The notes under the pieces are model-generated. The model was not told where the DNA came from. It saw nothing but the letters and a program-made list of their open reading frames with translations, and ran no database searches. From Burkholderia pyrrocinia (GTDB taxonomy: Bacteria; Pseudomonadota; Gammaproteobacteria; Burkholderiales; Burkholderiaceae), in the NCBI RefSeq assembly GCF_003330765.1, contig NZ_CP024903.1:1860001-1924000 (forward strand): a DNA stretch of 64,000 bases, read 5' to 3'. Positions 1-64,000 of the stretch are shown here, piece after piece; position 1 is the first letter of the stretch; every line of letters starts with the position of its first letter. The position numbers and the translations under genes are program-made.

Positions 1-955
1 GCTGCACCTCGAGCGCGGCCGCGCATGCGGTCGCATGGCCGAGGTACGTGTGGCCGTGCTGGAAGAAGCCCGACCCGTCGACGATCGTCCGGTAGATGCG
101 GTCGCTGACGAGCGTCGCGCCGATCGGCTGGTAGCCCGCGCCGAGCCCTTTCGCGATCGTCATCAGGTCGGGCGCGACGCCGTCTTCATCGCACGCGTAC
201 AGGTAGCCCGTGCGCCCCATCCCCGACATGATCTCGTCGAGAATCAGCAGCACGCCGTACTTGTCGCACACCGCGCGGATCTTCTTCAGGTACGTGCGCA
301 CCGGCGGCACCGCACCGGCCGTTGCGCCCACCACCGTTTCCGCGACGAACGCCGCGACGTCTTCCGCGCCGAGTTCGACGATCTTGCGTTCGAGCTCGTC
401 CGCCAGACGCTGCGCATACGCTTCGTCGGTTTCTCCCGCCTGCTGGTCTCGGTACGCATAGCACGGGCTCACGTGATGCGCTTCGATCAGCAGCGGCAGG
501 AACGGCTCGCGCCGCCACGCGTTGCCGCCGATCGCGAGCGCGCCGAGCGTGTTGCCGTGATAGCTCTGGCGCCGCGCGATGAAATGGCGGCGCTGCGGCT
601 CGCCCTTCTCGACGAAATACTGGCGCGCGAGCTTCAACGCGGCCTCGATTGCCTCGGAGCCGCCCGACACGAAATACACGTGTTCGAGGCCGGCCGGCGC
701 GGCATCGACGAGCCGGTCGGCCAGTTCCTCGGCCACGTCGGTCGTGAAGAACGACGTATGCGCGTACGCCAGTTGCTGCGCCTGCCGCTTGATCGCGTCG
801 ATCACGCGCTGGTTGCTGTGGCCGAGACACGAGACGGCCGCGCCGCCGCATGCGTCGATATAGCGTTTGCCGGTCGAGTCGATGATCTCGATGCCGTCGC
901 CTGCGACGGCGACGGGCAAGGTAGCGCGCGGAGCGCGATGAAAAACGGTCGTCAT
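1..955 (-). CDS. Class III aminotransferase, partial (C-terminus beyond the window)
   Basis: About 318 N-terminal residues of a fold-type I, class III PLP-dependent aminotransferase are visible. The ATG at 953-955 follows a GAGG box. Near residue 93 the SGGSEAIEAALKLARQYF stretch is the typical PLP-phosphate loop, followed by RRQSYHGNT; LDEIMSGMGRTG carries the conserved cofactor-binding Asp. The segment KGLGAGYQPIGA contains the PLP lysine. These enzymes use omega-amino acids, beta-alanine, GABA or similar amines; the acceptor cannot be told from sequence. It is the last visible gene of the glnHPQ / C45 hydrolase operon, 15 bases after the C45 gene, so it probably acts on the amine freed or imported by its neighbours (inference). 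The cut at base 1 is the window edge, not a mutation. Confidence 0.93.
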   Translation of the reverse strand, partial: MTTVFHRAPRATLPVAVAGDGIEIIDSTGKRYIDACGGAAVSCLGHSNQRVIDAIKRQAQQLAYAHTSFFTTDVAEELADRLVDAAPAGLEHVYFVSGGSEAIEAALKLARQYFVEKGEPQRRHFIARRQSYHGNTLGALAIGGNAWRREPFLPLLIEAHHVSPCYAYRDQQAGETDEAYAQRLADELERKIVELGAEDVAAFVAETVVGATAGAVPPVRTYLKKIRAVCDKYGVLLILDEIMSGMGRTGYLYACDEDGVAPDLMTIAKGLGAGYQPIGATLVSDRIYRTIVDGSGFFQHGHTYLGHATACAAALEVQ

Positions 956-970
956 GCGTTGCCTCATGGA

Positions 971-2020
971 TCAGGACGCGCCGTGCGCGCGTCCGGACGG
1001 CACGATGCGCGTCGCGAAACGCTGCGTGCCGTGTTGGTGAACGGTAACGTCGATCGCCGCCGCGCCGATCGCGAACACCGCCGTTGCCAGCGTGTTCTCG
1101 TCGTCGGGATCGGCCGGATCGTCGCGGTAGATCGGCAGCCCTTGCGGCGCACGATCGCCGAGCACGCGCAGCAGCGCGGCTTCGTCGATCGCGTCGATGC
1201 CGGGCGTCAGCGCGTCGACGCGGCGCTGGCGGTCGGCCGACGATTGCGTGACGATCTGCGCTTCCGCGTCGCAGCCGGGATGCACGAGATGGTTCGCGTG
1301 ACCCGCGAGCCTCGCCACGTCGACGACCGAGCAGCGCGCCGCGCTCGCCTCGATGCTCAGCAGCCGTGCATCGCCGGTCGCGCCGAGCGTGTGATGAAAG
1401 CCGCTCGCGCGCGCATGGCCGCGCAGCACGTCGGCCGCCGCGTCGAGCGACGTCGCATCGAGCACGGCGCGCGCGAGGATCATCCGCGGCACGCCCGGCG
1501 CGGGCGTCCGGATCCGCAGGTTGTTGATCGCCTGCGCGATGCCCACGCGGTTCGCGGCAAAGGTATGGCCCGGCAGCGAACCGGGGTAGTAGAAACTGAT
1601 GAAGCCCGGCTTGCCCTTAGGCTGCACGTCGACGAGCAGGCAGCGCTCGCGCAGGAACGGATCGCCGTCCTCGTTGTGCGCGATCCAGCGCGTGCCGTCC
1701 GCGTCGCGCGCGGCCAGCGTCGTGCAGCCGTCCGGCGCATTGTGGATCAGCTCGCCGCGGCAGTTCCACAGAAAGATGTCGTCGGCCGGCCAGCCGATGC
1801 CCGCCGCGATCCCGTCCAGTTCCGCGACGAGATCGGGGTACGCGGCCAGCGCGGCCTGCCGCAGCGCATCGACGAATGGATCGCCGCGCCAGCGGCGCAC
1901 GGCCTGCCACGCACTGCTCTGCTGCATGTACGCGTCGAACACGGGACGGGCGAGCTCGCCGAGGCGCACGCCGATGTCGAACGGCTCACCGGCGATGACG
2001 GGAGAAAGGAAAAGCGGCAT
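971..2020 (-). CDS. C45-family Ntn hydrolase (acyl-CoA:6-APA acyltransferase-like)
   Basis: A 349-residue protein of the C45 peptidase / isopenicillin-N acyltransferase-like family. Such proteins cleave themselves before a cysteine that then becomes the N-terminal nucleophile; here DGCTTLAARDADGTRWIAHN puts the Gly-Cys junction at G98-C99, matching the known processing site. An upstream helical domain (residues 1-95) would be the alpha chain. There is no signal peptide, so a cytoplasmic location is likely. Family members hydrolyse or transfer acyl groups on amino groups. It lies 20 bases after a glutamine-type ABC ATPase gene and 15 bases before an aminotransferase gene, suggesting that an imported N-acyl amino acid or amide is deacylated and then transaminated (inference). 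The start ATG at 2018-2020 has only a weak ribosome binding site. Confidence 0.85.
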   Translation of the reverse strand: MPLFLSPVIAGEPFDIGVRLGELARPVFDAYMQQSSAWQAVRRWRGDPFVDALRQAALAAYPDLVAELDGIAAGIGWPADDIFLWNCRGELIHNAPDGCTTLAARDADGTRWIAHNEDGDPFLRERCLLVDVQPKGKPGFISFYYPGSLPGHTFAANRVGIAQAINNLRIRTPAPGVPRMILARAVLDATSLDAAADVLRGHARASGFHHTLGATGDARLLSIEASAARCSVVDVARLAGHANHLVHPGCDAEAQIVTQSSADRQRRVDALTPGIDAIDEAALLRVLGDRAPQGLPIYRDDPADPDDENTLATAVFAIGAAAIDVTVHQHGTQRFATRIVPSGRAHGAS

Positions 2021-2040
2021 GTCGAATGTTTCGGTTTCGT

Positions 2041-2769
2041 TCAGGACACGTGTTTCAGGAATTCCTTCAGGCGCGGCGTCGGCGGCCGGTCGATCAGGTC
2101 GACCGGATGGCCGTCCTCGGCGATCCCGCCCTGATCCATGAACAGCAGGCGCGTGCCGACCCGCTTCGCGAAGCCGATCTCGTGCGTGACGACGATCATC
2201 GTCATCCCTTCGGTCGCGAGATCCTGCATCACTTTCAGCACTTCGTGGCGCAATTCCGGATCGAGCGCGGAGGTAGGCTCGTCGAACAGCATCAGCCGCG
2301 GGCGGATCGCGAGCGCGCGCGCGATCGCGACGCGCTGCTGCTGGCCGCCCGATAGCTCGGACGGGTAATGATTCGCGCGCGATTCGAGGCCGACCTTGTC
2401 GAGCAGCGCCATCGCCTGGTCGCGCGCGTCGGCGCGCGATGCGCCGCGCACCTGGGTCGGCCCGAACATCACGTTCTCGAGCGCGGTCATTTGCGGAAAC
2501 AGGTTGAACTGCTGGAACACCATGCCGGCCTCGAGCCGGATGTTGCGGATCGTCGTCGCGTTGCCGCGCACGCTCTGGCCGTCGACGAGCAATTCGCCGC
2601 CCGTGATTTTCTCGAGCGCGTTGATACAGCGCAGCATCGTCGATTTGCCCGAGCCCGACGGGCCGACCACGACGACCACCTCGCCCGCGTCGATCTTCAG
2701 GTCGATGTTCTTCAGCACCGGTACATGGCCGAAGCTCTTCGACACGTTCTGGAATTCGATCATGCTCAT
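2041..2769 (-). CDS. glnQ: Polar amino acid ABC transporter ATPase (GlnQ-like)
   Basis: A 242-residue ABC ATPase. Walker [10 protein letters not shown] is at residues 36-44; the signature LSGGQQQR and Walker [14 protein letters not shown] follow at the spacing usual for GlnQ/HisP. It would energise import by the adjacent permease and binding protein at the inner membrane. I chose the ATG at 2767-2769 because it overlaps the permease stop codon as ATGA, a standard sign of translational coupling; longer upstream reading in this frame is antisense-like arginine-rich sequence and was not used. Second, an in-frame ATG two codons later would also be possible. Length is normal for the family. Confidence 0.95.
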
Positions 2770-3422
2770 AAGATCCGCATCCTCTTTTCGACGAGCCGCA
2801 GCGTCAGCGTCATCGCGCCGGTCAGTATCAGGTAGATGACGGCCACCGCACTCCAGATCTCGACCGCCTGGAAATTGCCCGCGATGATTTCCTGCCCCTT
2901 GCGCGTCAGTTCGCCGACGCCGATCACGATGAACAGCGACGTGTCCTTCAGGCTCACGATGCACTGGTTGCCGAGCGGCGGAATCAGCCGCCGGAACGCC
3001 AGCGGCCCGACCACCTTCAGCAGCACGCGCGGCATCGACAACCCCATCGCGAGCCCCGCTTCGGTCAACCCCTTCGGGATCGACAGCAGCGCACCGCGCA
3101 CCACTTCCGCGAGATACGCGCCGGAATTCACCGTAATCGCGATGATCGCGGCCGTCAGGCCGTCGATGCGGATGTGCGCGAGCAACGGCAGCGCGAAATA
3201 CAGGAACATCACCTGCACGACGATCGGCGTGCCGCGAATCAATTCAATATAGACCTGGACGAGCACGTTCATCGCCTTCGGTCCGTATGCGCGGAACATG
3301 CCCGCGATCATCCCGACGATGAAGCCGCCCACCAGCCCGAAAAGTGCGATGAACACCGTCAACCGGACCCCGTCCATCAGGTCCGGCAGCGCCGCCCAGA
3401 TCGCCGACCAATCGAAATTCAC
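2766..3422 (-). CDS. glnP: Polar amino acid ABC transporter permease (GlnP-like)
   Basis: A 218-residue inner-membrane permease of the His/Glu/Gln family. About five hydrophobic segments are visible, with the EAA loop [20 protein letters not shown] that docks on the ATPase, and the [12 protein letters not shown] segment typical of GlnP. The start is a GTG at 3420-3422 preceded by GGGGAG. Only one permease gene is present, so the transporter probably uses a homodimer, as GlnP does. The 3' end overlaps the ATPase start by 4 bases. Confidence 0.95.
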
Positions 3423-3488
3423 TTGTCGCTCCCCGTTCGATTCAAGACTCGCGCGGCCCCGAGGCCGCGCGCTGATGCGCCGTCACGC

Positions 3489-4241
3489 TCACATCTTCGG
3501 CGGCTCGGCGCCGAACCACTTCTTGTAGATCTGCGCGTAGCGTCCGTCGGCCTTGATCTTCACGAGCGACGCGTTGACCTTCGGCACGAGCGCGCTGCCC
3601 TTCGGGAAGCCGATGCCGTACTTGTCGCCGCTGACCGGCTGGCCCGCGACCTTCACCTTGCCCTTGCCTTCGTTGTTCACGAAGAACAGCACGTTCGGCG
3701 TGTCGTGCATCGCCGCGTCGACGCGCCCGGCCTCGAGCGCGAGATACGCCTGGTCGATGTTCGGGAACTGGCGGATCTCCTTCGGCTTCAGGTGCGCCTT
3801 GATCCAGTCGATCGTCGCGGTGCCCGTCTTCGCGGCGATCACCTTGCCGTTCAGGTCGTCGATCGACTTGATCGTCGTGTTGCCGGTCTGCACCATCGCC
3901 GCGAGGCCGCTGTCGTAGTACGGCGCGGAGAAGTCGATCGCCTTCTTCCGCTCCTCCTTGATCGTCATCCCCGACAGCGCGACGTCGATGTTCTGCGTTT
4001 GTAGCGCCGGAATCAGGCCCGCGAAATCCATCGGCTGGATCGTGTATTTCCAGCCCTGGTCCTTCGCGATTTCCGCCCACAGATCGAGATCGAAGCCGAC
4101 GTACTTGTCGCCCTGCTTGAACTCGAACGGCATGAACGACGTATCGGTCCCGACGACGAGCGTCCTGGTATCCGCGTGCGCGAGGCTTGCGCCGAGCGCG
4201 GCGACCACCGCGACGGCTTTCAGGAAGGAACGGCGACTCAT
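3489..4241 (-). CDS. glnH: Periplasmic glutamine-binding protein (GlnH-like) with Tat-type signal
   Basis: A 250-residue solute-binding protein. The mature part begins near DTRTLVVGTDTSFMPFEF and follows Escherichia coli GlnH closely through motifs such as FKQGDKYVGFD, ERKKAIDFS, RQFPNID and IYKKWFG (recognised from memory of the family). The signal peptide, residues 1 to about 23, contains SRRSFLK, a perfect twin-arginine consensus, so export may be by Tat rather than Sec; this is unusual for GlnH. The ATG at 4239-4241 was chosen over one five codons upstream because GGAGAG lies 5 bases before it. First gene of the operon glnH-glnP-glnQ-C45 hydrolase-aminotransferase. Ligand is likely glutamine or a related acyl-glutamine. 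Confidence 0.94.
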   Translation of the reverse strand: MSRRSFLKAVAVVAALGASLAHADTRTLVVGTDTSFMPFEFKQGDKYVGFDLDLWAEIAKDQGWKYTIQPMDFAGLIPALQTQNIDVALSGMTIKEERKKAIDFSAPYYDSGLAAMVQTGNTTIKSIDDLNGKVIAAKTGTATIDWIKAHLKPKEIRQFPNIDQAYLALEAGRVDAAMHDTPNVLFFVNNEGKGKVKVAGQPVSGDKYGIGFPKGSALVPKVNASLVKIKADGRYAQIYKKWFGAEPPKM

Positions 4242-4330
4242 GGTTTCTCTCCGCATGATTGAGCGATGTGGCCGGCCAGCCGGCCGGCGGGAACGACGAC
4301 ATCAAGCCGCACCGCAACATGCGATGTCGA

Positions 4331-4379
4331 ATTAGACCTTAGTGCAACAAGTGTTGTCAATGGCGATACTACGACAACA
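4331..4379 (-). promoter_or_regulatory. Promoter and palindromic operator of the glnH operon
   Basis: On the minus strand TTGACA (4360-4355) and TCTAAT (4336-4331) are separated by 18 bases, a near-consensus sigma-70 promoter about 90 bases before glnH. The spacer and -35 carry the palindrome CAACA-AG-TGTTG (4345-4356), and a second, wider inverted repeat TGTTGTC-N14-GACAACA spans 4352-4379. This layout fits a repressor that blocks RNA polymerase. No regulator gene sits next to it, so the binding protein is unknown. Confidence 0.6.
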
Positions 4380-4793
4380 AAAAAGTCCGCAACGGATAAA
4401 TGCATCGAGACAAACCCGAGCCGCGCGGGCCGGATAGATCGGAGGAAAGGGAGGAGATTGCCGGGGCGAAACGCCCCGCCGGATCGCGGGAGGATGGCGG
4501 AGCGTGAGGAGAGGATGGCGGCGCCGGGTGCGGACGGTCGGCAAATCAACGCGGCGCGGTGCCGGGCTGACCGTGTGCGCGAAGCCGGCAACCGCCGGCG
4601 CGGCTCAACGAACGGTGCGGAATGCGCGCGGCAACGCCGGACGGCGACGCGACACCAGCTGCTCGATCCGTTGATCGCGTTCCTGCGCCGCGAAGCGGAT
4701 GCGCCGCCGTGCGTCACCAAGATCGTTGCACCCGCATCCAACGACAGTCACGCGCGGGGCGCGGGCGGCGCCTAGGGTCTGTTCACCGGCCCG
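4380..4793. other. Intergenic region without a convincing gene
   Basis: Reading frames here are long only because of high GC; none has a ribosome binding site with a protein-like product. The only structure I see is a short hairpin GGGGCG-AAA-CGCCCC at 4463-4477, which has no T-run. It may end leftward transcription from the MAPEG gene. Confidence 0.5.
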
Positions 4794-5165
4794 TCACGGC
4801 GCGGCGAAGAACAGCGCGACGACGCACGCCATCCCGCCGAACCACACGAGCGAACGCAGCGACGCCCAGTTCAGCAGGTACATCAGCGTATAGGCGACGC
4901 GGATTGCGACGAAGCCCATCGCGAGCTGGTCGACGTGGTGCGCGTTCGCGCCGTTGTGCCACGCGACGACCAGCGCGGCCGTGAACAGCGCAAGCGCTTC
5001 CCATGCGTTCTGGTGCGCGGCCTGCGCCCGCGCGCGCCAGCCTTCGAGCTTCGCCAGGTACGCGCGCGGCGCACGGTTGTCGTAGCCCTTGCGGGCCTTG
5101 GCCAGGAACGTCAGCGGGAACGGCAACAGCGCCACGATGAACAGGCACAGCTGGGACGTCGTCAT
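4794..5165 (-). CDS. MAPEG-family membrane protein
   Basis: A 123-residue protein with four hydrophobic segments, typical of bacterial MAPEG proteins (membrane-associated eicosanoid and glutathione metabolism family). The segment KGYDNRAPRAYLAKLEGWRA and the AHQNAWEALALF motif are characteristic of the bacterial subgroup. Eukaryotic members conjugate glutathione or reduce peroxides; the bacterial role is generally unknown. I used the ATG at 5163-5165, preceded by AGGAGGAG, rather than the TTG one codon upstream. The gene stands alone, divergent from alr. Confidence 0.85.
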   Translation of the reverse strand: MTTSQLCLFIVALLPFPLTFLAKARKGYDNRAPRAYLAKLEGWRARAQAAHQNAWEALALFTAALVVAWHNGANAHHVDQLAMGFVAIRVAYTLMYLLNWASLRSLVWFGGMACVVALFFAAP

Positions 5166-5189
5166 CAAAGTCTCCTCCTTTTATGATTA

Positions 5190-5201
5190 CATTGATCAAT
5201 G
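5190..5201. repeat. 12-base palindrome CATTGATCAATG upstream of the MAPEG gene
   Basis: A perfect palindrome 25 bases upstream of the MAPEG start codon, in an AT-rich patch. It could be an operator. The rest of the divergent MAPEG/alr region (to 5458) has an AT-rich stretch near 5335-5375, suited to an alr promoter, and a GC hairpin at 5276-5293. Confidence 0.3.
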
Positions 5202-5458
5202 ACAAGATCGCCGAGAGCTTAGCATTGCGCCGCGCTGTTCGCGCACCGATTTTCTAGACGGGGGGCTCGGCCGCACGGGCCGCCGACGGCCCGACCAGCC
5301 CGGTTCGCCACCAAAATTTCCACCAAATCGTCCGCAAATACGTTAATTAAAACTGGTCGAACACCAATAAGATAGTGCCCAACACTGGCTCGGCGCGTTA
5401 CCGCGCCAGCCTGCCGATCGTGCCGCACACCGTCCGACATCCGACCCGAGCCATCGCC

Positions 5459-6580
5459 ATGCCCCGTCCCATCGTCGCCCATATCCGCCCCGACGCCGTC
5501 CGCCACAACCTCGACTTCATCCGCCATACCGCCGCGCAATCGCGCGTGTGGGCCGTGATCAAGGCCAACGCATACGGCCACGGCATCGAACGGATCTACC
5601 CGGGCCTCGCGGCCGCCGACGGCATCGCGCTGCTCGATCTCGACGAAGCCGTGCGCGTGCGCGAACTCGGCTGGGACAAGCCCGTGCTGCTGCTCGAAGG
5701 GATCTTCGAGCCGGCCGACGTCGAGCTGGCCGATCGCCACCGGCTGACGGTGGCCGTGCACTGCGACGAGCAGCTCGACCTGCTGATCGCGGCGAAGCCG
5801 CAGCAGCCGATCGACATCCAGCTCAAGATGAATTCCGGGATGAACCGGCTCGGCTACCGGCCCGGCGCCTTTCGCGCCGCGTGGGAACGCGCGGCGAACA
5901 CGCCGTCGATCGGCAAGATCACGCTGATGATGCATTTCGCGAACGCCGACGAAGGCGAGGTCGACTGGCAGCTCGAGCAGTTCGACGCGACCACGGCGGG
6001 GATTCCGGGCGAGCGCTCGGTGTCGAATTCGGCGGCCGTGCTGTGGCATCCGCGCGCGCACCGCGACTGGGTGCGACCCGGCACGATCCTGTATGGCGCG
6101 TCGCCGACGGGCGCGTCACGGCATATCGCCGACACGCCGCTGATGGCCGCGATGACGCTGACGAGCAAGATCATCGGCGTACAGACGCTGTCGCCGGAAG
6201 AAACCGTCGGCTACGGCCGCCGCTTCACGGCCGACCAGCCGATGCGGATCGGCGTCGTCGCGTGCGGCTACGCGGACGGCTATCCGCGCCACGCGCCGAC
6301 CGGCACGCCGATCGCGGTGGACGGCGTGATGACGCGCGTCGTCGGCCGCGTGTCGATGGACATGCTGACCGTCGACCTGACGCCGTGCCCGAATGCGGGC
6401 ATCGGGTCGGGCATCGAACTGTGGGGCGACCAGGTGAAGGTGGACGACGTCGCGGAAGCCAGCGGCACGATCGGCTACGAGCTGATGTGCGCGCTCGCGC
6501 GCCGCGTGCCGGTCGTGATCGTGCCGCCCGGCGTGTCGACGGTACAGCCGGCGCTGCGGACCGGGAGCTACGGGCGCTAA
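5459..6580 (+). CDS. alr: Alanine racemase
   Basis: A 373-residue PLP enzyme that interconverts L- and D-alanine for peptidoglycan synthesis or D-alanine catabolism. The PLP lysine is K35 in [12 protein letters not shown]. The barrel motif [10 protein letters not shown], the VRPGTILYG segment and the CGYADGYPR motif with the second catalytic tyrosine are all present. The length is normal. I chose the ATG at 5459 because the alignment to the family begins there; the extra upstream residues in frame are not protein-like. It is monocistronic, with a hairpin terminator 56 bases downstream. Whether it is the biosynthetic Alr or a catabolic DadX cannot be told, since no dadA neighbour is present. 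Confidence 0.95.
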
Positions 6581-6635
6581 CCCCGGTCAATGCGGCGGCG
6601 CGCTGCCGCGTCGCCGCGCATGCCGCGTCACTTGC

Positions 6636-6658
6636 GGGCCGCCTCGGGCGGCCCGTTT
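6636..6658 (+). terminator. Hairpin terminator after alr
   Basis: GGGCCGCC-TCG-GGCGGCCC followed by GTTTG, lying between the convergent alr and crotonase genes. The T-run is short, as often in GC-rich genomes. Confidence 0.65.
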
Positions 6659-6742
6659 GCGTTCCGGCGAACCAGAAACCCGGGCCGGCGAAAACGCGTT
6701 ACGGCCCTTCCGACGCGTTCCCTGCCCGCGTCCGGCAACGCG

Positions 6743-7537
6743 TTACGAACGCCACGTCGGTTTCCGTTTCTCGAGGAACGCGTCGATCCCTTCGCCCGCA
6801 TCTTCTTCCATCATGTTGCGCGCCATCACGTCGCCCGCATACGCATAGGCTTCGTCGAGCGGCAACTCGCGCTGGCGGTAGAACATCTGCTTGCCGTACC
6901 GCACCGCGGCCGCGCTCTTCGCAACGATCTCCGCGACCTTGCGCGCGACGGCCGCATCGAGCGCGTCTTCAGGCACGGCCTCGTTGACGAGCCCCCACGT
7001 AGCGGCCGTCGCCGCATCGACGAAGCGCCCGGTCACGAGCATGTCGAACGCGCGCTTCGCCGTGACGTTACGGCTCAATGCGACGGCCGGCGTCGAACAG
7101 AACAGCCCGACATCGATGCCCGATACCGCGAAGCGCGCAGTATCGGCCGCGATGGCGAGGTCGCATGCGGCGACGAGCTGGCAGCCGGCCGCCGTCGCGA
7201 TGCCCTGCACGCGTGCGATCACCGGCACCGGCAACGCGCGCATCGCAAGCATCACGCGGCTGCATTGCGCGAACAGCGTGCGGTAGTAGTCGAGCGCCGG
7301 CTTGCCGCGCATCTGCCGCAGATCGTGGCCTGCGCAGAACGCCTTGCCTTGCGCGGCCAGCACGACGCAGCGCACGTGCGGATCGGCCGCCAGCGTGTCG
7401 AACGCATCGTGCAGGCTCGCGAGCATCGCTTCGGATAACGCGTTGAACTGCTGCGGCCGGTTCAGCCGCAGCGTGACGACGCCGTCGCGTACCTCGCGCA
7501 ACAGGATCGGCTCGTCGGTCTCGTGATTGGGTTCCAT
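6743..7537 (-). CDS. Enoyl-CoA hydratase/isomerase-family protein
   Basis: A 264-residue crotonase-fold protein. The oxyanion-hole segments CAGHDLRQM and GIATAAGCQLVAACD are intact. The two glutamates that act as acid and base in classic enoyl-CoA hydratase are not conserved: the first position reads CQL instead of CEL, and the second region reads SGIDVGLFCSTP. It therefore resembles ECHDC3-like proteins, whose activity is uncertain. The ATG at 7535-7537 follows GCGGAA. It is monocistronic or read with the upstream small membrane protein; no other fatty-acid gene is adjacent. Confidence 0.85.
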   Translation of the reverse strand: MEPNHETDEPILLREVRDGVVTLRLNRPQQFNALSEAMLASLHDAFDTLAADPHVRCVVLAAQGKAFCAGHDLRQMRGKPALDYYRTLFAQCSRVMLAMRALPVPVIARVQGIATAAGCQLVAACDLAIAADTARFAVSGIDVGLFCSTPAVALSRNVTAKRAFDMLVTGRFVDAATAATWGLVNEAVPEDALDAAVARKVAEIVAKSAAAVRYGKQMFYRQRELPLDEAYAYAGDVMARNMMEEDAGEGIDAFLEKRKPTWRS

Positions 7538-7676
7538 GATGTTCCGCTCGACGGAGAATTCGGCAGGATTCGGTGCGGCACGAACGGGCGGCGATGGTGC
7601 ACGCGCGTTCGCGGCATGTCGGTGAAATGGTCCTCCACATTCCGTGCGGCGTCCAGTCGCGGCGCAATGCCGGCGG

Positions 7677-8129
7677 TCAGGCGCGCGTGCGCCCGCTGCG
7701 CCACGCTCGCACGCCCGGCCACAAGTGCCCGATGCCGGCGAGGAAAAAGACGGCGCCCATGCCGCCGAGGGTCAGCATCCCGCCCCAGATCGCGCCGAAC
7801 GTATTCATCCGCGCGGTCATCGCGGGCGCCTCCGGCGCGTAGCGCACCTCGACCGTCGCGCCGTCCGGCACGCTGACGTCGCCGCCCTGCGGGTATTCGA
7901 CATGCTCGCCCGCGAGCGTCGTGAACGCGATCTCGGGATGATGCGGGCCCGCATTCAGCTTGACGACACGGCCCGGCACGACGATCGACGTCCGCAGGAA
8001 CGCGCGCGTCGACTGCGCCCACATGAAGACACCGATCAGCATGCACGTGCCCACCACGGTGAACACGATGCCCTTCAGGATCAGCATCTCCATGTGCCGC
8101 GCGGCGGCACGGGCGGATTCGGACGTCAT
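7677..8129 (-). CDS. DUF3592-like small membrane protein
   Basis: About 150 residues with two hydrophobic segments, near residues 17-37 and 113-133, flanking a soluble beta-rich part that contains VPGRVVKLNAG, ITFTTLAGEHVEYP-like sequence and VEVRYAPEAP. This arrangement is that of DUF3592 proteins, of unknown function. The start is uncertain: the ATG at 8127-8129 gives full membrane topology but has a poor ribosome binding site, and an ATG at 8091-8093 is an alternative. There is a short inverted repeat AGGAA-N7-TTCCT at 8198-8214 upstream. Confidence 0.7.
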   Translation of the reverse strand: MTSESARAAARHMEMLILKGIVFTVVGTCMLIGVFMWAQSTRAFLRTSIVVPGRVVKLNAGPHHPEIAFTTLAGEHVEYPQGGDVSVPDGATVEVRYAPEAPAMTARMNTFGAIWGGMLTLGGMGAVFFLAGIGHLWPGVRAWRSGRTRA

Positions 8130-8338
8130 CTCGCCGGCCCTACGGGCGTACCCGCATCGCGCCTGCGCCGCGCGCGCACTGTTCGATCGATTTTCATAGG
8201 AATGTCCCGTTCCTGATTGTCGTGGATGCCGGGCGTGATGCGCATGACGCACAGGCACGCCGCCCTCGGCATCCGGCAGGATACGGACATCGCGGTGCGC
8301 CGTAAATTGCGCGCTATCCGCCGCTCGCGACCCGCGCG

Positions 8339-8704
8339 TCAGCCCGCCAGCTTCTTCAGTGCGTCGAGCACCGCGTCGCCCTTGAACGGCTTCACGATCC
8401 AGCCCTTCACGCCGGCGGCCTTGCCCCGCTCCTTCATTGCCGGGCTGCTTTCGGTCGTCAGCATCACGACGTTGACCGCCGTGTTCGCGAGTTCACCGCG
8501 AATCTTCTCGACCATCGTCAGGCCGTCCATGTTCGGCATGTTCACGTCGCTGATCACGAGGCGCACGCCGGGCGTCGCCTTGAGCTTCGCGAGCCCGTCC
8601 TTGCCGTCGACCGCCGTCGCAACGTCGAGCCCGTGATTGCGCAGGAAACCCGCGACCTCGTCGCGCACCGTGCCCGAATCGTCGACCACCAGAATCTTTG
8701 CCAT
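8339..8704 (-). CDS. CheY-like single-domain response regulator
   Basis: A 121-residue stand-alone receiver domain. The acidic pair D8-D9, phospho-acceptor D53 in SDVNMPNMDG, T83 and K105 in VKPF are all present, so it should be phosphorylated by a kinase. The ATG at 8702-8704 follows AAGGGGA. It is the last gene of the chemosensory-like operon that starts at 13408, 29 bases after the receiver-CheX gene. Its output could be a flagellar switch, a pilus motor or another target; sequence alone does not decide this. The most probable phosphodonor is the CheA-like kinase of the same operon. Confidence 0.94.
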   Translation of the reverse strand: MAKILVVDDSGTVRDEVAGFLRNHGLDVATAVDGKDGLAKLKATPGVRLVISDVNMPNMDGLTMVEKIRGELANTAVNVVMLTTESSPAMKERGKAAGVKGWIVKPFKGDAVLDALKKLAG

Positions 8705-8733
8705 GCCGTATTCCCCTTTCTTTATTGCGGACT

Positions 8734-9693
8734 TCAAAACAGTTCGAGTTCACCCGATTCGACCATCAGCCCCACGTCCTGCACCGATTCGCGAAAATCC
8801 TCCGGCGACCAGCTGAGGCTGAACACGAAACGCTGGTCGAGACAGACGGACCGCCCCGATGCCGGGTCGGTCATCCGGTACTTGAAGCAGAGCTGCGGAC
8901 AGTCGCCGCCGAACGAGATGAACTTCTGCTTGTGATTGACGACGAGCGGCACCTGCACCGGATGCCGCGCCAGCGCCTCGGCGTCGCCCAGATAGCGGTT
9001 CTTGAACGCGCCCCACACGAGGTTGGTCAGCTCGCCGAGTACGCTGTTCACGTCGCGGAAATCCGGCGCGCGGCCGTCGTCGCGCGTGCCGCCGAGCATG
9101 TCGAGCAACGGTTGCTCGCTCGTCTGCAGCAGCATGTAGCCGCGGCACCATGCGCTTTCGAGCGCGATCAGGCTGAACACTTCGCCGAAGATGATCTGGT
9201 CGCGGACGATGCACGGCGTGTCGCGCTCGATCGTCATGCCCGGGAACAGGCTGTCGAGCCGCGCCTCGGTGATCTCCGAGATGCCGCGCACGAGCGCGTT
9301 CGGATAGTCGCGGCCGAACAGGTATTCGTCGATCGCGCGCTTGAGCGGCGTCATGTCGTCTGCGACGTAGGCCGCGCACGCGACGCGCGCGAGCGCGTCG
9401 GGCAGCCCGTCGCGCGACGCGAGCGATTCGCGGCGCAGGATAATCGGCAGTTCGGGCCGCAGCGCATCGATCTGCGTCGCGATGATCGCGCTCTCGGCCG
9501 GCGAGCCGCCGTAGTCCTCGGCGAGCAGGATCGCGCCCAGATCGATGTTCGAACGCAGCACCTTCAGCAGCCGGTTGCGCCGCACGGTCAGGCCGACCAG
9601 GTTGTGCTCGTCGCAGAAACGCTTGATCGCGTCGGCGTGCGCGCGGCTGTCGTCTAGCACGAGCACCTTGCTGACGGGTTGGTCTTCGGTCAT
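8734..9693 (-). CDS. Pseudo-receiver plus CheX-like phosphatase fusion
   Basis: A 319-residue protein. Residues 7-110 look like a receiver domain, with the acidic pair D14-D15, but the usual phospho-acceptor site reads LLAEDYGGS, so its state is uncertain. Residues 150-319 match the CheC/CheX/FliY phosphatase fold; the catalytic ExxN signature is visible as E221-L-T-N224. The protein would dephosphorylate CheY-type receivers, perhaps under control of its own receiver. It ends in SGELELF, a tail also found on the upstream CheX protein. The start ATG at 9691-9693 was chosen where receiver similarity begins. It is 22 bases downstream of the other CheX gene. Confidence 0.82.
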   Translation of the reverse strand: MTEDQPVSKVLVLDDSRAHADAIKRFCDEHNLVGLTVRRNRLLKVLRSNIDLGAILLAEDYGGSPAESAIIATQIDALRPELPIILRRESLASRDGLPDALARVACAAYVADDMTPLKRAIDEYLFGRDYPNALVRGISEITEARLDSLFPGMTIERDTPCIVRDQIIFGEVFSLIALESAWCRGYMLLQTSEQPLLDMLGGTRDDGRAPDFRDVNSVLGELTNLVWGAFKNRYLGDAEALARHPVQVPLVVNHKQKFISFGGDCPQLCFKYRMTDPASGRSVCLDQRFVFSLSWSPEDFRESVQDVGLMVESGELELF

Positions 9694-9715
9694 CTCAAGG
9701 GTTCCTAATGGTCGG

Positions 9716-10288
9716 TCAGAACAGTTCGAGCTCGCCGCCGGTATCCACCGCGGCCGTTTCCGGCACATGGAAATCGACCGGCGCGTTCGCGCACACGCAC
9801 AGCGTCGCGCCGACCCGCACGTCGCCGTCGAGCGTCAGGTCGTACGCGGCCACGTGGTCGGGCGCGAGCGCGGGCAGGTAGTCGATGCTCGCGCCGCTCA
9901 GCAGGTAAGGCGTCGACATCCCGAGATGGGGAAACGGCGCGGTCAGCGCCTGGTTGATCGCGCCGCAGCACAGGTTCGCGACTTCCATGAACGCTTCGGG
10001 CAGCGGCCGCTGGCTGCTGGTGCCCACCGTCGCACCGGCGAAGCGGCGGCGCGTCGAATCGTCGTCGCTGAAGCGCAGCGCGAGCAGCAGGCGGAAATGC
10101 AGCGCCGAGATCGTCAGCACCGCGACGTGCTCGGGCACCTTCGGCGTCGATCGGGACTTCGCGCGCGCGTGATCGTGCGCGTCGCCGACGGACGGCCGGA
10201 TGTCGCACACGCCGCCGGACGCGAGCCGCGTGCGCGCCGCATCGAAAAAGATCCGCTCGAAGCCGGCCTTCGCCTGCGCGCTGATCAC
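9716..10288 (-). CDS. CheX-like phosphatase-domain protein
   Basis: A 190-residue single-domain relative of CheX, with the ExxN catalytic signature as E102-V-A-N105 and the second half of the fold repeating around residues 125-175. The expected activity is dephosphorylation of a CheY-type receiver. The start is a GTG at 10286-10288, which overlaps the stop codon of the MCP-like gene as GTGA and is preceded by GGAGAGG. Its C-terminus is GGELELF, nearly the same as the neighbouring receiver-CheX fusion, which hints at a shared docking partner. Confidence 0.8.
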   Translation of the reverse strand: MISAQAKAGFERIFFDAARTRLASGGVCDIRPSVGDAHDHARAKSRSTPKVPEHVAVLTISALHFRLLLALRFSDDDSTRRRFAGATVGTSSQRPLPEAFMEVANLCCGAINQALTAPFPHLGMSTPYLLSGASIDYLPALAPDHVAAYDLTLDGDVRVGATLCVCANAPVDFHVPETAAVDTGGELELF

Positions 10289-11031
10289 GCCGCCTCTCCT
10301 TCGACCCGCGCGTGCAGTTGCCCGGCCAGCGTCTCGACGGTCGCGAGCGCGGCCGTGATCATCTTGCCGCCGGCCTGGATGTCCTGGAACGTCGCGGCCG
10401 TCACGAGGTCGTTGCGGTTCAGGCTGTCGCGATAGCTGTTCGACAGTTGCTGCGAACGCGCGGCCAGCCCGCGCACCTCGCTCGCGACGATCGAGAAGCC
10501 GCGCCCGGCCGTGCCCGCACGTGCGGCCTCGATCGACGCGTTCAGCGACACGATCGACACATGCGCGACGATCGCCGACAGTTCGTGGTTCTTCGCGCGC
10601 ATGTCCTGGTTCTGCGTGGTCAGCGAGATCATCTGCTCGTGCCAGCGCTCGAACGTGCCGGCGAGCCCACGCAGGCGCGCGGCTTCGTCGGCGATCTTCA
10701 TCGCATGCTGCGCAAGCGCGGCGCGGTCGGCCGACAGCGCCTGCAGCATGTCGCGCTGCGTGCCGGTCGCGGCGGCCTCGCGCGCCAGCGCATCCTCGAG
10801 CTGCGCCTCGCGGTGTGCCCATGTGTCGGCCGCCTCCGCATGTGCCGACGCCGCCTGTTCGGCTCGCGCGTCGGCCGCGTCGAGCGCGCCGCGTAACGCG
10901 GCCGCGTCGTGTTCCATCGCCGCGACGAGCCGCTTGCGCGTCACGCGAAACACGACCGCCGCCACCACCGCGACGACAACGCCGCCCGCCAGCGCGGCGG
11001 CAATCTGGATCATCCACGCCTGCACGATCAC
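10285..11031 (-). CDS. Minimal methyl-accepting chemotaxis-like protein
   Basis: A 248-residue protein with one N-terminal membrane anchor (about residues 9-29), a long coiled coil, and a short MCP signalling hairpin around residues 150-200, where NASIEAARAGTAGRGF and VASEVRGLAARS match the conserved tip. It has no periplasmic sensor and no HAMP domain, so it cannot sense external ligands in the usual way; it may be a scaffold or cytoplasmic coupler for the kinase encoded just upstream. The start is a GTG at 11029-11031 using the GGAG at the end of the kinase gene. It lacks the tail pentapeptide for CheR docking. Confidence 0.85.
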   Translation of the reverse strand: MIVQAWMIQIAAALAGGVVVAVVAAVVFRVTRKRLVAAMEHDAAALRGALDAADARAEQAASAHAEAADTWAHREAQLEDALAREAAATGTQRDMLQALSADRAALAQHAMKIADEAARLRGLAGTFERWHEQMISLTTQNQDMRAKNHELSAIVAHVSIVSLNASIEAARAGTAGRGFSIVASEVRGLAARSQQLSNSYRDSLNRNDLVTAATFQDIQAGGKMITAALATVETLAGQLHARVEGEAA

Positions 11032-11035
11032 TTTG

Positions 11036-13408
11036 TCACTCCGCTACGCCGATATCAGCGATGCGCGCGTGCTCATGCACCGCGCCGTCCGCCGCGAAGC
11101 GTGCCGGCAGCGACACGATCGTCTCGAACGCGCGATACGGCGCGCCGACGCGATCGTCGGTGAAGCGCAGCGCGATATCGCCGCCGTCGCGCTTCAGGAA
11201 GCTGCGCACCGCGTCCATGCCGACACCGCGCCCCGACACTTCGGTCACCGCGTGCGCGGTCGAGAAACCCGGCCGGAAGATCAGTTCGGCCACCGCGTCG
11301 TCGGACAGCGCCGCTTCGTTGTCGGCATCGATCCAGCCGCGCTCGCGCGCGATGCCGCGAATCCGGTCGAGCGCGAGGCCGCGGCCGTCGTCGCCGAGCA
11401 CGAACCACAGCTCGCCGCCGCCCACGCCCACCGCGATGTCGATCGTGCCGGACGCCGCCTTGCCGGCCGCGCGCCGCTCGTCCGACGATTCGATTCCGTG
11501 GTCGATCGCGTTGCGCAGCAGGTGCATGAACACGTTCTTCAGCGTCGCGCCGATCTCGCTGCGCACGCGATGGCCGTGGCTGTCGATATGCACGACGGGC
11601 GCCGGCTTGCCGAGTTCGGCCGCGAGCGACGGCAGCGACTCGATCACGCCGCCGAGCGCGTCGCCGATGCCCTGCGTGCCGAGCTGGCTCAGCATGCGGC
11701 GCACGGCATCGCGCGCCGCATGCCAGTCGGCCGCATTCGCCGGATCGGCGCCGTCGAGCACGCGCAAGCTTTCGCTGATGTGCGCGCGCTCGACCATCAG
11801 GTAGTCGGCCCCGCCCTGTACCGGTTCGCCGCTGCGGCCGAGCGTGACCGCGTTGATCGTCGCGTAATGGTCGACAGCCTCGCGTACGCGCGCCAGATCG
11901 TCCATCAGCGCGTCGCGGTTCCACTCGGGGCCGCCGTCCGCGCGGCGCAGCGATTCGTACGCCTGTTCCGCTTCATGGACGATGTTCGTCAGGTGCTGGA
12001 GGCTGTACGTGCGCGCATTGCCCTTGATCGTGTGCATGTTGCGGAACAGTGCCGCGACGATCGAGTGATCGGCGCGCTCGTGCTGGCGGATCATCCGCTC
12101 GTTGTCGCTGAGGAAGCCCTTCGCGCTGTGCACGAAGTCGTGGAACTTGTCCTGGCTGATCGACAGGATCTCGCCGATCATCTCGAGGCGGCGCTGCTGC
12201 TCGCCGGCCTGCGCGGTCAGTTCGCGAATCTCGGTCACGTCGCGCACGCACAGCATCAGGCGCACGACCGTGTCGGTCTCGTCGGTGATCGCCGACCAGC
12301 TCAGGTCGAGCCACTTCTCGCGGCCGTCCGGCATCCGCTTCGCGACTTCGTTGACGAGCAGGTGCGCGTTGAAATCGAAATTCATGCTGTCTTCGCCCAG
12401 GCATGCGTGCACCGCCGCGTCGACCTGCGAGCGCGCGTCGGCGCCGATCCCCGAGTCGTCGAACACGAGCGTCATCAGGTCGCGGCCGGCGATGTCGTTG
12501 GTCTCGAAGATGGTTTCGAGGTACGCCGAATACTCCGCATGCACGACGCCGCCTTCGACGACGGTCAGGATCCCCTGCTGCATGTTCTGCAGCATCGCCT
12601 GGATGTCCGCCGTCTTCTGCTTGAGCTGCGCGGCGTTCTCCTGGATCTTCTCGATCATCCCGTTGAACGCGACGATCGAATGGCCGATCTCGTCCATCCG
12701 CCCCACCGGCACGCGGCGCGTGAAATCCTGGCTCGTCGCGATCTCGCTCATCATCGTCTGCATCCCGATCAGCGGGCGCGTAATCTGGCGATACAGCACG
12801 AAGCCGAGCGCGGTCAGCAGCACGATCACCGTGCCGGCGACGCCCGCGATCGCGGTCGCCGTGGTCGCGAGCATCCCGTTCAGCGCGCTGATCGCGTCGT
12901 CCTTCTGGCGGTTCTTCTCGACGCGCAGCGTGTCGACGATGCTTTCGAGTTCGTCGCGATACTGCGCGACGTTCGCGAACAGGTAGGCCTGCGCCATCTC
13001 GGCCTTGCCGTCCGTCCTCATCTTCACGGTGTCGTCGATCGCCGCGAAATAGTTCGCGGCGCTGTCCTTCGCCTGCGTGACGAGGCCTTCCTGCGCGCGG
13101 CCGACCGCCGATTTCGCCTGCACATCGAGCGCGGCGCGCAGCGCGGCCTGCTTCGCCTTCAGCTCGTCGCGCGCCTGCGCGGCGGTATTCGCATCGGGCG
13201 CGTAGACGAGCGTCATCGTCGCGATCTGGATGTTCTTCACATCGGCGACGAGATCCGCCGACGCGAGCGCGCTCGGCACGATTCCCTGGGTGACCTGGCG
13301 CACCTCGGATGCGCTCTTGCGCGTCTGGTACACGGCATAGATGCCGATCGCGGACAGCGCGAAGAACGTCAGGACGACTAGCAGCGTAATGCGATGACGG
13401 ATGGTCAT
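11036..13408 (-). CDS. Membrane CheA-like hybrid sensor kinase (sensor-HAMP-Hpt-HATPase)
   Basis: A 790-residue protein. Membrane segments at about 7-27 and 182-206 enclose a four-helix periplasmic sensor like those of MCPs; a HAMP domain follows (about 207-260), then a PAS-like region (270-395), an Hpt domain with the phosphorylatable H459 in NMHTIKGNART, and a HATPase with N633 in LLRNAIDHGIE, DDGRG near 673 and GRGVGMD near 727. The order resembles CheA but the sensor is fused in front and the protein stops right after the ATPase: there is no CheW-like regulatory domain and no typical P3 dimer motif that I can see. It should sense a periplasmic signal directly and pass phosphate to CheY-type receivers. 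First gene of the five-gene operon. Confidence 0.92.
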   Translation of the reverse strand: MTIRHRITLLVVLTFFALSAIGIYAVYQTRKSASEVRQVTQGIVPSALASADLVADVKNIQIATMTLVYAPDANTAAQARDELKAKQAALRAALDVQAKSAVGRAQEGLVTQAKDSAANYFAAIDDTVKMRTDGKAEMAQAYLFANVAQYRDELESIVDTLRVEKNRQKDDAISALNGMLATTATAIAGVAGTVIVLLTALGFVLYRQITRPLIGMQTMMSEIATSQDFTRRVPVGRMDEIGHSIVAFNGMIEKIQENAAQLKQKTADIQAMLQNMQQGILTVVEGGVVHAEYSAYLETIFETNDIAGRDLMTLVFDDSGIGADARSQVDAAVHACLGEDSMNFDFNAHLLVNEVAKRMPDGREKWLDLSWSAITDETDTVVRLMLCVRDVTEIRELTAQAGEQQRRLEMIGEILSISQDKFHDFVHSAKGFLSDNERMIRQHERADHSIVAALFRNMHTIKGNARTYSLQHLTNIVHEAEQAYESLRRADGGPEWNRDALMDDLARVREAVDHYATINAVTLGRSGEPVQGGADYLMVERAHISESLRVLDGADPANAADWHAARDAVRRMLSQLGTQGIGDALGGVIESLPSLAAELGKPAPVVHIDSHGHRVRSEIGATLKNVFMHLLRNAIDHGIESSDERRAAGKAASGTIDIAVGVGGGELWFVLGDDGRGLALDRIRGIARERGWIDADNEAALSDDAVAELIFRPGFSTAHAVTEVSGRGVGMDAVRSFLKRDGGDIALRFTDDRVGAPYRAFETIVSLPARFAADGAVHEHARIADIGVAE

Positions 13409-13565
13409 GAGTCCAGCTCCCCGCAGCGATCCGGCTTCGATCGCCCTTTGGTCTATTGAAAGAATGTGAGCGCCGAATTATCGGGGATGGTGTATGACTG
13501 TCCGATGACCGTTAATCAATCGATCATTGAGGAAAATGCAATGGTTATTTGTGGCGGGAAAAGTC

Positions 13566-13592
13566 TAAAGTTTCTCGCGGGCCTGCCGTTAA
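13566..13592 (+). promoter_or_regulatory. Candidate sigma-28 (FliA) promoter
   Basis: TAAAGTTT (13566-13573) and GCCGTTAA (13585-13592) are separated by exactly 11 bases. The enterobacterial FliA consensus is TAAAGTTT-N11-GCCGATAA, so 15 of 16 positions match. It points right, away from the chemosensory operon, into a 390-base stretch without an annotated gene. Any transcript would start near 13600. It may drive a small RNA or the short reading frame at 13605. Confidence 0.5.
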
Positions 13593-13604
13593 CCTCTGGA
13601 CTCC

Positions 13605-13703
13605 ATGACCCGCGCGGCTGCACGCTTTGCCGAATCGGCAAAGCAGCGGATCTTCATTGTTTTAATCGTATTCCGCCGAATCGATTTTATTCAATACCGG
13701 TAA
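13605..13703 (+). CDS. Possible 32-residue peptide downstream of the sigma-28 site
   Basis: A short ATG-to-TAA frame beginning about 13 bases after the candidate sigma-28 -10 box. The product would be basic at its N-terminus with a short hydrophobic run IFIVLIVF. There is no clear ribosome binding site, so translation is doubtful, and an untranslated RNA is an equally good reading. The rest of 13409-13801 is comparatively AT-rich regulatory DNA; for the kinase operon I see only a weak minus-strand promoter, CGGACA-N16-GATAAT, near 13475-13502. Confidence 0.2.
   Translation: MTRAAARFAESAKQRIFIVLIVFRRIDFIQYR
13624..13644. repeat. 21-base palindrome downstream of the sigma-28 site
   Basis: GCTTTGCCGA and its exact inverse TCGGCAAAGC are separated by one A. 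It could be an operator or the stem of a hairpin in the rightward transcript. No T-run follows directly. Confidence 0.4.
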
Positions 13704-13772
13704 AACGTTTGCGCATTATCGCGTGAGTCGATTTGTTTCCGCCCCTTCTTGCGGAAAATACCGGATTCGATG

Positions 13773-13794
13773 CGCGGGCCCTCGCCGGCCCGCG
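13773..13794 (-). terminator. Hairpin downstream of the M14 deacylase gene
   Basis: CGCGGGCC-N6-GGCCCGCG lies 8 bases after the stop codon of the leftward operon ending at 13802. It lacks a strong T-run but is well placed as the operon end. Confidence 0.5.
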
Positions 13795-13801
13795 TCGTCG
13801 T

Positions 13802-14812
13802 TCACGGATCGAGCGCGCCGCCCGACCAGCCGGCCGACGGCCGCGAACCCGTCAGCTTCAGTGCGACGTCGCCCTGCGCGACCAGACGCTCGCGGTTGCG
13901 CGTGACGATGCGCCCGGCCTGCGGCGCGACCAGCACATGTTCGCTGCCGGGCACGCCCGGATGCGCGACGATCCGCGCGACGCGCTCGCCGGCCTCGACC
14001 GTCGCGCCGAGTTCGCGTTCGTACACGAGCACGCCCGACACGGGCGCGAGCACGGTTTCCATGTGCGCGATCGGCACGGCTTCGCCGTGCCAGTCATGCG
14101 CGCCGGGTGACTCCGCGATCACGCCGCGGCCGCGCAGGAACGCAAGCACGCCGTCGGCGTCGCGTTCGGCGAGCGCATCCGACACGTCGGACTGCCCGCG
14201 CAGCTCGACGGTCGCGACGAACCGGTCGCGCAGGCCGCCATCGCGCGCCCAGTGCGCGGCGACGGCGCCTTCGAACGCGCCGTCGTCGTCCTCGTCCCAC
14301 AGGATCGCGACATCGACGCCGAGCGCCGCCGCGAGATCGCGGCCGGCCGGCCACAGGTCGCGATGCAGGTACACGTATGGCAGCGCTTCGGAATCGGTGT
14401 GGAGATCGAGCACGATATCGGCTTCGCACGCGGCGCCGAACAGCGTGCGCTGCCACGCGGCGAATGTCGTCGCGGGCCGGCGCGCGGCCGTCGATTCATG
14501 GAAATGCCGGTTGAAATTGCGGTGCGTCGTTTCGTGGAAGCGACCGAGCAGCCGCCCCTGCCGGAATTGCGCGAGCCCGAGCGGGTTCGCCTGCGGCACG
14601 ACCGTCACCGTGCCGCGCAGCACGCCGCGATCGTGCGCCGCGCACAGTTGCGGCAGCAACCGGTGCAGCACGAGCATGCCCGCGATCTCGTCCGCATGCA
14701 CGCCGGCCTGCAGGTGCACGCGCGGCCCGTCGCCGGCCGACAGCCGCCATGCGCGGATCGCCAGCGGCTGCCCGCCGTCGCCCGGCACCTGCCACGTCAG
14801 CGTTTCGATCAT
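13802..14812 (-). CDS. M14-family deacylase (succinylglutamate desuccinylase/aspartoacylase-like)
   Basis: A 336-residue zinc amidohydrolase. The zinc ligands H39 and E42 in GVHADE and H138 in LDLHTDSE are present, as is the RNFNR substrate-binding segment and the catalytic E203 in TVELRG. The C-terminal part resembles a lipoyl-like beta domain seen in this family. The enzymes remove an acyl group from the alpha-nitrogen of an amino acid. It is the last gene of the arginine-type transporter/AruH operon, 41 bases after aruH, which suggests release of arginine or a related amino acid from an N-acyl form (inference). ATG at 14810-14812 with AAGGAGA upstream. Confidence 0.88.
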   Translation of the reverse strand: MIETLTWQVPGDGGQPLAIRAWRLSAGDGPRVHLQAGVHADEIAGMLVLHRLLPQLCAAHDRGVLRGTVTVVPQANPLGLAQFRQGRLLGRFHETTHRNFNRHFHESTAARRPATTFAAWQRTLFGAACEADIVLDLHTDSEALPYVYLHRDLWPAGRDLAAALGVDVAILWDEDDDGAFEGAVAAHWARDGGLRDRFVATVELRGQSDVSDALAERDADGVLAFLRGRGVIAESPGAHDWHGEAVPIAHMETVLAPVSGVLVYERELGATVEAGERVARIVAHPGVPGSEHVLVAPQAGRIVTRNRERLVAQGDVALKLTGSRPSAGWSGGALDP

Positions 14813-14853
14813 CGTCTTGTCTCCTTCAGGATCGGTGCGTCATTCACGATGGT

Positions 14854-16047
14854 TCACGACGATGAACGCGCACCGGAGCCGACGCTCGCGACGAAGGCCA
14901 CAATGCGCTCGCACGCGTCGGCCAGTTGCGCGTCGTCGACAACGAAGCCGAAGCGCACGAAACCCGATGCCGTATCGCCGAACGCGCTCGCGTCGAGCAG
15001 CGCGACCTGCTTCGCGCGGAACAGCCCCCATGTGAACGCATGGGCGTCGAGCCCCGTGCCGCGCACGTCGACCATCATGAACATCCCGGCCTCCGGCAGC
15101 AGGCAGCGCAGCCCCGGCACGTCGCGCAGGCGCGCGTACGCGAGGTCGCGGCGGCGCCGGTAGAGTTCGCGCATGTCCGCGACGATCGCGGCCTTGTTGT
15201 CGAGCGCCGTGACAGCCGCCTGCTGGATGAAACCCGGCAGCCCGTACAGCATGCACAGCGCGAGCCGCTCCGCATGCTCGATCAGCTCCGTCGGGCCGAT
15301 CGCCCAGCCGACCCGCCAGCCCGGCATCGCATGCGATTTCGACAGGCTGCCGATCGTCACCGTCCGCTCGGCCATCCCCGGCAGCGACGCGATGCTGACC
15401 ATGTCGCGCTCGAACGTCAGCGCCGCATACACCTCGTCGGACACGACCCACAGATCGCGCTCGCATGCGAGCCGCGCGATCCGCTCCAGATCGGCGCGCG
15501 GCATCACGACGCCGGTCGGGTTGCACGGCGTCGCGAAGAAGATCTCCTTCGTGCGCGGCGTCACGGCCGCTTCGAGCGCGTCGAAGTCGAGATGAAAGCC
15601 ACGCGACGCGTCGACGGGCACCGGCACGAGCGTCGCGCCCGACGCGCGCACGCTCGCCTCGTAGGTGAGATACATCGGCTCCGGCACGATCACCTCGTCG
15701 CCGGCCTCGCACAGGCACATCGCCATCGCGAACAGCGCGTTCTGCGCGCCGGCCGTCACGATCACGTGCTCGGGGCCGACCGCCTGCCCCGACGCTTTCG
15801 CGTGCTCGCGCGCAATCGCCGCACGCAGTTCGGCGCGGCCGCGCACTTCGCTGTAGTGTGTGTCGCCGCCGCGCAGCGCGGCGACCGCGCGCTCGACGAT
15901 CACGTCGGGCGTCGCGAAATCCGGGTCGCCCACGCTCAGGATGATCGCCGGCTCACCGGCCGCGACCGCCTGCTGCGCGGCGTAATGAATGTCCCATGCG
16001 GTCGTGCGCTTGCCCTGCAGACGATCGACCAGCTTCGAATAGTTCAT
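14854..16047 (-). CDS. aruH: Arginine:pyruvate transaminase-like aminotransferase
   Basis: A 397-residue fold-type I aminotransferase, class I/II. PLP contacts N176, D204 and Y207 and the Schiff-base lysine K237 in SLSKSHAM are in place. From memory, the opening (WDIHY, LSVGDPDF), the THYSEVRG segment and the LALCMLYGLPGFIQ segment match Pseudomonas aeruginosa AruH, which transfers the amino group of L-arginine to pyruvate giving 2-ketoarginine and alanine. The context supports this: a basic amino acid ABC transporter directly upstream and an AruI homologue in a neighbouring operon. ATG at 16045-16047, GGAGGA upstream. Strict arginine specificity is not proven by sequence. Confidence 0.88.
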   Translation of the reverse strand: MNYSKLVDRLQGKRTTAWDIHYAAQQAVAAGEPAIILSVGDPDFATPDVIVERAVAALRGGDTHYSEVRGRAELRAAIAREHAKASGQAVGPEHVIVTAGAQNALFAMAMCLCEAGDEVIVPEPMYLTYEASVRASGATLVPVPVDASRGFHLDFDALEAAVTPRTKEIFFATPCNPTGVVMPRADLERIARLACERDLWVVSDEVYAALTFERDMVSIASLPGMAERTVTIGSLSKSHAMPGWRVGWAIGPTELIEHAERLALCMLYGLPGFIQQAAVTALDNKAAIVADMRELYRRRRDLAYARLRDVPGLRCLLPEAGMFMMVDVRGTGLDAHAFTWGLFRAKQVALLDASAFGDTASGFVRFGFVVDDAQLADACERIVAFVASVGSGARSSS

Positions 16048-16100
16048 GCGTCCTCCATCGCGCGGCGCCCGCCCGGCAACCGCGTCGTCAGTTGGTTCAT

Positions 16101-16796
16101 TCAGCGCGGCATGCGCACCGGTACGCGCCGCTCGAGCCGGCCGAACGCGCGCTCGATCACGAAAGCGAGCGCGACATAGATCACCGCGATCGCGAGCAGC
16201 GGCTCGTAGGTCCGCAGCGTCTGCGCGCGGATGTAGTTCGCCGCGCCGAGCACGTCCATCACGGCGACCGTCGACGCGAGCGCCGTCGATTTCAGCAGCA
16301 TCACGGTCTCGCCGGCAAGCGTCGGCAGCAGGATCTGGATCGCGCGCGGCAGCCACACGCGGCGCGCGATCATCGACGGGCGCATCCCCATCGCGCGCGC
16401 CGCCTCGATCTCGCCTTTCGGCACGCCGCGCAGGCCCGCGCGCAGCACCTCGCCGACATACGCGCCGACGCTGATCACGAGCGCGAACGCGACATACCAG
16501 AAGCCGTCGCGCAGGAACGGCCACATCACGCTGTCGCGCAGCGCCGGCCAGCCCGCGAACAGCGAGCCGACGCCGTAGTAGATCAGGTAGATCTGCACGA
16601 GCAGCGGCGTGCCGCGTATGACTTCGGTGAAGGCCTTGCTGCCCCGCGCGATGAGCGGATTCGACGACAGCCGCGCGAACGCGACGACGATCGCGAGCCC
16701 GAAGCCGAATACGGCCGAGATGACGAGCAGCTTGACGGTGGTCAGCACGCCGAGCAGCAGCAGCGACCCATAGGAGGACAGTACGCTCAGATCCAT
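16101..16796 (-). CDS. Basic amino acid ABC transporter permease (HisM/AotM-like)
   Basis: A 231-residue inner-membrane permease with about five hydrophobic segments. The IRGTPLLVQIYLIYYG motif and the EAA loop EIEAARAMGMRPSMIARRVWLP identify the His/Arg/octopine subfamily. It would pair with the permease encoded 37 bases upstream to form the membrane channel. The ribosome binding site is weak, but translation may be coupled. Confidence 0.93.
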   Translation of the reverse strand: MDLSVLSSYGSLLLLGVLTTVKLLVISAVFGFGLAIVVAFARLSSNPLIARGSKAFTEVIRGTPLLVQIYLIYYGVGSLFAGWPALRDSVMWPFLRDGFWYVAFALVISVGAYVGEVLRAGLRGVPKGEIEAARAMGMRPSMIARRVWLPRAIQILLPTLAGETVMLLKSTALASTVAVMDVLGAANYIRAQTLRTYEPLLAIAVIYVALAFVIERAFGRLERRVPVRMPR

Positions 16797-16833
16797 GACG
16801 TTGGCCCGATTCGATGACGAGGTGTGGTGCGAC

Positions 16834-17550
16834 TCACGATGCCGGCATCCAGCGGCCGAAGCGGCGCTCGATCTCGCGGAACAGCACGCCGGACAGCGAC
16901 GTGATCGCGAAATACACGGCCGCCACCATCAGGTAGTAATGCATGTATTCGCGCGTCGAGCCGGCCGCCTGCTTCGCCGTGTAGAGCAGCTCGCTGTAGC
17001 CGACCACGCTGATAAGCGCGCTGTCCTTCACGAGGATCAGCCACAGGTTCGCGAAGCCCGCCAGCGCGTACGGCGCCATCGCCGGCAGCGTCACGCGCCG
17101 AAACACGAGGCCCGGCGGCGCACCGAACGCACGGCCGGCCTCGATCTGCCCGTACGGGATCGCGAGGATCGCGCCGCGGATGATCTCCGCCGCGTACGCA
17201 CCCTGCACGATGCCGAGCACGATCACCGCCGCCGCGAAGCCGTTGACCGCGACGGGGCCGACGCCGATCGCCGTCATCAGCAAGTTGATCGCGTCGGTGC
17301 CCGCGTAGTAGAGCAGCAGGATCAGCAGCAGTTCGGGCACCGCGCGGCACACCGTCGTGTAGCCCTGTGCGACCCGTTCGAGCACGCGCACGCCGGACAG
17401 CTTCGCGGCCGCGCCCAGCAAACCGAGCACGATGCCGACGGCAAACGCGCCGAGCGAAATCTCGAGCGTCACGCCCGCGCCCTGCAGCAGCGCGACGCCC
17501 CAGCCGTCCGGGTCCATGCCCAGGTAGCTCACCCATCCCCAACCGTCCAT
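16834..17550 (-). CDS. Basic amino acid ABC transporter permease (HisQ/AotQ-like)
   Basis: A 238-residue permease, with the CRAVPELLLILLLYY segment and the EAA loop QIEAGRAFGAPPGLVFRRVTLP. The ELL reading in place of the more common GTP is typical of the HisQ side of the pair. ATG at 17548-17550, GAGGAGA upstream. It sits between the binding protein and the second permease, the order also seen in his/aot/occ operons. Confidence 0.93.
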   Translation of the reverse strand: MDGWGWVSYLGMDPDGWGVALLQGAGVTLEISLGAFAVGIVLGLLGAAAKLSGVRVLERVAQGYTTVCRAVPELLLILLLYYAGTDAINLLMTAIGVGPVAVNGFAAAVIVLGIVQGAYAAEIIRGAILAIPYGQIEAGRAFGAPPGLVFRRVTLPAMAPYALAGFANLWLILVKDSALISVVGYSELLYTAKQAAGSTREYMHYYLMVAAVYFAITSLSGVLFREIERRFGRWMPAS

Positions 17551-17605
17551 GCCGTCTCCTCGTTCTTGCGTGGCGCCGGTGCGCCGTATGCCCTTGCCCG
17601 TGCGA

Positions 17606-18403
17606 TCAGTGCGGCCAGAGGTCGATCGGGAAATACTTCTTCGCGATCTGCGCGTACTTGCCCGACGCGTGCAACTGTTCGAGCGCCTGGTCCATCTGCT
17701 GTTTCAGCGGCGCATCGGCCTTGCGCATTCCCGCGCCGACGCCGTAGCCGAAGATCGCCGGATCCATCTTCACGCTGCCGGGGCCCTTCAGCTCGAACGT
17801 CGAGCCGTCCTTCGACTTCAGGAAATCGAGGATCCCGAGCTGGTCGAGATACATCGTGTCGATCCGGCCCGCGACGAGGTCCGCGTTGCAGTCGTCCTGC
17901 GTGTTGTACAGGCGCACTGTCGCGCTCTTGCCGTACGCCATCTTGATGAACTCGGCGTTCGCGGTGGAACCCTGCACGCCGATCACCTTGCCCTTCAGGC
18001 CGTCGGGCGTCAGCGCGAGCTTCGCGTTCTTCGCGCCGACGAAGGTGCCCGGCGTCTCGTAGTACGGCCGCGAGAACGCGATCACCTTCTGGCGTTCCGG
18101 CGTGATCGACATCGAGTTGAAGATCACGTCGATCTTGTCGCTGAGCAAGGCCGGGATGATGCCGTCCCACGCGACTTCCTTGATCTCGCACTTCGCCTTC
18201 ATCTGGTCGCACAGCGCGCGGATCAGGTCGGCCTCGAAGCCGCTCCACTGCCCGGTCGGGCTTTTCATCAGGAACGGCGGATACGGCTCGGCGGCGACGC
18301 CGAAGCGCAGCACGCCGGACGACGCGTGCGCGGCACCGAACGGCGCGAGCGCCGCGACGACGAGACTGAACAGGCACAGCAGACTGCGTACGGCGCGTTT
18401 CAT
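17606..18403 (-). CDS. Periplasmic basic amino acid-binding protein (ArgT/AotJ-like)
   Basis: A 265-residue family 3 solute-binding protein. A Sec signal peptide ends near AHA at residue 27. The lobe motifs WSGFEADLIRALC, AWDGIIPALLSDKIDVI and SMSITPERQKVIAFSRPYY are those of lysine/arginine/ornithine/octopine binders. Two cysteines (C65 and C71 region, ALCDQMKAKCEI) could form the disulfide typical of the group. Ligand is probably arginine or an arginine derivative, because AruH and AruI are co-regulated. AAGGAG precedes the ATG. Confidence 0.93.
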   Translation of the reverse strand: MKRAVRSLLCLFSLVVAALAPFGAAHASSGVLRFGVAAEPYPPFLMKSPTGQWSGFEADLIRALCDQMKAKCEIKEVAWDGIIPALLSDKIDVIFNSMSITPERQKVIAFSRPYYETPGTFVGAKNAKLALTPDGLKGKVIGVQGSTANAEFIKMAYGKSATVRLYNTQDDCNADLVAGRIDTMYLDQLGILDFLKSKDGSTFELKGPGSVKMDPAIFGYGVGAGMRKADAPLKQQMDQALEQLHASGKYAQIAKKYFPIDLWPH

Positions 18404-18477
18404 GGTCGGACTCCTTGCAGGAAAGATACGGATCGGTCAGGCCGCCCGCGCGCGCATGCGCGGGCCGTGCCCGTGAT

Positions 18478-19284
18478 TCAGTGGTGCTGCCGGTGCGCGT
18501 TGACGAACTGGCGGCAGCGCTCGCTCTGCGGCGCGTCGAAGATCTCGGCCGGCGTGCCGCTCTCCTCGACGCGCCCCTGGTGCAGGAACAGCACCTTGTT
18601 CGACACGTCGCGCGCAAATGCCATCTCGTGCGTGACGAGGATCATCGTGCGGCCTTCGCACGCGAGATCGCGGATCACCTTCAGCACTTCGCCGACGCGT
18701 TCGGGATCGAGCGCGGAGGTCGGTTCGTCGAACAGCATGACTTTCGGCCGCATCGCCAGCGCGCGCGCGATCGCGACACGCTGCTGCTGGCCGCCGGACA
18801 GGAAAGCGGGATAGACGTTGCGCTTGTCGGCGAGGCCGACGCGTTCGAGCAGTTGCTCGGCGCGCGCGATCGCTTCGACGCGCGATTCGCGCAGCACATG
18901 CACGGGCATCTCGATCACGTTTTCGAGCACCGTGCGGTGCGCCCACAGATTGAAGCTCTGGAACACCATGCCGAGCCGCGTGCGGACCCGCTCGACCTGG
19001 CGTGGATCGGTGGGCACGGTACGGCCCTTGCGGTCGACCTTCAGCCCGATCTCCTCGCCGTCGACGACGATGCGCCCCCGGGTCGGCGTCTCGAGCAGGT
19101 TGATGCAGCGTAGCAGCGTGCTCTTGCCCGACCCGCTCGCACCGATCAGCGAGATCACCTCGCCTTCGTGCGCGCTCAGCGACACGCCCTTCAACACTTC
19201 CAGTTCGCCGAACCGCTTGTGCAGATCTTCCACCTGCACCCGTTCCTCGACGACCGATTTCACGCTCTCCACCCGCGCCAACAT
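18478..19284 (-). CDS. Basic amino acid ABC transporter ATPase (HisP/AotP-like)
   Basis: A 268-residue ABC ATPase with Walker A GASGSGKST, a HisP-type insertion around KVDRKGRTVPTDPRQ, signature LSGGQQQR and Walker [14 protein letters not shown]. First gene of the operon ATPase - binding protein - permease - permease - aruH - M14 deacylase. The N-terminal extension of about 15 residues is tolerated; ATG at 19282-19284 follows AGGAGAC. Expression is probably controlled by the TetR operator about 90 bases upstream. Confidence 0.94.
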   Translation of the reverse strand: MLARVESVKSVVEERVQVEDLHKRFGELEVLKGVSLSAHEGEVISLIGASGSGKSTLLRCINLLETPTRGRIVVDGEEIGLKVDRKGRTVPTDPRQVERVRTRLGMVFQSFNLWAHRTVLENVIEMPVHVLRESRVEAIARAEQLLERVGLADKRNVYPAFLSGGQQQRVAIARALAMRPKVMLFDEPTSALDPERVGEVLKVIRDLACEGRTMILVTHEMAFARDVSNKVLFLHQGRVEESGTPAEIFDAPQSERCRQFVNAHRQHH

Positions 19285-19370
19285 GCTGTCTCCTGTGTCG
19301 AATTCTCACGCCCGTCCCGCGCGGGATCGCGGCGCCTTGTTGAATGGCCGACCAACCTCATGCGGAGTCG

Positions 19371-19402
19371 AGTATAGGCTCTGTTGAACGGTGGTTCAAC
19401 AG
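19371..19402 (-). promoter_or_regulatory. Promoter and TetR operator (site A) of the arginine transport/aruH operon
   Basis: On the minus strand TTGAAC (19399-19394), 17 bases, then TATACT (19376-19371). The perfect palindrome CTGTTGAAC-N4-GTTCAACAG covers 19381-19402, that is, the -35 box and most of the spacer. The core TTGAA-N6-TTCAA recurs at three other promoters in this window. The tetR gene begins 120 bases to the right, so its product is the obvious candidate repressor. Confidence 0.82.
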
Positions 19403-19461
19403 TTTTAAAAAAATCCGGAGCAAGGGTTTTCGCGGGTTTCGCGACGCTTTCGACGGTGCAA

Positions 19462-19491
19462 TTGAACAAGCGTCCGGCACTCCCCTATAAT
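19462..19491 (+). promoter_or_regulatory. Promoter of the tetR gene
   Basis: TTGAAC-N18-TATAAT, with a perfect -10, about 30 bases before the start codon. Only one half of the TTGAA-N6-TTCAA motif is present here, so strong autorepression is not obvious. Confidence 0.65.
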
Positions 19492-19522
19492 CGGTGCCAT
19501 GACGATTCCGTAAGGTCACCAC

Positions 19523-20179
19523 GTGAAAAAGACTCCTGGCACGGCACCGGTTCAGACGCGCAGCCGCGGCATCCGAGAAACACCCGCGGTGCGTCAGCAA
19601 TCGATCATCGACGCGACGATGCGCTGCATCGCGCGCTACAGTTACTCCGAGACCACGATCGACCGCATCTGTGCGGAAGCGAAGGTGTCGCGCGGGCTGA
19701 TCAACCATCATTTCCAGTCGAAAGACGAACTGATGGCGCAGACCTACAAGCGGCTCGCGACCGACCTGCTCGACGTGTCGCGCGCGGCGGCTGCGAACGC
19801 GACGGGCCCGGAGGAAAAGCTCGACGCGATCATCAAGGTCTGTTTCGCCGCACCGGTGTTCGCGCCGAAGAACGTGAAGGTCTGGCTCGGCTTCTGGAGC
19901 GTCGCGCACAGCGACCCGGTGATCCGCAAGGCGCACAAGGAGCTGTACAGCGGCTACCGGCAGGCGCTGAAGAAACTGTTCGACCAGATCGCGGAAGTGC
20001 GCGGCGGCACCGTCGACAGCGATCTCGCCGCGCTGACGCTGACGGCCGTGATCGACGGCTTCTGGCTGGAGCTCGCGCGCGACCCGACGTCGTTCACCGC
20101 GGAAGACGCGCTGACGAGCTGCCTGCGCGTCGTCGATACGTTCCTGCCACCGCCGAAAGCGACCCGCAAGCGCGCGTAA
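19523..20179 (+). CDS. TetR-family regulator, BetI-like
   Basis: A 218-residue regulator. The N-terminal helix-turn-helix spans about residues 25-70, with TTIDRICAEAKVSRGLINHHFQ as the recognition region (the NHHF is the TetR YYHF-type signature); the C-terminal part has the BetI/TetR_C_6 look, with VWLGFWSVA. BetI itself represses glycine betaine synthesis and responds to choline. Here the ligand is probably an intermediate of the arginine or CoA pathway (inference). The start is a GTG at 19523 with TAAGG upstream. It stands divergent from the aruH operon and next to the palindrome that recurs at 27524, 33067 and 33135. Confidence 0.93.
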   Translation: MKKTPGTAPVQTRSRGIRETPAVRQQSIIDATMRCIARYSYSETTIDRICAEAKVSRGLINHHFQSKDELMAQTYKRLATDLLDVSRAAAANATGPEEKLDAIIKVCFAAPVFAPKNVKVWLGFWSVAHSDPVIRKAHKELYSGYRQALKKLFDQIAEVRGGTVDSDLAALTLTAVIDGFWLELARDPTSFTAEDALTSCLRVVDTFLPPPKATRKRA

Positions 20180-20217
20180 CGCACGCAAGCGCCGCGAGGC
20201 ATCCCGCGGCGGAAACG

Positions 20218-20240
20218 ACGGCCTCGCCGCGCGAGGCCGT
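20218..20240. terminator. Bidirectional hairpin between tetR and aruI
   Basis: ACGGCCTCGC-CGC-GCGAGGCCGT, a 10-base stem between two convergent genes. Confidence 0.65.
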
Positions 20241-20248
20241 TCGCGCTT

Positions 20249-21862
20249 TCAGGCCACGCGCATTTCGATCAGGTACGGCGCATCGTGCGCGGCCGCTTCG
20301 CTCAGCGCACCGGCAAGCGATACGCCCTCGTCGACCCGCTGCGCGCCCCATCCGTACGCCCGCGCGATCGCGACGAAATCCGGCGTGTGCAGATCGACGC
20401 CGACCGGCTCGACGCCGCCGTCGACCATCGCCCGCTTGATCTCCCCGTACCCGCCGTTGTTCAGCAACACGACGATCACGCGCGCGCCGTGCTGCACCGC
20501 GGTGCCGAGTTCCGCGAGCGTGTACTGGAAGCCGCCGTCGCCGGCGATGCACACGACCGGCCGCGAACGGTCGCCGAGGCTCGCGCCGACGGCCGCCGGC
20601 AGCCCGTAGCCGAGCGAGCCGAACCCCACCGACGCGTTGAACCAGCTGCGCGGCCGCGGCGCGGCGAAACCGACGTTGCCCGCGTAGACGACACGCGTCG
20701 AATCGCCGACGATCGCGGCGTCGGGCAACGCGTCGCGCACGCTGTCGAGCAGCGCGAGGTCGCGCCGCATCTCGTCGTTCAGCTCCTGCCGCGCGGCCGC
20801 GCGGCACATCGCCGCGCGCTCGATGCCGTCGCCTTCCGCGCGCGCCGGCACATCGGCCGGCACATCGGCCGGCCAGCCGCGGCGCAGCGCGCGCAGCGTT
20901 TCGCCGACATCGCCAAGCAGCGGCAGCGCGGGCACCGCATTGCGGCACAGTTGCTGCGGATCGATGTCGATCCGCACCAGCGGCGCGGGCATCGCGAAAC
21001 TGCGCGTCGCGTACAGGTCGTAGTCGGTCGGCCCGAGTTCGGTGCCGAGCGCGACGATCAGATCGCTGTCGCGCATCAGCGCGCGCACGGCGTCGCTCGA
21101 TGCCGACCAGGCGATGCCAAGCGGATGCGCGGGCGGCAGCACGCCGCGTCCGTTGATCGTCATTACGACCGGCGCGTCGAGCGTCTCGGCAAGCCAGCGC
21201 ACGTCGTCGGCTGCGTCGAGCGCGCCGCCGCCCGCGAGGATCAGCGGCGCGCGCGCGGCCAGCGCCTTCGCACGAAATGCATCGATGCCGCCGGCCGGCG
21301 CGGGACCGGGCGCGATGCGCGCCGGTGAGGCCGGCACGGGCGGCAACGCATCGGCAGGCGCCGCGAGCACGTCGAGCGGAATCTGGATATGCACGGGGCG
21401 CGGGCGGCCGCCCGAAAACACCGCGAATGCACGCGCGATCGCCTGCGGCAGCGCGTCGGCGCGCGGCACCGTGTAGCTGAACGCGGCGACGTTGCCCGCG
21501 AACGCATGCTGGTCGGGCAATTCGTGCAGATGGCCGTTGCCCGAGCCGATGTCGCCGGACGCGTTGACGCTCGACACGACCAGCATCGGGATCGAATCCG
21601 CATACGCCTGCGCCATCGACGTCGCGATGTTCGTCATGCCGGGCCCGGTAATGACGAAGCACACGCCGGGCTTGCCGGTCGCGCGCGCATAGCCGTCCGC
21701 CATGAATCCAAGGCCCTGCTCGTGGCGCGCACTCACGTGGCGCAGCGCGCTGCCGGCCAGCCCGCGATACAGCTCGATCGTATGCACGCCGGGGATGCCG
21801 AACACCGTGTCGACGCCGTATGCGGCGAGGAGTTCAACGAGGTACATGCCTACTGTTTTCAT
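20249..21862 (-). CDS. aruI: 2-Ketoarginine decarboxylase-like ThDP enzyme
   Basis: A 537-residue thiamine-diphosphate enzyme of the acetolactate synthase/decarboxylase superfamily. E48 in RHEQG activates the cofactor; the C-terminal ThDP motif starts at GDGGFQYTLAEL and ends in NNGGYG. The segments SGNGHLHELPDQ and GEIKRAMVDGGVEPVG resemble 5-guanidino-2-oxopentanoate decarboxylase (AruI), which makes 4-guanidinobutyraldehyde from 2-ketoarginine. The nearby AruH homologue supports this assignment. It is the last gene of the operon beginning at 27493, 51 bases after the MarC gene. The start ATG at 21860-21862 has GGAAACC upstream. A benzoylformate or oxalyl-type decarboxylase is less likely. 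Confidence 0.85.
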   Translation of the reverse strand: MKTVGMYLVELLAAYGVDTVFGIPGVHTIELYRGLAGSALRHVSARHEQGLGFMADGYARATGKPGVCFVITGPGMTNIATSMAQAYADSIPMLVVSSVNASGDIGSGNGHLHELPDQHAFAGNVAAFSYTVPRADALPQAIARAFAVFSGGRPRPVHIQIPLDVLAAPADALPPVPASPARIAPGPAPAGGIDAFRAKALAARAPLILAGGGALDAADDVRWLAETLDAPVVMTINGRGVLPPAHPLGIAWSASSDAVRALMRDSDLIVALGTELGPTDYDLYATRSFAMPAPLVRIDIDPQQLCRNAVPALPLLGDVGETLRALRRGWPADVPADVPARAEGDGIERAAMCRAAARQELNDEMRRDLALLDSVRDALPDAAIVGDSTRVVYAGNVGFAAPRPRSWFNASVGFGSLGYGLPAAVGASLGDRSRPVVCIAGDGGFQYTLAELGTAVQHGARVIVVLLNNGGYGEIKRAMVDGGVEPVGVDLHTPDFVAIARAYGWGAQRVDEGVSLAGALSEAAAHDAPYLIEMRVA

Positions 21863-21913
21863 AGGGTTTCCATCTTCAGGTCAGGTTTCAGGATCGTACG
21901 CCGGCCACCGCCG

Positions 21914-22552
21914 TCAGTGCGCGAGCCCCGGCAGCAGTTCGCGCACGCCTTGCGCGAGCATCTGGAACGCGATCGCGGTCAGCACGATGCCCGACAGCCG
22001 CTCGACCAGCGTCCTGCCGATCTCGCCGAGCCGCCGGCACCACGACGCCGAGCACGCATACGTCAGCCCGATCACGCCCGCATGCAGCACGCAGGCGGCG
22101 CTCAACGCGAGCAGGTCGGCCGGCGTATGAAAGCGCGTCGCGGTCGTGATCACGAGCGACATCACCGCGCTGCCGATCGACAGCGGGAAGATCAGCGGCA
22201 CCGCGATGAAGTTGCGCCATTGCGCGTATTCCAGCTTGGCCGCCCCGCCGCTGCGTTCGTCGTTGGCCGTGCCGCGCATCATCGGGATCGACCACAGGCA
22301 CAGCACGAGGCCGCCCGTCAGCGTCAATGCGCCGAGCGTCAGGCCGAGCATGCGCAGCAGGAACTGCCCGCTCCATACCGCGCCGACCATCAGCGTCGCG
22401 ATCCACGCGAACAACCTCAGCGCAATCTGCCGCTGCGTCGCGTCCGGGAAATGCCCCGTCACCGCCGCGTACATCGGGATCGCGACGGGCGGACAGAACA
22501 GCGTCAGCAGGCCCGTCAGGAACAGCAGCACGTCGCTCGACGTCAGGGTCAT
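21914..22552 (-). CDS. MarC-family integral membrane protein
   Basis: A 212-residue protein with about six hydrophobic segments and the N-terminal CPPVAIPMY and VPLIFPLSIGSAVM motifs of the MarC (UPF0056) family. The function of the family is unknown; transport of a small molecule has been suggested. Its place between a flavoprotein and aruI, in an operon headed by a polyamine-type importer, hints at export or tolerance of a pathway intermediate (inference). I used the ATG at 22550-22552; a GTG three codons upstream is an alternative. Confidence 0.85.
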   Translation of the reverse strand: MTLTSSDVLLFLTGLLTLFCPPVAIPMYAAVTGHFPDATQRQIALRLFAWIATLMVGAVWSGQFLLRMLGLTLGALTLTGGLVLCLWSIPMMRGTANDERSGGAAKLEYAQWRNFIAVPLIFPLSIGSAVMSLVITTATRFHTPADLLALSAACVLHAGVIGLTYACSASWCRRLGEIGRTLVERLSGIVLTAIAFQMLAQGVRELLPGLAH

Positions 22553-22625
22553 CGCTCGCACTCACAAGCGGTCGGGTGGATGGTGTGGCAGGCGGCATCG
22601 CGGCCGGGGGCCTCTGCTCAATCGT

Positions 22626-23354
22626 TCAGTCCTGCGCGGCTTCCTGCGCCGCCCGCTCGCGCGGCCGCATCTCGCCGTCGAAATCGTCGAGCGACGGGAA
22701 CGCCATCGGCGCGAGCCGATCGAGGTGCGTCAGATAATCGTCGTATCGTTCGAGCACGGCCGCGCGCTCGGCGTCGCCGATATACGGCACGTGATAGCCG
22801 ACGAACGACGGCAGCACGTCGAAGCCCGCATAGCCGAGCGTGCCGCGCAGCACGTGGCGCAGCATCAGGTCCATCTCGCCGTGCACGCCGTCGGCGCCGA
22901 ACATGTAGTCGCGGCCGCCGCACGTATAGGCGAGCAGCGCGCGCTTGCCGCGCATCCCGCCGCGATCGTAGAAGCGCACGCCGCCATACACCTTGCCCGA
23001 CACGAGCACGCGGTCGATCCAGCCTTTCATGATCGCCGGCACCGAGCACCAGAACAGCGGGAAGCTGAGGATCAGCAGGTCGCACGCGGCCAGCTTATCG
23101 AGCTCCGCGGCAATGTCCGGCGCGATCGCATGCGCGGCGACGTTCTCGCGCTGCTCCAGCGCATAGACGAGATAGTCGGGACTCTTCCGCACGCCGAAAT
23201 CGGCCGCGCTCGCGACCGGATTCCATTGCATCGCGTACAGGTCGGACACCGTCACGGTATGCCCCTGCGCTTCGAGCGTAGTCACCGCGCGGTGCAGCAT
23301 CGACGTCGTGAACGACTGCGGCTCGGGATGGGCGTGAACGATCAGGACTTTCAT
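22626..23354 (-). CDS. NAD(P)H dehydrogenase (quinone)/flavodoxin-fold oxidoreductase
   Basis: A 242-residue protein of the NQO/MdaB-like family. VLIVHAHPEPQSFT forms the FMN/FAD phosphate loop, and LILSFPLFWCSVPAIMKGWIDRVL is the conserved flavin-ring segment. It would transfer two electrons from NAD(P)H to a quinone or similar acceptor. GGAG lies 14 bases before the ATG. Its role in the operon is not clear: it could remove a reactive by-product, or regenerate an electron acceptor. Confidence 0.88.
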   Translation of the reverse strand: MKVLIVHAHPEPQSFTTSMLHRAVTTLEAQGHTVTVSDLYAMQWNPVASAADFGVRKSPDYLVYALEQRENVAAHAIAPDIAAELDKLAACDLLILSFPLFWCSVPAIMKGWIDRVLVSGKVYGGVRFYDRGGMRGKRALLAYTCGGRDYMFGADGVHGEMDLMLRHVLRGTLGYAGFDVLPSFVGYHVPYIGDAERAAVLERYDDYLTHLDRLAPMAFPSLDDFDGEMRPRERAAQEAAQD

Positions 23355-23387
23355 GGTGCTATTTTTCTCCGCAACACAACGTTGAAA

Positions 23388-24182
23388 TCAGACAGACCCG
23401 GCCGCGCGCCTGCGCAGCAGCGACAGGCCGATCGCGACGCAGGTCGCGACGAGCAGCAGCGTGGACACCGACGCGATCGCCGGATCGACGTTCTCGCGCA
23501 TCCCGTCCCACATGCGGCGCGGCAGCGTGTAAACGCTCCGGCTCGAAATGAACAGCGTGACGACCAGCTCGTCCCACGACAGGATGAACGCGAAGATGGC
23601 GGCCGACAGCACGCCGGGCCGGATCGACGGCAGGATCACATAGCGCAGCGTCTGCGCGAGGTTCGCGCCGAGGCTGCGCGACGCCTGCTCGATCCGCAGG
23701 CCGACAGTCGCGAGCGATGCGGATACGGCCACCACCACGTAAGGCACCGACAGCACGACGTGCGACAGGATCACGGCCGGATAGCTGTCGAGCATGCCGA
23801 ACTCGCCCCACAGCCGGTAGAACGCGAGCGCCGACACGATCGGCGGCACGATCAGCGGAAACAGGATCACGCCGCGCACGAGTTCGCCGCGCCGCGACGC
23901 GACCTTCCACAGGCCGATCGCGCACAGCGTGCCGAGCGTGACCGAGATCGCCGACGATACAAGCGCGATCAGCCCGCTCTGCAGGAAGCTCGACATCCAG
24001 CCGTCGTCGTCGAGCAGCACGCGGTAGTGCTTGAGCGACAGCGCGCCGTCCGGCATCGACAGGTAGTCGCTCGGCGTCAACGACACGGGCACCGATACGA
24101 GCAGCGGCAGCATCAGGAACAGGATCGCGGCCCACGCGATGCCGACCACCAGCGCGCGGCCGGCCGTCAGTCTGGTCTTCAT
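23388..24182 (-). CDS. Polyamine/opine-type ABC transporter permease (PotC-like)
   Basis: A 264-residue inner-membrane protein with about six hydrophobic segments and the EAA-like loop EQASRSLGANLAQTLRYVILP. The group imports putrescine, spermidine, opines, phosphonates or other cationic compounds. CGGAGGAA precedes the ATG. It follows PotB-like gene by 21 bases. The substrate may be 4-guanidinobutyrate, agmatine or a betaine, given the co-regulated enzymes (inference). Confidence 0.92.
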   Translation of the reverse strand: MKTRLTAGRALVVGIAWAAILFLMLPLLVSVPVSLTPSDYLSMPDGALSLKHYRVLLDDDGWMSSFLQSGLIALVSSAISVTLGTLCAIGLWKVASRRGELVRGVILFPLIVPPIVSALAFYRLWGEFGMLDSYPAVILSHVVLSVPYVVVAVSASLATVGLRIEQASRSLGANLAQTLRYVILPSIRPGVLSAAIFAFILSWDELVVTLFISSRSVYTLPRRMWDGMRENVDPAIASVSTLLLVATCVAIGLSLLRRRAAGSV

Positions 24183-24203
24183 CTTCGATTCCTCCGGTCG
24201 GAT

Positions 24204-25079
24204 TCAGCGCGCGCCGAACAGCTCGCGCAGGTCGACGAAACGCGCAAGCAGCGCGAGCGCGGCCAGGATCGACGCCAGCAGCAGCGACGCGAGCGCCGCC
24301 CCGCCGCCCCAGTTCACGAGCTGCAGGATCTGCGTGCTGATGTATTCGGCGATCATCACCGTGCGGCCGCCACCGAGAATCACCGGCGTCACGTAGAAGC
24401 CGAGCGAGAAGATGAACACGAGAATCGCCGCACCGACGATGCCCGGCCGCGTCTGCGGGAAGTACACCTTGCGGAACGTGACGAATGCGCCCGCGCCGAG
24501 CCCCTGCGACGCGCGCGCGAACTGCGGATCGATGCCCTTCATGTTCGCGTACAGCGGCAGCACCGCATACGGAATCATGAAATGGATCATCCCGATCACG
24601 ACGCCGACCTCGTTGCGCATCAGCGGCAGCGGCGCGTCGATCAGCCCGACGCGCATCAGCAGCGTATTGACGAGCCCCTGCTCGCCGAGCAGGAACAGCC
24701 ACGAGAACGCGCGCACCAGCACCGACGCCCAGAACGGCACGAGCAGCCCGAACATCAGCGCCATCCGCTGGCGCGGCCCGACGTGCGCCATCGCATACGC
24801 GATCGCGTAGCCGAGCGCGACCGAACAGACGGTCGTGACCGCGCACACGCGCAGCGTCGTCCACAGCACGCGATGCACGCCGTGATTGCCGAGCAGCCGC
24901 GCGTAGTTGTGCAGCCCCGGCTCCGGCACGGCGAAGCCGAGCCACAGCACGCGCACGAGCGGATACACGTACAGCACGATCAGCACCGCGAGCAGCGGCA
25001 CGACGAGCAGCCAGTAGCGGTCGGCTTTCGCGCGGCCGAGCGGGGCAGCGCCCGCGACGGGAGAAGACAGGGTATTCAT
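24204..25079 (-). CDS. Polyamine/opine-type ABC transporter permease (PotB-like)
   Basis: A 291-residue permease with six or so membrane segments. The loop ASQGLGAGAFVTFRKVYFP is the EAA motif. The first membrane segment, WLLVVPLLAVLIVLYVYPL, follows a short basic N-terminus. The ribosome binding site is weak, so coupled translation with the binding protein gene 25 bases upstream is likely. Confidence 0.92.
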   Translation of the reverse strand: MNTLSSPVAGAAPLGRAKADRYWLLVVPLLAVLIVLYVYPLVRVLWLGFAVPEPGLHNYARLLGNHGVHRVLWTTLRVCAVTTVCSVALGYAIAYAMAHVGPRQRMALMFGLLVPFWASVLVRAFSWLFLLGEQGLVNTLLMRVGLIDAPLPLMRNEVGVVIGMIHFMIPYAVLPLYANMKGIDPQFARASQGLGAGAFVTFRKVYFPQTRPGIVGAAILVFIFSLGFYVTPVILGGGRTVMIAEYISTQILQLVNWGGGAALASLLLASILAALALLARFVDLRELFGAR

Positions 25080-25104
25080 GGCGTCACGCTCACGAGGCGG
25101 CGGC

Positions 25105-26214
25105 TCAGGACGACATCAGGTCGGTGTATTGCGCGAGCGTCGCTTCGTAATGCTGCGCCCACCATTCCGGATTCACCTTGCACTGCTTCGCCCAGTTCTC
25201 GGGCGTGCCGGGATTGTCGGCGCGCAGCGTCTGCGGCACGGCGGCCGTCGCGGCCGGCGTCACGGGCCCGTTGCCGAGCAGCGACAGCAAACGCACCTGC
25301 GGCTCGACACCCTGCACGAACTTGATGAACTGCCACACCGCGTCGCCCGACGGATTGTTCTTCGGCACGCCCCACACGTCGCAGGACGCGAGCCCCTGCT
25401 CCCACGTATAGCGGAACCGTCCGTTGCTTTCGCGCTGCAGCACGTTCGCACGCGTATGCCAGATGCACGCCATGCTGACTTCGCCGTTGCGCAGCAGTTG
25501 CAGGCTGTCCGCGCCCGAATCCCACAGCAGCACGTTCGACTTCAACTCCTTGAGCTTCTTCATCGCGCGCGGCACGTCGATCGGATAGACCTTGTCCTTG
25601 TCGACGCCATCGGCCATCAGCGCGGCTTCGAGCGCGCCGCCCATCCACTTCCACAGTCCGCGCTTGCCCGGAAACTTGCCGACGTTCCAGAAATCGGCCC
25701 AGTTCTTCGGCGGATTCGCGCCGTATTTGCGCGCGTCGTACACAAGTACGTAGCTCAGCAGGTACGACGGCACGCCGAAATCCGATGCGAGCCCCGGCAG
25801 CGTATTGCGGCCCACGACCGAATAGTCGATCGGCCGCAGGAACCCCTGCTTGCCGAGCTTGATCGCCGCGAAGCCGTCGAGATCCATCACGTCCCAGATC
25901 ACGTTCCTGTTCTCGACCATCGCCTTGATCTTGCCGTCCTCCGGCGACGAGTCGTAGCCCATCCTGATCCCGCTTGCCTTCGTGAACGGGTCCATATAGG
26001 CGGAGCGGAACGCGGAGCGCGCTTCGCCGCCCCATGCGCTGAGCACGATCTCCTTCGGGTTCGCGGCCAGCGTGTCCTTCGCGCCCATCGACAGCAGCGT
26101 CGGCGCGATGCCGGCGGCCGCGCACAGCCGCAGGAAATCGCGGCGGCGCTGCGATGTCGCCGGTTGAAGATCGCGCGCTTGGTCGAGCAGGTCTTGCAGA
26201 TATCGGTTCGTCAT
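25105..26214 (-). CDS. Extracellular solute-binding protein (PotD/F-like) with Tat-type signal
   Basis: A 369-residue family 1 solute-binding protein. Residues 23-31 read RRRDFLRLC, a twin-arginine motif, before a hydrophobic stretch and a likely cleavage site near residue 50 (TLAAN). The mature protein opens with IVLSAWGGEARSAF, typical of polyamine and spermidine-type binders. The ATG at 26212-26214 follows GGAGGAG and was preferred to the upstream in-frame ATG. The ligand should be a cationic compound; no acidic polyamine-binding set could be checked without an alignment. Confidence 0.9.
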   Translation of the reverse strand: MTNRYLQDLLDQARDLQPATSQRRRDFLRLCAAAGIAPTLLSMGAKDTLAANPKEIVLSAWGGEARSAFRSAYMDPFTKASGIRMGYDSSPEDGKIKAMVENRNVIWDVMDLDGFAAIKLGKQGFLRPIDYSVVGRNTLPGLASDFGVPSYLLSYVLVYDARKYGANPPKNWADFWNVGKFPGKRGLWKWMGGALEAALMADGVDKDKVYPIDVPRAMKKLKELKSNVLLWDSGADSLQLLRNGEVSMACIWHTRANVLQRESNGRFRYTWEQGLASCDVWGVPKNNPSGDAVWQFIKFVQGVEPQVRLLSLLGNGPVTPAATAAVPQTLRADNPGTPENWAKQCKVNPEWWAQHYEATLAQYTDLMSS

Positions 26215-26326
26215 GGTGTCTCCTCCAGGCTGGGCAGCGCCCGCACGCGTCTCGTCGTTTCCGGGCACCGGTGAATCGGCCGGCGACGACGGCGCTCGCC
26301 ACGTCGCCGGTGCATCGTTCGGCGTG

Positions 26327-27493
26327 TCAGTCCGCCGCGATCCGGCAAGTCGCGTCGCGCTCCCACTGCACGAACACGTCCATGCCGGCGCGCGGCGACG
26401 CGAGTCCGCGCCAGGCGGGCACGTCGGCGGTCACGCGGCCGAGCGCCACGGTCTCGATGTCGAAGCGGTACGACGAGCCGAAATAGCTCCAGTGACGAAT
26501 CCGCCCGACCACTTCGTTGTGCGCGCCACCGCAGGACGTCGCCGATACGGCAACCTTCTCCGGCCGCAGCGCGAACAGCAGCGCGTCATCCGGCCGCGCG
26601 CCGCACGCGGGCGCGACGAAGCGCGCATCGCCCACACGGTAGTGCGTCGTGTCCGCGTCGCCGCCGAGCGCGACGCCTTCGATGAAGTTGCTCTTGCCGA
26701 GGAAGTCGGCGACGAAGCGGTTGGCCGGCTGCTCGTACAGCCCGTCCGGCGTGCCGATCTGTTCGAGATGGCCGTCGCGCATGATCGCGATCCGGTCCGA
26801 CATCGACAGCGCCTCCTCCTGATCGTGCGTGACGAACAGGAAGGTCGCGCCGAGCCGCTCGTGCAGCGCCTTCAGTTCGACCTGCACCTCGCCGCGCAGC
26901 TTGCGGTCGAGCGCGCCGAGCGGCTCGTCGAGCAGCACCAGATCGGGATCGAACACCAGCGCGCGCGCGATCGCCACGCGCTGCTGCTGGCCGCCGGACA
27001 GCTGGCGCGGCAACCGGTCCGCGAGATGGCCGAGCCGCACGAGATCGAGCGCGGCCTTCACGCGCTTCACCGCGTCGGGCCCCTTCTGCTTGCGCACCAT
27101 CAGCGGATACGCGACGTTCTGCTCGACCGTCATGTGCGGAAACAGCGCATAGCCCTGGAACACCATCCCGAAGTTGCGCTTCTCGGGCGGCAACGCGACG
27201 ATGCTGCGGCCGCCGACGCGCAGGTCGCCGGTGGTCGGGTGCTCGAAGCCCGCGACGATCGTCAGCAGCGTCGTCTTGCCGGAACCCGACGGCCCGAGGA
27301 TCGTCAGGAATTCGCCGCGCGGGATGTCGATCGTGGTTTCCCCGAGCGCCTGCACGCTGCCATAGCGCTTCGACACGCGTTCGATCTGCAACCCCGCGCC
27401 GCTTGCCATGCGCCCCGCCGCTTCCGCGCGATGCGCGTGCGTGCCGGGCCTTCCTTCCTCCACACCTGCCGACGTCTCCATCACCACGCTCAT
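26327..27493 (-). CDS. Polyamine/opine-type ABC transporter ATPase (PotA-like)
   Basis: A 388-residue ABC ATPase: Walker A GPSGSGKTT, signature LSGGQQQR, Walker B LVLLDEPLGALD and, after residue 270, a TOBE-type regulatory domain with FALRPEKVAVS. About 35 N-terminal residues rich in Gly, Ala and His precede the ABC fold and may be dispensable. ATG at 27491-27493, CAGGAGA upstream. It heads the operon ATPase - binding protein - two permeases - flavoprotein - MarC - aruI. Confidence 0.92.
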   Translation of the reverse strand: MSVVMETSAGVEEGRPGTHAHRAEAAGRMASGAGLQIERVSKRYGSVQALGETTIDIPRGEFLTILGPSGSGKTTLLTIVAGFEHPTTGDLRVGGRSIVALPPEKRNFGMVFQGYALFPHMTVEQNVAYPLMVRKQKGPDAVKRVKAALDLVRLGHLADRLPRQLSGGQQQRVAIARALVFDPDLVLLDEPLGALDRKLRGEVQVELKALHERLGATFLFVTHDQEEALSMSDRIAIMRDGHLEQIGTPDGLYEQPANRFVADFLGKSNFIEGVALGGDADTTHYRVGDARFVAPACGARPDDALLFALRPEKVAVSATSCGGAHNEVVGRIRHWSYFGSSYRFDIETVALGRVTADVPAWRGLASPRAGMDVFVQWERDATCRIAAD

Positions 27494-27523
27494 CGTGTGT
27501 CTCCTGGTCGACTCACAATTGGG

Positions 27524-27573
27524 TTGAACGTTCATTTAACAGAACTTATACTATGCCGAAATACGGTCCGCAA
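27524..27573. promoter_or_regulatory. Overlapping divergent promoters with TetR operator (site B)
   Basis: Rightward promoter for the crotonase operon: TTGAAC (27524-27529), 17 bases, TATACT (27547-27552). Leftward promoter for the PotA-like operon: TTGCGG (27573-27568), 17 bases, TATAAG (27550-27545). The motif TTGAA-N6-TTTAA (27524-27539) differs from the common operator at one position; its extended form GTTGAAC-N4-ATTTAACAG resembles site A. It covers the rightward -35 and spacer and the probable leftward start site, so one bound dimer could silence both operons. Confidence 0.75.
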
Positions 27574-27636
27574 GTAGCGGCGACCCTGCCGGCTCCGATA
27601 CACCACCGACACAAACAGTAAGGAGACAGTGAGCAC

Positions 27637-28425
27637 ATGAACGTTGAGGACATCCGAATCGAACGGCACGGCGGCGTCGTGACCCTTCGCCTGAACCGGC
27701 CCGCGAAACGCAACTCGCTCGCGCGGCCGCATCTCGACTTCCTGCGCGACACGCTCGATGCGCTCGCGAACGATCCGGCCGTGCGCTGCCTCGTGCTGAC
27801 CGGCACCGGCAGCGCGTTCTGCGCGGGCGCGGACGTCGACGAGTGGGCCGAGGCCGAGCGCAACGGCGAACTCGACACCTACGGGTGGAGCGAGCGCGCG
27901 CACCGGTTCGTCGAAGCGCTGGCGGCATTTCCGCGCCCCACCGTCGCGGCGCTGAACGGCTCGACGGTCGGCGCGGGCGCCGACATCGGCTTTGCCTGCG
28001 ACTTCCGCATCGCAAGCACGGCCGCGACGCTGCGTTGCGGCTATACGGGAATGGGCTACAGCCCCGACATGGGCGGAAGCTGGTTCCTGCCGCGTCTCGC
28101 ACGGCCCGACGTCGTGCGCCGCTTCATCTTCCTGAACGAACGCTGGCACGCGCAGGACGCGCTCGCAGCCGGGCTCGTGTCCGAAGTCGTCGACGCCGAC
28201 GCGTTCGCGCAGCACGTCGCCGCATTCGCCGCGCGTCTCGCACAAGGGCCGAGTGTTGCGTTCGGCCACACCAAGGCGCTGCTCGCGCAGTCGCTCACGC
28301 ACACGCTTGCCGAGCAGCTGCACGGCGAGCTGGCGGCCTGCGTCGCTTGCGGTCACAGCGAGGACGGCCGGGAAGCGCTTCGCGCGTCGGTCGAAGGTCG
28401 CGCCCCTCTTTTTGTCGGGAGATGA
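27637..28425 (+). CDS. Enoyl-CoA hydratase/isomerase (crotonase family)
   Basis: A 262-residue crotonase-fold enzyme. The oxyanion-hole segments FCAGADVDEW and STVGAGADIGFACD are intact. The classic catalytic pair of glutamates is replaced by GAGADIG and GMGYSPDMGGSWFLPR; the Asp in SPDMGG occupies the catalytic position used by isomerases such as PaaG and dienoyl-CoA isomerase. It may hydrate, isomerise or open an unsaturated CoA ester. First gene of the operon with acyl-CoA dehydrogenase (4 bases downstream) and acyl-CoA synthetase. AAGGAGA precedes the ATG by 11 bases. Confidence 0.88.
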   Translation: MNVEDIRIERHGGVVTLRLNRPAKRNSLARPHLDFLRDTLDALANDPAVRCLVLTGTGSAFCAGADVDEWAEAERNGELDTYGWSERAHRFVEALAAFPRPTVAALNGSTVGAGADIGFACDFRIASTAATLRCGYTGMGYSPDMGGSWFLPRLARPDVVRRFIFLNERWHAQDALAAGLVSEVVDADAFAQHVAAFAARLAQGPSVAFGHTKALLAQSLTHTLAEQLHGELAACVACGHSEDGREALRASVEGRAPLFVGR

Positions 28426-28428
28426 TTC

Positions 28429-29586
28429 ATGGATTTTTCGCTGACCCAAGAACAGGAAATGCTGGTGTCGTCGCTGCGTCAGTTCGTCGAAAAGGAACTG
28501 CAGCCCCATGAATTCGCGGTCGACCGCGCGGACGACGTGCCGCCCGAACTTGCCGATTCGATCCGCCGCAAGGCGCTCGAGCTCGGCTTCTACGCGTTCA
28601 ACATGCCCGAAAGCGCCGGCGGCCCGGGCCTCGACTACGTGACGCAGGCGCTCGTCGAGCGCGAGCTCGGCCGCACGAGCTGGGCGCTGCACGTGTTCGT
28701 CGCGCGGCCGAGCAAGATCCTGATGGCGTGCAAGGGCGACCAGATCGAGCGCTATCTGAAGCCGGCCGTGCGCGGCGAGCGCGTGGACTGCTTCGCGCTG
28801 ACCGAGCCGGGCGCCGGTTCCGACGCGATGGGCATCCGCACGCGCGCGGTGCGCGACGGCGACGACTACGTGATCAACGGCAGCAAGCACTTCATCAGCC
28901 ACGCGGATACGGCCGATTTCGTGATCCTGTTCGCCGTCACCGGCGAGGAGGAAGTGCGCGGCCAGAAGCGCAAGCGCGTGACCTGCTTCCTGATCGACAA
29001 GGACACGCCGGGCATGACCGTGCGGCGCGGCCCGCACTGCACGAGCCTGCGCGGCTATCACCAGTCGGAGATCTTCCTGACCGACTGCCGCGTCAGCGCC
29101 GCGCAGATCCTCGGCGACGAACATCGCGGCTTCGACCTCGCGAACGACTGGCTGACCGCCGGCCGCGTGATGGTCGCGGCCAACAACATCGGCCGCGCGC
29201 AGCGCGCGTTCGAGATGGCCGCCGAATGGGCGGCGACGCGCCAGCAGTTCGGCAAGCGCATCGGCGAATTCCAGGGCACGTCGTTCAAGCTCGCCGACAT
29301 GCAGACCGAGATCCGCGCGGCGGAACTCGTCACGCTCTATACCGCGCAGAAGCTCGACCTGGGCACGATGACCGACGGCGACGCCGCGCTCGCGAAGCTG
29401 CTGGCGACCGAAACGCTCGGCCGCGTGACCGATCATGCGGTGCAGATCTACGGCGGCATGGGGCTGATGGACGAACTGCCGATCGAGCGCTTCTGGCGCG
29501 ATGCACGCATCGAGCGCATCTGGGAAGGCACGTCCGAGATCCAGCGGCACATCCTGTCGAAGGAAATCCTCCGACGCTACAGCTGA
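28429..29586 (+). CDS. Acyl-CoA dehydrogenase (CaiA/gamma-butyrobetainyl-CoA dehydrogenase-like)
   Basis: A 385-residue flavoenzyme of normal length. FAD-binding motifs FALTEPGAGSDAMG and FISHADTADF, the QQFGKRIGEFQG segment and the catalytic glutamate in RIWEGTSEIQR are present. It would introduce a double bond at C2-C3 of an acyl-CoA and pass electrons to ETF. Among acyl-CoA dehydrogenases it looks closest, by eye, to those acting on short chains with a polar end such as gamma-butyrobetainyl-CoA; this needs an alignment. Its gene follows the crotonase gene by 3 bases, an arrangement that points to one pathway. Confidence 0.92.
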   Translation: MDFSLTQEQEMLVSSLRQFVEKELQPHEFAVDRADDVPPELADSIRRKALELGFYAFNMPESAGGPGLDYVTQALVERELGRTSWALHVFVARPSKILMACKGDQIERYLKPAVRGERVDCFALTEPGAGSDAMGIRTRAVRDGDDYVINGSKHFISHADTADFVILFAVTGEEEVRGQKRKRVTCFLIDKDTPGMTVRRGPHCTSLRGYHQSEIFLTDCRVSAAQILGDEHRGFDLANDWLTAGRVMVAANNIGRAQRAFEMAAEWAATRQQFGKRIGEFQGTSFKLADMQTEIRAAELVTLYTAQKLDLGTMTDGDAALAKLLATETLGRVTDHAVQIYGGMGLMDELPIERFWRDARIERIWEGTSEIQRHILSKEILRRYS

Positions 29587-29636
29587 CGCGAACCGTCGCG
29601 CCGGCGTACCCGGCGCGACTTCCGAAAGGACCTTTC

Positions 29637-31763
29637 ATGACCTCCTCTCCCGCAGTCAGGGATCGCCGCGCCGCCGCCGCGGCCAATCTGCACCGGCTGC
29701 TCGATCCGGCCAGCATCGCGTTCGTCGGCGGACGCGGCATCGCCGGCGCCGTGCAGCGCTGTCGCGACTATGGCTATGCCGGCGACATCCGGCTCGTCAA
29801 CCCGAACCATGCCGAGATCGACGGCGTGCGCTGCCACGCGAGCGTCGCCGACCTGCCCGCCGCGCCCGATGCCGTGTTCGTCGCGGTGCCCGCGCGGCAG
29901 GCGATCGACGTCGTGCGTGCGCTCGCCGAACGCGGCGCCGGCGGCGCGATCGTCTATGCGTCGGGCTTCTCCGAGACCGGCGCCGACGGCACCGCGCTGC
30001 AGCAGGCGCTGATCGACGCGGCCGGCGACATGGCCGTGCTCGGGCCGAACTGCTACGGGCTGATCAACGGACTGAACGGCAGCGCGCTGTGGCCGGTCGC
30101 GCACGGCGCGCCGCGCGTCGAATCCGGTGTCGCCGTGATCACGCAGAGCGGCAACCTCGCGTACAACCTGTCCATGAGCGCGCGCTCGGTGCCGTTCGCA
30201 TACCTGGCGAGCGTCGGCAACCAGGCATCGGTCGACATCGCGCGCCTCGTCGACGCGTTCGTCGACAATCCGCGCATCCGCGCGATCGGCGTGCATCTCG
30301 AAGGGCTGAAGGACGTCTGCGCGTTCAGCGAGGCCGCCGCACGCGCGCTCGCGCGCGGCGTGCCGATCGTCGCGCTGAAGAGCGGCACGTCGACGCTCGG
30401 CGCGCAGCTCGCGATGAGCCACACGAGTTCGCTCGCGGGCTCGGACGCGCTGTACGACGCGCTGTTCCGGCGGCTCGGCGTGATTCGCGCGAAAGACCCG
30501 GTCGGCCTCGTCGAGACGCTGAAGCTGCTCGCGATCGCCGGCGTGCCCGAGCGCCGCACGCTTGCCGCGCTCGCAACGTCCGGCGGCGATGCGGGGCTCG
30601 TCGCCGATCTCGGCGACGCGCGCGGCATTGCGTTCCCGCCGGTCGGCGCCACGGGCCGCGATGCGCTCGGCAACGTCCTGCCCGCGTACGCGACGATCGC
30701 GAACCCGCTCGACTTTACGACGACGCCGTGGGGCGATCCCGGCAGGATGCGCGCGTGCTGCGACGCACTGCTGGCCGACCGCCCCGGCGCGGCCGCGATG
30801 ATTCTCGACTATCCGCAGGAAGCGACCGGCGAACGGCCGCTGTGCGATATCGCGGCCGGCGCGTTCGCGGCGTCCGCGCGCCAGCACGGCGTGGTCGGCG
30901 CGGTGATCTCGGTGTTCCCGGAGCTGACACCGCCCGATCACGCTACGCGCATGGCCGCGGCCGGCATTGCGCCGCTGCAGGGGCTCGCCGACGGGATCGA
31001 CGCGATCGGCGCGGCCATGGCCTACGGCGACACGCGCCGCCGCATACTCGACGCCGATGCGCTGAACGCGCTGCCCGTGTTGCGGGCCGGCAATGGCGGC
31101 GGCGCCGCGAAGCTGCACGACGAATGGGCGAGCAAGCGGATGCTGGCCGCGCACGGGCTCGACGTGCCGCCAGCCGAATGCGTCGCGCCCGCCGATGCGC
31201 CGGCTGCCGCGCAGCGGCTCGGCTTTCCGGTTTGCGTGAAGATCGTCAGCGATCGGCTGCCGCACAAGACCGAGGCCGGCGCGGTCGCGCTGAAGCTCGC
31301 GTCGCCCGAGGCCGTCGCCGACGCGGTCGAGCGGATGACCGCGCAAGTCGCGCGTTATGCGCCCGACATCCGCGTCGAGCGCATCCTCGTCGAGAAGATG
31401 GCCGACGCACCGCTGCTCGAACTCATCGTCGGCGTGAAGCGCGAGCCGAACTTCGGTCTCGCGCTCGTGCTCGGCGCCGGCGGCGTGCTGGTCGAGCTGA
31501 TCCGCGACACCGCGACGCTGCTGCTGCCCGTGCGCGAAAACGACGTGCGCGACGCGCTGCTCGGGCTCAAGCTCGGGCCGCTGCTGACCGGCTATCGCGG
31601 GCGGCCGAAGGCCGATCTCGATGCCGTTGTCGCGAACGTGATGGCGATCGCGCGTTTCGCGCAAGCGCACGCGGATACGCTCGTCGAGCTCGACGTCAAT
31701 CCGCTGCTGGCGATGGAACACGGCGCGGTGGCCGTCGACGCGCTGGTCAGGCTCGACGCGTGA
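29637..31763 (+). CDS. ADP-forming acyl-CoA synthetase-family protein
   Basis: A 708-residue fusion. N-terminal CoA-binding domain (DPASIAFVGG onward), two succinyl-CoA ligase-type flavodoxin domains with the phospho-histidine in SHTSSLAGSD, and a C-terminal ATP-grasp domain (about 480-700) with GFPVCVKIVSDRLPHKTEAG. Such proteins form a CoA thioester from an acid, CoA and ATP. Here it would activate the acid that the acyl-CoA dehydrogenase oxidises. The ATG at 29637 follows GAAAGGA. A convergent hairpin ends the operon. Regulation of the CoA pool is another possible role, as some members act as protein acetyltransferases, but there is no GNAT domain. Confidence 0.9.
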   Translation: MTSSPAVRDRRAAAAANLHRLLDPASIAFVGGRGIAGAVQRCRDYGYAGDIRLVNPNHAEIDGVRCHASVADLPAAPDAVFVAVPARQAIDVVRALAERGAGGAIVYASGFSETGADGTALQQALIDAAGDMAVLGPNCYGLINGLNGSALWPVAHGAPRVESGVAVITQSGNLAYNLSMSARSVPFAYLASVGNQASVDIARLVDAFVDNPRIRAIGVHLEGLKDVCAFSEAAARALARGVPIVALKSGTSTLGAQLAMSHTSSLAGSDALYDALFRRLGVIRAKDPVGLVETLKLLAIAGVPERRTLAALATSGGDAGLVADLGDARGIAFPPVGATGRDALGNVLPAYATIANPLDFTTTPWGDPGRMRACCDALLADRPGAAAMILDYPQEATGERPLCDIAAGAFAASARQHGVVGAVISVFPELTPPDHATRMAAAGIAPLQGLADGIDAIGAAMAYGDTRRRILDADALNALPVLRAGNGGGAAKLHDEWASKRMLAAHGLDVPPAECVAPADAPAAAQRLGFPVCVKIVSDRLPHKTEAGAVALKLASPEAVADAVERMTAQVARYAPDIRVERILVEKMADAPLLELIVGVKREPNFGLALVLGAGGVLVELIRDTATLLLPVRENDVRDALLGLKLGPLLTGYRGRPKADLDAVVANVMAIARFAQAHADTLVELDVNPLLAMEHGAVAVDALVRLDA

Positions 31764-31768
31764 AGCAT

Positions 31769-31803
31769 GCCGGCCTGCTCATGGATCGTGTGAGCAGGCC
31801 GGC
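31769..31803. terminator. Bidirectional terminator between the CoA-ligase and porin genes
   Basis: A perfect 13-base inverted repeat, GCCGGCCTGCTCA and its complement, with a 9-base loop, between two convergent genes. Confidence 0.8.
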
Positions 31804-31830
31804 CGTGCCCGGCCCGGGAACGAGCAAGAA

Positions 31831-32961
31831 TCAGAAGTTATGCCGCATGCCGATGCGCGCGGCGGCCTGCGTGCGACTCGTCGACGGCGTGAAGCTGTAG
31901 CCGATCACCGCGTCGACGCCCTGCGATGCGCGCATCCAGTCGACGGCCGCATACACGTCGGTGCGCTTCGACAGCGCATAGTGCGCGCCGAGCGCGGCCT
32001 CGTGCCAGTGATGGCCTTCGAACGTCGTGTACTGGTAGCCCGCGACGAGCGACAGCGGCGCGGTCATCTGGTACAGGCCGCCCGCCTCGTACACGCGCAT
32101 CGTCGACGATTGCCCGTAGCCCTTGAACGTCGTGTTGCTGAAGTCCGCGCTAAGCGTCAGCTTGCCGAGCACGTACGATGCGCCGATCCCGAAGATCGAT
32201 TGCGAATTGATCGCAAACGGCGTCGCGTCGTGCAGGTCGGTGACCGCGCCCGTCGCCGGATCGACGGTCGCGACCGTCTGCCCGAGCATCGACGTCACGC
32301 CCATCTGCGCGTACGGATCGAGCGCCGCGAGCCCGCGCGGCGAATTGAGCCGCGTATAGTTGCCGCCCGTCGAGAAATCGCCGTGCGTATAGGTCGCACC
32401 GACACTCCACGCGCTGCCGTCGTGGAAGCTGCCCGCGTCGTTGCTGAACGAATACATGCCGCCGACCACGAGCCCGTGGAAGCTGTTGCTGACGAACTTC
32501 ACCGCGTTCTGCAGCCGGTCGCCGCTCTGGCGGTCGAAATCGCCGAGGTGCACGCCATAACCGCTGCCGAACGCGCTGACGTTGAACGCCGCCGTGAAGT
32601 CGTACGCGAAGTCGTACTGGTTGCCAAAGGTCAGCGTGCCCCAGTCGTTGCCGAGCCCCACGTAGGCCTGGCGGCCGAACATCGCGCCGCCCTGGTTCAG
32701 CTTGCCGGTGCCGAGCCGGAAGCCGTTCTCGAGCTTGAACACGGCCTTGTTGCCGCCGCCGAGATCCTCGGTGCCCATCAGGCCGACACGGTTGCCGTAC
32801 GACACGCCGTCGTCGAACAGGTACGCATGCGCGCCGCCCGCGTTGTTCACGTAGGTGATGCCGCCGTCGATGATCCCGTACAGCGATACGCTGCTTTGCG
32901 CATGCGCATGGCCCTGAACCATCACCGACATCATGCCGGCCAGCAGGAAGCGTTTCTTCAT
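31831..32961 (-). CDS. Gram-negative general porin
   Basis: A 376-residue outer-membrane porin of the Burkholderia/Neisseria type. The signal peptide ends after AHA at residue 21; the mature chain starts QSSVSLYGIIDGGITY, typical of the family, and ends in RHNF with the terminal Phe used by the Bam machinery. The constriction-loop segment GRQAYVGLGNDWGTLTFGNQ is present. Its promoter carries TetR operator site C, so this porin probably serves uptake of the pathway substrate rather than general permeability (inference). Confidence 0.94.
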   Translation of the reverse strand: MKKRFLLAGMMSVMVQGHAHAQSSVSLYGIIDGGITYVNNAGGAHAYLFDDGVSYGNRVGLMGTEDLGGGNKAVFKLENGFRLGTGKLNQGGAMFGRQAYVGLGNDWGTLTFGNQYDFAYDFTAAFNVSAFGSGYGVHLGDFDRQSGDRLQNAVKFVSNSFHGLVVGGMYSFSNDAGSFHDGSAWSVGATYTHGDFSTGGNYTRLNSPRGLAALDPYAQMGVTSMLGQTVATVDPATGAVTDLHDATPFAINSQSIFGIGASYVLGKLTLSADFSNTTFKGYGQSSTMRVYEAGGLYQMTAPLSLVAGYQYTTFEGHHWHEAALGAHYALSKRTDVYAAVDWMRASQGVDAVIGYSFTPSTSRTQAAARIGMRHNF

Positions 32962-33053
32962 TTCCGGTGTCTCCAGTTTCCGCGAGGCGGATCGATTTTC
33001 GTTGTTCGAGGAACGCCGCCCGCCTGCTTTTTTTCGGCACCGCGGCGCTGGCG

Positions 33054-33082
33054 AGTATAGGTTTCGTTGAATGAATGTTCAA
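33054..33082 (-). promoter_or_regulatory. Porin promoter with TetR operator (site C)
   Basis: On the minus strand TTGAAC (33082-33077), 17 bases, TATACT (33059-33054). The inverted repeat TTGAA-N6-TTCAA at 33067-33082 overlaps the -35 box and spacer in the same way as at site A. The -35, spacer length and -10 are the same as at site A. Confidence 0.8.
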
Positions 33083-33134
33083 TCGATTGATGCGTCGATC
33101 TGCACGGTGTTTACACGCATCGGAAATTTCTTTA

Positions 33135-33163
33135 TTGAAAAAACGTTCAACCCGTCATAACAT
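33135..33163 (+). promoter_or_regulatory. Thioesterase-operon promoter with TetR operator (site D)
   Basis: TTGAAA (33135-33140), 17 bases, TAACAT (33158-33163). The inverted repeat TTGAA-N6-TTCAA at 33135-33150 covers the -35 and spacer. The start codon of the thioesterase gene is 60 bases downstream. Together with site C it forms a divergent control region of about 260 bases. Confidence 0.72.
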
Positions 33164-33222
33164 CGACCGGCAGCCCCGCGGACGACATGCGGGCTCCGTT
33201 CCGAACCTCCGGAGTGCACAGG

Positions 33223-33801
33223 ATGACGACCCACCTCAGCCCCGCCGCCGAGCCGCGCCTGCGCTCGGCCTACGAAGGACAGAAGGCGCGCCCGTACGAT
33301 CCGGCCGCACCGATCGCGACGCCGCTCGAACTGCACCGCTGCATCGTGCAGCCCGAATGGGTCGACTACAACGGCCACATGAGCGAATCGTGCTACCTGT
33401 TCGTGTTCGGCGACAGCAGCGATGCGTTCTTCCGCTACTTCGGCATCGACGACGACTATCGCGAAGCCGGCTGCTCGATCTATTCGGCGGAGACGCACAT
33501 CCGCCACCTGCGCGAAGCGATGCTCGGCGAACCGCTGCGGCTCACGCTGCGGCTGCTCGACGTCGACGACCGGCGCCTGCACGTGTTCCATTCGATGCAT
33601 CACGCGACGACCGGCACGCCGCTCGCGACCGCCGAACAGTTGCTGACCCACGTCGACATGCACGCGAAGCGCTCGGCGCCGTTTCCCGACACGATGCGCC
33701 GCCATCTCGACGCGATTCACACCGAACATGCACGCGCGCCGCGCGAGCCTCATGCCGGCCGCGCGATCGCGATTCGCCGCCCCGCCCCTGCTTCACGCTG
33801 A
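33223..33801 (+). CDS. Hot-dog acyl-CoA thioesterase (betainyl-CoA thioesterase-like)
   Basis: A 192-residue protein with a 4HBT fold. D48 in VDYNGHM is the likely catalytic acid; the VFGDSSDAFFRYFG and ETHIRHLREAMLGEPL segments resemble the betainyl-CoA thioesterases of carnitine catabolism, where the domain is often fused to carnitine dehydrogenase. Here it stands alone. It would release a short polar acid from its CoA ester at the end of the CoA branch. I used the ATG at 33223, with GGAG eleven bases upstream. The C-terminal 30 residues are Arg/Ala-rich and poorly conserved-looking. The aldehyde dehydrogenase gene follows by 18 bases. Confidence 0.85.
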   Translation: MTTHLSPAAEPRLRSAYEGQKARPYDPAAPIATPLELHRCIVQPEWVDYNGHMSESCYLFVFGDSSDAFFRYFGIDDDYREAGCSIYSAETHIRHLREAMLGEPLRLTLRLLDVDDRRLHVFHSMHHATTGTPLATAEQLLTHVDMHAKRSAPFPDTMRRHLDAIHTEHARAPREPHAGRAIAIRRPAPASR

Positions 33802-33819
33802 ACCACGATGGAGCCCTCC

Positions 33820-35307
33820 ATGCAGACGAACGACGCCTGGCGCACGCGCGCCGGCCACCTCGAGATCGAATCCCGCGCCTTCGTCGACGGCGCGTTCCGC
33901 GATGCGCACGACGGCGCGACCTTCACGTGCACGAGCCCGATCGACAGTCGCGTGCTCGCGCAGGTCGCGCATTGCAGGCAGGCCGACGCCGACCACGCGG
34001 TCTCGGCCGCGCGGCGCGCATTCGACGGCGGTGCCTGGCGAGACGCGACGCCGCGCGAGCGCAAGCGCGTGCTGCTGCGCTGGGCCGCGCTGATCCGCGA
34101 GCACGCGGACGGTCTCGCGCTGCTCGAGACGCTCGACACCGGCAAGCCGATCGGCGACACGACCGCGATCGACATCCCGTCCACCGCGTACTGTCTCGAA
34201 TGGTTCGCGGAGGCGATCGACAAGACCGGCGGCGAAGTCGTGCCGACTGACGCGCATCTCGTCGGCCTCGTCACGCGCGAGCCGATCGGCGTCGTCGCGG
34301 CGGTCGTGCCGTGGAATTTCCCCGCGATGATCGCGATGTGGAAATGCGCACCCGCGCTGGCGGCCGGCAACAGCGTCGTGCTGAAACCGTCGGAGAAATC
34401 GCCGCTGAGCGCGCTGCGGCTCGCCGCGCTGGCGGCACAGGCCGGGCTGCCGGCCGGCGTGCTCAACGTGCTGCCCGGCTTCGGCGACGCGGGCGAGGCG
34501 CTGGCGCGGCATCCGGATGTGGACTGCATCGCGTTCACGGGCTCGACCGCGGTCGGCCACCAGGTCGCGCGCTGCGCGGCCGATTCGAACCTGAAGCGCG
34601 TGTGGCTCGAACTCGGCGGCAAGTCGCCGCAGATCGTGCTGCCCGATTGCCCCGACCTCGACCGCGCGGCGCGCACCGTCGCACACGCGGTGTTCTACAA
34701 CACCGGGCAGATGTGCACGGCCGGCTCCCGGCTGCTCGTGCATCGCACGATCCGCGACGCGTTCGTCGCGCGCGTGCTGGCGATCGCGCCCGAGTATGCG
34801 CCTGGCGATCCGCTGTCGCCCGACACGCGGATGGGCAGCCTGATCGACGCCGCGCAGGTCGAGCGCGTGCTCGGCTACGTCGATACCGGCCGCGACGAGG
34901 CGACCTTGCTGACGGGCGGCAAGCGCGCGCGCACGGCGAGCGGCGGACAGTATGTCGAGCCGACGGTGTTCGACTGCCCGCGCGCCGATGCGCGGATCGT
35001 GCGCGAGGAGATCTTCGGGCCGGTGCTCGCGGTGACGACGTTCGACGACCTCGACACGGCCGTCGCGCTCGCGAACGACACGCGCTACGGGCTCGCGGCG
35101 TCGGTGTGGACGGCAAACCTGACGACCGCACATGAAACCGCGCGCCGGTTGCGCGCGGGCACTGTGTGGGTGAACGGCTACGAGGAAACCGACGACATGA
35201 ACTTCCCGTTCGGCGGCTTCAAGGAATCGGGCAACGGGCGCGACAACTCGCTGCACGCGCTGGAGAAATACACGGAGCTGAAGTCGACGATCATCCGGCT
35301 GCGGTGA
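33820..35307 (+). CDS. Aldehyde dehydrogenase (PuuC/aminobutyraldehyde-type)
   Basis: A 495-residue NAD(P)-dependent aldehyde dehydrogenase. N166 in PWNFP, E265 in LELGGKSP and the nucleophile C299 in GQMCTAG are present, with the EEIFGPV segment later. It resembles PuuC/KauB-like enzymes that oxidise gamma-aminobutyraldehyde, gamma-glutamyl-aminobutyraldehyde or 4-guanidinobutyraldehyde. That last activity would complete the AruH-AruI sequence. I chose the ATG at 33820, preceded by GGAG, over one 12 bases upstream. A hairpin follows the stop codon. Confidence 0.92.
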   Translation: MQTNDAWRTRAGHLEIESRAFVDGAFRDAHDGATFTCTSPIDSRVLAQVAHCRQADADHAVSAARRAFDGGAWRDATPRERKRVLLRWAALIREHADGLALLETLDTGKPIGDTTAIDIPSTAYCLEWFAEAIDKTGGEVVPTDAHLVGLVTREPIGVVAAVVPWNFPAMIAMWKCAPALAAGNSVVLKPSEKSPLSALRLAALAAQAGLPAGVLNVLPGFGDAGEALARHPDVDCIAFTGSTAVGHQVARCAADSNLKRVWLELGGKSPQIVLPDCPDLDRAARTVAHAVFYNTGQMCTAGSRLLVHRTIRDAFVARVLAIAPEYAPGDPLSPDTRMGSLIDAAQVERVLGYVDTGRDEATLLTGGKRARTASGGQYVEPTVFDCPRADARIVREEIFGPVLAVTTFDDLDTAVALANDTRYGLAASVWTANLTTAHETARRLRAGTVWVNGYEETDDMNFPFGGFKESGNGRDNSLHALEKYTELKSTIIRLR

Positions 35308-35314
35308 CGCGAAA

Positions 35315-35334
35315 CGGGCGGCGCCGGCCGCCCG
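35315..35334 (+). terminator. Hairpin after the aldehyde dehydrogenase gene
   Basis: CGGGCGGC-GCCG-GCCGCCCG, 8 bases after the stop codon; no T-run. Confidence 0.5.
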
Positions 35335-35370
35335 CTTCGCCGTGCACATGATTCGTCCGAACAACGACAC

Positions 35371-35422
35371 CCGCGGCGATTCATTCCAGTCAGGAAATAA
35401 TCAATCGCGCCGCGGCGATTCA
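35371..35422. repeat. Two 13-base direct repeats upstream of the esterase gene
   Basis: CCGCGGCGATTCA occurs at 35371-35383 and again at 35410-35422, 39 bases apart, in the short AT-richer region before the esterase. It could be a tandem protein-binding site. Confidence 0.35.
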
Positions 35423-35478
35423 CCTCCCCGTCCGCACGTTCTAGACTGTCGCATCGTTCCCCTTTCCGGACCCACGCG

Positions 35479-36162
35479 ATGACCGACGTCCTGCCGCTGA
35501 CCACCGATCCCGATTCGGGCCTCCAGTACCGGCTGCGCCCGGCCACCGGCCGCCCCGCCGCCCGCCTGTTGCTGCTGCATGGTGTCGGCGGCAACGAAAC
35601 CAACCTGCTGAACCTTGCCGATGCGATCGATCCGCGCATCGAGATCGCGTTCCTGCGCGGCCCGCTGACCTTCGGACCCAACCAGCATGCATGGTTTCCG
35701 GTGCGCTTCGGCCCGAACGGCCCGGAAATCGATGCGGCCCGCGCGGACGCCAGCCGCGTGCAGCTGATCGCACTGCTGCGCGCATTGCGCGCGCAGGACG
35801 GTGCGGGCTCCGCGTTGCCGGCCGTGATCGCCGGCTTCAGCCAGGGCGGCATCATGAGCGCGAGCGTCGGCCTCACGTCGCCGGACGACGTAACCGCGTT
35901 CGCCGTGCTGTGCGGGCGCATCCTGCCGGAAATCGATCCGCTGATCGCGCCGCGCGATGCGCTTCGCCCGCTCCATGCGCTGATCGTGCACGGCCGCTTC
36001 GACGACAAGCTGCCCGTCGCGTGGGCCGACACCGCCGACGCGAAGCTCACGGCGCTCGGCGTCGCGCACGATACGCGGCTGTACGCGGCCGGCCACGAAC
36101 TGACCGCGGAGATGGCCGGCGATTTCGGCCGGTGGGTCGGCGAACGCGCCGGGTTGAACTGA
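35479..36162 (+). CDS. Phospholipase/carboxylesterase-family alpha/beta hydrolase
   Basis: A 227-residue hydrolase. LLLLHGVGGNETN gives the oxyanion region, GFSQGG contains the nucleophilic serine, and the HGRFDDKLPV and GHEL segments supply the Asp and His. This is the carboxylesterase/lysophospholipase group (YpfH/EstB-like); natural substrates are usually unknown. It is monocistronic and not clearly linked to its neighbours. No signal peptide is seen. Confidence 0.88.
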   Translation: MTDVLPLTTDPDSGLQYRLRPATGRPAARLLLLHGVGGNETNLLNLADAIDPRIEIAFLRGPLTFGPNQHAWFPVRFGPNGPEIDAARADASRVQLIALLRALRAQDGAGSALPAVIAGFSQGGIMSASVGLTSPDDVTAFAVLCGRILPEIDPLIAPRDALRPLHALIVHGRFDDKLPVAWADTADAKLTALGVAHDTRLYAAGHELTAEMAGDFGRWVGERAGLN

Positions 36163-36214
36163 CCGCACCGGGGAAGCCGGCCCGCGAACGGACCGGCGCC
36201 CCCGGCGCGTGGCG

Positions 36215-37720
36215 TCACGCGTTGCTCGCCGGATCGGCGACGGCGCGCGCGGGCGCGGTCGCGGCCACCGCCCGCTCACGCGCGGCGCCGCGCTTCGCGA
36301 GCTTCCAGCCGATCGTCAGCGCGAGCACGACGAGCGGAATCGTCGCGACGGTCCACGTGCCGCCCGGGTAGTCGAATGCCATCAGCACCAGCACGCCGAC
36401 GAGGAAGGCCAGCGTGAGCCACGACGTGAACGGCGCGCCGGGCATCCGGAACGACACGGCCTTCAGTTCGCCGCGATCGACCGCGCGGCGGAACATGATC
36501 TGGCTCATCACGATGAAGCCCCACGTCGTGATGATCCCGAGCGACGCCATGTTCAGCACGATCTCGAACGCCTGGGCCGGCACGATGTAGTTCAGCGGCA
36601 CGCCGATCGCATTGATCGCGACCGTGATCAGGATCCCGCCGTACGGCACGCCGCGCGCGTTCATCCGCGACATGAAGCGCGGCGCCGACCCGCCCATCGC
36701 GAGCGAGCGCAGCACGCGCCCCGTCGAATAGAGGCCGGAGTTCAGGCTCGACAATGCGGCGGTCAGCACCACGACGTTCATCACGGTGCCGACGTACGGC
36801 ACGCCGAGCTTGCCGAAGAACGTCACGAACGGGCTTTCGTGCGCGCTGTACGCGGTCCACGGCAGCAGCATCGTCAACAGCACGACCGAGCCGACGTAGA
36901 ACAGTGCGATGCGCCACATCACGCCGTTGATGGCCTTCGGCAGCACCTTGCGTGCATCGGCGGTCTCGCCCGCCGCGACGCCGACGAGCTCGATGCTCGC
37001 ATACGCGAACACGACGCCCTGCACGATCAGCACGGCCGGCAGGATGCCGTGCGGAAAGAATCCGCCGTGATCCGCGACCAGGTGGAGCCCCGGCATCTGG
37101 CCGGCGACCGGATGGCCGCTCGCGAGGAACACGGCGCCCACCGCGAGGAATACCGCGAGCGTCCCCACCTTGACGAGCGAGAACCAGAACTCCATCTCGC
37201 CGAACACCTTCACGCCGATCATGTTCATCACCGACACGATCCCGAGTGCGCCGAGCGCGAACACCCATTGCGGCACGTCCGTGAACACGGCCCAGTACTT
37301 CATGTAGATCGCGACCGCGGTGATGTCGACGATGCCGGTCGTCGCCCAGTTCAGGTAGTACATCCAGCCCGCGACGAACGATGCGCGCTCGCCCATGAAC
37401 TCCCGCGCGTACGACACGAAGCTGCCGCTGGTCGGCCGGTGCATCACGAGCTCGCCGAGCGCGCGCATGATCAGGAACGCGAACACGCCGCAGACGAGAT
37501 ACACGAGCGCGAGCGCCGGCCCCGCGCTCTGCAGGCGCCCGCCCGCGCCGAGAAAGAGGCCGGTGCCGATCGCGCCGCCCATTGCGATCATCTGCACGTG
37601 CCGCGGCTTCAACTGCTTCTCGTAGCCGGCTTCGTGCGACGCGAACATCGCGTCGGGGTCGGCATGACGGGAATCCGCGCCGCCGGCCGTATCGGCCGGC
37701 CGCTCGCTGCTGTGTTTCAT
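36215..37720 (-). CDS. ansP: L-asparagine permease-like amino acid transporter
   Basis: A 501-residue APC-superfamily permease with twelve hydrophobic segments. The [16 protein letters not shown] motif, the GFFPHG segment and overall length match AnsP rather than the GABA or aromatic permeases. It imports an amino acid by proton symport at the inner membrane. It lies 103 bases after the aspartase gene and opposite an asparaginase further right, so asparagine is the likely substrate. GGAGAC precedes the ATG. Confidence 0.9.
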
Positions 37721-37823
37721 CGTTTGTCTCCGCTTCTTGATGTAGCGCGCCCCGCACGGGGGCGCTTCTGGAACGGCCGTGCGCGGGCCGCCGGCGGCAG
37801 GCGCCGGCGCCGCGCGGCCGATG

Positions 37824-39230
37824 TCAAAACACGCGCGGCCGGATCAGCGCTTCGGGCTGCAGCGCCTCGTCCAGTTGCGCGTCGGTCATCAGCTGGCGAT
37901 CCAGCACGACCTCGCGGATCGACTTGCCGCTCGCGTGCGCTTCGGCCGCCACGACCGTCGCGTTCTTGTAGCCGATGTACGGGTTCAGCGCGGTCGCGAG
38001 CGCGACCGAGCGCTCCATCGTTTCGCGCAGCCGCTCGGGATTCGCGGTGATCCCGCTCACGCATCGCTCCGCGAGCGTCGTGCACGCGGCCGTCAGGTGG
38101 CTGAAGCTGCGGAACAGCGCGCTGGCGATCACCGGTTCGAACGCGTTGAGCTGGAGCTGTCCGGCCTCGGCGGCGAAGGTCACGGTCAGGTCGTTGCCGA
38201 ACACCTCGAACGCGACCTGGTTGACGACTTCCGGGATCACCGGATTCACCTTGCCCGGCATGATCGACGAGCCGGCCTGCACGGGCGGCAGGTTGATCTC
38301 GCCGAACCCCGCGCGCGGGCCGCTCGACAGCAGCCGCAGGTCGTTGCAGATCTTCGACAGCTTGACGGCGATCCGCTTGAGCACGCCCGAGACCTGCACG
38401 AACGCGCCGCAATCCTGCGTCGCCTCGATCAGGTTCGGCGCGGTGCTCAGGTCGAGCCCGGTGATGCGCCGCAGCGCCGCCAGCGCTTTCTCCGCGTACT
38501 GCGGATGCGCGGTGATCCCCGTGCCGATCGCGGTCGCGCCGAGATTGATCTCGCGAATCAGCCAGCCGGCTTCCTGCAGGCGCGCGATGTCTTCCGTCAG
38601 CATCACCGCGTAGGTCGAGAATTCCTGGCCGAGCGTCATCGGTACGGCGTCCTGCAACTGCGTGCGGCCGAGCTTCAGCAGGCCCGCGAACGCGTCGGCC
38701 TTCTCCGCGAACGCATCGCGCAGGCGCGCCATCGCTTCGAGCAGGTGCTCGACCGCAAAGCACGTCGCGACCCGGATCGCGGTCGGATAGACGTCGTTCG
38801 TGCTCTGCGCGAGATTCACGTGCTCGTTCGGGTGCAGATAGTCGTACTGCCCGCGCGCGTGCCCCATGATTTCGAGCGCGCGGTTGCAGATCACCTCGTT
38901 CGCGTTCATGTTGGTCGACGTGCCGGCCCCGCCCTGGATGACGTCGACGACGAACTGGTCGTGCAGGCGCCCCTCGCGGATCTCGACGCACGCGGCGGCG
39001 ATCGCATCGCGGTACGGCTGTGGCAGCAGCCCGAGCTCGCAGTTGGCGTCGGCCGCGGCTTCCTTCACGGCCGCGAGCGCCATCACGAAATACGGCAGCG
39101 ACGCAATGGTGCGGCCCGAGATGTCGAAATTCTCTTTCGCGCGCAGCGTATGAACGCCGTAGTACGCGTGATCCGGAATGCTTCGTTTACCTAAAAGATC
39201 CGCTTCGACGCGGAACCCGTTTTCTGCCAT
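37824..39230 (-). CDS. aspA: Aspartate ammonia-lyase
   Basis: A 468-residue member of the fumarase/aspartase superfamily. [11 protein letters not shown] is the signature loop with the catalytic serine; [10 protein letters not shown] and [11 protein letters not shown] are the other conserved regions. It converts L-aspartate to fumarate and ammonia. The first 7 residues and [17 protein letters not shown] resemble known AspA. The ATG at 39228-39230 follows CAGGAGGG. It forms an operon with ansP and is divergent from a LysR gene that probably controls it. Together with the asparaginase it allows growth on asparagine. Confidence 0.95.
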
Positions 39231-39302
39231 CGTGCCCTCCTGAATGTCTCTTGCGCTCGTCGTTCGCCGCTTCCCGACGCGACGGGTTCGCATTCTATGC
39301 CT

Positions 39303-39331
39303 TTGCAAAAACAAGCTCGCTTCTGTATTAT
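39303..39331 (+). promoter_or_regulatory. Promoter of the lysR gene
   Basis: TTGCAA-N17-TATTAT, about 40 bases before the lysR start. The stretch CTTTG-N6-CAAG at 39301-39314 is an imperfect inverted repeat and may be the LysR site shared with the divergent aspA gene. Confidence 0.5.
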
Positions 39332-39370
39332 CGAAAGCGGTTTTGCGTGGGGCGCAACAGCGAGAAACGA

Positions 39371-40345
39371 ATGAAAAAAGTCGCAAGAGAAACCGGCGTC
39401 GATCACCTGGGCGCGATGCGCGCGTTCGTGAGAGTGGTCGAAACGGGGAGTTTTTCGGCGGTCGCGAAGGAGATGCACGTGTCGACGTCGACCGTCGCGC
39501 GCAAGGTGACGGCGATCGAGGAAACGCTCGGCGTCGCGCTGCTGCACCGTTCGACGCACAGCGTGACGCTGACCGAGGCCGGCCACATCTATCTGGAGCG
39601 TGCCGTCACGCTGATCGCCGATCTCGACGACACGCTGCGCGTCGTCGCCGAGCTGAATGCGCGGCCGAGCGGCCCGCTGAAGCTCACCGCGCCGGTCGCG
39701 TTCGGCCGTCGCCATCTCGCGCCGCTGGTCGCGCCGTTTCTCGCGCGCTACCCGACGATCCAGCTCGACGTGCGGCTCACCGACAACCACAACGACCTCG
39801 TGGCCGGCGGCTTCGATCTCGACATTCACGAGGGCGAGAACTACCTGGACAACCTGGTCGTCCACCGGCTGTCGCGCAACGACAGCATCCTGTGCGCGAC
39901 GCCCGGCTATCTCGATCGCTGCGGGCGCCCGTCGACGCCCGACGACCTGAAGCATCACAACTGCCTGCGCTACGTCCACCCCGAAGGCGATCCGCGCTGG
40001 GATCTCGTGAACGGCGACGCGCAGCACAGCGTGCTGCCGGCCGGCAATCTCGTCACCGACCATTCGGAGCTGCTGCTCGAAGCGACCTGCGCGGGGCTCG
40101 GCATCGCGGAGTTCGAGATCTGGCTGGTGCGCGACCTGCTCGCGAGCGGCCGGCTCGAAGCCGTGCTGCCGCGCTATCGGCTGCAGAACCGGCTGACCGG
40201 CGAATTCATCTACATCGCGTATCTGGCGAACCGGCGCAGCTCGGCGAAGCTGCGCGTGCTGAAGGACTTTCTCGCGGAACACCTCGCGCATATCGGCGAG
40301 CTGTCGGAGCTGGAGCTGACCAAGATTCGCGGAGCGTGCGCATAG
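39371..40345 (+). CDS. LysR-family transcriptional regulator
   Basis: A 324-residue regulator. The winged helix-turn-helix spans about residues 15-75, with FVRVVETGSFSAVAKEMHVSTSTVARKV; the substrate-binding domain follows, with LKLTAPVAFGRRHLAPL. The extended N-terminus and the CATPGYLDRCGRP segment are typical of the subgroup that includes DsdC-unrelated amino acid regulators. It lies divergent from aspA and convergent with the asparaginase gene, so aspartate or asparagine metabolism is the probable target (inference). Confidence 0.92.
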   Translation: MKKVARETGVDHLGAMRAFVRVVETGSFSAVAKEMHVSTSTVARKVTAIEETLGVALLHRSTHSVTLTEAGHIYLERAVTLIADLDDTLRVVAELNARPSGPLKLTAPVAFGRRHLAPLVAPFLARYPTIQLDVRLTDNHNDLVAGGFDLDIHEGENYLDNLVVHRLSRNDSILCATPGYLDRCGRPSTPDDLKHHNCLRYVHPEGDPRWDLVNGDAQHSVLPAGNLVTDHSELLLEATCAGLGIAEFEIWLVRDLLASGRLEAVLPRYRLQNRLTGEFIYIAYLANRRSSAKLRVLKDFLAEHLAHIGELSELELTKIRGACA

Positions 40346-40446
40346 CGCCCGCGTTCGCGTTCGTGTTCGCGTCGATCAGCACGCCGATGGGCGACGGCAC
40401 ACGCGGCCCGGATCGCAGGCCGGCGGCATCGGCGCGGTAACGGCGT

Positions 40447-41511
40447 TCAGGCCGGCTGCAATTCGAACGGGAACGTTGCGTGCCCGATCTCGACGCCCTG
40501 CGTGTTCAGCATCCGCGGCCGGTGGAAGCCGGCCAGTGGCGCGCGCTGCGCGGCCGTGCCGATCTGCAGCCGTTCGAGGATTTCGCTGACGAGCATGTAG
40601 AGCACGTCGAGATTGCCGTCCTCGATCTTCACCGAGATGCCGAGCGCGCCGTCGGCGCCGAGCTGCCGCGTGCGTTCCGACGCCCGCACGCCGAGCCCGT
40701 AGCACGCATCGGCGCCGAGCTTGCCGACGACTTGCCCGTCGAACGCGTTCATCAGCACCGTGCAATAGCGCCCGTCGCCGGCCACCAGTTCGGGATGCGC
40801 CGTCATCGCACGATGAATGCGCGCCAGCGCGCGGACGCGATCGGTAATTGCGCCGCCGCCCGCTTCCACCGTGTCCGCGCCGTCGGCCAGCGACGCGTAA
40901 AGACGCGCCAGGCGATCCAGCGAAAAGGCCGGCGTCGGCAGGTTGCACCCGTCGATCGCCCAGTCGACCTCGTCGTCGCGCAACCCGCACGCGTCGGCCA
41001 CGACATGCTTCACGCGCACCTGCATCGGATGGTCGGGCAGATGGTAATCGGCCATCGCGGCGCCGATCGACTGCGCACCGGCCAGCATCCCGACATGCTT
41101 GCCCGAACAGTTGCTGCACACCCCGGTCGGCGTGTAGTCGCGCTTGATCCAGGATCGGTACACGGCATCGGACAACGGCGGGTGGCCGCCGCAACGCAAG
41201 TCCGATTCGTGCGCGGCCACCTTGGACAGCATCGCCCGCGTGCGTTCGATATGCCGCTCCTCGCTGCTGTGCGACGCGCACATCAGCGCAATGTCCGCGT
41301 CGTCGAAGCCGAAGCGCTCGGGCGCGCCCGTCTCGATCACCGCCAGCGCCTGGGCCGGCTTGGCCGCCGACCGCGCGAGCGTCATCCGGAACGGATCGCC
41401 GAACCGGGCCAGCAACCTGCCGCGTGCATCGACCACCGCCACATGGGCGACGTGCGTGTTCTCGATCGCGTTGCCGCGGTACGTGACGACCGCTGCGCGT
41501 TGGGTGTCCAT
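40447..41511 (-). CDS. L-asparaginase, Rhizobium etli (ReAV) type
   Basis: A 354-residue asparaginase II-family protein. CSNCSGKHVGML is the hallmark of this class, with the Ser-Lys pair, and DGCNLPTPAF holds one of the zinc-binding cysteines. It is unrelated in fold to the E. coli AnsA/AnsB enzymes. It hydrolyses L-asparagine to aspartate and ammonia, feeding AspA. No signal peptide, so the enzyme is cytoplasmic. The ATG at 41509-41511 follows GGAGACA. Confidence 0.92.
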   Translation of the reverse strand: MDTQRAAVVTYRGNAIENTHVAHVAVVDARGRLLARFGDPFRMTLARSAAKPAQALAVIETGAPERFGFDDADIALMCASHSSEERHIERTRAMLSKVAAHESDLRCGGHPPLSDAVYRSWIKRDYTPTGVCSNCSGKHVGMLAGAQSIGAAMADYHLPDHPMQVRVKHVVADACGLRDDEVDWAIDGCNLPTPAFSLDRLARLYASLADGADTVEAGGGAITDRVRALARIHRAMTAHPELVAGDGRYCTVLMNAFDGQVVGKLGADACYGLGVRASERTRQLGADGALGISVKIEDGNLDVLYMLVSEILERLQIGTAAQRAPLAGFHRPRMLNTQGVEIGHATFPFELQPA

Positions 41512-41690
41512 CGTGTGTTGTCTCCTTGCTCGGGGCCTGGTTGCCGGGGCCCGTCCAACCGGTACGGCAGTGTAGCGAGTCGCCGCCGCCGCGAACGGTC
41601 GGGCCATGGAAAGCGGTGTTGCATGCGGCGCAAAGGCAGCCGCGCCGCCCACGAAAGCCTGACTGAATGAGTACAAAAACCATTCAAGCG
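41512..41690. other. Divergent asparaginase/TonB-receptor region
   Basis: The 324 bases between the asparaginase and receptor start codons hold the receptor promoter at 41691-41719 and a 110-base leader. Within 41512-41690 I see no gene and no clear promoter for the asparaginase. Confidence 0.4.
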
Positions 41691-41719
41691 TTTACATATT
41701 TAGTACCAATCCGTACAAT
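41691..41719 (+). promoter_or_regulatory. Promoter of the TonB-dependent receptor gene
   Basis: TTTACA-N17-TACAAT, each box with five of six consensus positions. The transcript would have a leader of about 110 bases. I looked for a Fur box here; the AT-rich 41735-41755 stretch is only a poor match. Confidence 0.6.
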
Positions 41720-41835
41720 TGCGATCACGAACGCGAATCATACGCATTTACATTGACGTTTTCCGATGTTCCGGACCTGTGCCGCCCGCATCGAGAAAAT
41801 GCACCCGATCACCGAACCTTCCGTTGCTTCCCGAT

Positions 41836-44076
41836 ATGCCTGCCCAGTTCAAGACGAGGCCACGCGCTCTCGTGTCGGCGCTGACCTGCTCCGTGTTCCT
41901 GACGCCGCTGCTCGCCTCCGCCGAAACCGCTCCCGCTCCCGCCCCTGCCGCCAACCAGCCGGCCCCGTCCGTCGATATGCCGGCGACGCTGCCGACGATC
42001 GCGGTCCAGTCGTCCGCGCTGTCGGACATGCAGGTGAAGCGCTCGCCGTCGTACAAGTTCACCGCACCGCTGCTCGATACGCCACGTTCGGTCACGGTGA
42101 TCCCCGAGCAACTGATCAAGGAAAAGAACGTCACGTCGTTCGCGGACGCGCTGCGCTCGGTGCCGGGCATCACGTTCCTCGGCGGCGACGCGGCCGCGAA
42201 CCCGTCGGCCGACCGTCCGGTGATCCGCGGCTTCGAGTCGCGCAACTCGATCTTCGTCGACGGGATGCGCGACTCGGGGCTGCAGAACCGCGAGACGTTC
42301 GCCGTCGAGCAGATCAGCGTGATCAAGGGCCCCGATTCGGTCTACGCGGGCCGCGGCTCGGTGGGCGGCAGCATCGACATCGTCACGAAGACGCCGAAGA
42401 ACGACAACTTCATCAACAGCAGCATCGGCTTCGGCACCGACGGCTACAAGCGCGCGACGGTCGACGCGAACCGCAAGATCAACGACACGACGGCCGTGCG
42501 CCTGAACGTGATGGGTCACGACGCGAATCAGGCCGGCCGCAACGACGTGTACAACAAGCGCTGGGGCGTCGCGCCGTCGATCGTGTTCGGGCTGAACACG
42601 CCGACCACGGTCACGGTCAGCTACTACCACATGAACTCGTACGACATGCCGGACTTCAGCGTGCCGTTCCGCGCGTCGGGCGGCACGCCGGTGCCGACCG
42701 ATCGCGGGCGGTTCTTCGGACTGAACACGCGCGACTACCGCTACGGGCAGACCGACACCGGCGAAGTGCGGGTCGAGCATCGCCTCAACGACGACTGGAA
42801 GCTGAAGAACACGACGATGTTCGGCCGCTCGACGCTCGATTACGTGGCGACGAATCCGCAGATCCTCGCGTCGAATCCGAACATGCTGGGCCTGCAGGCG
42901 AAGAGCGGCAAGTACGCGCTCAACGGTTTCTCGAACCAGACCGAAGTTACCGGCAGCGCGAGCCTGTTCGGCATGAAGCACACGATGACGGCCGGCGTCG
43001 AGTTCAGCCATGAACAGGCGCGTTACGAGGGTTATCTCGTGTCGGATTCGGCCGGCAACAACATCCGCTCGGGCGGCCCGTGCTCGGTGGCCGGCAACTG
43101 CACGCCGCTCGCGGGCGGCTGGAACCCGAACATGCCGTGGACCGGCAACATCGTGCTGAACGGCGACAAGGGCTTCCCCGGCCCGACGACGAACACGCGC
43201 ACCGACACCGTGTCCGCGTACCTCTTCGACACCGTCAAGCTGTCCGAGCGCTGGCAGTTCAACACGGGGCTGCGTTTCGACCGCTACGACACGACCGGCA
43301 AGCAGGCCGGCGTCGCCGACCTGTCGAACACGTCGAACCTGTTCAGCTATCAGTTCGGCCTTGTGTTCAAGCCGGTGAGCAACGTGAGCCTGTACGCGTC
43401 GTACGGCACGTCGTCGAACCCGCCGGGTTCGAACGCGGGCCTCGGCGGCGGCACCGACCAGATCACCGCGACGAACCAGGATCTCGCGCCCGAGCGCTCG
43501 CGCAACATCGAGATCGGCGCGAAGTGGGACGTGCTGCAGGACCAGCTGTCGCTGACGTCGGCGCTGTTCCAGACCGAAAAGACCAATGCGCGCGTCAGCG
43601 ACGGCCTTGGTCACACGGTCAACGCGGGCAAGCAGCGCGTGCGCGGCGCCGAATTCGGCTTCGCGGGCAACCTGACGCCGAAGTGGCACGTGTTCGGCGG
43701 CTACTCGTACCTGAACGCGATCACGACCGACGCGGGCCCCGGCAGCCCCGGCGCATCGGGCCTGCCGATGGTGATGGTGCCGAAGCACAACTTCACGCTG
43801 TGGACGAGCTACGACGTGATGCCGAAGCTGACGCTCGGCGCGGGCGCGACGGTGATGAGCCAGACCTATGCATCCGTGTCGGCGACGACGAAGAAATGGA
43901 CGCCCGGCTACGCCCGCTTCGACGCGGCCGCGACGTGGCGCGTGAACAAGACGATGGACGTTCAGTTGAACGTACAGAACCTGTTCGACAAGCAGTATTA
44001 CGCGAGTGCGTATCCGATCTACGCAACGTGGGCGCCGGGCCGGTCGGCGATGGTCACGCTCAACTTCTATCAGTAA
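41836..44076 (+). CDS. TonB-dependent catecholate siderophore receptor (Fiu/PiuA-like)
   Basis: A 746-residue outer-membrane receptor. After a signal peptide ending near ASAE, a Pro/Ala-rich linker leads to the plug domain with PRSVTVIPEQLI and RGFESRNSIFVDGMRDSG. The 22-strand barrel ends in VTLNFYQ; the NLFDKQYYASAY segment is the usual C-terminal TonB-box-family signature. It is like the iron-catecholate and xenosiderophore receptors. The start ATG at 41836 has no clear ribosome binding site, so an upstream start (41719 region) or a downstream one cannot be excluded. No siderophore genes are near. Confidence 0.92.
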   Translation: MPAQFKTRPRALVSALTCSVFLTPLLASAETAPAPAPAANQPAPSVDMPATLPTIAVQSSALSDMQVKRSPSYKFTAPLLDTPRSVTVIPEQLIKEKNVTSFADALRSVPGITFLGGDAAANPSADRPVIRGFESRNSIFVDGMRDSGLQNRETFAVEQISVIKGPDSVYAGRGSVGGSIDIVTKTPKNDNFINSSIGFGTDGYKRATVDANRKINDTTAVRLNVMGHDANQAGRNDVYNKRWGVAPSIVFGLNTPTTVTVSYYHMNSYDMPDFSVPFRASGGTPVPTDRGRFFGLNTRDYRYGQTDTGEVRVEHRLNDDWKLKNTTMFGRSTLDYVATNPQILASNPNMLGLQAKSGKYALNGFSNQTEVTGSASLFGMKHTMTAGVEFSHEQARYEGYLVSDSAGNNIRSGGPCSVAGNCTPLAGGWNPNMPWTGNIVLNGDKGFPGPTTNTRTDTVSAYLFDTVKLSERWQFNTGLRFDRYDTTGKQAGVADLSNTSNLFSYQFGLVFKPVSNVSLYASYGTSSNPPGSNAGLGGGTDQITATNQDLAPERSRNIEIGAKWDVLQDQLSLTSALFQTEKTNARVSDGLGHTVNAGKQRVRGAEFGFAGNLTPKWHVFGGYSYLNAITTDAGPGSPGASGLPMVMVPKHNFTLWTSYDVMPKLTLGAGATVMSQTYASVSATTKKWTPGYARFDAAATWRVNKTMDVQLNVQNLFDKQYYASAYPIYATWAPGRSAMVTLNFYQ

Positions 44077-44410
44077 TACCGGTCACGACGAGCCCCTCGT
44101 ATTCGAGACAGCGGCACAGCGTCGCCCACGCCGGCGAATCGGGCCACGCGCGCGCGTCGGCGTCGATGCGGATCGGCCGCCCGAATTCACGCGACGCACA
44201 CGCGAGCAGCGTATGCGCGATCCCGCTGCGCCGGTACGCGGGCTCGACATACAGCCGCGCAAGCGCCGGCGACCGCGCGCCGTCGCCATGGTCGAGACGC
44301 AATTCGCCGATCGCCTCGTCGTCGCGATACGCCACCGCGCTGGCATGCGCGTCGTCGAACACGATGCGGATCACGCGCGCGCAACGATCCCTGAACATGA
44401 CGACGTGCAT
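44060..44410 (-). CDS. GNAT-family acetyltransferase
   Basis: A short 116-residue acetyltransferase. The acetyl-CoA loop is in LYVEPAYRRSGIAHTLLACA (R-x-x-G-x-A). N-terminal strands carry VAYRDDEAIGELRL. The ATG at 44408-44410 follows GAAGAGGG. Its last 17 bases overlap, on the other strand, the 3' end of the TonB receptor gene. Substrate unknown. Confidence 0.82.
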   Translation of the reverse strand: MHVVMFRDRCARVIRIVFDDAHASAVAYRDDEAIGELRLDHGDGARSPALARLYVEPAYRRSGIAHTLLACASREFGRPIRIDADARAWPDSPAWATLCRCLEYEGLVVTGITDRS

Positions 44411-44534
44411 GGGGCCCTCTTCGCATGACGATGCCGGCAAACGCAGCGCGTGCGCCACCCTGCGCCCATGTACCGGGGAGTTATCCGGATCGTCCGGGCG
44501 CGACGAGTTGAGTATCGTCTTGCCACGTCGGCAC

Positions 44535-44548
44535 GCAGTAGTGCCAGT
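44535..44548 (-). promoter_or_regulatory. Candidate MocR-regulator site upstream of its own gene
   Basis: The minus strand reads ACTGGCACTACTGC, which matches ACTGGCGCTACCGC at 46263 in 12 of 14 positions. It lies about 130 bases before the MocR-type gene. MocR proteins such as TauR bind direct repeats of short motifs that often include CTGG. Confidence 0.4.
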
Positions 44549-44676
44549 CGACACCTTTCATTGAGTCCACATCCGCGGCGCGACGCGCGTATTCTCGCGA
44601 AACCGCGCCCCTCGCGGGCCTGCGCCCCCACCGCGCGCACCGCCTCGCGTTTCCCGTACCGATCACAGGAGGAAGC

Positions 44677-46203
44677 ATGCCGAGTCGTACCCCGACCGCC
44701 CTATGGGCCCAGCAGTTCCGGCGGTCGTCGGCGTCGAGCCTGCAGGACCAGATCCGGCGGATGCTGGTGGCCGCGATCCTCGACGGCCAGCTCGCGCCCG
44801 ATGCGGCGCTGCCGTCGAGCCGCGAGCTCGCCGACCAGCTCGGCGTCGCGCGCAACACCGTCGTGCTCGCGTACCAGATGCTTGTCGAAGAGGGCTACCT
44901 GATCTCGCGCGAACGCAGCGGGCACTTCGTGAACCCGAAGATGCTCGAAGGCGTGCCCGGCTTCGCGGCCGCCAAGCCCGCTGCGAAGCCGGACGGCAAC
45001 GACGACACGCCGGGGCGCCCCGCGTGGCAGCAACGCATCGCGCATCCGCCGTCGAGGCAGCGCAACATCGTGAAGCCCGCGAACTGGCAGCACTACGAAT
45101 TTCCGTTCATCTACGGGCAGTTCGACCAGTCGCTGTTTCCGACCAACGACTGGCGCGAATCCTGCCTGAAGGCGCTGTCGGTGATGGAGATCCGCAACTG
45201 GGCGCCCGACCTGATCGAGCGCGACGACGAATCGCTGATCCAGCAGATCCGCACGCGCGTGCTGCCGCGCCGCGGCGTGTTCGCGATGCCCGACGAGATC
45301 ATCGTCACGAACGGCTGCCAGCAGGCGCTGTACCTGATCGCGGACCTGCTGTGCGGCAAGCACACGACGGTCGGCTTCGAGAACCCCGGCTACCCCGACG
45401 CGCGCAACATCTTCGAGAACCGCAACGCGCGGCTGCTGCCGCTGCCCATTGACGGCCACGGGATCGCGCCCGACACGCTCGGCGATACGCTCGCGCGCTG
45501 CGACTACGTGTACGTGACGCCGAGCCACCAGTGCCCGACCACCGCGACGATGCCGGTCGAGCGCCGCCGCGCGCTGCTCGATTACGCGCAGCAGCATGAT
45601 TTCGTGATCATCGAGGACGACTACGAGAGCGAGAACACCTTCTCCGGCACGCCGCATCCGGCGCTGAAGAGCCTCGACACGGCCGATCGCGTGATCTACG
45701 TCGGCAGCCTGTCGAAGACGTTCGCGCCGGGCCTGCGGCTCGGCTACGTGGTCGGGCCGCGCGAGCTGATCCGCGAGCTGCGCGCGCTGCGGCGGCTGAT
45801 GGTGCGCCATCCCGTCGCGTACATCCAGCGCGCGTTCGCGACTTTTCTCGCGCTCGGCCATCACGACGCGCTGCTGCGCCGGCTCGCGCACGCGTACAGC
45901 GAGCGCTCGCAGGCGCTGATGGCCGCGCTCGATGCGCATCTGCCCGACGCGCGCTACGTGCCCGTGACGGGCGGCGCGTCGTGCTGGGTCGAGGGCCCGC
46001 CGTGGCTCGATGCCGCGCGTCTCGCGGCCGATGCGCTGGAAGCCGGCATCCTGATCGAGCCGGGCGGCGTGTTCTTCATGGACGATACGGGCGACGCACG
46101 CCGCTGCTTCCGGATGGGGTTTTCCGCGATTCCGCTCGAACGGATCGAGCCGGGCGTGCGTGCGCTCGCGCAGTGTGTGCGGGCGCAGCGGCCCGACGCC
46201 TAG
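44677..46203 (+). CDS. tauR: MocR-family regulator (GntR-aminotransferase fusion), probable TauR
   Basis: A 508-residue fusion of a GntR winged helix (residues about 20-90, PSSRELADQLGVARNTVVLAY) with a fold-type I aminotransferase-like domain (about 125-500), which keeps the PLP lysine in GSLSKTFAPGLRLG. Such regulators sense an amine or PLP; TauR activates taurine genes. The next genes encode a SnoaL-like protein and Xsc, which fits a taurine role. AGGAGG precedes the ATG. PdxR and GabR are alternatives in the same family, but no PLP-synthesis or GABA gene is adjacent. Confidence 0.88.
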   Translation: MPSRTPTALWAQQFRRSSASSLQDQIRRMLVAAILDGQLAPDAALPSSRELADQLGVARNTVVLAYQMLVEEGYLISRERSGHFVNPKMLEGVPGFAAAKPAAKPDGNDDTPGRPAWQQRIAHPPSRQRNIVKPANWQHYEFPFIYGQFDQSLFPTNDWRESCLKALSVMEIRNWAPDLIERDDESLIQQIRTRVLPRRGVFAMPDEIIVTNGCQQALYLIADLLCGKHTTVGFENPGYPDARNIFENRNARLLPLPIDGHGIAPDTLGDTLARCDYVYVTPSHQCPTTATMPVERRRALLDYAQQHDFVIIEDDYESENTFSGTPHPALKSLDTADRVIYVGSLSKTFAPGLRLGYVVGPRELIRELRALRRLMVRHPVAYIQRAFATFLALGHHDALLRRLAHAYSERSQALMAALDAHLPDARYVPVTGGASCWVEGPPWLDAARLAADALEAGILIEPGGVFFMDDTGDARRCFRMGFSAIPLERIEPGVRALAQCVRAQRPDA

Positions 46204-46221
46204 CGCGACAGCGTGCGTCCG

Positions 46222-46244
46222 CCAGCGCCCCCCGCCCGCGCTGG
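46222..46244 (+). terminator. Hairpin after the MocR-type gene
   Basis: CCAGCGC-N9-GCGCTGG, 18 bases after the stop codon; no T-run. Confidence 0.4.
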
Positions 46245-46262
46245 CCCAAGCGAAACTCCCGA

Positions 46263-46276
46263 ACTGGCGCTACCGC
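46263..46276 (+). promoter_or_regulatory. Candidate MocR-regulator site upstream of the SnoaL-like gene
   Basis: ACTGGCGCTACCGC, paired with the inverse copy at 44535-44548. A related ACCAGCGCT follows 8 bases later. It lies about 90 bases before the next gene, at a usual activator distance. Confidence 0.4.
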
Positions 46277-46366
46277 CAAAAACCAGCGCTCACTAACGTG
46301 TCGATACCGCGTGCCGCATGCGCGCCAGCGCCTCGCGGCCGCCCACCATTCGACAGGAGACACGTT

Positions 46367-46771
46367 ATGGCTGACACGCTCACCGCCCCCGCCACCGTCA
46401 CGGCCGCCACGCTCGCGGCCTTTTCCGACGCATTCAACCGGCACGACGCCAATGCGCTGATGGGCTTCATGACCGACGACTGCGTATTCGACGCGGCCGG
46501 CGGCCCCGACATCCACGGCACGCGCTTCGTCGGCCGCGACGCGGTACGTGCCGCGTTCGAAGCCGTGTTCAAGACCTTTCCCGACGCGCACTGGGGGCAC
46601 GGCCGCCACACCGTCACGGGCGAGCGCGGCCTATCCGAGTGGGTGTTCACCGCCACGCACGCCGAAGGCTGGCGCATCGAGGCCGAGGGCTGCGACCTGT
46701 TCGAATTTCGCGACGGGCTGATCGCCGTCAAGCGCGCATTCCGCAAGGAACGGCCGAAGCAGCCGGCCTGA
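46367..46771 (+). CDS. SnoaL/NTF2-like protein
   Basis: A 134-residue protein of the cone-shaped NTF2-like fold. FSDAFNRHDANALMGFMTDDCVFD and GRDAVRAAFEAVFKTFPDAHW are typical. Members bind small ligands or act as isomerases. Its place between the taurine-type regulator and xsc suggests a role in sulfonate handling, but nothing in the sequence names the reaction. AGGAGAC precedes the ATG at 46367. Confidence 0.82.
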   Translation: MADTLTAPATVTAATLAAFSDAFNRHDANALMGFMTDDCVFDAAGGPDIHGTRFVGRDAVRAAFEAVFKTFPDAHWGHGRHTVTGERGLSEWVFTATHAEGWRIEAEGCDLFEFRDGLIAVKRAFRKERPKQPA

Positions 46772-46808
46772 GCGCGCGCATCGCGCACCGCGGCGCAGCC
46801 CGCGTTTT

Positions 46809-46823
46809 GAAACGAATCATTTC
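46809..46823. promoter_or_regulatory. Near-palindrome upstream of xsc, candidate IclR site
   Basis: GAAACGAATCATTTC, in an AT-rich stretch about 110 bases before xsc. It agrees at 11 of 15 positions with the perfect palindrome GGAACGATTCGTTCC at 53496-53510, next to the iclR gene. Confidence 0.4.
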
Positions 46824-46931
46824 ATTTCATTCCACATTCCCCAGCAGCAGGCGGAATGGCTTGACCGGCTTTCACCAGCAAATAGCATCTGGAACAAGAC
46901 GTTCCGTTAATTGAAAAATCGGAGACAACCC

Positions 46932-48749
46932 ATGAGCGAACAATCCACTTCCCAGCGTGTGTCGGCCAGCGGCCCGCAGGACATGACGCCGTCCGAAGCC
47001 TTCGTCGAGACCCTCGCGGCCAATGGCGTGACCGACATGTTCGGCATCATGGGCTCCGCGTTCATGGACGCGATGGACATCTTCGCGCCGGCCGGCATCC
47101 GCCTGATCCCGGTCGTGCACGAACAGGGCGCGGGCCACATGGCCGACGGCTATGCACGCGTATCGGGCCGTCACGGCGTCGTGATCGGCCAGAACGGCCC
47201 CGGCATCAGCAACTGCGTGACGGCGATCGCGGCCGCGTACTGGGCGCACAGCCCGGTCGTGATCGTCACGCCGGAAGCCGGCACGATGGGCATCGGCCTC
47301 GGCGGCTTCCAGGAAGCAAACCAGCTGCCGATGTTCCAGGAATTCACGAAGTACCAGGGCCACGTCACGCACCCCGCGCGGATGGCCGAATTCACCGCGC
47401 GCTGCTTCGACCGCGCACAGGCCGAGATGGGCCCGACGCAGCTCAACATTCCGCGCGACTACTTCTACGGCAAGGTCAAGGTCGAGATTCCGCAACCGCG
47501 CCGGCTCGATCGCGGCGCCGGCGGCGAACAGAGCCTGGACGACGCGGCCGAACTGATCGCGCAGGCGAAGTTCCCGGTGATCATCTCGGGCGGCGGCGTC
47601 GTGATGGCCGACGCGATCGACGAATGCAAGGCGCTCGCCGAACGGCTCGGCGCACCGGTCGTCAACAGCTACCTGCACAACGACTCGTTCCCGGCGAACC
47701 ACCCGCTGTGGTGCGGCCCGCTCGGCTACCAGGGCTCGAAGGCGGCGATGAAACTGCTGTCGCGCGCGGACGTCGTGATCGCGCTCGGCTCGCGCCTCGG
47801 GCCGTTCGGCACGCTGCCGCAGCACGGCATGGACTACTGGCCGAAGGACGCGAAGATCATCCAGATCGATGCCGACCACAAGATGCTCGGCCTCGTGAAG
47901 AAGATCTCGGTCGGCATCTGCGGCGACGCGAAGGCCGCGGCGGTCGCGCTCACGCAACGCCTCGAAGGCCGCACGCTCGCGTGCGACGGATCGCGCAGCG
48001 ATCGCGCCGACCAGATCGCGACCGAGAAGGCCGCATGGGAAAAGGAACTCGACGACTGGACGCACGAGCGCGACGCGTACAGTCTCGACATGATCGAGGA
48101 GCAAAAGCACGAAAAGCCCTTCAGCGGCGGCCGCTACCTGCATCCGCGCCAGGTGCTGCGCGAACTCGAAAAGGCGATGCCCGAGGACGTGATGGTGTCG
48201 ACCGACATCGGCAACATCAACTCGGTCGCGAACAGCTACCTGCGCTTCAACAAGCCGCGCAGCTTCTTCGCGGCGATGAGCTGGGGCAATTGCGGCTACG
48301 CATTCCCGACCATCATCGGCGCGAAGGTCGCCGCGCCGCACCGCCCGGCCGTGTCGTATGCGGGCGACGGCGCGTGGGGCATGAGCCTGATGGAAACGAT
48401 GACCTGCGTGCGCCACCGCATCCCGGTCACGGCCGTCGTGTTCCATAACCGCCAGTGGGGCGCGGAGAAGAAGAACCAGGTCGACTTCTACAACCGCCGC
48501 TTCGTCGCGGGCGAACTCGACAATCAAAGCTTCGCGGAAATCGCGCGCGCGATGGGCGCCGAAGGGATCACGGTCGACCGTCTCGAGGAGGTCGGCCCCG
48601 CGCTCAAGCGCGCGATCGACATGCAGATGAACGAAGGCAAGACGACGATCATCGAGATCATGTGCACGCGCGAACTCGGCGATCCGTTCCGCCGCGATGC
48701 GCTGTCGAAGCCGGTGCGCACGCTCGACAAGTACAAGGACTACGTGTGA
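46932..48749 (+). CDS. xsc: Sulfoacetaldehyde acetyltransferase
   Basis: A 605-residue thiamine-diphosphate enzyme. It converts sulfoacetaldehyde and phosphate to acetyl phosphate and sulfite. E64 in VVHEQGAGHMADGYARVSG activates the cofactor, and GDGAWGMSLMETM followed by NRQWGAEK is the ThDP and phosphate region. The N-terminal MFGIMGSAFMDAMDIF and the LDKYKDYV end are typical of Xsc. GGAGACA precedes the ATG at 46932. The substrate comes from taurine or isethionate; no taurine transaminase or dehydrogenase is in the window, so that step must be encoded elsewhere. Confidence 0.96.
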   Translation: MSEQSTSQRVSASGPQDMTPSEAFVETLAANGVTDMFGIMGSAFMDAMDIFAPAGIRLIPVVHEQGAGHMADGYARVSGRHGVVIGQNGPGISNCVTAIAAAYWAHSPVVIVTPEAGTMGIGLGGFQEANQLPMFQEFTKYQGHVTHPARMAEFTARCFDRAQAEMGPTQLNIPRDYFYGKVKVEIPQPRRLDRGAGGEQSLDDAAELIAQAKFPVIISGGGVVMADAIDECKALAERLGAPVVNSYLHNDSFPANHPLWCGPLGYQGSKAAMKLLSRADVVIALGSRLGPFGTLPQHGMDYWPKDAKIIQIDADHKMLGLVKKISVGICGDAKAAAVALTQRLEGRTLACDGSRSDRADQIATEKAAWEKELDDWTHERDAYSLDMIEEQKHEKPFSGGRYLHPRQVLRELEKAMPEDVMVSTDIGNINSVANSYLRFNKPRSFFAAMSWGNCGYAFPTIIGAKVAAPHRPAVSYAGDGAWGMSLMETMTCVRHRIPVTAVVFHNRQWGAEKKNQVDFYNRRFVAGELDNQSFAEIARAMGAEGITVDRLEEVGPALKRAIDMQMNEGKTTIIEIMCTRELGDPFRRDALSKPVRTLDKYKDYV

Positions 48750-48806
48750 CGCCGCGTCGCTGACGCATCCGCTGCCGGCCGTGCACTCCCCGCGCGGCCG
48801 GCCCCC

Positions 48807-48852
48807 GGCCGGACGCCGTGCCCCGTGCGGGCCGCCGCATCCGGCCTTTTTT
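48807..48852 (+). terminator. Terminator or attenuator between xsc and pta
   Basis: GGCCGGA and TCCGGCC flank a 26-base GC-rich loop that can fold further, followed by six T. It ends 14 bases before pta, in a 117-base gap within an otherwise continuous gene set. Confidence 0.55.
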
Positions 48853-48866
48853 ACTTCGAGCTCCCG

Positions 48867-49901
48867 ATGAAAGCCCTCGACCGCATTCTCGAATCTGCGC
48901 GCCGCCAGCCGATGCGCATCGCGCTGTGCGAAGCCGACGACCCGCGCGTGCTGCACGCGGCCGCGCGCGCGACGCGCGACGGCATCGCGCGCATCGTGCT
49001 GGTCGGCGACCGCGCGGCGATCCACGCGGCGGCCACGCGCGACGCGATCGATCTCGACGGCATGACGCTCGTCGATCCGGCCACCGCCGCGCAACGCGAC
49101 GCGTACGCCGACGCACTGCTTGCGCTGCGCAAGAACAAGGGCATGACGGCCGACGCCGCGCGCGACGCGGTGCTCGACCCGCTCTGCCACGCGAACCTGA
49201 TGGTGCGGCTCGGCGACGCGGACGGCTCGGTCGCGGGCGCCGTGCACGCGACGGCCGACGTGGTGCGCGCGGCGATCCAGTTGATCGGCGTCGATCCGGC
49301 GTTCCGGATCGTGTCGAGCTTCTTCCTGATGATGCTGTGCGAGCCGTTCCACACGATCAAGGGCGGGCTGATCTTCTCGGACTGCGCGCTCGTCGTCGAT
49401 CCGGACGCCGACCAGCTTGCCGAAATCGCGATGGCCGCCGCCGACAGCGCGCACGCGCTGCTCGGCGAGGCACCGCGCGTCGCGATGCTGTCGTTCTCGA
49501 CGAGCGGCAGCGCGCACCATGCGGCCGTCGACAAGGTGACGGCGGCGACCGCGCGCGTGCGCGAACTGCGGCCCGCACTCGCGATCGACGGCGACGTGCA
49601 GCTCGACGCGGCGATCGTCGCGGAGATCGCCGAGCGCAAGATCGCGCATTCGCAGGTGGGCGGCCACGCGAACGTGCTCGTGTTCCCGAGCCTCGAAGCC
49701 GGCAACATCGGCTACAAGCTCGCCGAGCGGATCGGCCGCGCGAAGGCGGTCGGCCCGTTGCTGCAGGGGCTGCGCCGGCCCGCGAACGACCTGTCGCGCG
49801 GCTGCAGCGCCGACGACGTGTATCACGTGATCGCGGCGACCACCGTGCAGGCGCAGGCAGCCGCGCAGCGCGCCGCGACCGGCGAGGCCGCGCACGCATG
49901 A
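48867..49901 (+). CDS. pta: Phosphate acetyltransferase
   Basis: A 344-residue stand-alone Pta domain. It turns acetyl phosphate made by Xsc into acetyl-CoA. The segments ADVVRAAIQLIG, SSFFLMMLCEPFHTIKGG, SFSTSGSAHH and VFPSLEAGNIGYKL are the conserved regions. It lacks the DRTGG N-terminal part of long Pta proteins, as usual in sulfonate clusters. The ATG at 48867 was chosen because family similarity begins there. Confidence 0.94.
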   Translation: MKALDRILESARRQPMRIALCEADDPRVLHAAARATRDGIARIVLVGDRAAIHAAATRDAIDLDGMTLVDPATAAQRDAYADALLALRKNKGMTADAARDAVLDPLCHANLMVRLGDADGSVAGAVHATADVVRAAIQLIGVDPAFRIVSSFFLMMLCEPFHTIKGGLIFSDCALVVDPDADQLAEIAMAAADSAHALLGEAPRVAMLSFSTSGSAHHAAVDKVTAATARVRELRPALAIDGDVQLDAAIVAEIAERKIAHSQVGGHANVLVFPSLEAGNIGYKLAERIGRAKAVGPLLQGLRRPANDLSRGCSADDVYHVIAATTVQAQAAAQRAATGEAAHA

Positions 49902-50665
49902 GCGCCGACAAACTGGCGATCCTGATCGCGGTGATCGGCGCCGGCAGCTATTTCCAGACCGTGACGGGCTTCGGGCTCGGGATGATCGTGATGGGCGCGA
50001 CGAGCGGGCTCGGGCTCGCGCCGCTCGCGACCGTCGCCACGCTGATGAGCGTCGTGTCGCTCGCGAACGGCGCGACCGCGCTGCCGGGCCGGCTGCATCA
50101 CATCGACTGGCGCGCGGTCGGCGCGGCGACGCTCGGCATCCTGCCGTCGGTCGTCGCCGGGGTGCTGCTGCTCGAAAGCCTGAGCCGTTCCGCGTCGGAC
50201 CTGCTGCAACTGATACTCGGCGCGGTCGTGCTGTACGGCGGCCTGTGCGCCGCACTGCGGCCGGCGCCGCTCGCGCAGCGCTCCGGCAACCGCAGCTTCT
50301 TCATCAGCGGCATCTTCGGCGGCTTGCTGAGCGGCATGTTCGGCGTTTCGGGCCCGCCGCTGATCTTCCAGTTCTACCGGCAGCCGCTGACGCTCGTGCA
50401 GATCCGCTGCGCGCTGATCGTCGTGTTCACGACCACCTCCGCGACGCGCGTGCTGTTCAGCGCGTGCGAAGGCCAGCTCGACCGCGATATCTGGATGCTC
50501 GCGGCGCTCGCGACGCCGGTCGTGATGCTGACGACGGTCGCCGGCCGGCACTACCCGCCGCCGCTGTCGCCGGTCGCGTTGCGCCGGCTCGCTTTCGGCG
50601 TGCTGATGGCGATCGGCGTCGGGCTGATCGCGACGTCGCTGCCGCCGCTGCTGCATCGGGCCTGA
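49898..50665 (+). CDS. TauE/SafE (TSUP)-family sulfite or sulfonate exporter
   Basis: A 255-residue membrane protein with about eight hydrophobic segments and the twin motifs SYFQTVTGFGLGM and SGMFGVSGPPLIF. TSUP proteins in xsc clusters are thought to export sulfite or import/export sulfonates. The ATG overlaps the pta stop codon as ATGA, so translation is coupled. The gene ends convergently with a CobT-like gene. Confidence 0.92.
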   Translation: MSADKLAILIAVIGAGSYFQTVTGFGLGMIVMGATSGLGLAPLATVATLMSVVSLANGATALPGRLHHIDWRAVGAATLGILPSVVAGVLLLESLSRSASDLLQLILGAVVLYGGLCAALRPAPLAQRSGNRSFFISGIFGGLLSGMFGVSGPPLIFQFYRQPLTLVQIRCALIVVFTTTSATRVLFSACEGQLDRDIWMLAALATPVVMLTTVAGRHYPPPLSPVALRRLAFGVLMAIGVGLIATSLPPLLHRA

Positions 50666-50723
50666 TCCGCGTTCGGCTTCAGCACCCTGCCTCGCGCGGT
50701 CACGCGGTCGCGCAGTCACGCGC

Positions 50724-52445
50724 TCATCGTCGCGCGCCGATCCAGCTCGCGATTTCGACGAGCCGCTTCATGTCGGGCGGCGACGCGAGGTCGATCGCGA
50801 GCCGGTGCCGGTAGAACGGGCCGAGATCGAGCCCGACGCCGAGCCCGAGCACTTCGACGCGGCCGGCCGCCTGCTGGCGCGCGACTACCTGCTTCAGATG
50901 GTTGTCGAGGTAGTACGGATCGTTCGCGAGCGCGGTCGCGCCGTCCATCGGGCTACCGTCCGAGATCACGACGAGGATCCGCCGCGCCTCGGGCCGCGCC
51001 GCGAGCCGCGCGCACGCCCATTCGACCGCTTCGCCGTCGACGCCTTCGCGAAACAGGTCGGCCTTGAACAGCGCGGCAATGCCCGTGCGTGCGTGCCGCC
51101 AGCGCATGTCCGCGTCCTTGAACACCAGGTGGCCGGTTTCGTTGAGCCGCCCCGGATGGCGCGGCTTGCCGCGCGCGAGCCAGTCCTGCCGCGCGCGGCC
51201 ACCGTTCCACGCGAGCGTCGTGAAGCCGAGCACCTCGGTCGCAAGACCTGCGGCGTCACCCGCGCGGGCCAGCGTATCGACCATCAGCGCGACGCCGTCG
51301 ATCCACGCCTTCATCGAGCCCGAGCAGTCGATCAGGAACGCGAGCGCGCAGTCGGCGTGCGGCCGCACGCGTTCGAGCCGGAACAGCCGCCGCTCGGCCG
51401 GCGTGCTGACCAGCTGCGCGAGCCGGCGGCCGTCGAGGCGGCCGTGCTCCTCGCCGAACGACCAGCCGTCGGCCTGCGGCACGACGAGCGCCGCGCGCAG
51501 CACGCGCGCGAGCCGCGTGACGTTGATCCGCCGCGCGGCAACTTGCGCGTCGAGACGGTCGCGATACTCGCGCAGCAACGCCGCGCGGATCTGCGCGGCC
51601 GGCCGGAGCTCGCGGTCGTAGCGCGTCGTGTAAGCGCGATAGATGGCGTCGCCGCCGTGCAGCACGACGCTGTCGCCCGTCTCCACGAGTGCCGGCAGGT
51701 CGATGCCCGTATCGTCGAAATCGGCCCACAGCGAGAAGTTCGTCAACGCGTCGTCCTGCTCGCGCGCGTCGTCCGCCTCCGTTTCGACCACGGCTGCGCG
51801 CGCGTCGCGAATCATTGCCGCAATGCGTCGCGCCAGCGCCAGCGCATGTTCGGCAAAGTCACGCTGATCATTTCGGCAACGGCGCAGCCCGGCAAGCTGC
51901 ATGCCGATCTCCGGCACGATCGCCGCACGCGATGCTTCGATCAGGTCTTCGGTTTCGTCGAGCACGGGCCAGCCCGTCAGCCGCGACCATGCAATCTGCG
52001 CGACCGTGTACACGAGGATCCCGACATGCGTATCGGCCTGCCCCGACCGGTGAAACGCGCGCGACCAGGTTTCGAAACGATGGCGCAGGTTCTGCACGAC
52101 GCCGCGCATCGCGGGCGGCGCCAGCGATTCGCAGCGCAGTTGCTCGAGCATGTCGAACAGCACGCGTTCGACCGGATCGTCGCCGGACAGCGCGCGATGC
52201 AGATCGGCATCGGAATGCAGGATGCGCAGCGCGGCGCCATCGGCCGCGCCGCGCCAGGATGCGACATCGTCGTCGGCGGCCTGCGCGCGCAGGTGCGGCG
52301 CATGGATTGGCAACGGCCGCAGGTCGCGGCACACGCGGCCCGCGCGGTAATGCAGCGCCGCATCGCGCGTCAGCGCGCGCACGGTCGACGCGCCCAGCGC
52401 TTCGCGCGCCGATGCGCGGCGCGCCGCATCGCGATCGGCGCTCAC
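50724..52445 (-). CDS. cobT: CobT-like VWA-domain protein (cobaltochelatase-type)
   Basis: A 573-residue protein resembling the CobT subunit of aerobic cobaltochelatase. The C-terminal von Willebrand factor A domain has the MIDAS motif DCSGSMKAW and SDGSPMDGAT; the central region is less acidic than in classic CobT. CobT and CobS form an AAA+ complex that helps a chelatase insert metal. Here no CobN gene is near. The start is a GTG at 52443-52445, overlapping the cobS stop codon as GTGA and preceded by GGGAG. Confidence 0.88.
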   Translation of the reverse strand: MSADRDAARRASAREALGASTVRALTRDAALHYRAGRVCRDLRPLPIHAPHLRAQAADDDVASWRGAADGAALRILHSDADLHRALSGDDPVERVLFDMLEQLRCESLAPPAMRGVVQNLRHRFETWSRAFHRSGQADTHVGILVYTVAQIAWSRLTGWPVLDETEDLIEASRAAIVPEIGMQLAGLRRCRNDQRDFAEHALALARRIAAMIRDARAAVVETEADDAREQDDALTNFSLWADFDDTGIDLPALVETGDSVVLHGGDAIYRAYTTRYDRELRPAAQIRAALLREYRDRLDAQVAARRINVTRLARVLRAALVVPQADGWSFGEEHGRLDGRRLAQLVSTPAERRLFRLERVRPHADCALAFLIDCSGSMKAWIDGVALMVDTLARAGDAAGLATEVLGFTTLAWNGGRARQDWLARGKPRHPGRLNETGHLVFKDADMRWRHARTGIAALFKADLFREGVDGEAVEWACARLAARPEARRILVVISDGSPMDGATALANDPYYLDNHLKQVVARQQAAGRVEVLGLGVGLDLGPFYRHRLAIDLASPPDMKRLVEIASWIGARR

Positions 52446-53431
52446 CGCCCCGCTCCCGGCTCGCCGCCGCCGGCACGCGACGCTACCGCCAGTTCCTCGC
52501 CGAAACAGCGCTGGTAATACTCGGCGACGACCGGCCGCTCGGCGTCGTCGCACTTGTTCAGGAACGTGAGCCGGAACGCGAGCGCGGGATCGCGGAAAAT
52601 CTGGCAGTTCTCGGCCCAGTTGATCACCGTACGCGGCGACATCAGCGTCGACAGGTCGCCGGTCGCGAAGCCGTTGCGCGTCAGCTCCGCGAGGCTCACC
52701 ATCGATTCGAGCAGCGGGCGGCCGGCTTCGTCCGCGAGTTCCGGCACGCGTGCGCGCACGATGCCGATCTCCTCGTCGCGCGGCAGGTAGTCGAGCGTCG
52801 CGACCACGTTCCAGCGGTCCATCTGCGCATGGTTGAGCATCTGCGTGCCGTGATAGAGCCCGTTCAGGTTGCCGAGCCCGACCGTGTTCGCGGTCGCGAA
52901 CAGCCGGAACGACGGATGCGGATGGATCACGCGGTTCTGGTCGAGCAGCGTGAACTTGCCGTCGCGCTCCAGGATCCGCTGGATCACGAACATCACGTCG
53001 GGCCGCCCCGCGTCGTATTCGTCGAAGATCAGCGCGACCGGGCGCTGCAGCGCCCACGGCACGATCCCTTCCTGGAATTCGGTCACCTGCACGTCGTCGC
53101 GCACGACGATCGCGTCCTTGCCGACGAGGTCGAGCCGGCTGATATGGCCGTCGAGGTTCACGCGCACGCACGGCCAGTTCAGCCGCGCCGCGACCTGCTC
53201 GATATGCGTCGACTTGCCGGTGCCGTGCAGCCCCTGCACGAGCACGCGGCGATTGCGCGCGAAGCCCGCGAGGATCGCCAGCGTGACGTCCGGGTTGAAG
53301 CGGTACGCATCGTCGACATCGGGCACGTGATCGTCGCGCGTGCTGAACGCAGGCACCATCAGGTCCGATTCGAAACCGAACCGTTCGCGGACCGACACCA
53401 TGCAGTCCGGCTTGTTCGCCACCCCATCCAT
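52442..53431 (-). CDS. cobS: CobS-like AAA+ ATPase
   Basis: A 329-residue MoxR-group AAA+ ATPase. Walker A GLHGTGKST is at 67-75, Walker B LIFDEYDAG near 133-141; NLDGHISRLDLVGKD and ATANTVGLGNLNGLYHGTQ are hallmarks of CobS. It would remodel a partner together with the VWA protein encoded just downstream. The ATG at 53429-53431 follows AGGAGCG. The palindrome at 53495, next to the divergent iclR gene, suggests IclR control. Confidence 0.92.
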   Translation of the reverse strand: MDGVANKPDCMVSVRERFGFESDLMVPAFSTRDDHVPDVDDAYRFNPDVTLAILAGFARNRRVLVQGLHGTGKSTHIEQVAARLNWPCVRVNLDGHISRLDLVGKDAIVVRDDVQVTEFQEGIVPWALQRPVALIFDEYDAGRPDVMFVIQRILERDGKFTLLDQNRVIHPHPSFRLFATANTVGLGNLNGLYHGTQMLNHAQMDRWNVVATLDYLPRDEEIGIVRARVPELADEAGRPLLESMVSLAELTRNGFATGDLSTLMSPRTVINWAENCQIFRDPALAFRLTFLNKCDDAERPVVAEYYQRCFGEELAVASRAGGGEPGAGR

Positions 53432-53494
53432 TGCGTTGCGCTCCTGTCGTTGCTGTGGTCCGGGCCGTGACGCCGCCCGCATCGGTCCCGTTTA

Positions 53495-53511
53495 CGGAAC
53501 GATTCGTTCCG
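53495..53511. promoter_or_regulatory. Perfect 17-base palindrome between cobS and iclR, likely IclR operator
   Basis: CGGAACGA-T-TCGTTCCG, in the 183-base divergent region. IclR-family proteins often bind palindromes of the type GGAA-N-TTCC. Confidence 0.65.
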
Positions 53512-53614
53512 CCGCCGAAAATTCGTACCGGGTTGCCGGGCCCGCCGCCCCGCGCGGCCGGCCTGCCGGGCCGTTCGGTACAATGGCCGCAGTCCAGTTT
53601 CCAGAACGCCCGAC

Positions 53615-54367
53615 ATGCTGCCCGCGGATACGCCCACGCTGCGCGCCTTCGCGCTGCTCGAACATCTCGTCCAGGCCGGCGACGCCGTGTCGCTCGCCGA
53701 TCTCGCGCGCGAAGTCGATATTCCGAAGGCATCGCTGCACCGGATGCTGGCGTCGCTCGAAGCCGGCGGCCTCGTGATCCGCGAGCCGGGCCGCAAGAAC
53801 GCGTACGCGATCGGCCCGCGTCTCGCGCGGCTCGGCACCGGCGTGATGCTGCACGCGGGCGCGCGCCGGCTGCGCCATGCGATCCTCGAACGGCTCGTCG
53901 CCGACCTCGGCGAAACCTGCAACCTGACCGCGCTGCACGACACGGATGTCGTTTATCTCGACCGCGTCGAGGCCGACTGGCCGCTGCGGCTCGACCTGAA
54001 ACCCGGCTCGCGCGTGCCCGCGCACTGCAGCGCCAGCGGCAAGCTGCTGCTCGCGCTGCTGCCGCGCGACGAGCGCGCCGCGCTGGTGCGCGCGATGGCG
54101 CTGCCGCGCCATACGCCGAATACGATCTCGGACCCCGAACTGCTCGAAGCCGAACTCGACCGCACCGCGCACAAGGGCGTCGCGATCGACAACGAGGAAT
54201 TCGTCGCCGGCATCGTGTGCATCGCGGCGCCGATCGTCGGCGACGACGGCGCATGCATCGCCGCGGTCGCCGTCCATGCGCCCGTGTCGCGCGCGCCGCT
54301 GTCGCGGCTGCTCGACTGCGTGCCGCGCCTGCAGGAAGCGGCCCGCGCGCTCGCGGAGACCTTCTAG
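53615..54367 (+). CDS. IclR-family transcriptional regulator
   Basis: A 250-residue regulator: winged helix at about residues 8-70 (SLADLAREVDIPKASLHRML) and IclR effector domain to the end, with the CSASGKLLLALLP segment. Effector is unknown. It lies divergent from the CobS/CobT-like pair and convergent with soeC. A shared near-palindrome upstream of xsc suggests it controls the sulfite branch (inference). No clear ribosome binding site; the family start fits the ATG at 53615. Confidence 0.92.
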   Translation: MLPADTPTLRAFALLEHLVQAGDAVSLADLAREVDIPKASLHRMLASLEAGGLVIREPGRKNAYAIGPRLARLGTGVMLHAGARRLRHAILERLVADLGETCNLTALHDTDVVYLDRVEADWPLRLDLKPGSRVPAHCSASGKLLLALLPRDERAALVRAMALPRHTPNTISDPELLEAELDRTAHKGVAIDNEEFVAGIVCIAAPIVGDDGACIAAVAVHAPVSRAPLSRLLDCVPRLQEAARALAETF

Positions 54368-54393
54368 CGCAGCGCCGCGGTGCGCACGCGCCG

Positions 54394-55341
54394 TCATGAC
54401 GCGCGCTGGTAGTAGATGTTCTGCGGATGCCGCGCATCCGCGAAGAAGAACCAGCGTTCCGCGACCAGCCCCGCATACTGGATCACGAACGCCGCGCCGA
54501 GTGCGACGGCCGCCGCGACCGACGTCGGCGCGAGCGCGCCCGCACCGGTCAGCACGAACGGCACCGCGAACGCGCCGATCAGGAAACCGGCCTTCACCGC
54601 GCGCAGCGTGCCGTTGCCCTGCCCGTGAAAGAACTCCTTCGTGTTGAACGCGCTGGCCGTGAAGCCGCGCGACTTCTGCTCGACCTTCGCGTTGCGGATC
54701 CCCGTCGCGCTCTGCACGGTCGACTTCGGCCGCAGCCGCGCATTGCGCGCGAGCGACGCAAGCCGCGTCGCGCAACCCGCGAGCGTCAGCACGCAGGCGG
54801 CCGCCGCGAGCCGACCGACCAGCGCCGGCGCGAGCCACGCGGCGCAGGCCGTCGCGAGCGTGCAGCCCGACGCGCAGCCGAGCAGCACGAAGTTCACGAG
54901 CGTCAGCGGGCTGGCCCATTCCTGCAGGAAGCGCAGGCACGCGTAGATCATCGCGGTGCAGACGAACAGCGCGACGCTCGCGAGCGCGCCGGCCGCGCCG
55001 ATCAGCAGCGTGCCGGGCCAGCCGAACAGGTGCGCCGCGCCATACACGAACGCGCACGCGAGAAACACCGGCAGCGCGATGCATTCCCGTGACAGCCACG
55101 ACGTGCGCCACATCGCGATCGCGCGCCACGCGCGTTCGGGGTGGCCGAGATGGAAGAACGACGCGAACAGGCCGAGCACGCCGAGCGCGACCGACAGCGC
55201 GGCGCCGGTCACGTAGAACGCGGCAGCCACGTCGATGCCGGCCAGCCGCGCCAGCGCCTCGACAAGCACGAGCGTCAGCAGCAGGCCCTGTGCGGCGCCG
55301 CACAGGGTGGTGAGAAAGACGACCGAAAAGGCTGGGCGCAT
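54394..55341 (-). CDS. soeC: Sulfite dehydrogenase membrane anchor (SoeC, DmsC/NrfD-type)
   Basis: A 315-residue membrane protein with eight or so hydrophobic segments, of the DmsC group: FFHLGHPERAWRAI and the WLSRECIALPVF motif are characteristic. It anchors the catalytic dimer and passes electrons to quinone. It is the third gene of soeABC, 36 bases after soeB. The end FFFADARHPQNIYYQ is also conserved. GGAG precedes the ATG. The DmsC name would be equally correct; I prefer SoeC because of the partner subunits and the sulfonate context. Confidence 0.85.
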   Translation of the reverse strand: MRPAFSVVFLTTLCGAAQGLLLTLVLVEALARLAGIDVAAAFYVTGAALSVALGVLGLFASFFHLGHPERAWRAIAMWRTSWLSRECIALPVFLACAFVYGAAHLFGWPGTLLIGAAGALASVALFVCTAMIYACLRFLQEWASPLTLVNFVLLGCASGCTLATACAAWLAPALVGRLAAAACVLTLAGCATRLASLARNARLRPKSTVQSATGIRNAKVEQKSRGFTASAFNTKEFFHGQGNGTLRAVKAGFLIGAFAVPFVLTGAGALAPTSVAAAVALGAAFVIQYAGLVAERWFFFADARHPQNIYYQRAS

Positions 55342-55377
55342 GGAAACTCCGTCTGGTCTGAATGAAATGCGCGGCGC

Positions 55378-56130
55378 TCAGCGCTGCGTCGCGAGCGAAA
55401 CGAGATCGATGTCGCCGCGTGCCGCGCGCGCCTCGAAGGACGCGTCTGCGTCGCCGGTGCCCGACGTGCTGCCGCATCCCCCGCCGCTACCGCAACCGCA
55501 TCCGCATGACGCCTCGGTCTTCACACGCGGCAGGTAATGGTTCGACGGCCGCGTGTCCCATTCGGGCATCAGTGCGTAGCCACCGCGTTCGCGGATCGCG
55601 CGCGACACGTCCGATTCGGGGTCGTGCACGTCGCCGAACAGCCGCGCCGAGGTCGGGCACGCGAGCACGCAGGCCGGCTTGCGGTCGCGCTCGGGCAGCG
55701 CTTCGTTGTCGATGCGATCCGCGCACAGCGTGCACTTCGTCATCTCCTTGCGGCCTTCGTCGAGCTCGCGCGCGCCGTACGGGCACGCCCATGCGCAGTA
55801 CTTGCAGCCGATGCATTTGTCGTAGTCCACCAGCACGATCCCGTCCGACTTGCGCTTGTAGCTCGCGCCGGTCGGACAGACCGGCACGCACGGCGGATCC
55901 TCGCAGTGCAGGCACGACTTCGGGAAATGGATCGTGTCGGTCATCGGGAACACGCCGGCTTCGTAGGTCTGCACGCGGTTGAAGAACGTGCCGGACGGAT
56001 CGTCGTCGTACGGGCGCAGGTCGGCGAGGCTGCCGGCTTCGCCCGACGTGTTCCACTCCTTGCAGCTCGTCACGCAGGCATGGCAGCCGACGCATACGTT
56101 CAGGTCGATGACGAGGGCCATCTGGGTCAT
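55378..56130 (-). CDS. soeB: Sulfite dehydrogenase iron-sulfur subunit (SoeB, DmsB-type)
   Basis: A 250-residue ferredoxin-like subunit binding four [4Fe-4S] clusters: cysteine groups at 13-23 (C13, C16, C19, C23), 73-85, 106-116 and 133-158. No signal peptide, so the enzyme works on the cytoplasmic side. Odd: the C-terminal region at 209-219 has four extra cysteines among glycines (CGCGCGSGGGCG), not part of the usual cluster set. It follows soeA by 16 bases; AAGGAG precedes the ATG. Confidence 0.9.
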   Translation of the reverse strand: MTQMALVIDLNVCVGCHACVTSCKEWNTSGEAGSLADLRPYDDDPSGTFFNRVQTYEAGVFPMTDTIHFPKSCLHCEDPPCVPVCPTGASYKRKSDGIVLVDYDKCIGCKYCAWACPYGARELDEGRKEMTKCTLCADRIDNEALPERDRKPACVLACPTSARLFGDVHDPESDVSRAIRERGGYALMPEWDTRPSNHYLPRVKTEASCGCGCGSGGGCGSTSGTGDADASFEARAARGDIDLVSLATQR

Positions 56131-56146
56131 GGTTGCGCTCCTTCGA

Positions 56147-59083
56147 TCAGCGGTCGTCAGAATTCGGGCCTGCCGACGTCGCACGCCGCAGCCGCGCGGC
56201 GAACGCGCCGGTTCCCGCGAAATACGCCTGCACGCGCTGCAGCACACGCGGCGTGCCGGGCAGCGCCGGCATCGGCGCGAACTGCGGCAGCGTCGTCGCC
56301 GCATCGGCTTCGGCCGGATAGATGCGTACCTGCACGTCGTACCAGCCGGCCTGCCCCGTCACCGGATCGGAGTTCGACAGCCGCGCACCGGCGCGGGCCG
56401 CATCCGGCAGCTCGTCGGTGATCACGTGATTGAGCAGGAAACCGCGCTGCGATTCGCCCGCGGCGGGCCCGAGGTTCCATGCGCCGGCCGCCTTGCCGAT
56501 CGCGTTCCACGTCCACACGGTGCCGGGTTCGACGGCCTCGCTGTAGCGTGCGCGGCAACGCACCTTGCCCCACGGCGATTCGACGTAGATCCACGCGCCG
56601 TCGTCGATCTGCTGCGCGGCGGCCGTCACGGGATTCACGAACAGGTAGTTCTCGCCGTGGATCTGCCGCAGCCATGCGTTCTGCGAATCCCACGAGTGGT
56701 ACATCGCCATCGGCCGCTGCGTGATCGCCGCGAGCGGATAGCGGTTCGCATCGGTCAGCCCGCTTTCGAGCGACGGATGCCAGAACGGCAGCGGATCGAA
56801 ATAGCGCACGATGCGCTCGCGCAGATGGTCGGGCGGCTGGCGGCCCGACGTGCGGCCCTGCGCGGCGAGCCGGAATTTCTGCATCACGTCCGAGTAGAGC
56901 TGGATCACGATCGGCATGCCGAACTTGCGCATCCCGTTGTCGACCGCCCACTGCATGTACGGGCCGTTGCAGTTGCGCATGTACTGCAGCGGCTCCGGCA
57001 GCCGGTGGTGGTACACGCAGTTGTTCTCCGCGTAGCGCTTCCACTGGTCGGGGTTCGGCTCGCCGACCACGGCCTTGTCGCCGTCCTTGCCGCGCCAGCC
57101 GATCAGGAAGCCGGTGCCCGAATCCGGCGCGGTCTGGAAGTTGATCACGAAATCCGGATAGTCGCGATACTTGCGCTGCCCGTCCGCCGTCGTGAAGGCC
57201 GGAAACTTCAGCCGGCTCGCGAGCTCGATCAGCACTTCCTGGAACGGCTTGCATTCGCCGGTGGGTGGCACGACCGGCACGCGCACCGAGTCGACCGGCC
57301 CGTCGAATTCGGAGATCGGCCGGTCGAGCACCGACATCACGTCGTGCCGTTCGAGGTAGGTCGTGTCGGGCAGGATCAGGTCGGCGAACGCCGTCATCTC
57401 CGACGCGAACGCATCGCACACGACGAGGAACGGGATCCGGTATTCACCGTCGTCGCGCTTGTCGACCAGCATCTTGCGCACTTCCGTCGTATTCATCGAC
57501 GAATTCCACGCCATGTTGGCCATGAAGATCAGCAGCGTGTCGATCGGATAGGGATCGCCGCGCCACGCATTGGTGATCACCGAATGCATGAGCCCGTGCA
57601 CCGCGAGCGGGTATTCCCACGAGAAGGCCTTGTCGAGCCGCGCGGGCGTGCCGTCCGGATGGATGAACAGGTCCTCGGGGCCCGCCGGCCAGCCGAGCGG
57701 GCCGGTGGCGAGCGGCGTGTTCGGCTTCACCTGGGCCGGGTCGTTAGGCGGTTTCGCCGAAGGCGGCACCGCACGCGGATACGGCGCCTTGTGCCGGAAG
57801 CCGCCCGGCCGGTCGATCGTGCCGAGCAGCGACATCAGCACGGCGAGCGCGCGGATCGTCTGGAAGCCGTTCGAATGCGCGGCGAGCCCGCGCATCGCAT
57901 GGAATGCGATCGGCACGCCCTTCACCGTCGCATGCGTCTTGCCCCATGAATCGGTCCAGCGCACCGGCAGCTCGATCGCCTGCTCGCGCGCGACCGTCTC
58001 CATCTCGCGGGCAAGGCGGCGGATCGTGTCGGCCGCGATGCCGGTGATGTCGGCCGCCCATTCGGGCGTGCAATCGGCGACTTGCTCGCGCAGCAACGTG
58101 AACGACGGCGCGACGAGCGTGCCGTCGTCGAGCGCATAACGACCGTCGAGCGCCGGTTCGGCGCCTTCCGTGTGGTGCAGCACTGCCCGGTTCGACTTCG
58201 TGTCCCACCACATGCGGTTCTGCGGATACAGCGCGTTGACCTCCGGCGCATCGGCGTCGCGTACGAACAGCCCGAACGTGTCGGCGCCGTCGCGCTGGTC
58301 GACCAGCTCGGCCGCGTTCGTGAAGCGTGACACGAATTCGAGGTCGAACGCGTCGCGCGCGATCAGCTCGTGCATCAGCGCCATGAACAGTGCGCCGTCG
58401 GTGCCGGGGCGGATCGGAATCCATTCGTCGGCGATCGCCGCATAGCCGGTGCGCACCGGATTGATCGCGATGAAGCGGCCGCCCGCACGCTTGAACTTGC
58501 CGAGCGCGATCTTCAGCGGATTCGAATGGTGATCCTCCGCGGTGCCGATCATGAAGAACAGCTTCGCGTTGTCGAGGTCGGGCCCGCCGAATTCCCAGAA
58601 CGAGCCGCCGATCGTGTAGATCATCCCGGCCGCCATGTTCGCCGAGCAAAACCCGCCATGCGCCGCATAGTTCGGCGTACCGAACTGTTTCGCGAACAGG
58701 CCCGTGAGCGCCTGCATCTGGTCGCGGCCCGTGAACAGCGCGAAGCGCTTCGGGTCGGTCGCGCGCAGGTGCGAGAGGCGCTTTTCGAGCACGTCGAACG
58801 CGACCTCCCACGACACCGGCTCGAACTGCGCGTCGCCGCGCTCGGCGCCCGGCTTGCGCATCAGCGGCTGTGTGAGCCGCGCGGGCGAATACTGCTTCAT
58901 GATTCCCGACGAACCTTTCGCGCAGATAACGCCCTGGTTCAGCGGATGTTCGGGATTGCCGTCGATATAGCGGACTTCGCCGTCGCGCAGGTGCACGCGG
59001 ATGCCGCAGCGGCACGCGCACATGTAGCACGTCGTCGTCTTGATCTCGGCCTGCTCGTCGCGCTCGCGTGCTCGATGCTCCAT
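56147..59083 (-). CDS. soeA: Molybdopterin sulfite dehydrogenase catalytic subunit (SoeA-like)
   Basis: A 978-residue bis-molybdopterin enzyme of the DMSO reductase superfamily. C19, C22, C26 and C54 bind a [4Fe-4S] cluster; C146 in GGFCSANM is the probable molybdenum ligand, as in the polysulfide/thiosulfate reductase and SoeA branch rather than the serine of DMSO reductase. There is no twin-arginine signal, so it faces the cytoplasm, like SoeA. Its role here is most likely oxidation of sulfite released by Xsc. The ATG at 59081-59083 follows GAGGACAG. A formate- or thiosulfate-type function is possible but fits the neighbours less well. Confidence 0.85.
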   Translation of the reverse strand: MEHRARERDEQAEIKTTTCYMCACRCGIRVHLRDGEVRYIDGNPEHPLNQGVICAKGSSGIMKQYSPARLTQPLMRKPGAERGDAQFEPVSWEVAFDVLEKRLSHLRATDPKRFALFTGRDQMQALTGLFAKQFGTPNYAAHGGFCSANMAAGMIYTIGGSFWEFGGPDLDNAKLFFMIGTAEDHHSNPLKIALGKFKRAGGRFIAINPVRTGYAAIADEWIPIRPGTDGALFMALMHELIARDAFDLEFVSRFTNAAELVDQRDGADTFGLFVRDADAPEVNALYPQNRMWWDTKSNRAVLHHTEGAEPALDGRYALDDGTLVAPSFTLLREQVADCTPEWAADITGIAADTIRRLAREMETVAREQAIELPVRWTDSWGKTHATVKGVPIAFHAMRGLAAHSNGFQTIRALAVLMSLLGTIDRPGGFRHKAPYPRAVPPSAKPPNDPAQVKPNTPLATGPLGWPAGPEDLFIHPDGTPARLDKAFSWEYPLAVHGLMHSVITNAWRGDPYPIDTLLIFMANMAWNSSMNTTEVRKMLVDKRDDGEYRIPFLVVCDAFASEMTAFADLILPDTTYLERHDVMSVLDRPISEFDGPVDSVRVPVVPPTGECKPFQEVLIELASRLKFPAFTTADGQRKYRDYPDFVINFQTAPDSGTGFLIGWRGKDGDKAVVGEPNPDQWKRYAENNCVYHHRLPEPLQYMRNCNGPYMQWAVDNGMRKFGMPIVIQLYSDVMQKFRLAAQGRTSGRQPPDHLRERIVRYFDPLPFWHPSLESGLTDANRYPLAAITQRPMAMYHSWDSQNAWLRQIHGENYLFVNPVTAAAQQIDDGAWIYVESPWGKVRCRARYSEAVEPGTVWTWNAIGKAAGAWNLGPAAGESQRGFLLNHVITDELPDAARAGARLSNSDPVTGQAGWYDVQVRIYPAEADAATTLPQFAPMPALPGTPRVLQRVQAYFAGTGAFAARLRRATSAGPNSDDR

Positions 59084-59245
59084 CGTCTGTCCTCGTTCGC
59101 GGATAATGGCGCGCCCCGCCGGGGTGCACCCGTGAATCGGTTCATCCATGCTATGCCGGCAGGCGGCCGACATAAAGTCGCATCCTCTGATCGGTCCTAT
59201 CGGTCGGCCTGATAGTTGGCCGGACAATCCATCAGGTCGCATGCG

Positions 59246-59275
59246 CGAAGGCCCGGCGCGCGCACCGGGCCTTCG
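59246..59275 (-). terminator. Terminator after the GABA-type permease gene
   Basis: CGAAGGCCCGG and its exact inverse flank an 8-base loop, about 20 bases beyond the permease stop codon on the minus strand. The rest of 59084-59245 is the soeA upstream region; it has repeated ATCGGTC elements near 59192-59205 but no clear promoter. Confidence 0.7.
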
Positions 59276-59295
59276 GCGTCATGCGTTACCGCGCA

Positions 59296-60720
59296 TTACC
59301 GCGGCGGATACGCGAGCAGCTCGCTGTCGTCGAGATGCTCGCGGCGGCTGCGGCGCGTCAGCCCGTACGCGACGACCAGCACGCCGAGGCTCGCGATGCC
59401 GAGCCAAAGTGGCTTGCGCTGGTCCGGGATGAACGCCATCGCGACGAGGATGCCGACCATGCCGATGATCGCGACCCAGGTCAGGTACGGATACGCCCAC
59501 ATCTTGACGCGCAGCTTGCCGGCGGCCACCGGGTCGAGACGCTTGCGCAGGCGCAGTTGCGAGAACGCGATCAGCACGTACACGAACAGCGCGACGGTGC
59601 CGTACGAATTGACGAGGAACGCGAACACGGTGTCGGGCGACACGTACGACATCACGACCGACACATAACCGAACACCGTGCCGAGCAGGATCGCGCGCAC
59701 CGGCACGCCGCGCTTGTTGACCTTCGCGAGCGCGGCCGGCGCGTCGCCGTGGCGAGTCAGCGCGAACAGCATCCGCGATGCTGCATAGAGTCCCGAGTTG
59801 AGCGCGGACAGCACGGCGGTCAGCACGATCGCGTTCATCACGTTGGCGGCGGCCGGCAGGCCCATCACTTCCAGCGCGCTCACGTACGGCGTGGCCATCT
59901 GCGCCGAATTCCACGGCACCAGCGCGACGACGAGTGCCACCGAGCCGACGTAGAACACCAGCACGCGCGTGATCACCGAATTGGTTGCCTTCGCAACAGC
60001 CTTGGCCGGCTCCTTGGCCTCGGCCGCCGCGATCGTGACGATCTCGGCGCCGAAGTAGAACCCGGTGGCCGCGACCGCCCCGCTCATCACCGGCCCGATG
60101 CCGAGCGGCATGAAGCCGCCGTGGCCGAGCAGCGTCGGCAGCACGGCCGTCGTGTGCATCGACGCGGGCCACAGGCCGAGCACGTACAGGCCGCCGAGGA
60201 ACAGGAACACGATGATCGCGCCGACCTTGATCGACGAGAACCAGAATTCGAACTCGCCGTAGCTGCCGACCGAAATCAGGTTGGTGAGCGTCAGCACGAC
60301 CAGCAGCGCGAGGCTGATGATCCACGCGGGTGTGTCGGGCAGCCAGAACTGCACGAGCTTCGCGCCCGCGACCGCTTCGAGCGCGACGACGATCACCCAG
60401 AAATACCAGTACATCCAGCCGGTGAGAAAACCCGCCATCCTGCCGGGCCCGCGCCAGTTGCCGAACGCGAGCCGCGCGTACTCGTAGAACGAGCCGACGG
60501 CCGGCATCGCGCACGCCATCTCGCCGAGCATCCGCATCACGAGCACGACGAGCCCGCCCGTGATCAGGAACGACAGGATCGCGGCCGGCCCGGTCTGCTG
60601 AATCACCACGCCGCTGCCGACGAACAGCCCGGCACCGATCACGCCGCCAAGCGCGATCATCGTCATGTGGCGCTGCTTGAGCCCACATTTCAGGTCACTC
60701 TGGTTCTTCGAGGGTTGCAT
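59296..60720 (-). CDS. APC-family amino acid permease (GabP-like)
   Basis: A 474-residue transporter with twelve hydrophobic segments. IALGGVIGAGLFVGSG and the KVNKRGVPVRAIL loop place it with the GabP/AnsP/LysP amino acid permeases; FYFGAEIVTIAAAEAKEPAKAV is like GabP. It should import GABA or a related amine by proton symport. It lies 184 bases after an oxidase of the PuuB/DadA group, and together they suggest use of an amine or D-amino acid. GGAGAAG precedes the ATG. Confidence 0.9.
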   Translation of the reverse strand: MQPSKNQSDLKCGLKQRHMTMIALGGVIGAGLFVGSGVVIQQTGPAAILSFLITGGLVVLVMRMLGEMACAMPAVGSFYEYARLAFGNWRGPGRMAGFLTGWMYWYFWVIVVALEAVAGAKLVQFWLPDTPAWIISLALLVVLTLTNLISVGSYGEFEFWFSSIKVGAIIVFLFLGGLYVLGLWPASMHTTAVLPTLLGHGGFMPLGIGPVMSGAVAATGFYFGAEIVTIAAAEAKEPAKAVAKATNSVITRVLVFYVGSVALVVALVPWNSAQMATPYVSALEVMGLPAAANVMNAIVLTAVLSALNSGLYAASRMLFALTRHGDAPAALAKVNKRGVPVRAILLGTVFGYVSVVMSYVSPDTVFAFLVNSYGTVALFVYVLIAFSQLRLRKRLDPVAAGKLRVKMWAYPYLTWVAIIGMVGILVAMAFIPDQRKPLWLGIASLGVLVVAYGLTRRSRREHLDDSELLAYPPR

Positions 60721-60904
60721 GTCTTCTCCATATCCAGTTGTCCGGACGCCGCCCGCGCGTCACCGAAGGGTGAACGCGGGCGCCGCCGGCGACGGCACGT
60801 ACAGGGGCGCCTGCAGCCCCGGCCGCACGGATTTCTATTGCTTTTCTTGTATTGGCTTGCCCGGCGCGGGCGTGCTGCGTCGCGCCGGGCGGTGTGCGCC
60901 GCGC

Positions 60905-62320
60905 TCAGGGCTTCTCGTCGTTCCTGAAGTACGACACGTAGAGCATTCGCTGGCCGAGGCGCCGGAACGGCGCGAACGGGTGGCCGGGCAGCGGCGACGT
61001 GAAGATCGGCAGCGTGTGGTGCGCGCCCTTCCCCGCGATCTGCTCGGCCAGCCGGCGGCCGGCCTGCTGCGAGTACGACACGCCGTTGCCGCCATAACCG
61101 AGCGCGTAGTACACCGACTGCCGCGGATCGGGCTGGCACACGCGCGGCATCATGTCGTGGCTCACGTCGACCCAGCCCCACCATGAATAATCGATCTGCA
61201 CGCCGCGCAGCGCGGGAAACTTGCGCGCCATCCCTTCCTTCAGCAGCTCGAAGTGGCGCGGGTTCGGCGCATCGTCGCCGGTGATCGCGCTGCGGCTGCC
61301 GATCTGCAGGCGGCGATCGGGCAGGAAACGATAGTAGAAACGCAGCGTGCGCGTATCGGTCAGCACTTGCGTCGTGCGGAAGTTGCACGCGTCGATCTCG
61401 GCATCGGTCAGCGGCCGGGTGACCATCGAGTTCGACAGGATCGGCATCACCTTGCTGCGCAGCGACGGATGCAGCGTCTGCGCGGTATACGCGCCGGTCG
61501 CAATGCCGACCGCGCGGGCGCGCACGACGCCGCCGGGCGTGCGCAGGTGGTGCACGCCGTCGATCGTCTCGAAGCCGAGCACGGGGCTGCTCGTATGCAC
61601 CTTCGCTCCGGCTTCGCGCGCGAGACGCAGGTAGCCGAACGCGAGCTTCAGCGCGTGGATGCCGATGCCTTCCGGCTCATGCAGCGCGCCGGCCGCCTCG
61701 TGGTCGTTGATGAATTCGCGGCGGAAGGTCTCCGCGCTGAGCAGTTCGGACGGATAGCCGAACACGTCCTTCCACACCTTCGCCTCGGCCGCGAGCTTCG
61801 CCATGATGCGCGGACGATGCGCGATCAGGAAATGGCCGCCCGGCTGCGGCTCGCAGTCGATTTCCGACACGAGCGACTTGAAGTGCTCGAAGCCTTCGAG
61901 GATCTCGTCGTGCATCTTCAGCGCGACGTCCTTGCCCCAGCGCTCGATCCACTGCGAGCGCGACAGCCGGCCCGACGCGTTCTGCCCCTGCCCGCCGTTA
62001 CGGCTGCTGCAGCCCCAGCTCGTGCGATTGGCCTCGAGCACGACGGCCTTGATCCCGTGGTCCCGCGCGAGGCACAGCGCGGTCGCGAGGCCCGTGTAGC
62101 CGGCGCCGATGATCGCGACGTCGACATCGAGATCGCGCGTGACCGGGCCGTCGTCGGGCGGCGGGCTGCCGGCCGTCGCGACCCAGTAGGTCGGCGCGTA
62201 TTGTTTGCCGCAGCCGGGGCCGGGCGACACGAGCGGATCGTAGGTCGGGTCGTAACGCGTATCGTTCGGCCGGCCGTCGGCGAAACCGCTTGCGGTGCGT
62301 TCGATGGAACGGGTCGACAT
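60905..62320 (-). CDS. FAD-dependent amine/amino acid oxidase (PuuB/DAO family)
   Basis: A 471-residue protein of the D-amino acid oxidase superfamily. The FAD dinucleotide motif starts at DVAIIGAGYTGLATAL (about residue 68); SSRNGGQGQ is the flavin-contact motif seen in PuuB (gamma-glutamylputrescine oxidase); YYALGYGGNGVSYS is the C-terminal FAD motif. The N-terminal 60 residues, with YDPLVSPGPG and APTYW, match the usual PuuB extension. Substrate: an amine such as gamma-glutamylputrescine, or another secondary amine. Confidence 0.9.
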   Translation of the reverse strand: MSTRSIERTASGFADGRPNDTRYDPTYDPLVSPGPGCGKQYAPTYWVATAGSPPPDDGPVTRDLDVDVAIIGAGYTGLATALCLARDHGIKAVVLEANRTSWGCSSRNGGQGQNASGRLSRSQWIERWGKDVALKMHDEILEGFEHFKSLVSEIDCEPQPGGHFLIAHRPRIMAKLAAEAKVWKDVFGYPSELLSAETFRREFINDHEAAGALHEPEGIGIHALKLAFGYLRLAREAGAKVHTSSPVLGFETIDGVHHLRTPGGVVRARAVGIATGAYTAQTLHPSLRSKVMPILSNSMVTRPLTDAEIDACNFRTTQVLTDTRTLRFYYRFLPDRRLQIGSRSAITGDDAPNPRHFELLKEGMARKFPALRGVQIDYSWWGWVDVSHDMMPRVCQPDPRQSVYYALGYGGNGVSYSQQAGRRLAEQIAGKGAHHTLPIFTSPLPGHPFAPFRRLGQRMLYVSYFRNDEKP

Positions 62321-62321
62321 G

Positions 62322-62441
62322 TCAGCCCTCCGATGCGGGCTTGCCTGCCGAGCCGCAACGGGCGCGCGAGGCGATTCGACTGACTGATGCGGGGCGCATG
62401 TCCGCCGTGCGGGCGAATGCTGCCGATTGCCTGTGGGTCAT
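62322..62441 (-). CDS. Possible 39-residue leader peptide upstream of the oxidase gene
   Basis: An ATG with AGGAGACAGG in good position starts a 39-codon frame that ends one base before the oxidase ATG (TGACATG). The peptide is basic and Ser/Ala-rich with no recognised domain. The spacing would allow coupled translation. It may instead be a chance frame in GC-rich DNA. Confidence 0.3.
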   Translation of the reverse strand: MTHRQSAAFARTADMRPASVSRIASRARCGSAGKPASEG

Positions 62442-62687
62442 GCCTGTCTCCTGATCGTTCTCTTCGGGTCGATCGTGTGCAGATGCTTCAGTGCGGCGAT
62501 CTGTCAGGGAAAGTGTAGGCAGGCCGTTTTTTCGCAGGTAGGGCCAGTGGGCCGGATTCGCTTGGACCAGCGCGCGGGCCGCCGGGCGGCGGGAGGCGGC
62601 GCACCGAACGGCAGCACGGGCATGCAGCCGCCGGCGACCCGATCGCCGATACGACCCCGCGCACCGCCCCGCCCGCCCGGCTCGACG
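62442..62687. other. Intergenic region between oxidase and MHS transporter genes
   Basis: No gene is seen. A six-T run at 62529-62534 and GC-rich imperfect hairpins near 62573-62600 may end leftward transcription from the transporter gene. No promoter with both boxes was found for the oxidase. Confidence 0.4.
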
Positions 62688-63992
62688 TCACATCGCGCGC
62701 ACCGCGACGCCGGCCACGCCGCCGCGCTTCTCGATCGCTCGCGCGGACACGATCGACAGGAGTGCAGACAACATCACGTAAACCCCGACGAGCCAGGGTG
62801 CACCGCCGTTCGCGCGCAGCAGCGCGGTCGCGACGATCGGCGTCAGGCCGCTCGCGAAGATGCCCGACACCTGGTAGACGAACGAGATGCCCGTATAGCG
62901 CACGTTCGCATCGAACAGCTCGGCGAACAGCGCGGCCTCCGGCCCGTACGCCATCGCGTAGAAAATCCCGAACGGGATCACCAGCGCGAGCCATACCACG
63001 AGCAGGTTCGACGAGTGCGCCTGCAGCAGCCAGAACGCGGGCAGGACCGACAGCCCGCACAGCGTCGCGCCCCACCGGTACACGCGCGCGCGGCCGAGCC
63101 GGTCCGACAGGCCGCCGAACACGGGGATGAATACGCACATCACGACCGCCGCGCTCATCACGCCGAGCAGCGCGTCGCCGCGCGAGATCGACAGGTTGCG
63201 CGTCATGTAGCCGATCGAGAACACCGCGAACACGTTGAAGAACACGCCGTCGATATAGCGCGCGCCCATCCCCAGCAGGATCGCCCGTCGATAGTTGCCC
63301 AGCAGCTCGACCACCGGCAGCTTCGTGTCGCGCCGCTGGCGCTTGAGCGCGACGAACTCGGGCGTATCGGCCACGCGCGTGCGGATGTAGAAACCCACCG
63401 CCACCAGCAGCAGCGACGCCGCGAACGCGACGCGCCAGCCCCATGCGAGGAACGCGGCGTCCGGCAACGCGCGCGACAGCGCCGCGACGACGCCGGCCGC
63501 GAGGCACAGCCCGATCGCGAGGCCGATCTGCGGCAGGCTCGCATACAGCCCGCGCCGGTGCGGCGGCGCGTATTCGTATGCCATCAGCACCGCGCCGCCC
63601 CACTCGCCGCCGAGGCCGATGCCCTGCAGCACGCGCAGCGTCAGCAGCAGCACCGGCGCCCACATGCCGATCTGCGCGTAGGTCGGCAGGAACGCGACGC
63701 CGGCCGTCGACACGCCCATGATCAGCATCGTCAGGATCAGCGCGGACTTGCGCCCGACGCGGTCGCCGAGATGGCCGAACAGCAGGCCGCCGAGCGGTCG
63801 CGTGACGAAGCCGACCGCGAACGTCGCATACGCGAGCATCGTCGACACGAACGCGTCGCCGGTCGGAAAGTACTGCTTGTCGAACACGATGCCGGCGACC
63901 ACGCCGTACAGGAAAAAGTCATACCACTCGACGGTCGCGCCGATCACGCTGGCCGCGGCCACGCGTCGGACGACCCGGGATTCGATTGCCAT
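62688..63992 (-). CDS. MHS-family MFS transporter (ShiA/KgtP/ProP-type)
   Basis: A 434-residue major-facilitator protein with twelve hydrophobic segments, of the metabolite:proton symporter group. EWYDFFLYGVVAGIVF in segment 1, GHLGDRVGRKSALI between segments 2 and 3 and GIGLGGEWGGAVLMAYEYAP are the hallmark motifs. Typical cargo is shikimate, alpha-ketoglutarate, proline betaine or citrate; closer assignment is not possible. The ATG at 63990-63992 fits the family start; its ribosome binding site would lie outside the window. Confidence 0.93.
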   Translation of the reverse strand: MAIESRVVRRVAAASVIGATVEWYDFFLYGVVAGIVFDKQYFPTGDAFVSTMLAYATFAVGFVTRPLGGLLFGHLGDRVGRKSALILTMLIMGVSTAGVAFLPTYAQIGMWAPVLLLTLRVLQGIGLGGEWGGAVLMAYEYAPPHRRGLYASLPQIGLAIGLCLAAGVVAALSRALPDAAFLAWGWRVAFAASLLLVAVGFYIRTRVADTPEFVALKRQRRDTKLPVVELLGNYRRAILLGMGARYIDGVFFNVFAVFSIGYMTRNLSISRGDALLGVMSAAVVMCVFIPVFGGLSDRLGRARVYRWGATLCGLSVLPAFWLLQAHSSNLLVVWLALVIPFGIFYAMAYGPEAALFAELFDANVRYTGISFVYQVSGIFASGLTPIVATALLRANGGAPWLVGVYVMLSALLSIVSARAIEKRGGVAGVAVRAM

Positions 63993-64000
63993 GCGAGCTT

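Follow-up and report, generated by a model that had tools for sequence, protein, structure and literature searches.

Introduction

BetI, the choline-responsive repressor of the bet genes, has its TetR_C_6 domain in common with the TetR-family regulator considered here, and BetI-type loci carry the same TTGAAC/GTTCAA half-site as the operator described below. However, the two proteins differ in recognition helix and in gene cluster, and the half-sites of the present operator stand 4 bp farther apart. In R. pomeroyi the BetI1 operator, ATTGACG*CGTCAAT, reportedly covers the −35 box, as the present sites also do, and BetI2, which is reported to control choline genes, has two palindromes with common flank AAACTTGAAC, a pair that one of the present sites (site 2) resembles (PMC12442346).

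TetR proteins of Ruegeria, Phaeobacter and Sulfitobacter, 30–35 % identical to the present one, have the same neighbours: an ABC transporter, an aminotransferase and a 5-guanidino-2-oxopentanoate decarboxylase. An N4-spaced palindrome lies in the divergent gap of Ruegeria and, with one mismatch, in that of Phaeobacter; none was found in the Sulfitobacter gap. The half-site in Ruegeria and Phaeobacter is TTATAC, not TTGAAC, and the helix is VT.GLIRHYF. The nearest solved TetR sequence is PDB 3e7q of P. aeruginosa (E 1.4e-34; helix VSVGLINHHY). Work by Maity in 2012 reportedly dealt with TetR operators in B. xenovorans. The arginine transaminase pathway comprises AruH (arginine:pyruvate transaminase) and AruI. 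Among the top-ranked open-licence matches, no paper on the regulator was found. Control of this kind is already familiar, and the present cluster is a new example of it.

Results

Four promoters within the window, the whole 64 kb stretch of DNA analysed, carry an inverted repeat that begins on the −35 box and overlaps both this box and the spacer. The first-pass annotation had placed the repeat, TTGAA-N6-TTCAA, at 19384, 27524 (with one mismatch), 33067 and 33135, and all four copies were found there. Site 1 (19384–19399, minus strand) reads TTGAACGGTGGTTCAA, that is, TTGAAC-N4-GTTCAA inside CTGTTGAACGGTGGTTCAACAG, with 0/12 mismatches, and belongs to a leftward promoter TTGAAC-17-TATACT (19399 to 19371) whose −10 box (19371–19376, minus strand) was recovered both by pattern match and by sigma-70 scan. 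Site 2 (27524–27539, plus strand), TTGAACGTTCATTTAA, has one mismatch to TTGAA-N6-TTCAA; counted over 12 positions it differs from the spaced form at 2 and from the compact BetI form at 1. Its promoter, TTGAAC-17-TATACT, runs rightward (27524–27552; −10 box 27547–27552, plus strand). Site 3 (33067–33082, minus strand; TTGAATGAATGTTCAA on the forward strand, TTGAACATTCATTCAA on the minus strand) lies in the leftward porin promoter TTGAAC-17-TATACT (33082 to 33054; −10 box 33054–33059, minus strand). Site 4 (33135–33150, plus strand), TTGAAAAAACGTTCAA, lies in the rightward promoter TTGAAA-17-TAACAT (33135–33163; −10 box 33158–33163, plus strand).

The claim that each operator sits on a −35 box with its −10 box 17 bases on was borne out when the three intergenic regions were scanned independently for sigma-70 promoters: only these four, one-base register variants of them and the promoter of tetR itself were returned. 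The latter, TTGAAC-18-TATAAT (19462–19491, plus strand), is without the inverted repeat and lies in a conserved block. An additional imperfect operator-like element, GTTGAATGGCCGACCAAC (19339–19356, no strand assigned), is located just downstream of the site-1 −10 box, 44 bp from site 1 centre to centre. It is nearly invariant in an alignment of 22 rows, and its equivalent in B. guangdongensis (L030) departs from TTGAA-N6-TTCAA at a single position. The window contains five matches to this pattern at one mismatch or fewer, one of them beyond sites 1–4 (at 46557); 100 shuffles of the window gave a mean of 0.20 such sites and a maximum of 2.

The gene run downstream of site 1 (13802–19284, minus strand) encodes an amino-acid ABC transporter with ATPase (18478–19284), binding protein (17606–18403) and two permeases recognized by eye (16834–17550 and 16101–16796), followed by a PLP aminotransferase (14854–16056) and a deacylase (13802–14812) distantly like DoeB and far below the cut-off of the DoeB model. 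In the earlier label of a transporter/aruH operon, the name aruH is given by context only; the aminotransferase exceeds the cut-off of none among the best 25 of 100 matched NCBIfam models.

On the plus strand beyond site 2 are annotated a crotonase (27637–28425), an acyl-CoA dehydrogenase (28429–29586) and an ADP-forming acyl-CoA ligase (29676–31763). Divergent from these, a minus-strand run starts at site 2, potG-potF-potH-potI-flavodoxin-marC-aruI (20249–27535; gaps of 21–64 bases), in which the Pot names were partly given by eye and the flavodoxin gene is that of a flavodoxin-fold reductase. Its aruI (20249–21862, minus strand) encodes 5-guanidino-2-oxopentanoate decarboxylase (NF005712, 730 bits against a cut-off of 500). 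Because this run starts at site 2, aruI is outside the site-1 operon. The sigma-70 scan of the site-2 intergenic region gave no minus-strand promoter for the run. Sites 3 and 4 lie between an outer-membrane porin gene (31831–32961, minus strand; a weak PorB match, below cut-off) and two plus-strand genes, for a 4HBT_2 thioesterase (33187–33801), which resembles the C-terminal region of carnitine 3-dehydrogenase at a score below cut-off, and a PuuC/BADH-like aldehyde dehydrogenase (33808–35307), also below cut-offs.

The tetR gene (19523–20179, plus strand) encodes a TetR-family regulator of 218 aa with recognition helix VSRGLINHHF. Both of its domain models are passed, TetR_N (PF00440) with 53.9 bits against 24 and TetR_C_6 (PF13977), the BetI-type C-terminus, with 86 bits against 27. 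The first-pass annotation had called the protein ‘BetI-like’, which is correct for the C-terminal domain; membership of BetI itself does not stand, the scores being 125.4 against a cut-off of 201.3 for TIGR03384 and 116.7 against 118 for NF001978. Likewise, neither betA nor betB was seen beside tetR, and the aldehyde dehydrogenase 13 kb away scores below the BADH cut-off. The compact operator TTGAACGTTCAA was not found within 800 bp of tetR, the best match there having 4/12 mismatches; only site 2, 7.3 kb from tetR, comes near it. The true BetI of the genome (C2:407014–407598) passes both models with 263.2 and 297.4, has helix ISTGIVSHYF and a compact box, and its gene precedes one that by eye is betaine-aldehyde-dehydrogenase-like.

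Pattern counts were made over the whole genome (8,004,399 bases). The bare repeat TTGAA-N6-TTCAA occurs nine times exactly, three of these in the window. If up to one mismatch is allowed there are 111 matches, and the reversed control pattern has 37; given these 111 matches, the inverted repeat is not rare by itself, and as the mark of a genome-wide regulon it was ruled out. With the −10 box included (TTGAA-N6-TTCAA-N7-TANNNT), three exact matches remain, all in the window. Tolerating up to one mismatch gives six, of which the window has four; the control gives one. None of the six exact repeat copies outside the window has an exact −10 box at the correct distance. The motif is thus not spread over many unrelated promoters, and the exact operator with its −10 box is confined to the cluster. 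At L002 and L003, TTGAAG-N4-CTTCAA stands between TTGACT/TTTACT and the −10 box; these sites resemble MerR-type spacer operators.

The exact operator-promoter was found in 21/21 genomes of the genus with tetR and in 1/44 without it, in keeping with the expectation that the sites are conserved where tetR is conserved. Of 59 operator-promoter matches in the genus, 58 fall in genomes with tetR. Taken together, the genome and genus counts agree with one operator and geometry common to several promoters and absent from unrelated ones. In the family draw the figures are 20/21 with tetR and 26/377 without it. An order-wide TetR search at E 1e-32 returned 1/399 genomes, namely the source genome. The acyl-CoA dehydrogenase of the cluster is present in the same 21 genomes as tetR, so co-occurrence alone would fit some other regulator of the cluster equally well, and it was rejected as proof that TetR reads the sites.

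Operator columns are more conserved than the remaining columns of the three intergenic regions (means 0.995 v 0.874, 0.961 v 0.776 and 0.988 v 0.763; p 2.5e-4, 4.3e-4 and 6.3e-10). L076, L074 and L077 are the same places as L034, L033 and L032, respectively, and do not add independent evidence. Counting the window, site 1 is kept with up to one mismatch to TTGAA-N6-TTCAA in 14/14 loci reaching it, site 2 with up to two mismatches in 23/23, and sites 3 and 4 with up to one mismatch in 18/19 each; neither of the last two was found in Caballeronia L034. Site 2 is identical in 21/23 loci, its identical copies spanning Burkholderia, Paraburkholderia and Caballeronia. Between loci the central bases of site 1 are free to vary, whereas in these copies the centre of site 2 and its ‘mismatch’ are constant.

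Relatives of the regulator were divided by recognition helix, the classes being drawn after the loci had been inspected. Those with an ...NH[HY] helix have TTGAAC-N4-GTTCAA beside the gene in 36/37 loci, most of which are close relatives; L129 is the locus in which the spaced site was not found. BetI-type relatives have the compact TTGAACGTTCAA in 9/12 loci and the spaced form in 0/12. For these counts the loci are best TetR matches only, with duplicates L113, L118 and L119 removed. Among TetRs less than 50 % identical but with an NH[HY] helix, a spaced site lies within 800 bp in 8/9 loci. One 43 %-identical TetR, with helix VSRGMINHHF, stands by a different cluster, of a Pot-type transporter and an aminotransferase (the latter by eye), which has three sites with up to one mismatch in 17 kb; three such sites occurred in 0/200 simulated sequences. 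One of the three sites of this cluster is kept in four genomes. The looser TTGAA-N6-TTCAA with up to one mismatch was rejected as a class separator, as it also matches 6/12 BetI-class loci (5/9 with helix ISTGIVSHYF, plus L134), four of these six matches arising since the BetI box contains the loose pattern. Only the 12-position operator forms separate the classes.

The helix rule was fixed beforehand for an out-of-sample test on 15 plasmid loci, one per species, hand-picked among the matches listed (40 of 93 records). In Alphaproteobacteria the spaced site was found in 0/2 loci of NH-helix TetRs and the compact box in 0/2 Azospirillum betI loci, and the rule was rejected as a general law. A TTATAC half-site with N4 spacing, noticed only after the rule test, occurs with up to one mismatch in 4/15 plasmid loci, exactly those of the four ‘VT’ helices (Ruegeria, Phaeobacter, Ensifer and Rhizobium), in 0/11 of the others and in none of 20 simulated sets. 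Perfect 6+6 palindromes in the plasmid-locus gaps number 7 at N4, 7 at N6 and 3–5 at most other spacings, against about 1.3 per spacing in shuffles of the same gaps. As N6 is equally frequent, N4 is not singled out by this count alone.

Discussion

The comparison of helix classes and operators supports the adjacent TetR as the best candidate reader of the four sites. It is likely, judging from the sequence data, that the four repeats are operators of the TetR at 19523–20179 and that they form a local repressor regulon of four operons. Repression we infer from the position of the sites in the promoters. A TetR dimer on TTGAAC-N4-GTTCAA would lie over the −35 box and the greater part of the spacer and exclude RNA polymerase, and a pathway metabolite would release it. 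The transporter/aminotransferase, crotonase/acyl-CoA dehydrogenase/CoA-ligase, porin and thioesterase/aldehyde-dehydrogenase operons would then be induced together, perhaps along with the divergent potGFHI...aruI run, and tetR would be transcribed from its own operator-free promoter. The cluster is probably switched on as one unit.

Several other readings of the repeats deserve weighing. That they are merely strong −35 boxes (TTGAAC) with downstream halves arising by chance would suit the tetR promoter, which has TTGAAC without a second half, yet it can be given hardly any credence, as the excess conservation extends to operator columns of the downstream halves and the exact pattern is limited to the cluster within the genome. 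A site for an ArsR/SmtB-type metalloregulator is just as improbable. It is brought to mind by L108, a locus in another genus where two genes, labelled by eye as ArsR-like and as a cation-diffusion transporter, are preceded by GTTGAACAATTGTTCAAC with its −10 box at a distance of 17 bases; however, none of the approximately 20 annotated window proteins between 13800 and 36200 is ArsR-like, the operons of the cluster seem to be catabolic, and the sites go together with tetR.

A closer contender is BetI. If the true BetI of the genome, or another global regulator, read the sites, the local TetR would have some other role. The half-site TTGAAC is indeed common to BetI, and site 2 is one mismatch away from the compact BetI form, the only place in 64 kb to come so close to it (0.03 expected). 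Against this, the compact form is missing near tetR and the spaced form from all 12 BetI-type loci, as set out above, and a relative of approximately 30 % identity is also listed in operator-less genomes, whereas the local tetR and the operator go together; this reading is therefore improbable, though less so than the two before it. Somewhat better placed, but still unlikely, is dual control, in which TetR would act on all four sites and BetI additionally on site 2 through an overlapping compact palindrome. The invariance of TTGAACGTTCATTTAA, centre and ‘mismatch’ included, beside the freely varying centre of site 1 speaks for it, as do the two palindromes with common flank reported for R. pomeroyi BetI2 (PMC12442346). 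On the other hand, the divergent locus L036 has TTGAACGTTTATTCAA, nearer to the spaced form and farther from the compact one, and the centre of site 2 lies within the promoter spacer, where constraint may have other reasons.

Local control by TetR is the preferred reading, and a tentative and less probable extension of it is that the TetR subfamily sets operator spacing and half-site sequence separately: BetI and the present regulator would have changed the spacing on a common half-site, and the ‘VT’ relatives the half-site at N4 spacing. Site 2 would then be a composite readable in both spacings. If true, one operon of the cluster would answer both to a local inducer and, via BetI, to choline.

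What the regulon serves can only be guessed from gene content and annotation, and this is the weakest part of the proposal: a cationic acid derived from arginine, or one like it, would be taken up and degraded. Transamination, decarboxylation by AruI and oxidation of the aldehyde would lead to 4-guanidinobutyrate, which would then be ligated to CoA, dehydrogenated and hydrated before the thioester is hydrolysed. Alternatively, the substrate may be a quaternary ammonium acid, e.g. gamma-butyrobetaine. As regards substrate, the top-ranked open-licence papers held no literature match to the cluster. 4-Guanidinobutyryl-CoA turns up in the polyketide literature.

The proposed regulon would join four, perhaps five, operons of obscure physiology into one testable unit and gives the regulator a predicted operator. 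The gene set suggests CoA-dependent use of an arginine-derived or quaternary-ammonium acid, and the identity of the inducer would name the substrate. Additionally, the comparison with BetI may serve as a small natural experiment on how operator spacing changes in TetR proteins.

Predicted operator sites and their promoters

The four TTGAA-N6-TTCAA inverted repeats reported by the first-pass annotation were recovered at 19384, 27524, 33067 and 33135 (sites 1–4) when the window was searched again, and the geometry described for them holds: each overlies a promoter's −35 hexamer and spacer, with the −10 box 17 bases on. The promoters serve, respectively, the transporter/aminotransferase run, the crotonase operon, a porin and the thioesterase/aldehyde dehydrogenase genes. 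An independent search of the three intergenic regions for sigma-70 promoters found none besides these four, their one-base register variants and the promoter of tetR (19523–20179, + strand). Against the 12 positions of the spaced form, TTGAAC-N4-GTTCAA, sites 1, 2, 3 and 4 have 0, 2, 1 and 1 mismatches; the best copy in the window is CTGTTGAACGGTGGTTCAACAG. With up to two mismatches allowed, the window contains 5 matches, whereas 100 shuffles averaged 0.60 and never exceeded 4; the one further match lies at 46557, away from the four promoters.

The tetR promoter (TTGAAC-18-TATAAT) is without the inverted repeat, thus nothing points to simple autorepression of tetR through a canonical operator. 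An imperfect operator-like element, GTTGAATGGCCGACCAAC (19339–19356), is located 44 bp from site 1, downstream of the site-1 −10 box; it is nearly invariant in the intergenic alignment of loci and may serve the transporter promoter as an additional, weaker operator. Site 2 sits between two divergent gene runs and may control potGFHI, flavodoxin, marC and aruI as well as the crotonase operon; no minus-strand promoter for the potGFHI to aruI run was found at site 2 by the sigma-70 scan of this intergenic region.

Across the three contigs of the genome (8,004,399 bases), the bare repeat has nine exact copies, three of them inside the window, and 111 copies with at most one mismatch versus 37 for a control pattern. 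Once the −10 box is included, three exact matches remain, all in the window cluster. One mismatch raises this to six, four at the cluster and two outside (C1:1647585 and C3:642346) in which the mismatch falls within the −10. The regulon is local, as far as the operator-plus-−10 pattern can tell.

Similar repeats occur in other settings. Two loci of the same genome (L002 and L003, 1501–1516; C2:905413 and C2:1213902) have TTGAAG-N4-CTTCAA between TTGACT/TTTACT and the −10; they resemble MerR-type spacer operators, a class distinct from that of the four sites. In another genus of the family, two genomes contain perfect GTTGAACAATTGTTCAAC followed 17 bases on by a −10 box (L108 and L110, 1501–1516). 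The L108 copy, which by eye precedes genes for an ArsR-like regulator and a cation-diffusion transporter, is probably a look-alike operator of an unrelated regulator family.

Linkage and conservation

Of 65 genomes of the genus, 21 have a TetR orthologue (87–100 % identical), and the same 21 have the acyl-CoA dehydrogenase of the cluster. The expectation that the sites are conserved where tetR is conserved was borne out: the exact operator-promoter occurs in 21/21 tetR-positive and 1/44 tetR-negative genomes, with 58 of 59 exact matches in tetR-positive genomes. Likewise, in a draw of 398 genomes from the family, matches were found in 20/21 tetR-positive and 26/377 tetR-negative genomes; in the one tetR-positive exception, a Caballeronia (G393), site 1 has one mismatch. 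As tetR and the cluster are found in the same genomes, this linkage assigns the operator to the unit without pointing to its reader.

Twenty-two named loci with the crotonase gene, two MAGs included, were compared from Burkholderia, Paraburkholderia and Caballeronia. Crotonase identity to the window is 91–96 % in the nearest, all Burkholderia, and 75–77 % at Paraburkholderia distance, where the operators are still kept. Counting the window, site 1 is kept in 14/14 loci whose sequence extends to it, site 2 in 23/23 (up to two mismatches allowed), and sites 3 and 4 in 18/19 each. Conservation is significantly higher in operator columns than elsewhere in the three intergenic regions; the −10 boxes are also above the mean of the remaining columns. 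The sole exception among the 19 loci, Caballeronia L034, has neither site 3 nor site 4 and lacks the aminotransferase, aruI and, except for one divergent stretch, the amino-acid transporter. It keeps sites 1 and 2, tetR, crotonase, acyl-CoA dehydrogenase, CoA ligase, thioesterase and aldehyde dehydrogenase, which, judged from this one locus, seem to form the core of the unit.

Which protein reads the sites

Three comparisons point to TetR as the predicted reader. A Paraburkholderia TetR (G253; L071/L075) with the helix VSRGMINHHF is 43 % identical to that of the window; it adjoins a Pot-type transporter and two genes labelled by eye, one as an aminotransferase and one as porin-like. This locus has three sites in 17 kb, none with more than one mismatch, a number reached by 0/200 simulated sequences, and one is again a TTGAAC-17-TATACT promoter. 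Relatives in three further genomes (80–98 % identical) keep a site beside tetR. TetRs 32–35 % identical and with an NH[HY] helix were also compared from two more families of this taxonomic class; the spaced site adjoins the gene at four of five loci, from two genera (L125–L128 with it, L129 without).

The recognition helix was also compared over 54 distinct loci, the best matches of TetR searches after removal of three duplicates. Allowing at most 1 mismatch in 12 positions and a distance of up to 800 bp from the TetR gene, the spaced form is present at 36/37 NH[HY]-helix, 0/12 BetI-type-helix and 1/5 other loci, and the compact form TTGAACGTTCAA at 0/37, 9/12 and 0/5, respectively; the classes were drawn after the loci were seen, and most of the 37 are near relatives. 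Nine NH[HY] loci are less than 50 % identical to the window TetR, and eight have the spaced site. A compact box, TTGATCGTTCAA, precedes the gene for the genome's true BetI, a protein that passes both BetI models. BetI boxes, including that of this betI promoter (L072, 4159–4170) and those of L059, L060, L061 and L066, are often TTGATTGAACGTTCAA-like, combining the compact palindrome with a TTGA-N8-TCAA register. In each of two genomes of a Paraburkholderia-like genus (G831: L115, L121, L124; G857: L116, L122, L123), a stretch of 30 kb contains three related TetR genes, of which one encodes an altered helix, IARGLIHYHF, and has a less well matching site.

The helix-to-operator rule was fixed and then applied to 15 fresh plasmid loci. 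The spaced site was found at 0/2 NH-helix loci (Mesorhizobium and Agrobacterium rubi) and the compact box at 0/2 Azospirillum betI loci; because these failed, the rule is not general across Proteobacteria. TTATAC-N4-GTATAA (at most one mismatch), noticed afterwards, is present at four of the 15 (Ruegeria, Phaeobacter, Ensifer and Rhizobium), at 0/11 others and in 0/20 simulated sets. All four TetR helices begin VT, and the site lies no more than about 200 bp ahead of the TetR gene in three of the loci and one gene upstream in Rhizobium. Post hoc, these sites combine the N4 spacing of the TTGAAC operators with another half-site; a blind palindrome count in the gaps of these loci gave N4 no lead (7 at N4, 7 at N6). 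The Ruegeria, Phaeobacter and Sulfitobacter loci share the neighbours of the window's left part: an amino-acid-type ABC transporter, TetR, a PLP aminotransferase and 5-guanidino-2-oxopentanoate decarboxylase. This gene set sits on marine plasmids (L140, the Ruegeria pomeroyi megaplasmid; L143, Phaeobacter; L144, Sulfitobacter), and the divergent gap of L140 and L143 holds TTATAC-N4-GTATAA, with one mismatch in Phaeobacter.

Proposed mechanism and pathway

From site position and TetR family, a TetR dimer on each operator would cover the −35 and spacer and repress by excluding RNA polymerase. In pseudomonads, arginine is transaminated, decarboxylated and oxidized to 4-guanidinobutyrate, and these steps would yield the same product here. 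In the cluster, AruI scores above its cut-off, the arginine-type binding protein below that of its best model, and the PuuC/BADH-like aldehyde dehydrogenase below its cut-offs. The annotated CoA enzymes (ADP-forming acyl-CoA ligase, acyl-CoA dehydrogenase and crotonase) would act on 4-guanidinobutyrate or a trimethylammonium analogue, in much the way that gamma-butyrobetaine is converted to carnitine. The stand-alone thioesterase (33187–33801) matches the C-terminal part (334–494) of the model for carnitine 3-dehydrogenase, as would a piece split off from that fusion protein.

TetR relatives elsewhere adjoin carnitine 3-dehydrogenase, 3-keto-5-aminohexanoate cleavage protein and carnitinyl-CoA dehydratase on a Pseudooceanicola algae plasmid (L142, 2498–5588), and an arginine-deiminase-family gene and an aminotransferase on a Rhizobium plasmid. 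These neighbours fit cationic amino-acid derivatives as substrate, short of proof.

Of the single TetR-read regulon originally proposed, the unique and conserved sites in the cluster stand, and TetR as their reader is supported by comparison, at the level of prediction. The operator spacing suggests an interesting possible relation to BetI. Genome uniqueness and conservation of the sites extend beyond what the window sequence could show by itself, and support the four sites as predicted operators of a local TetR repressor regulon, a fresh example of an already known type of control.
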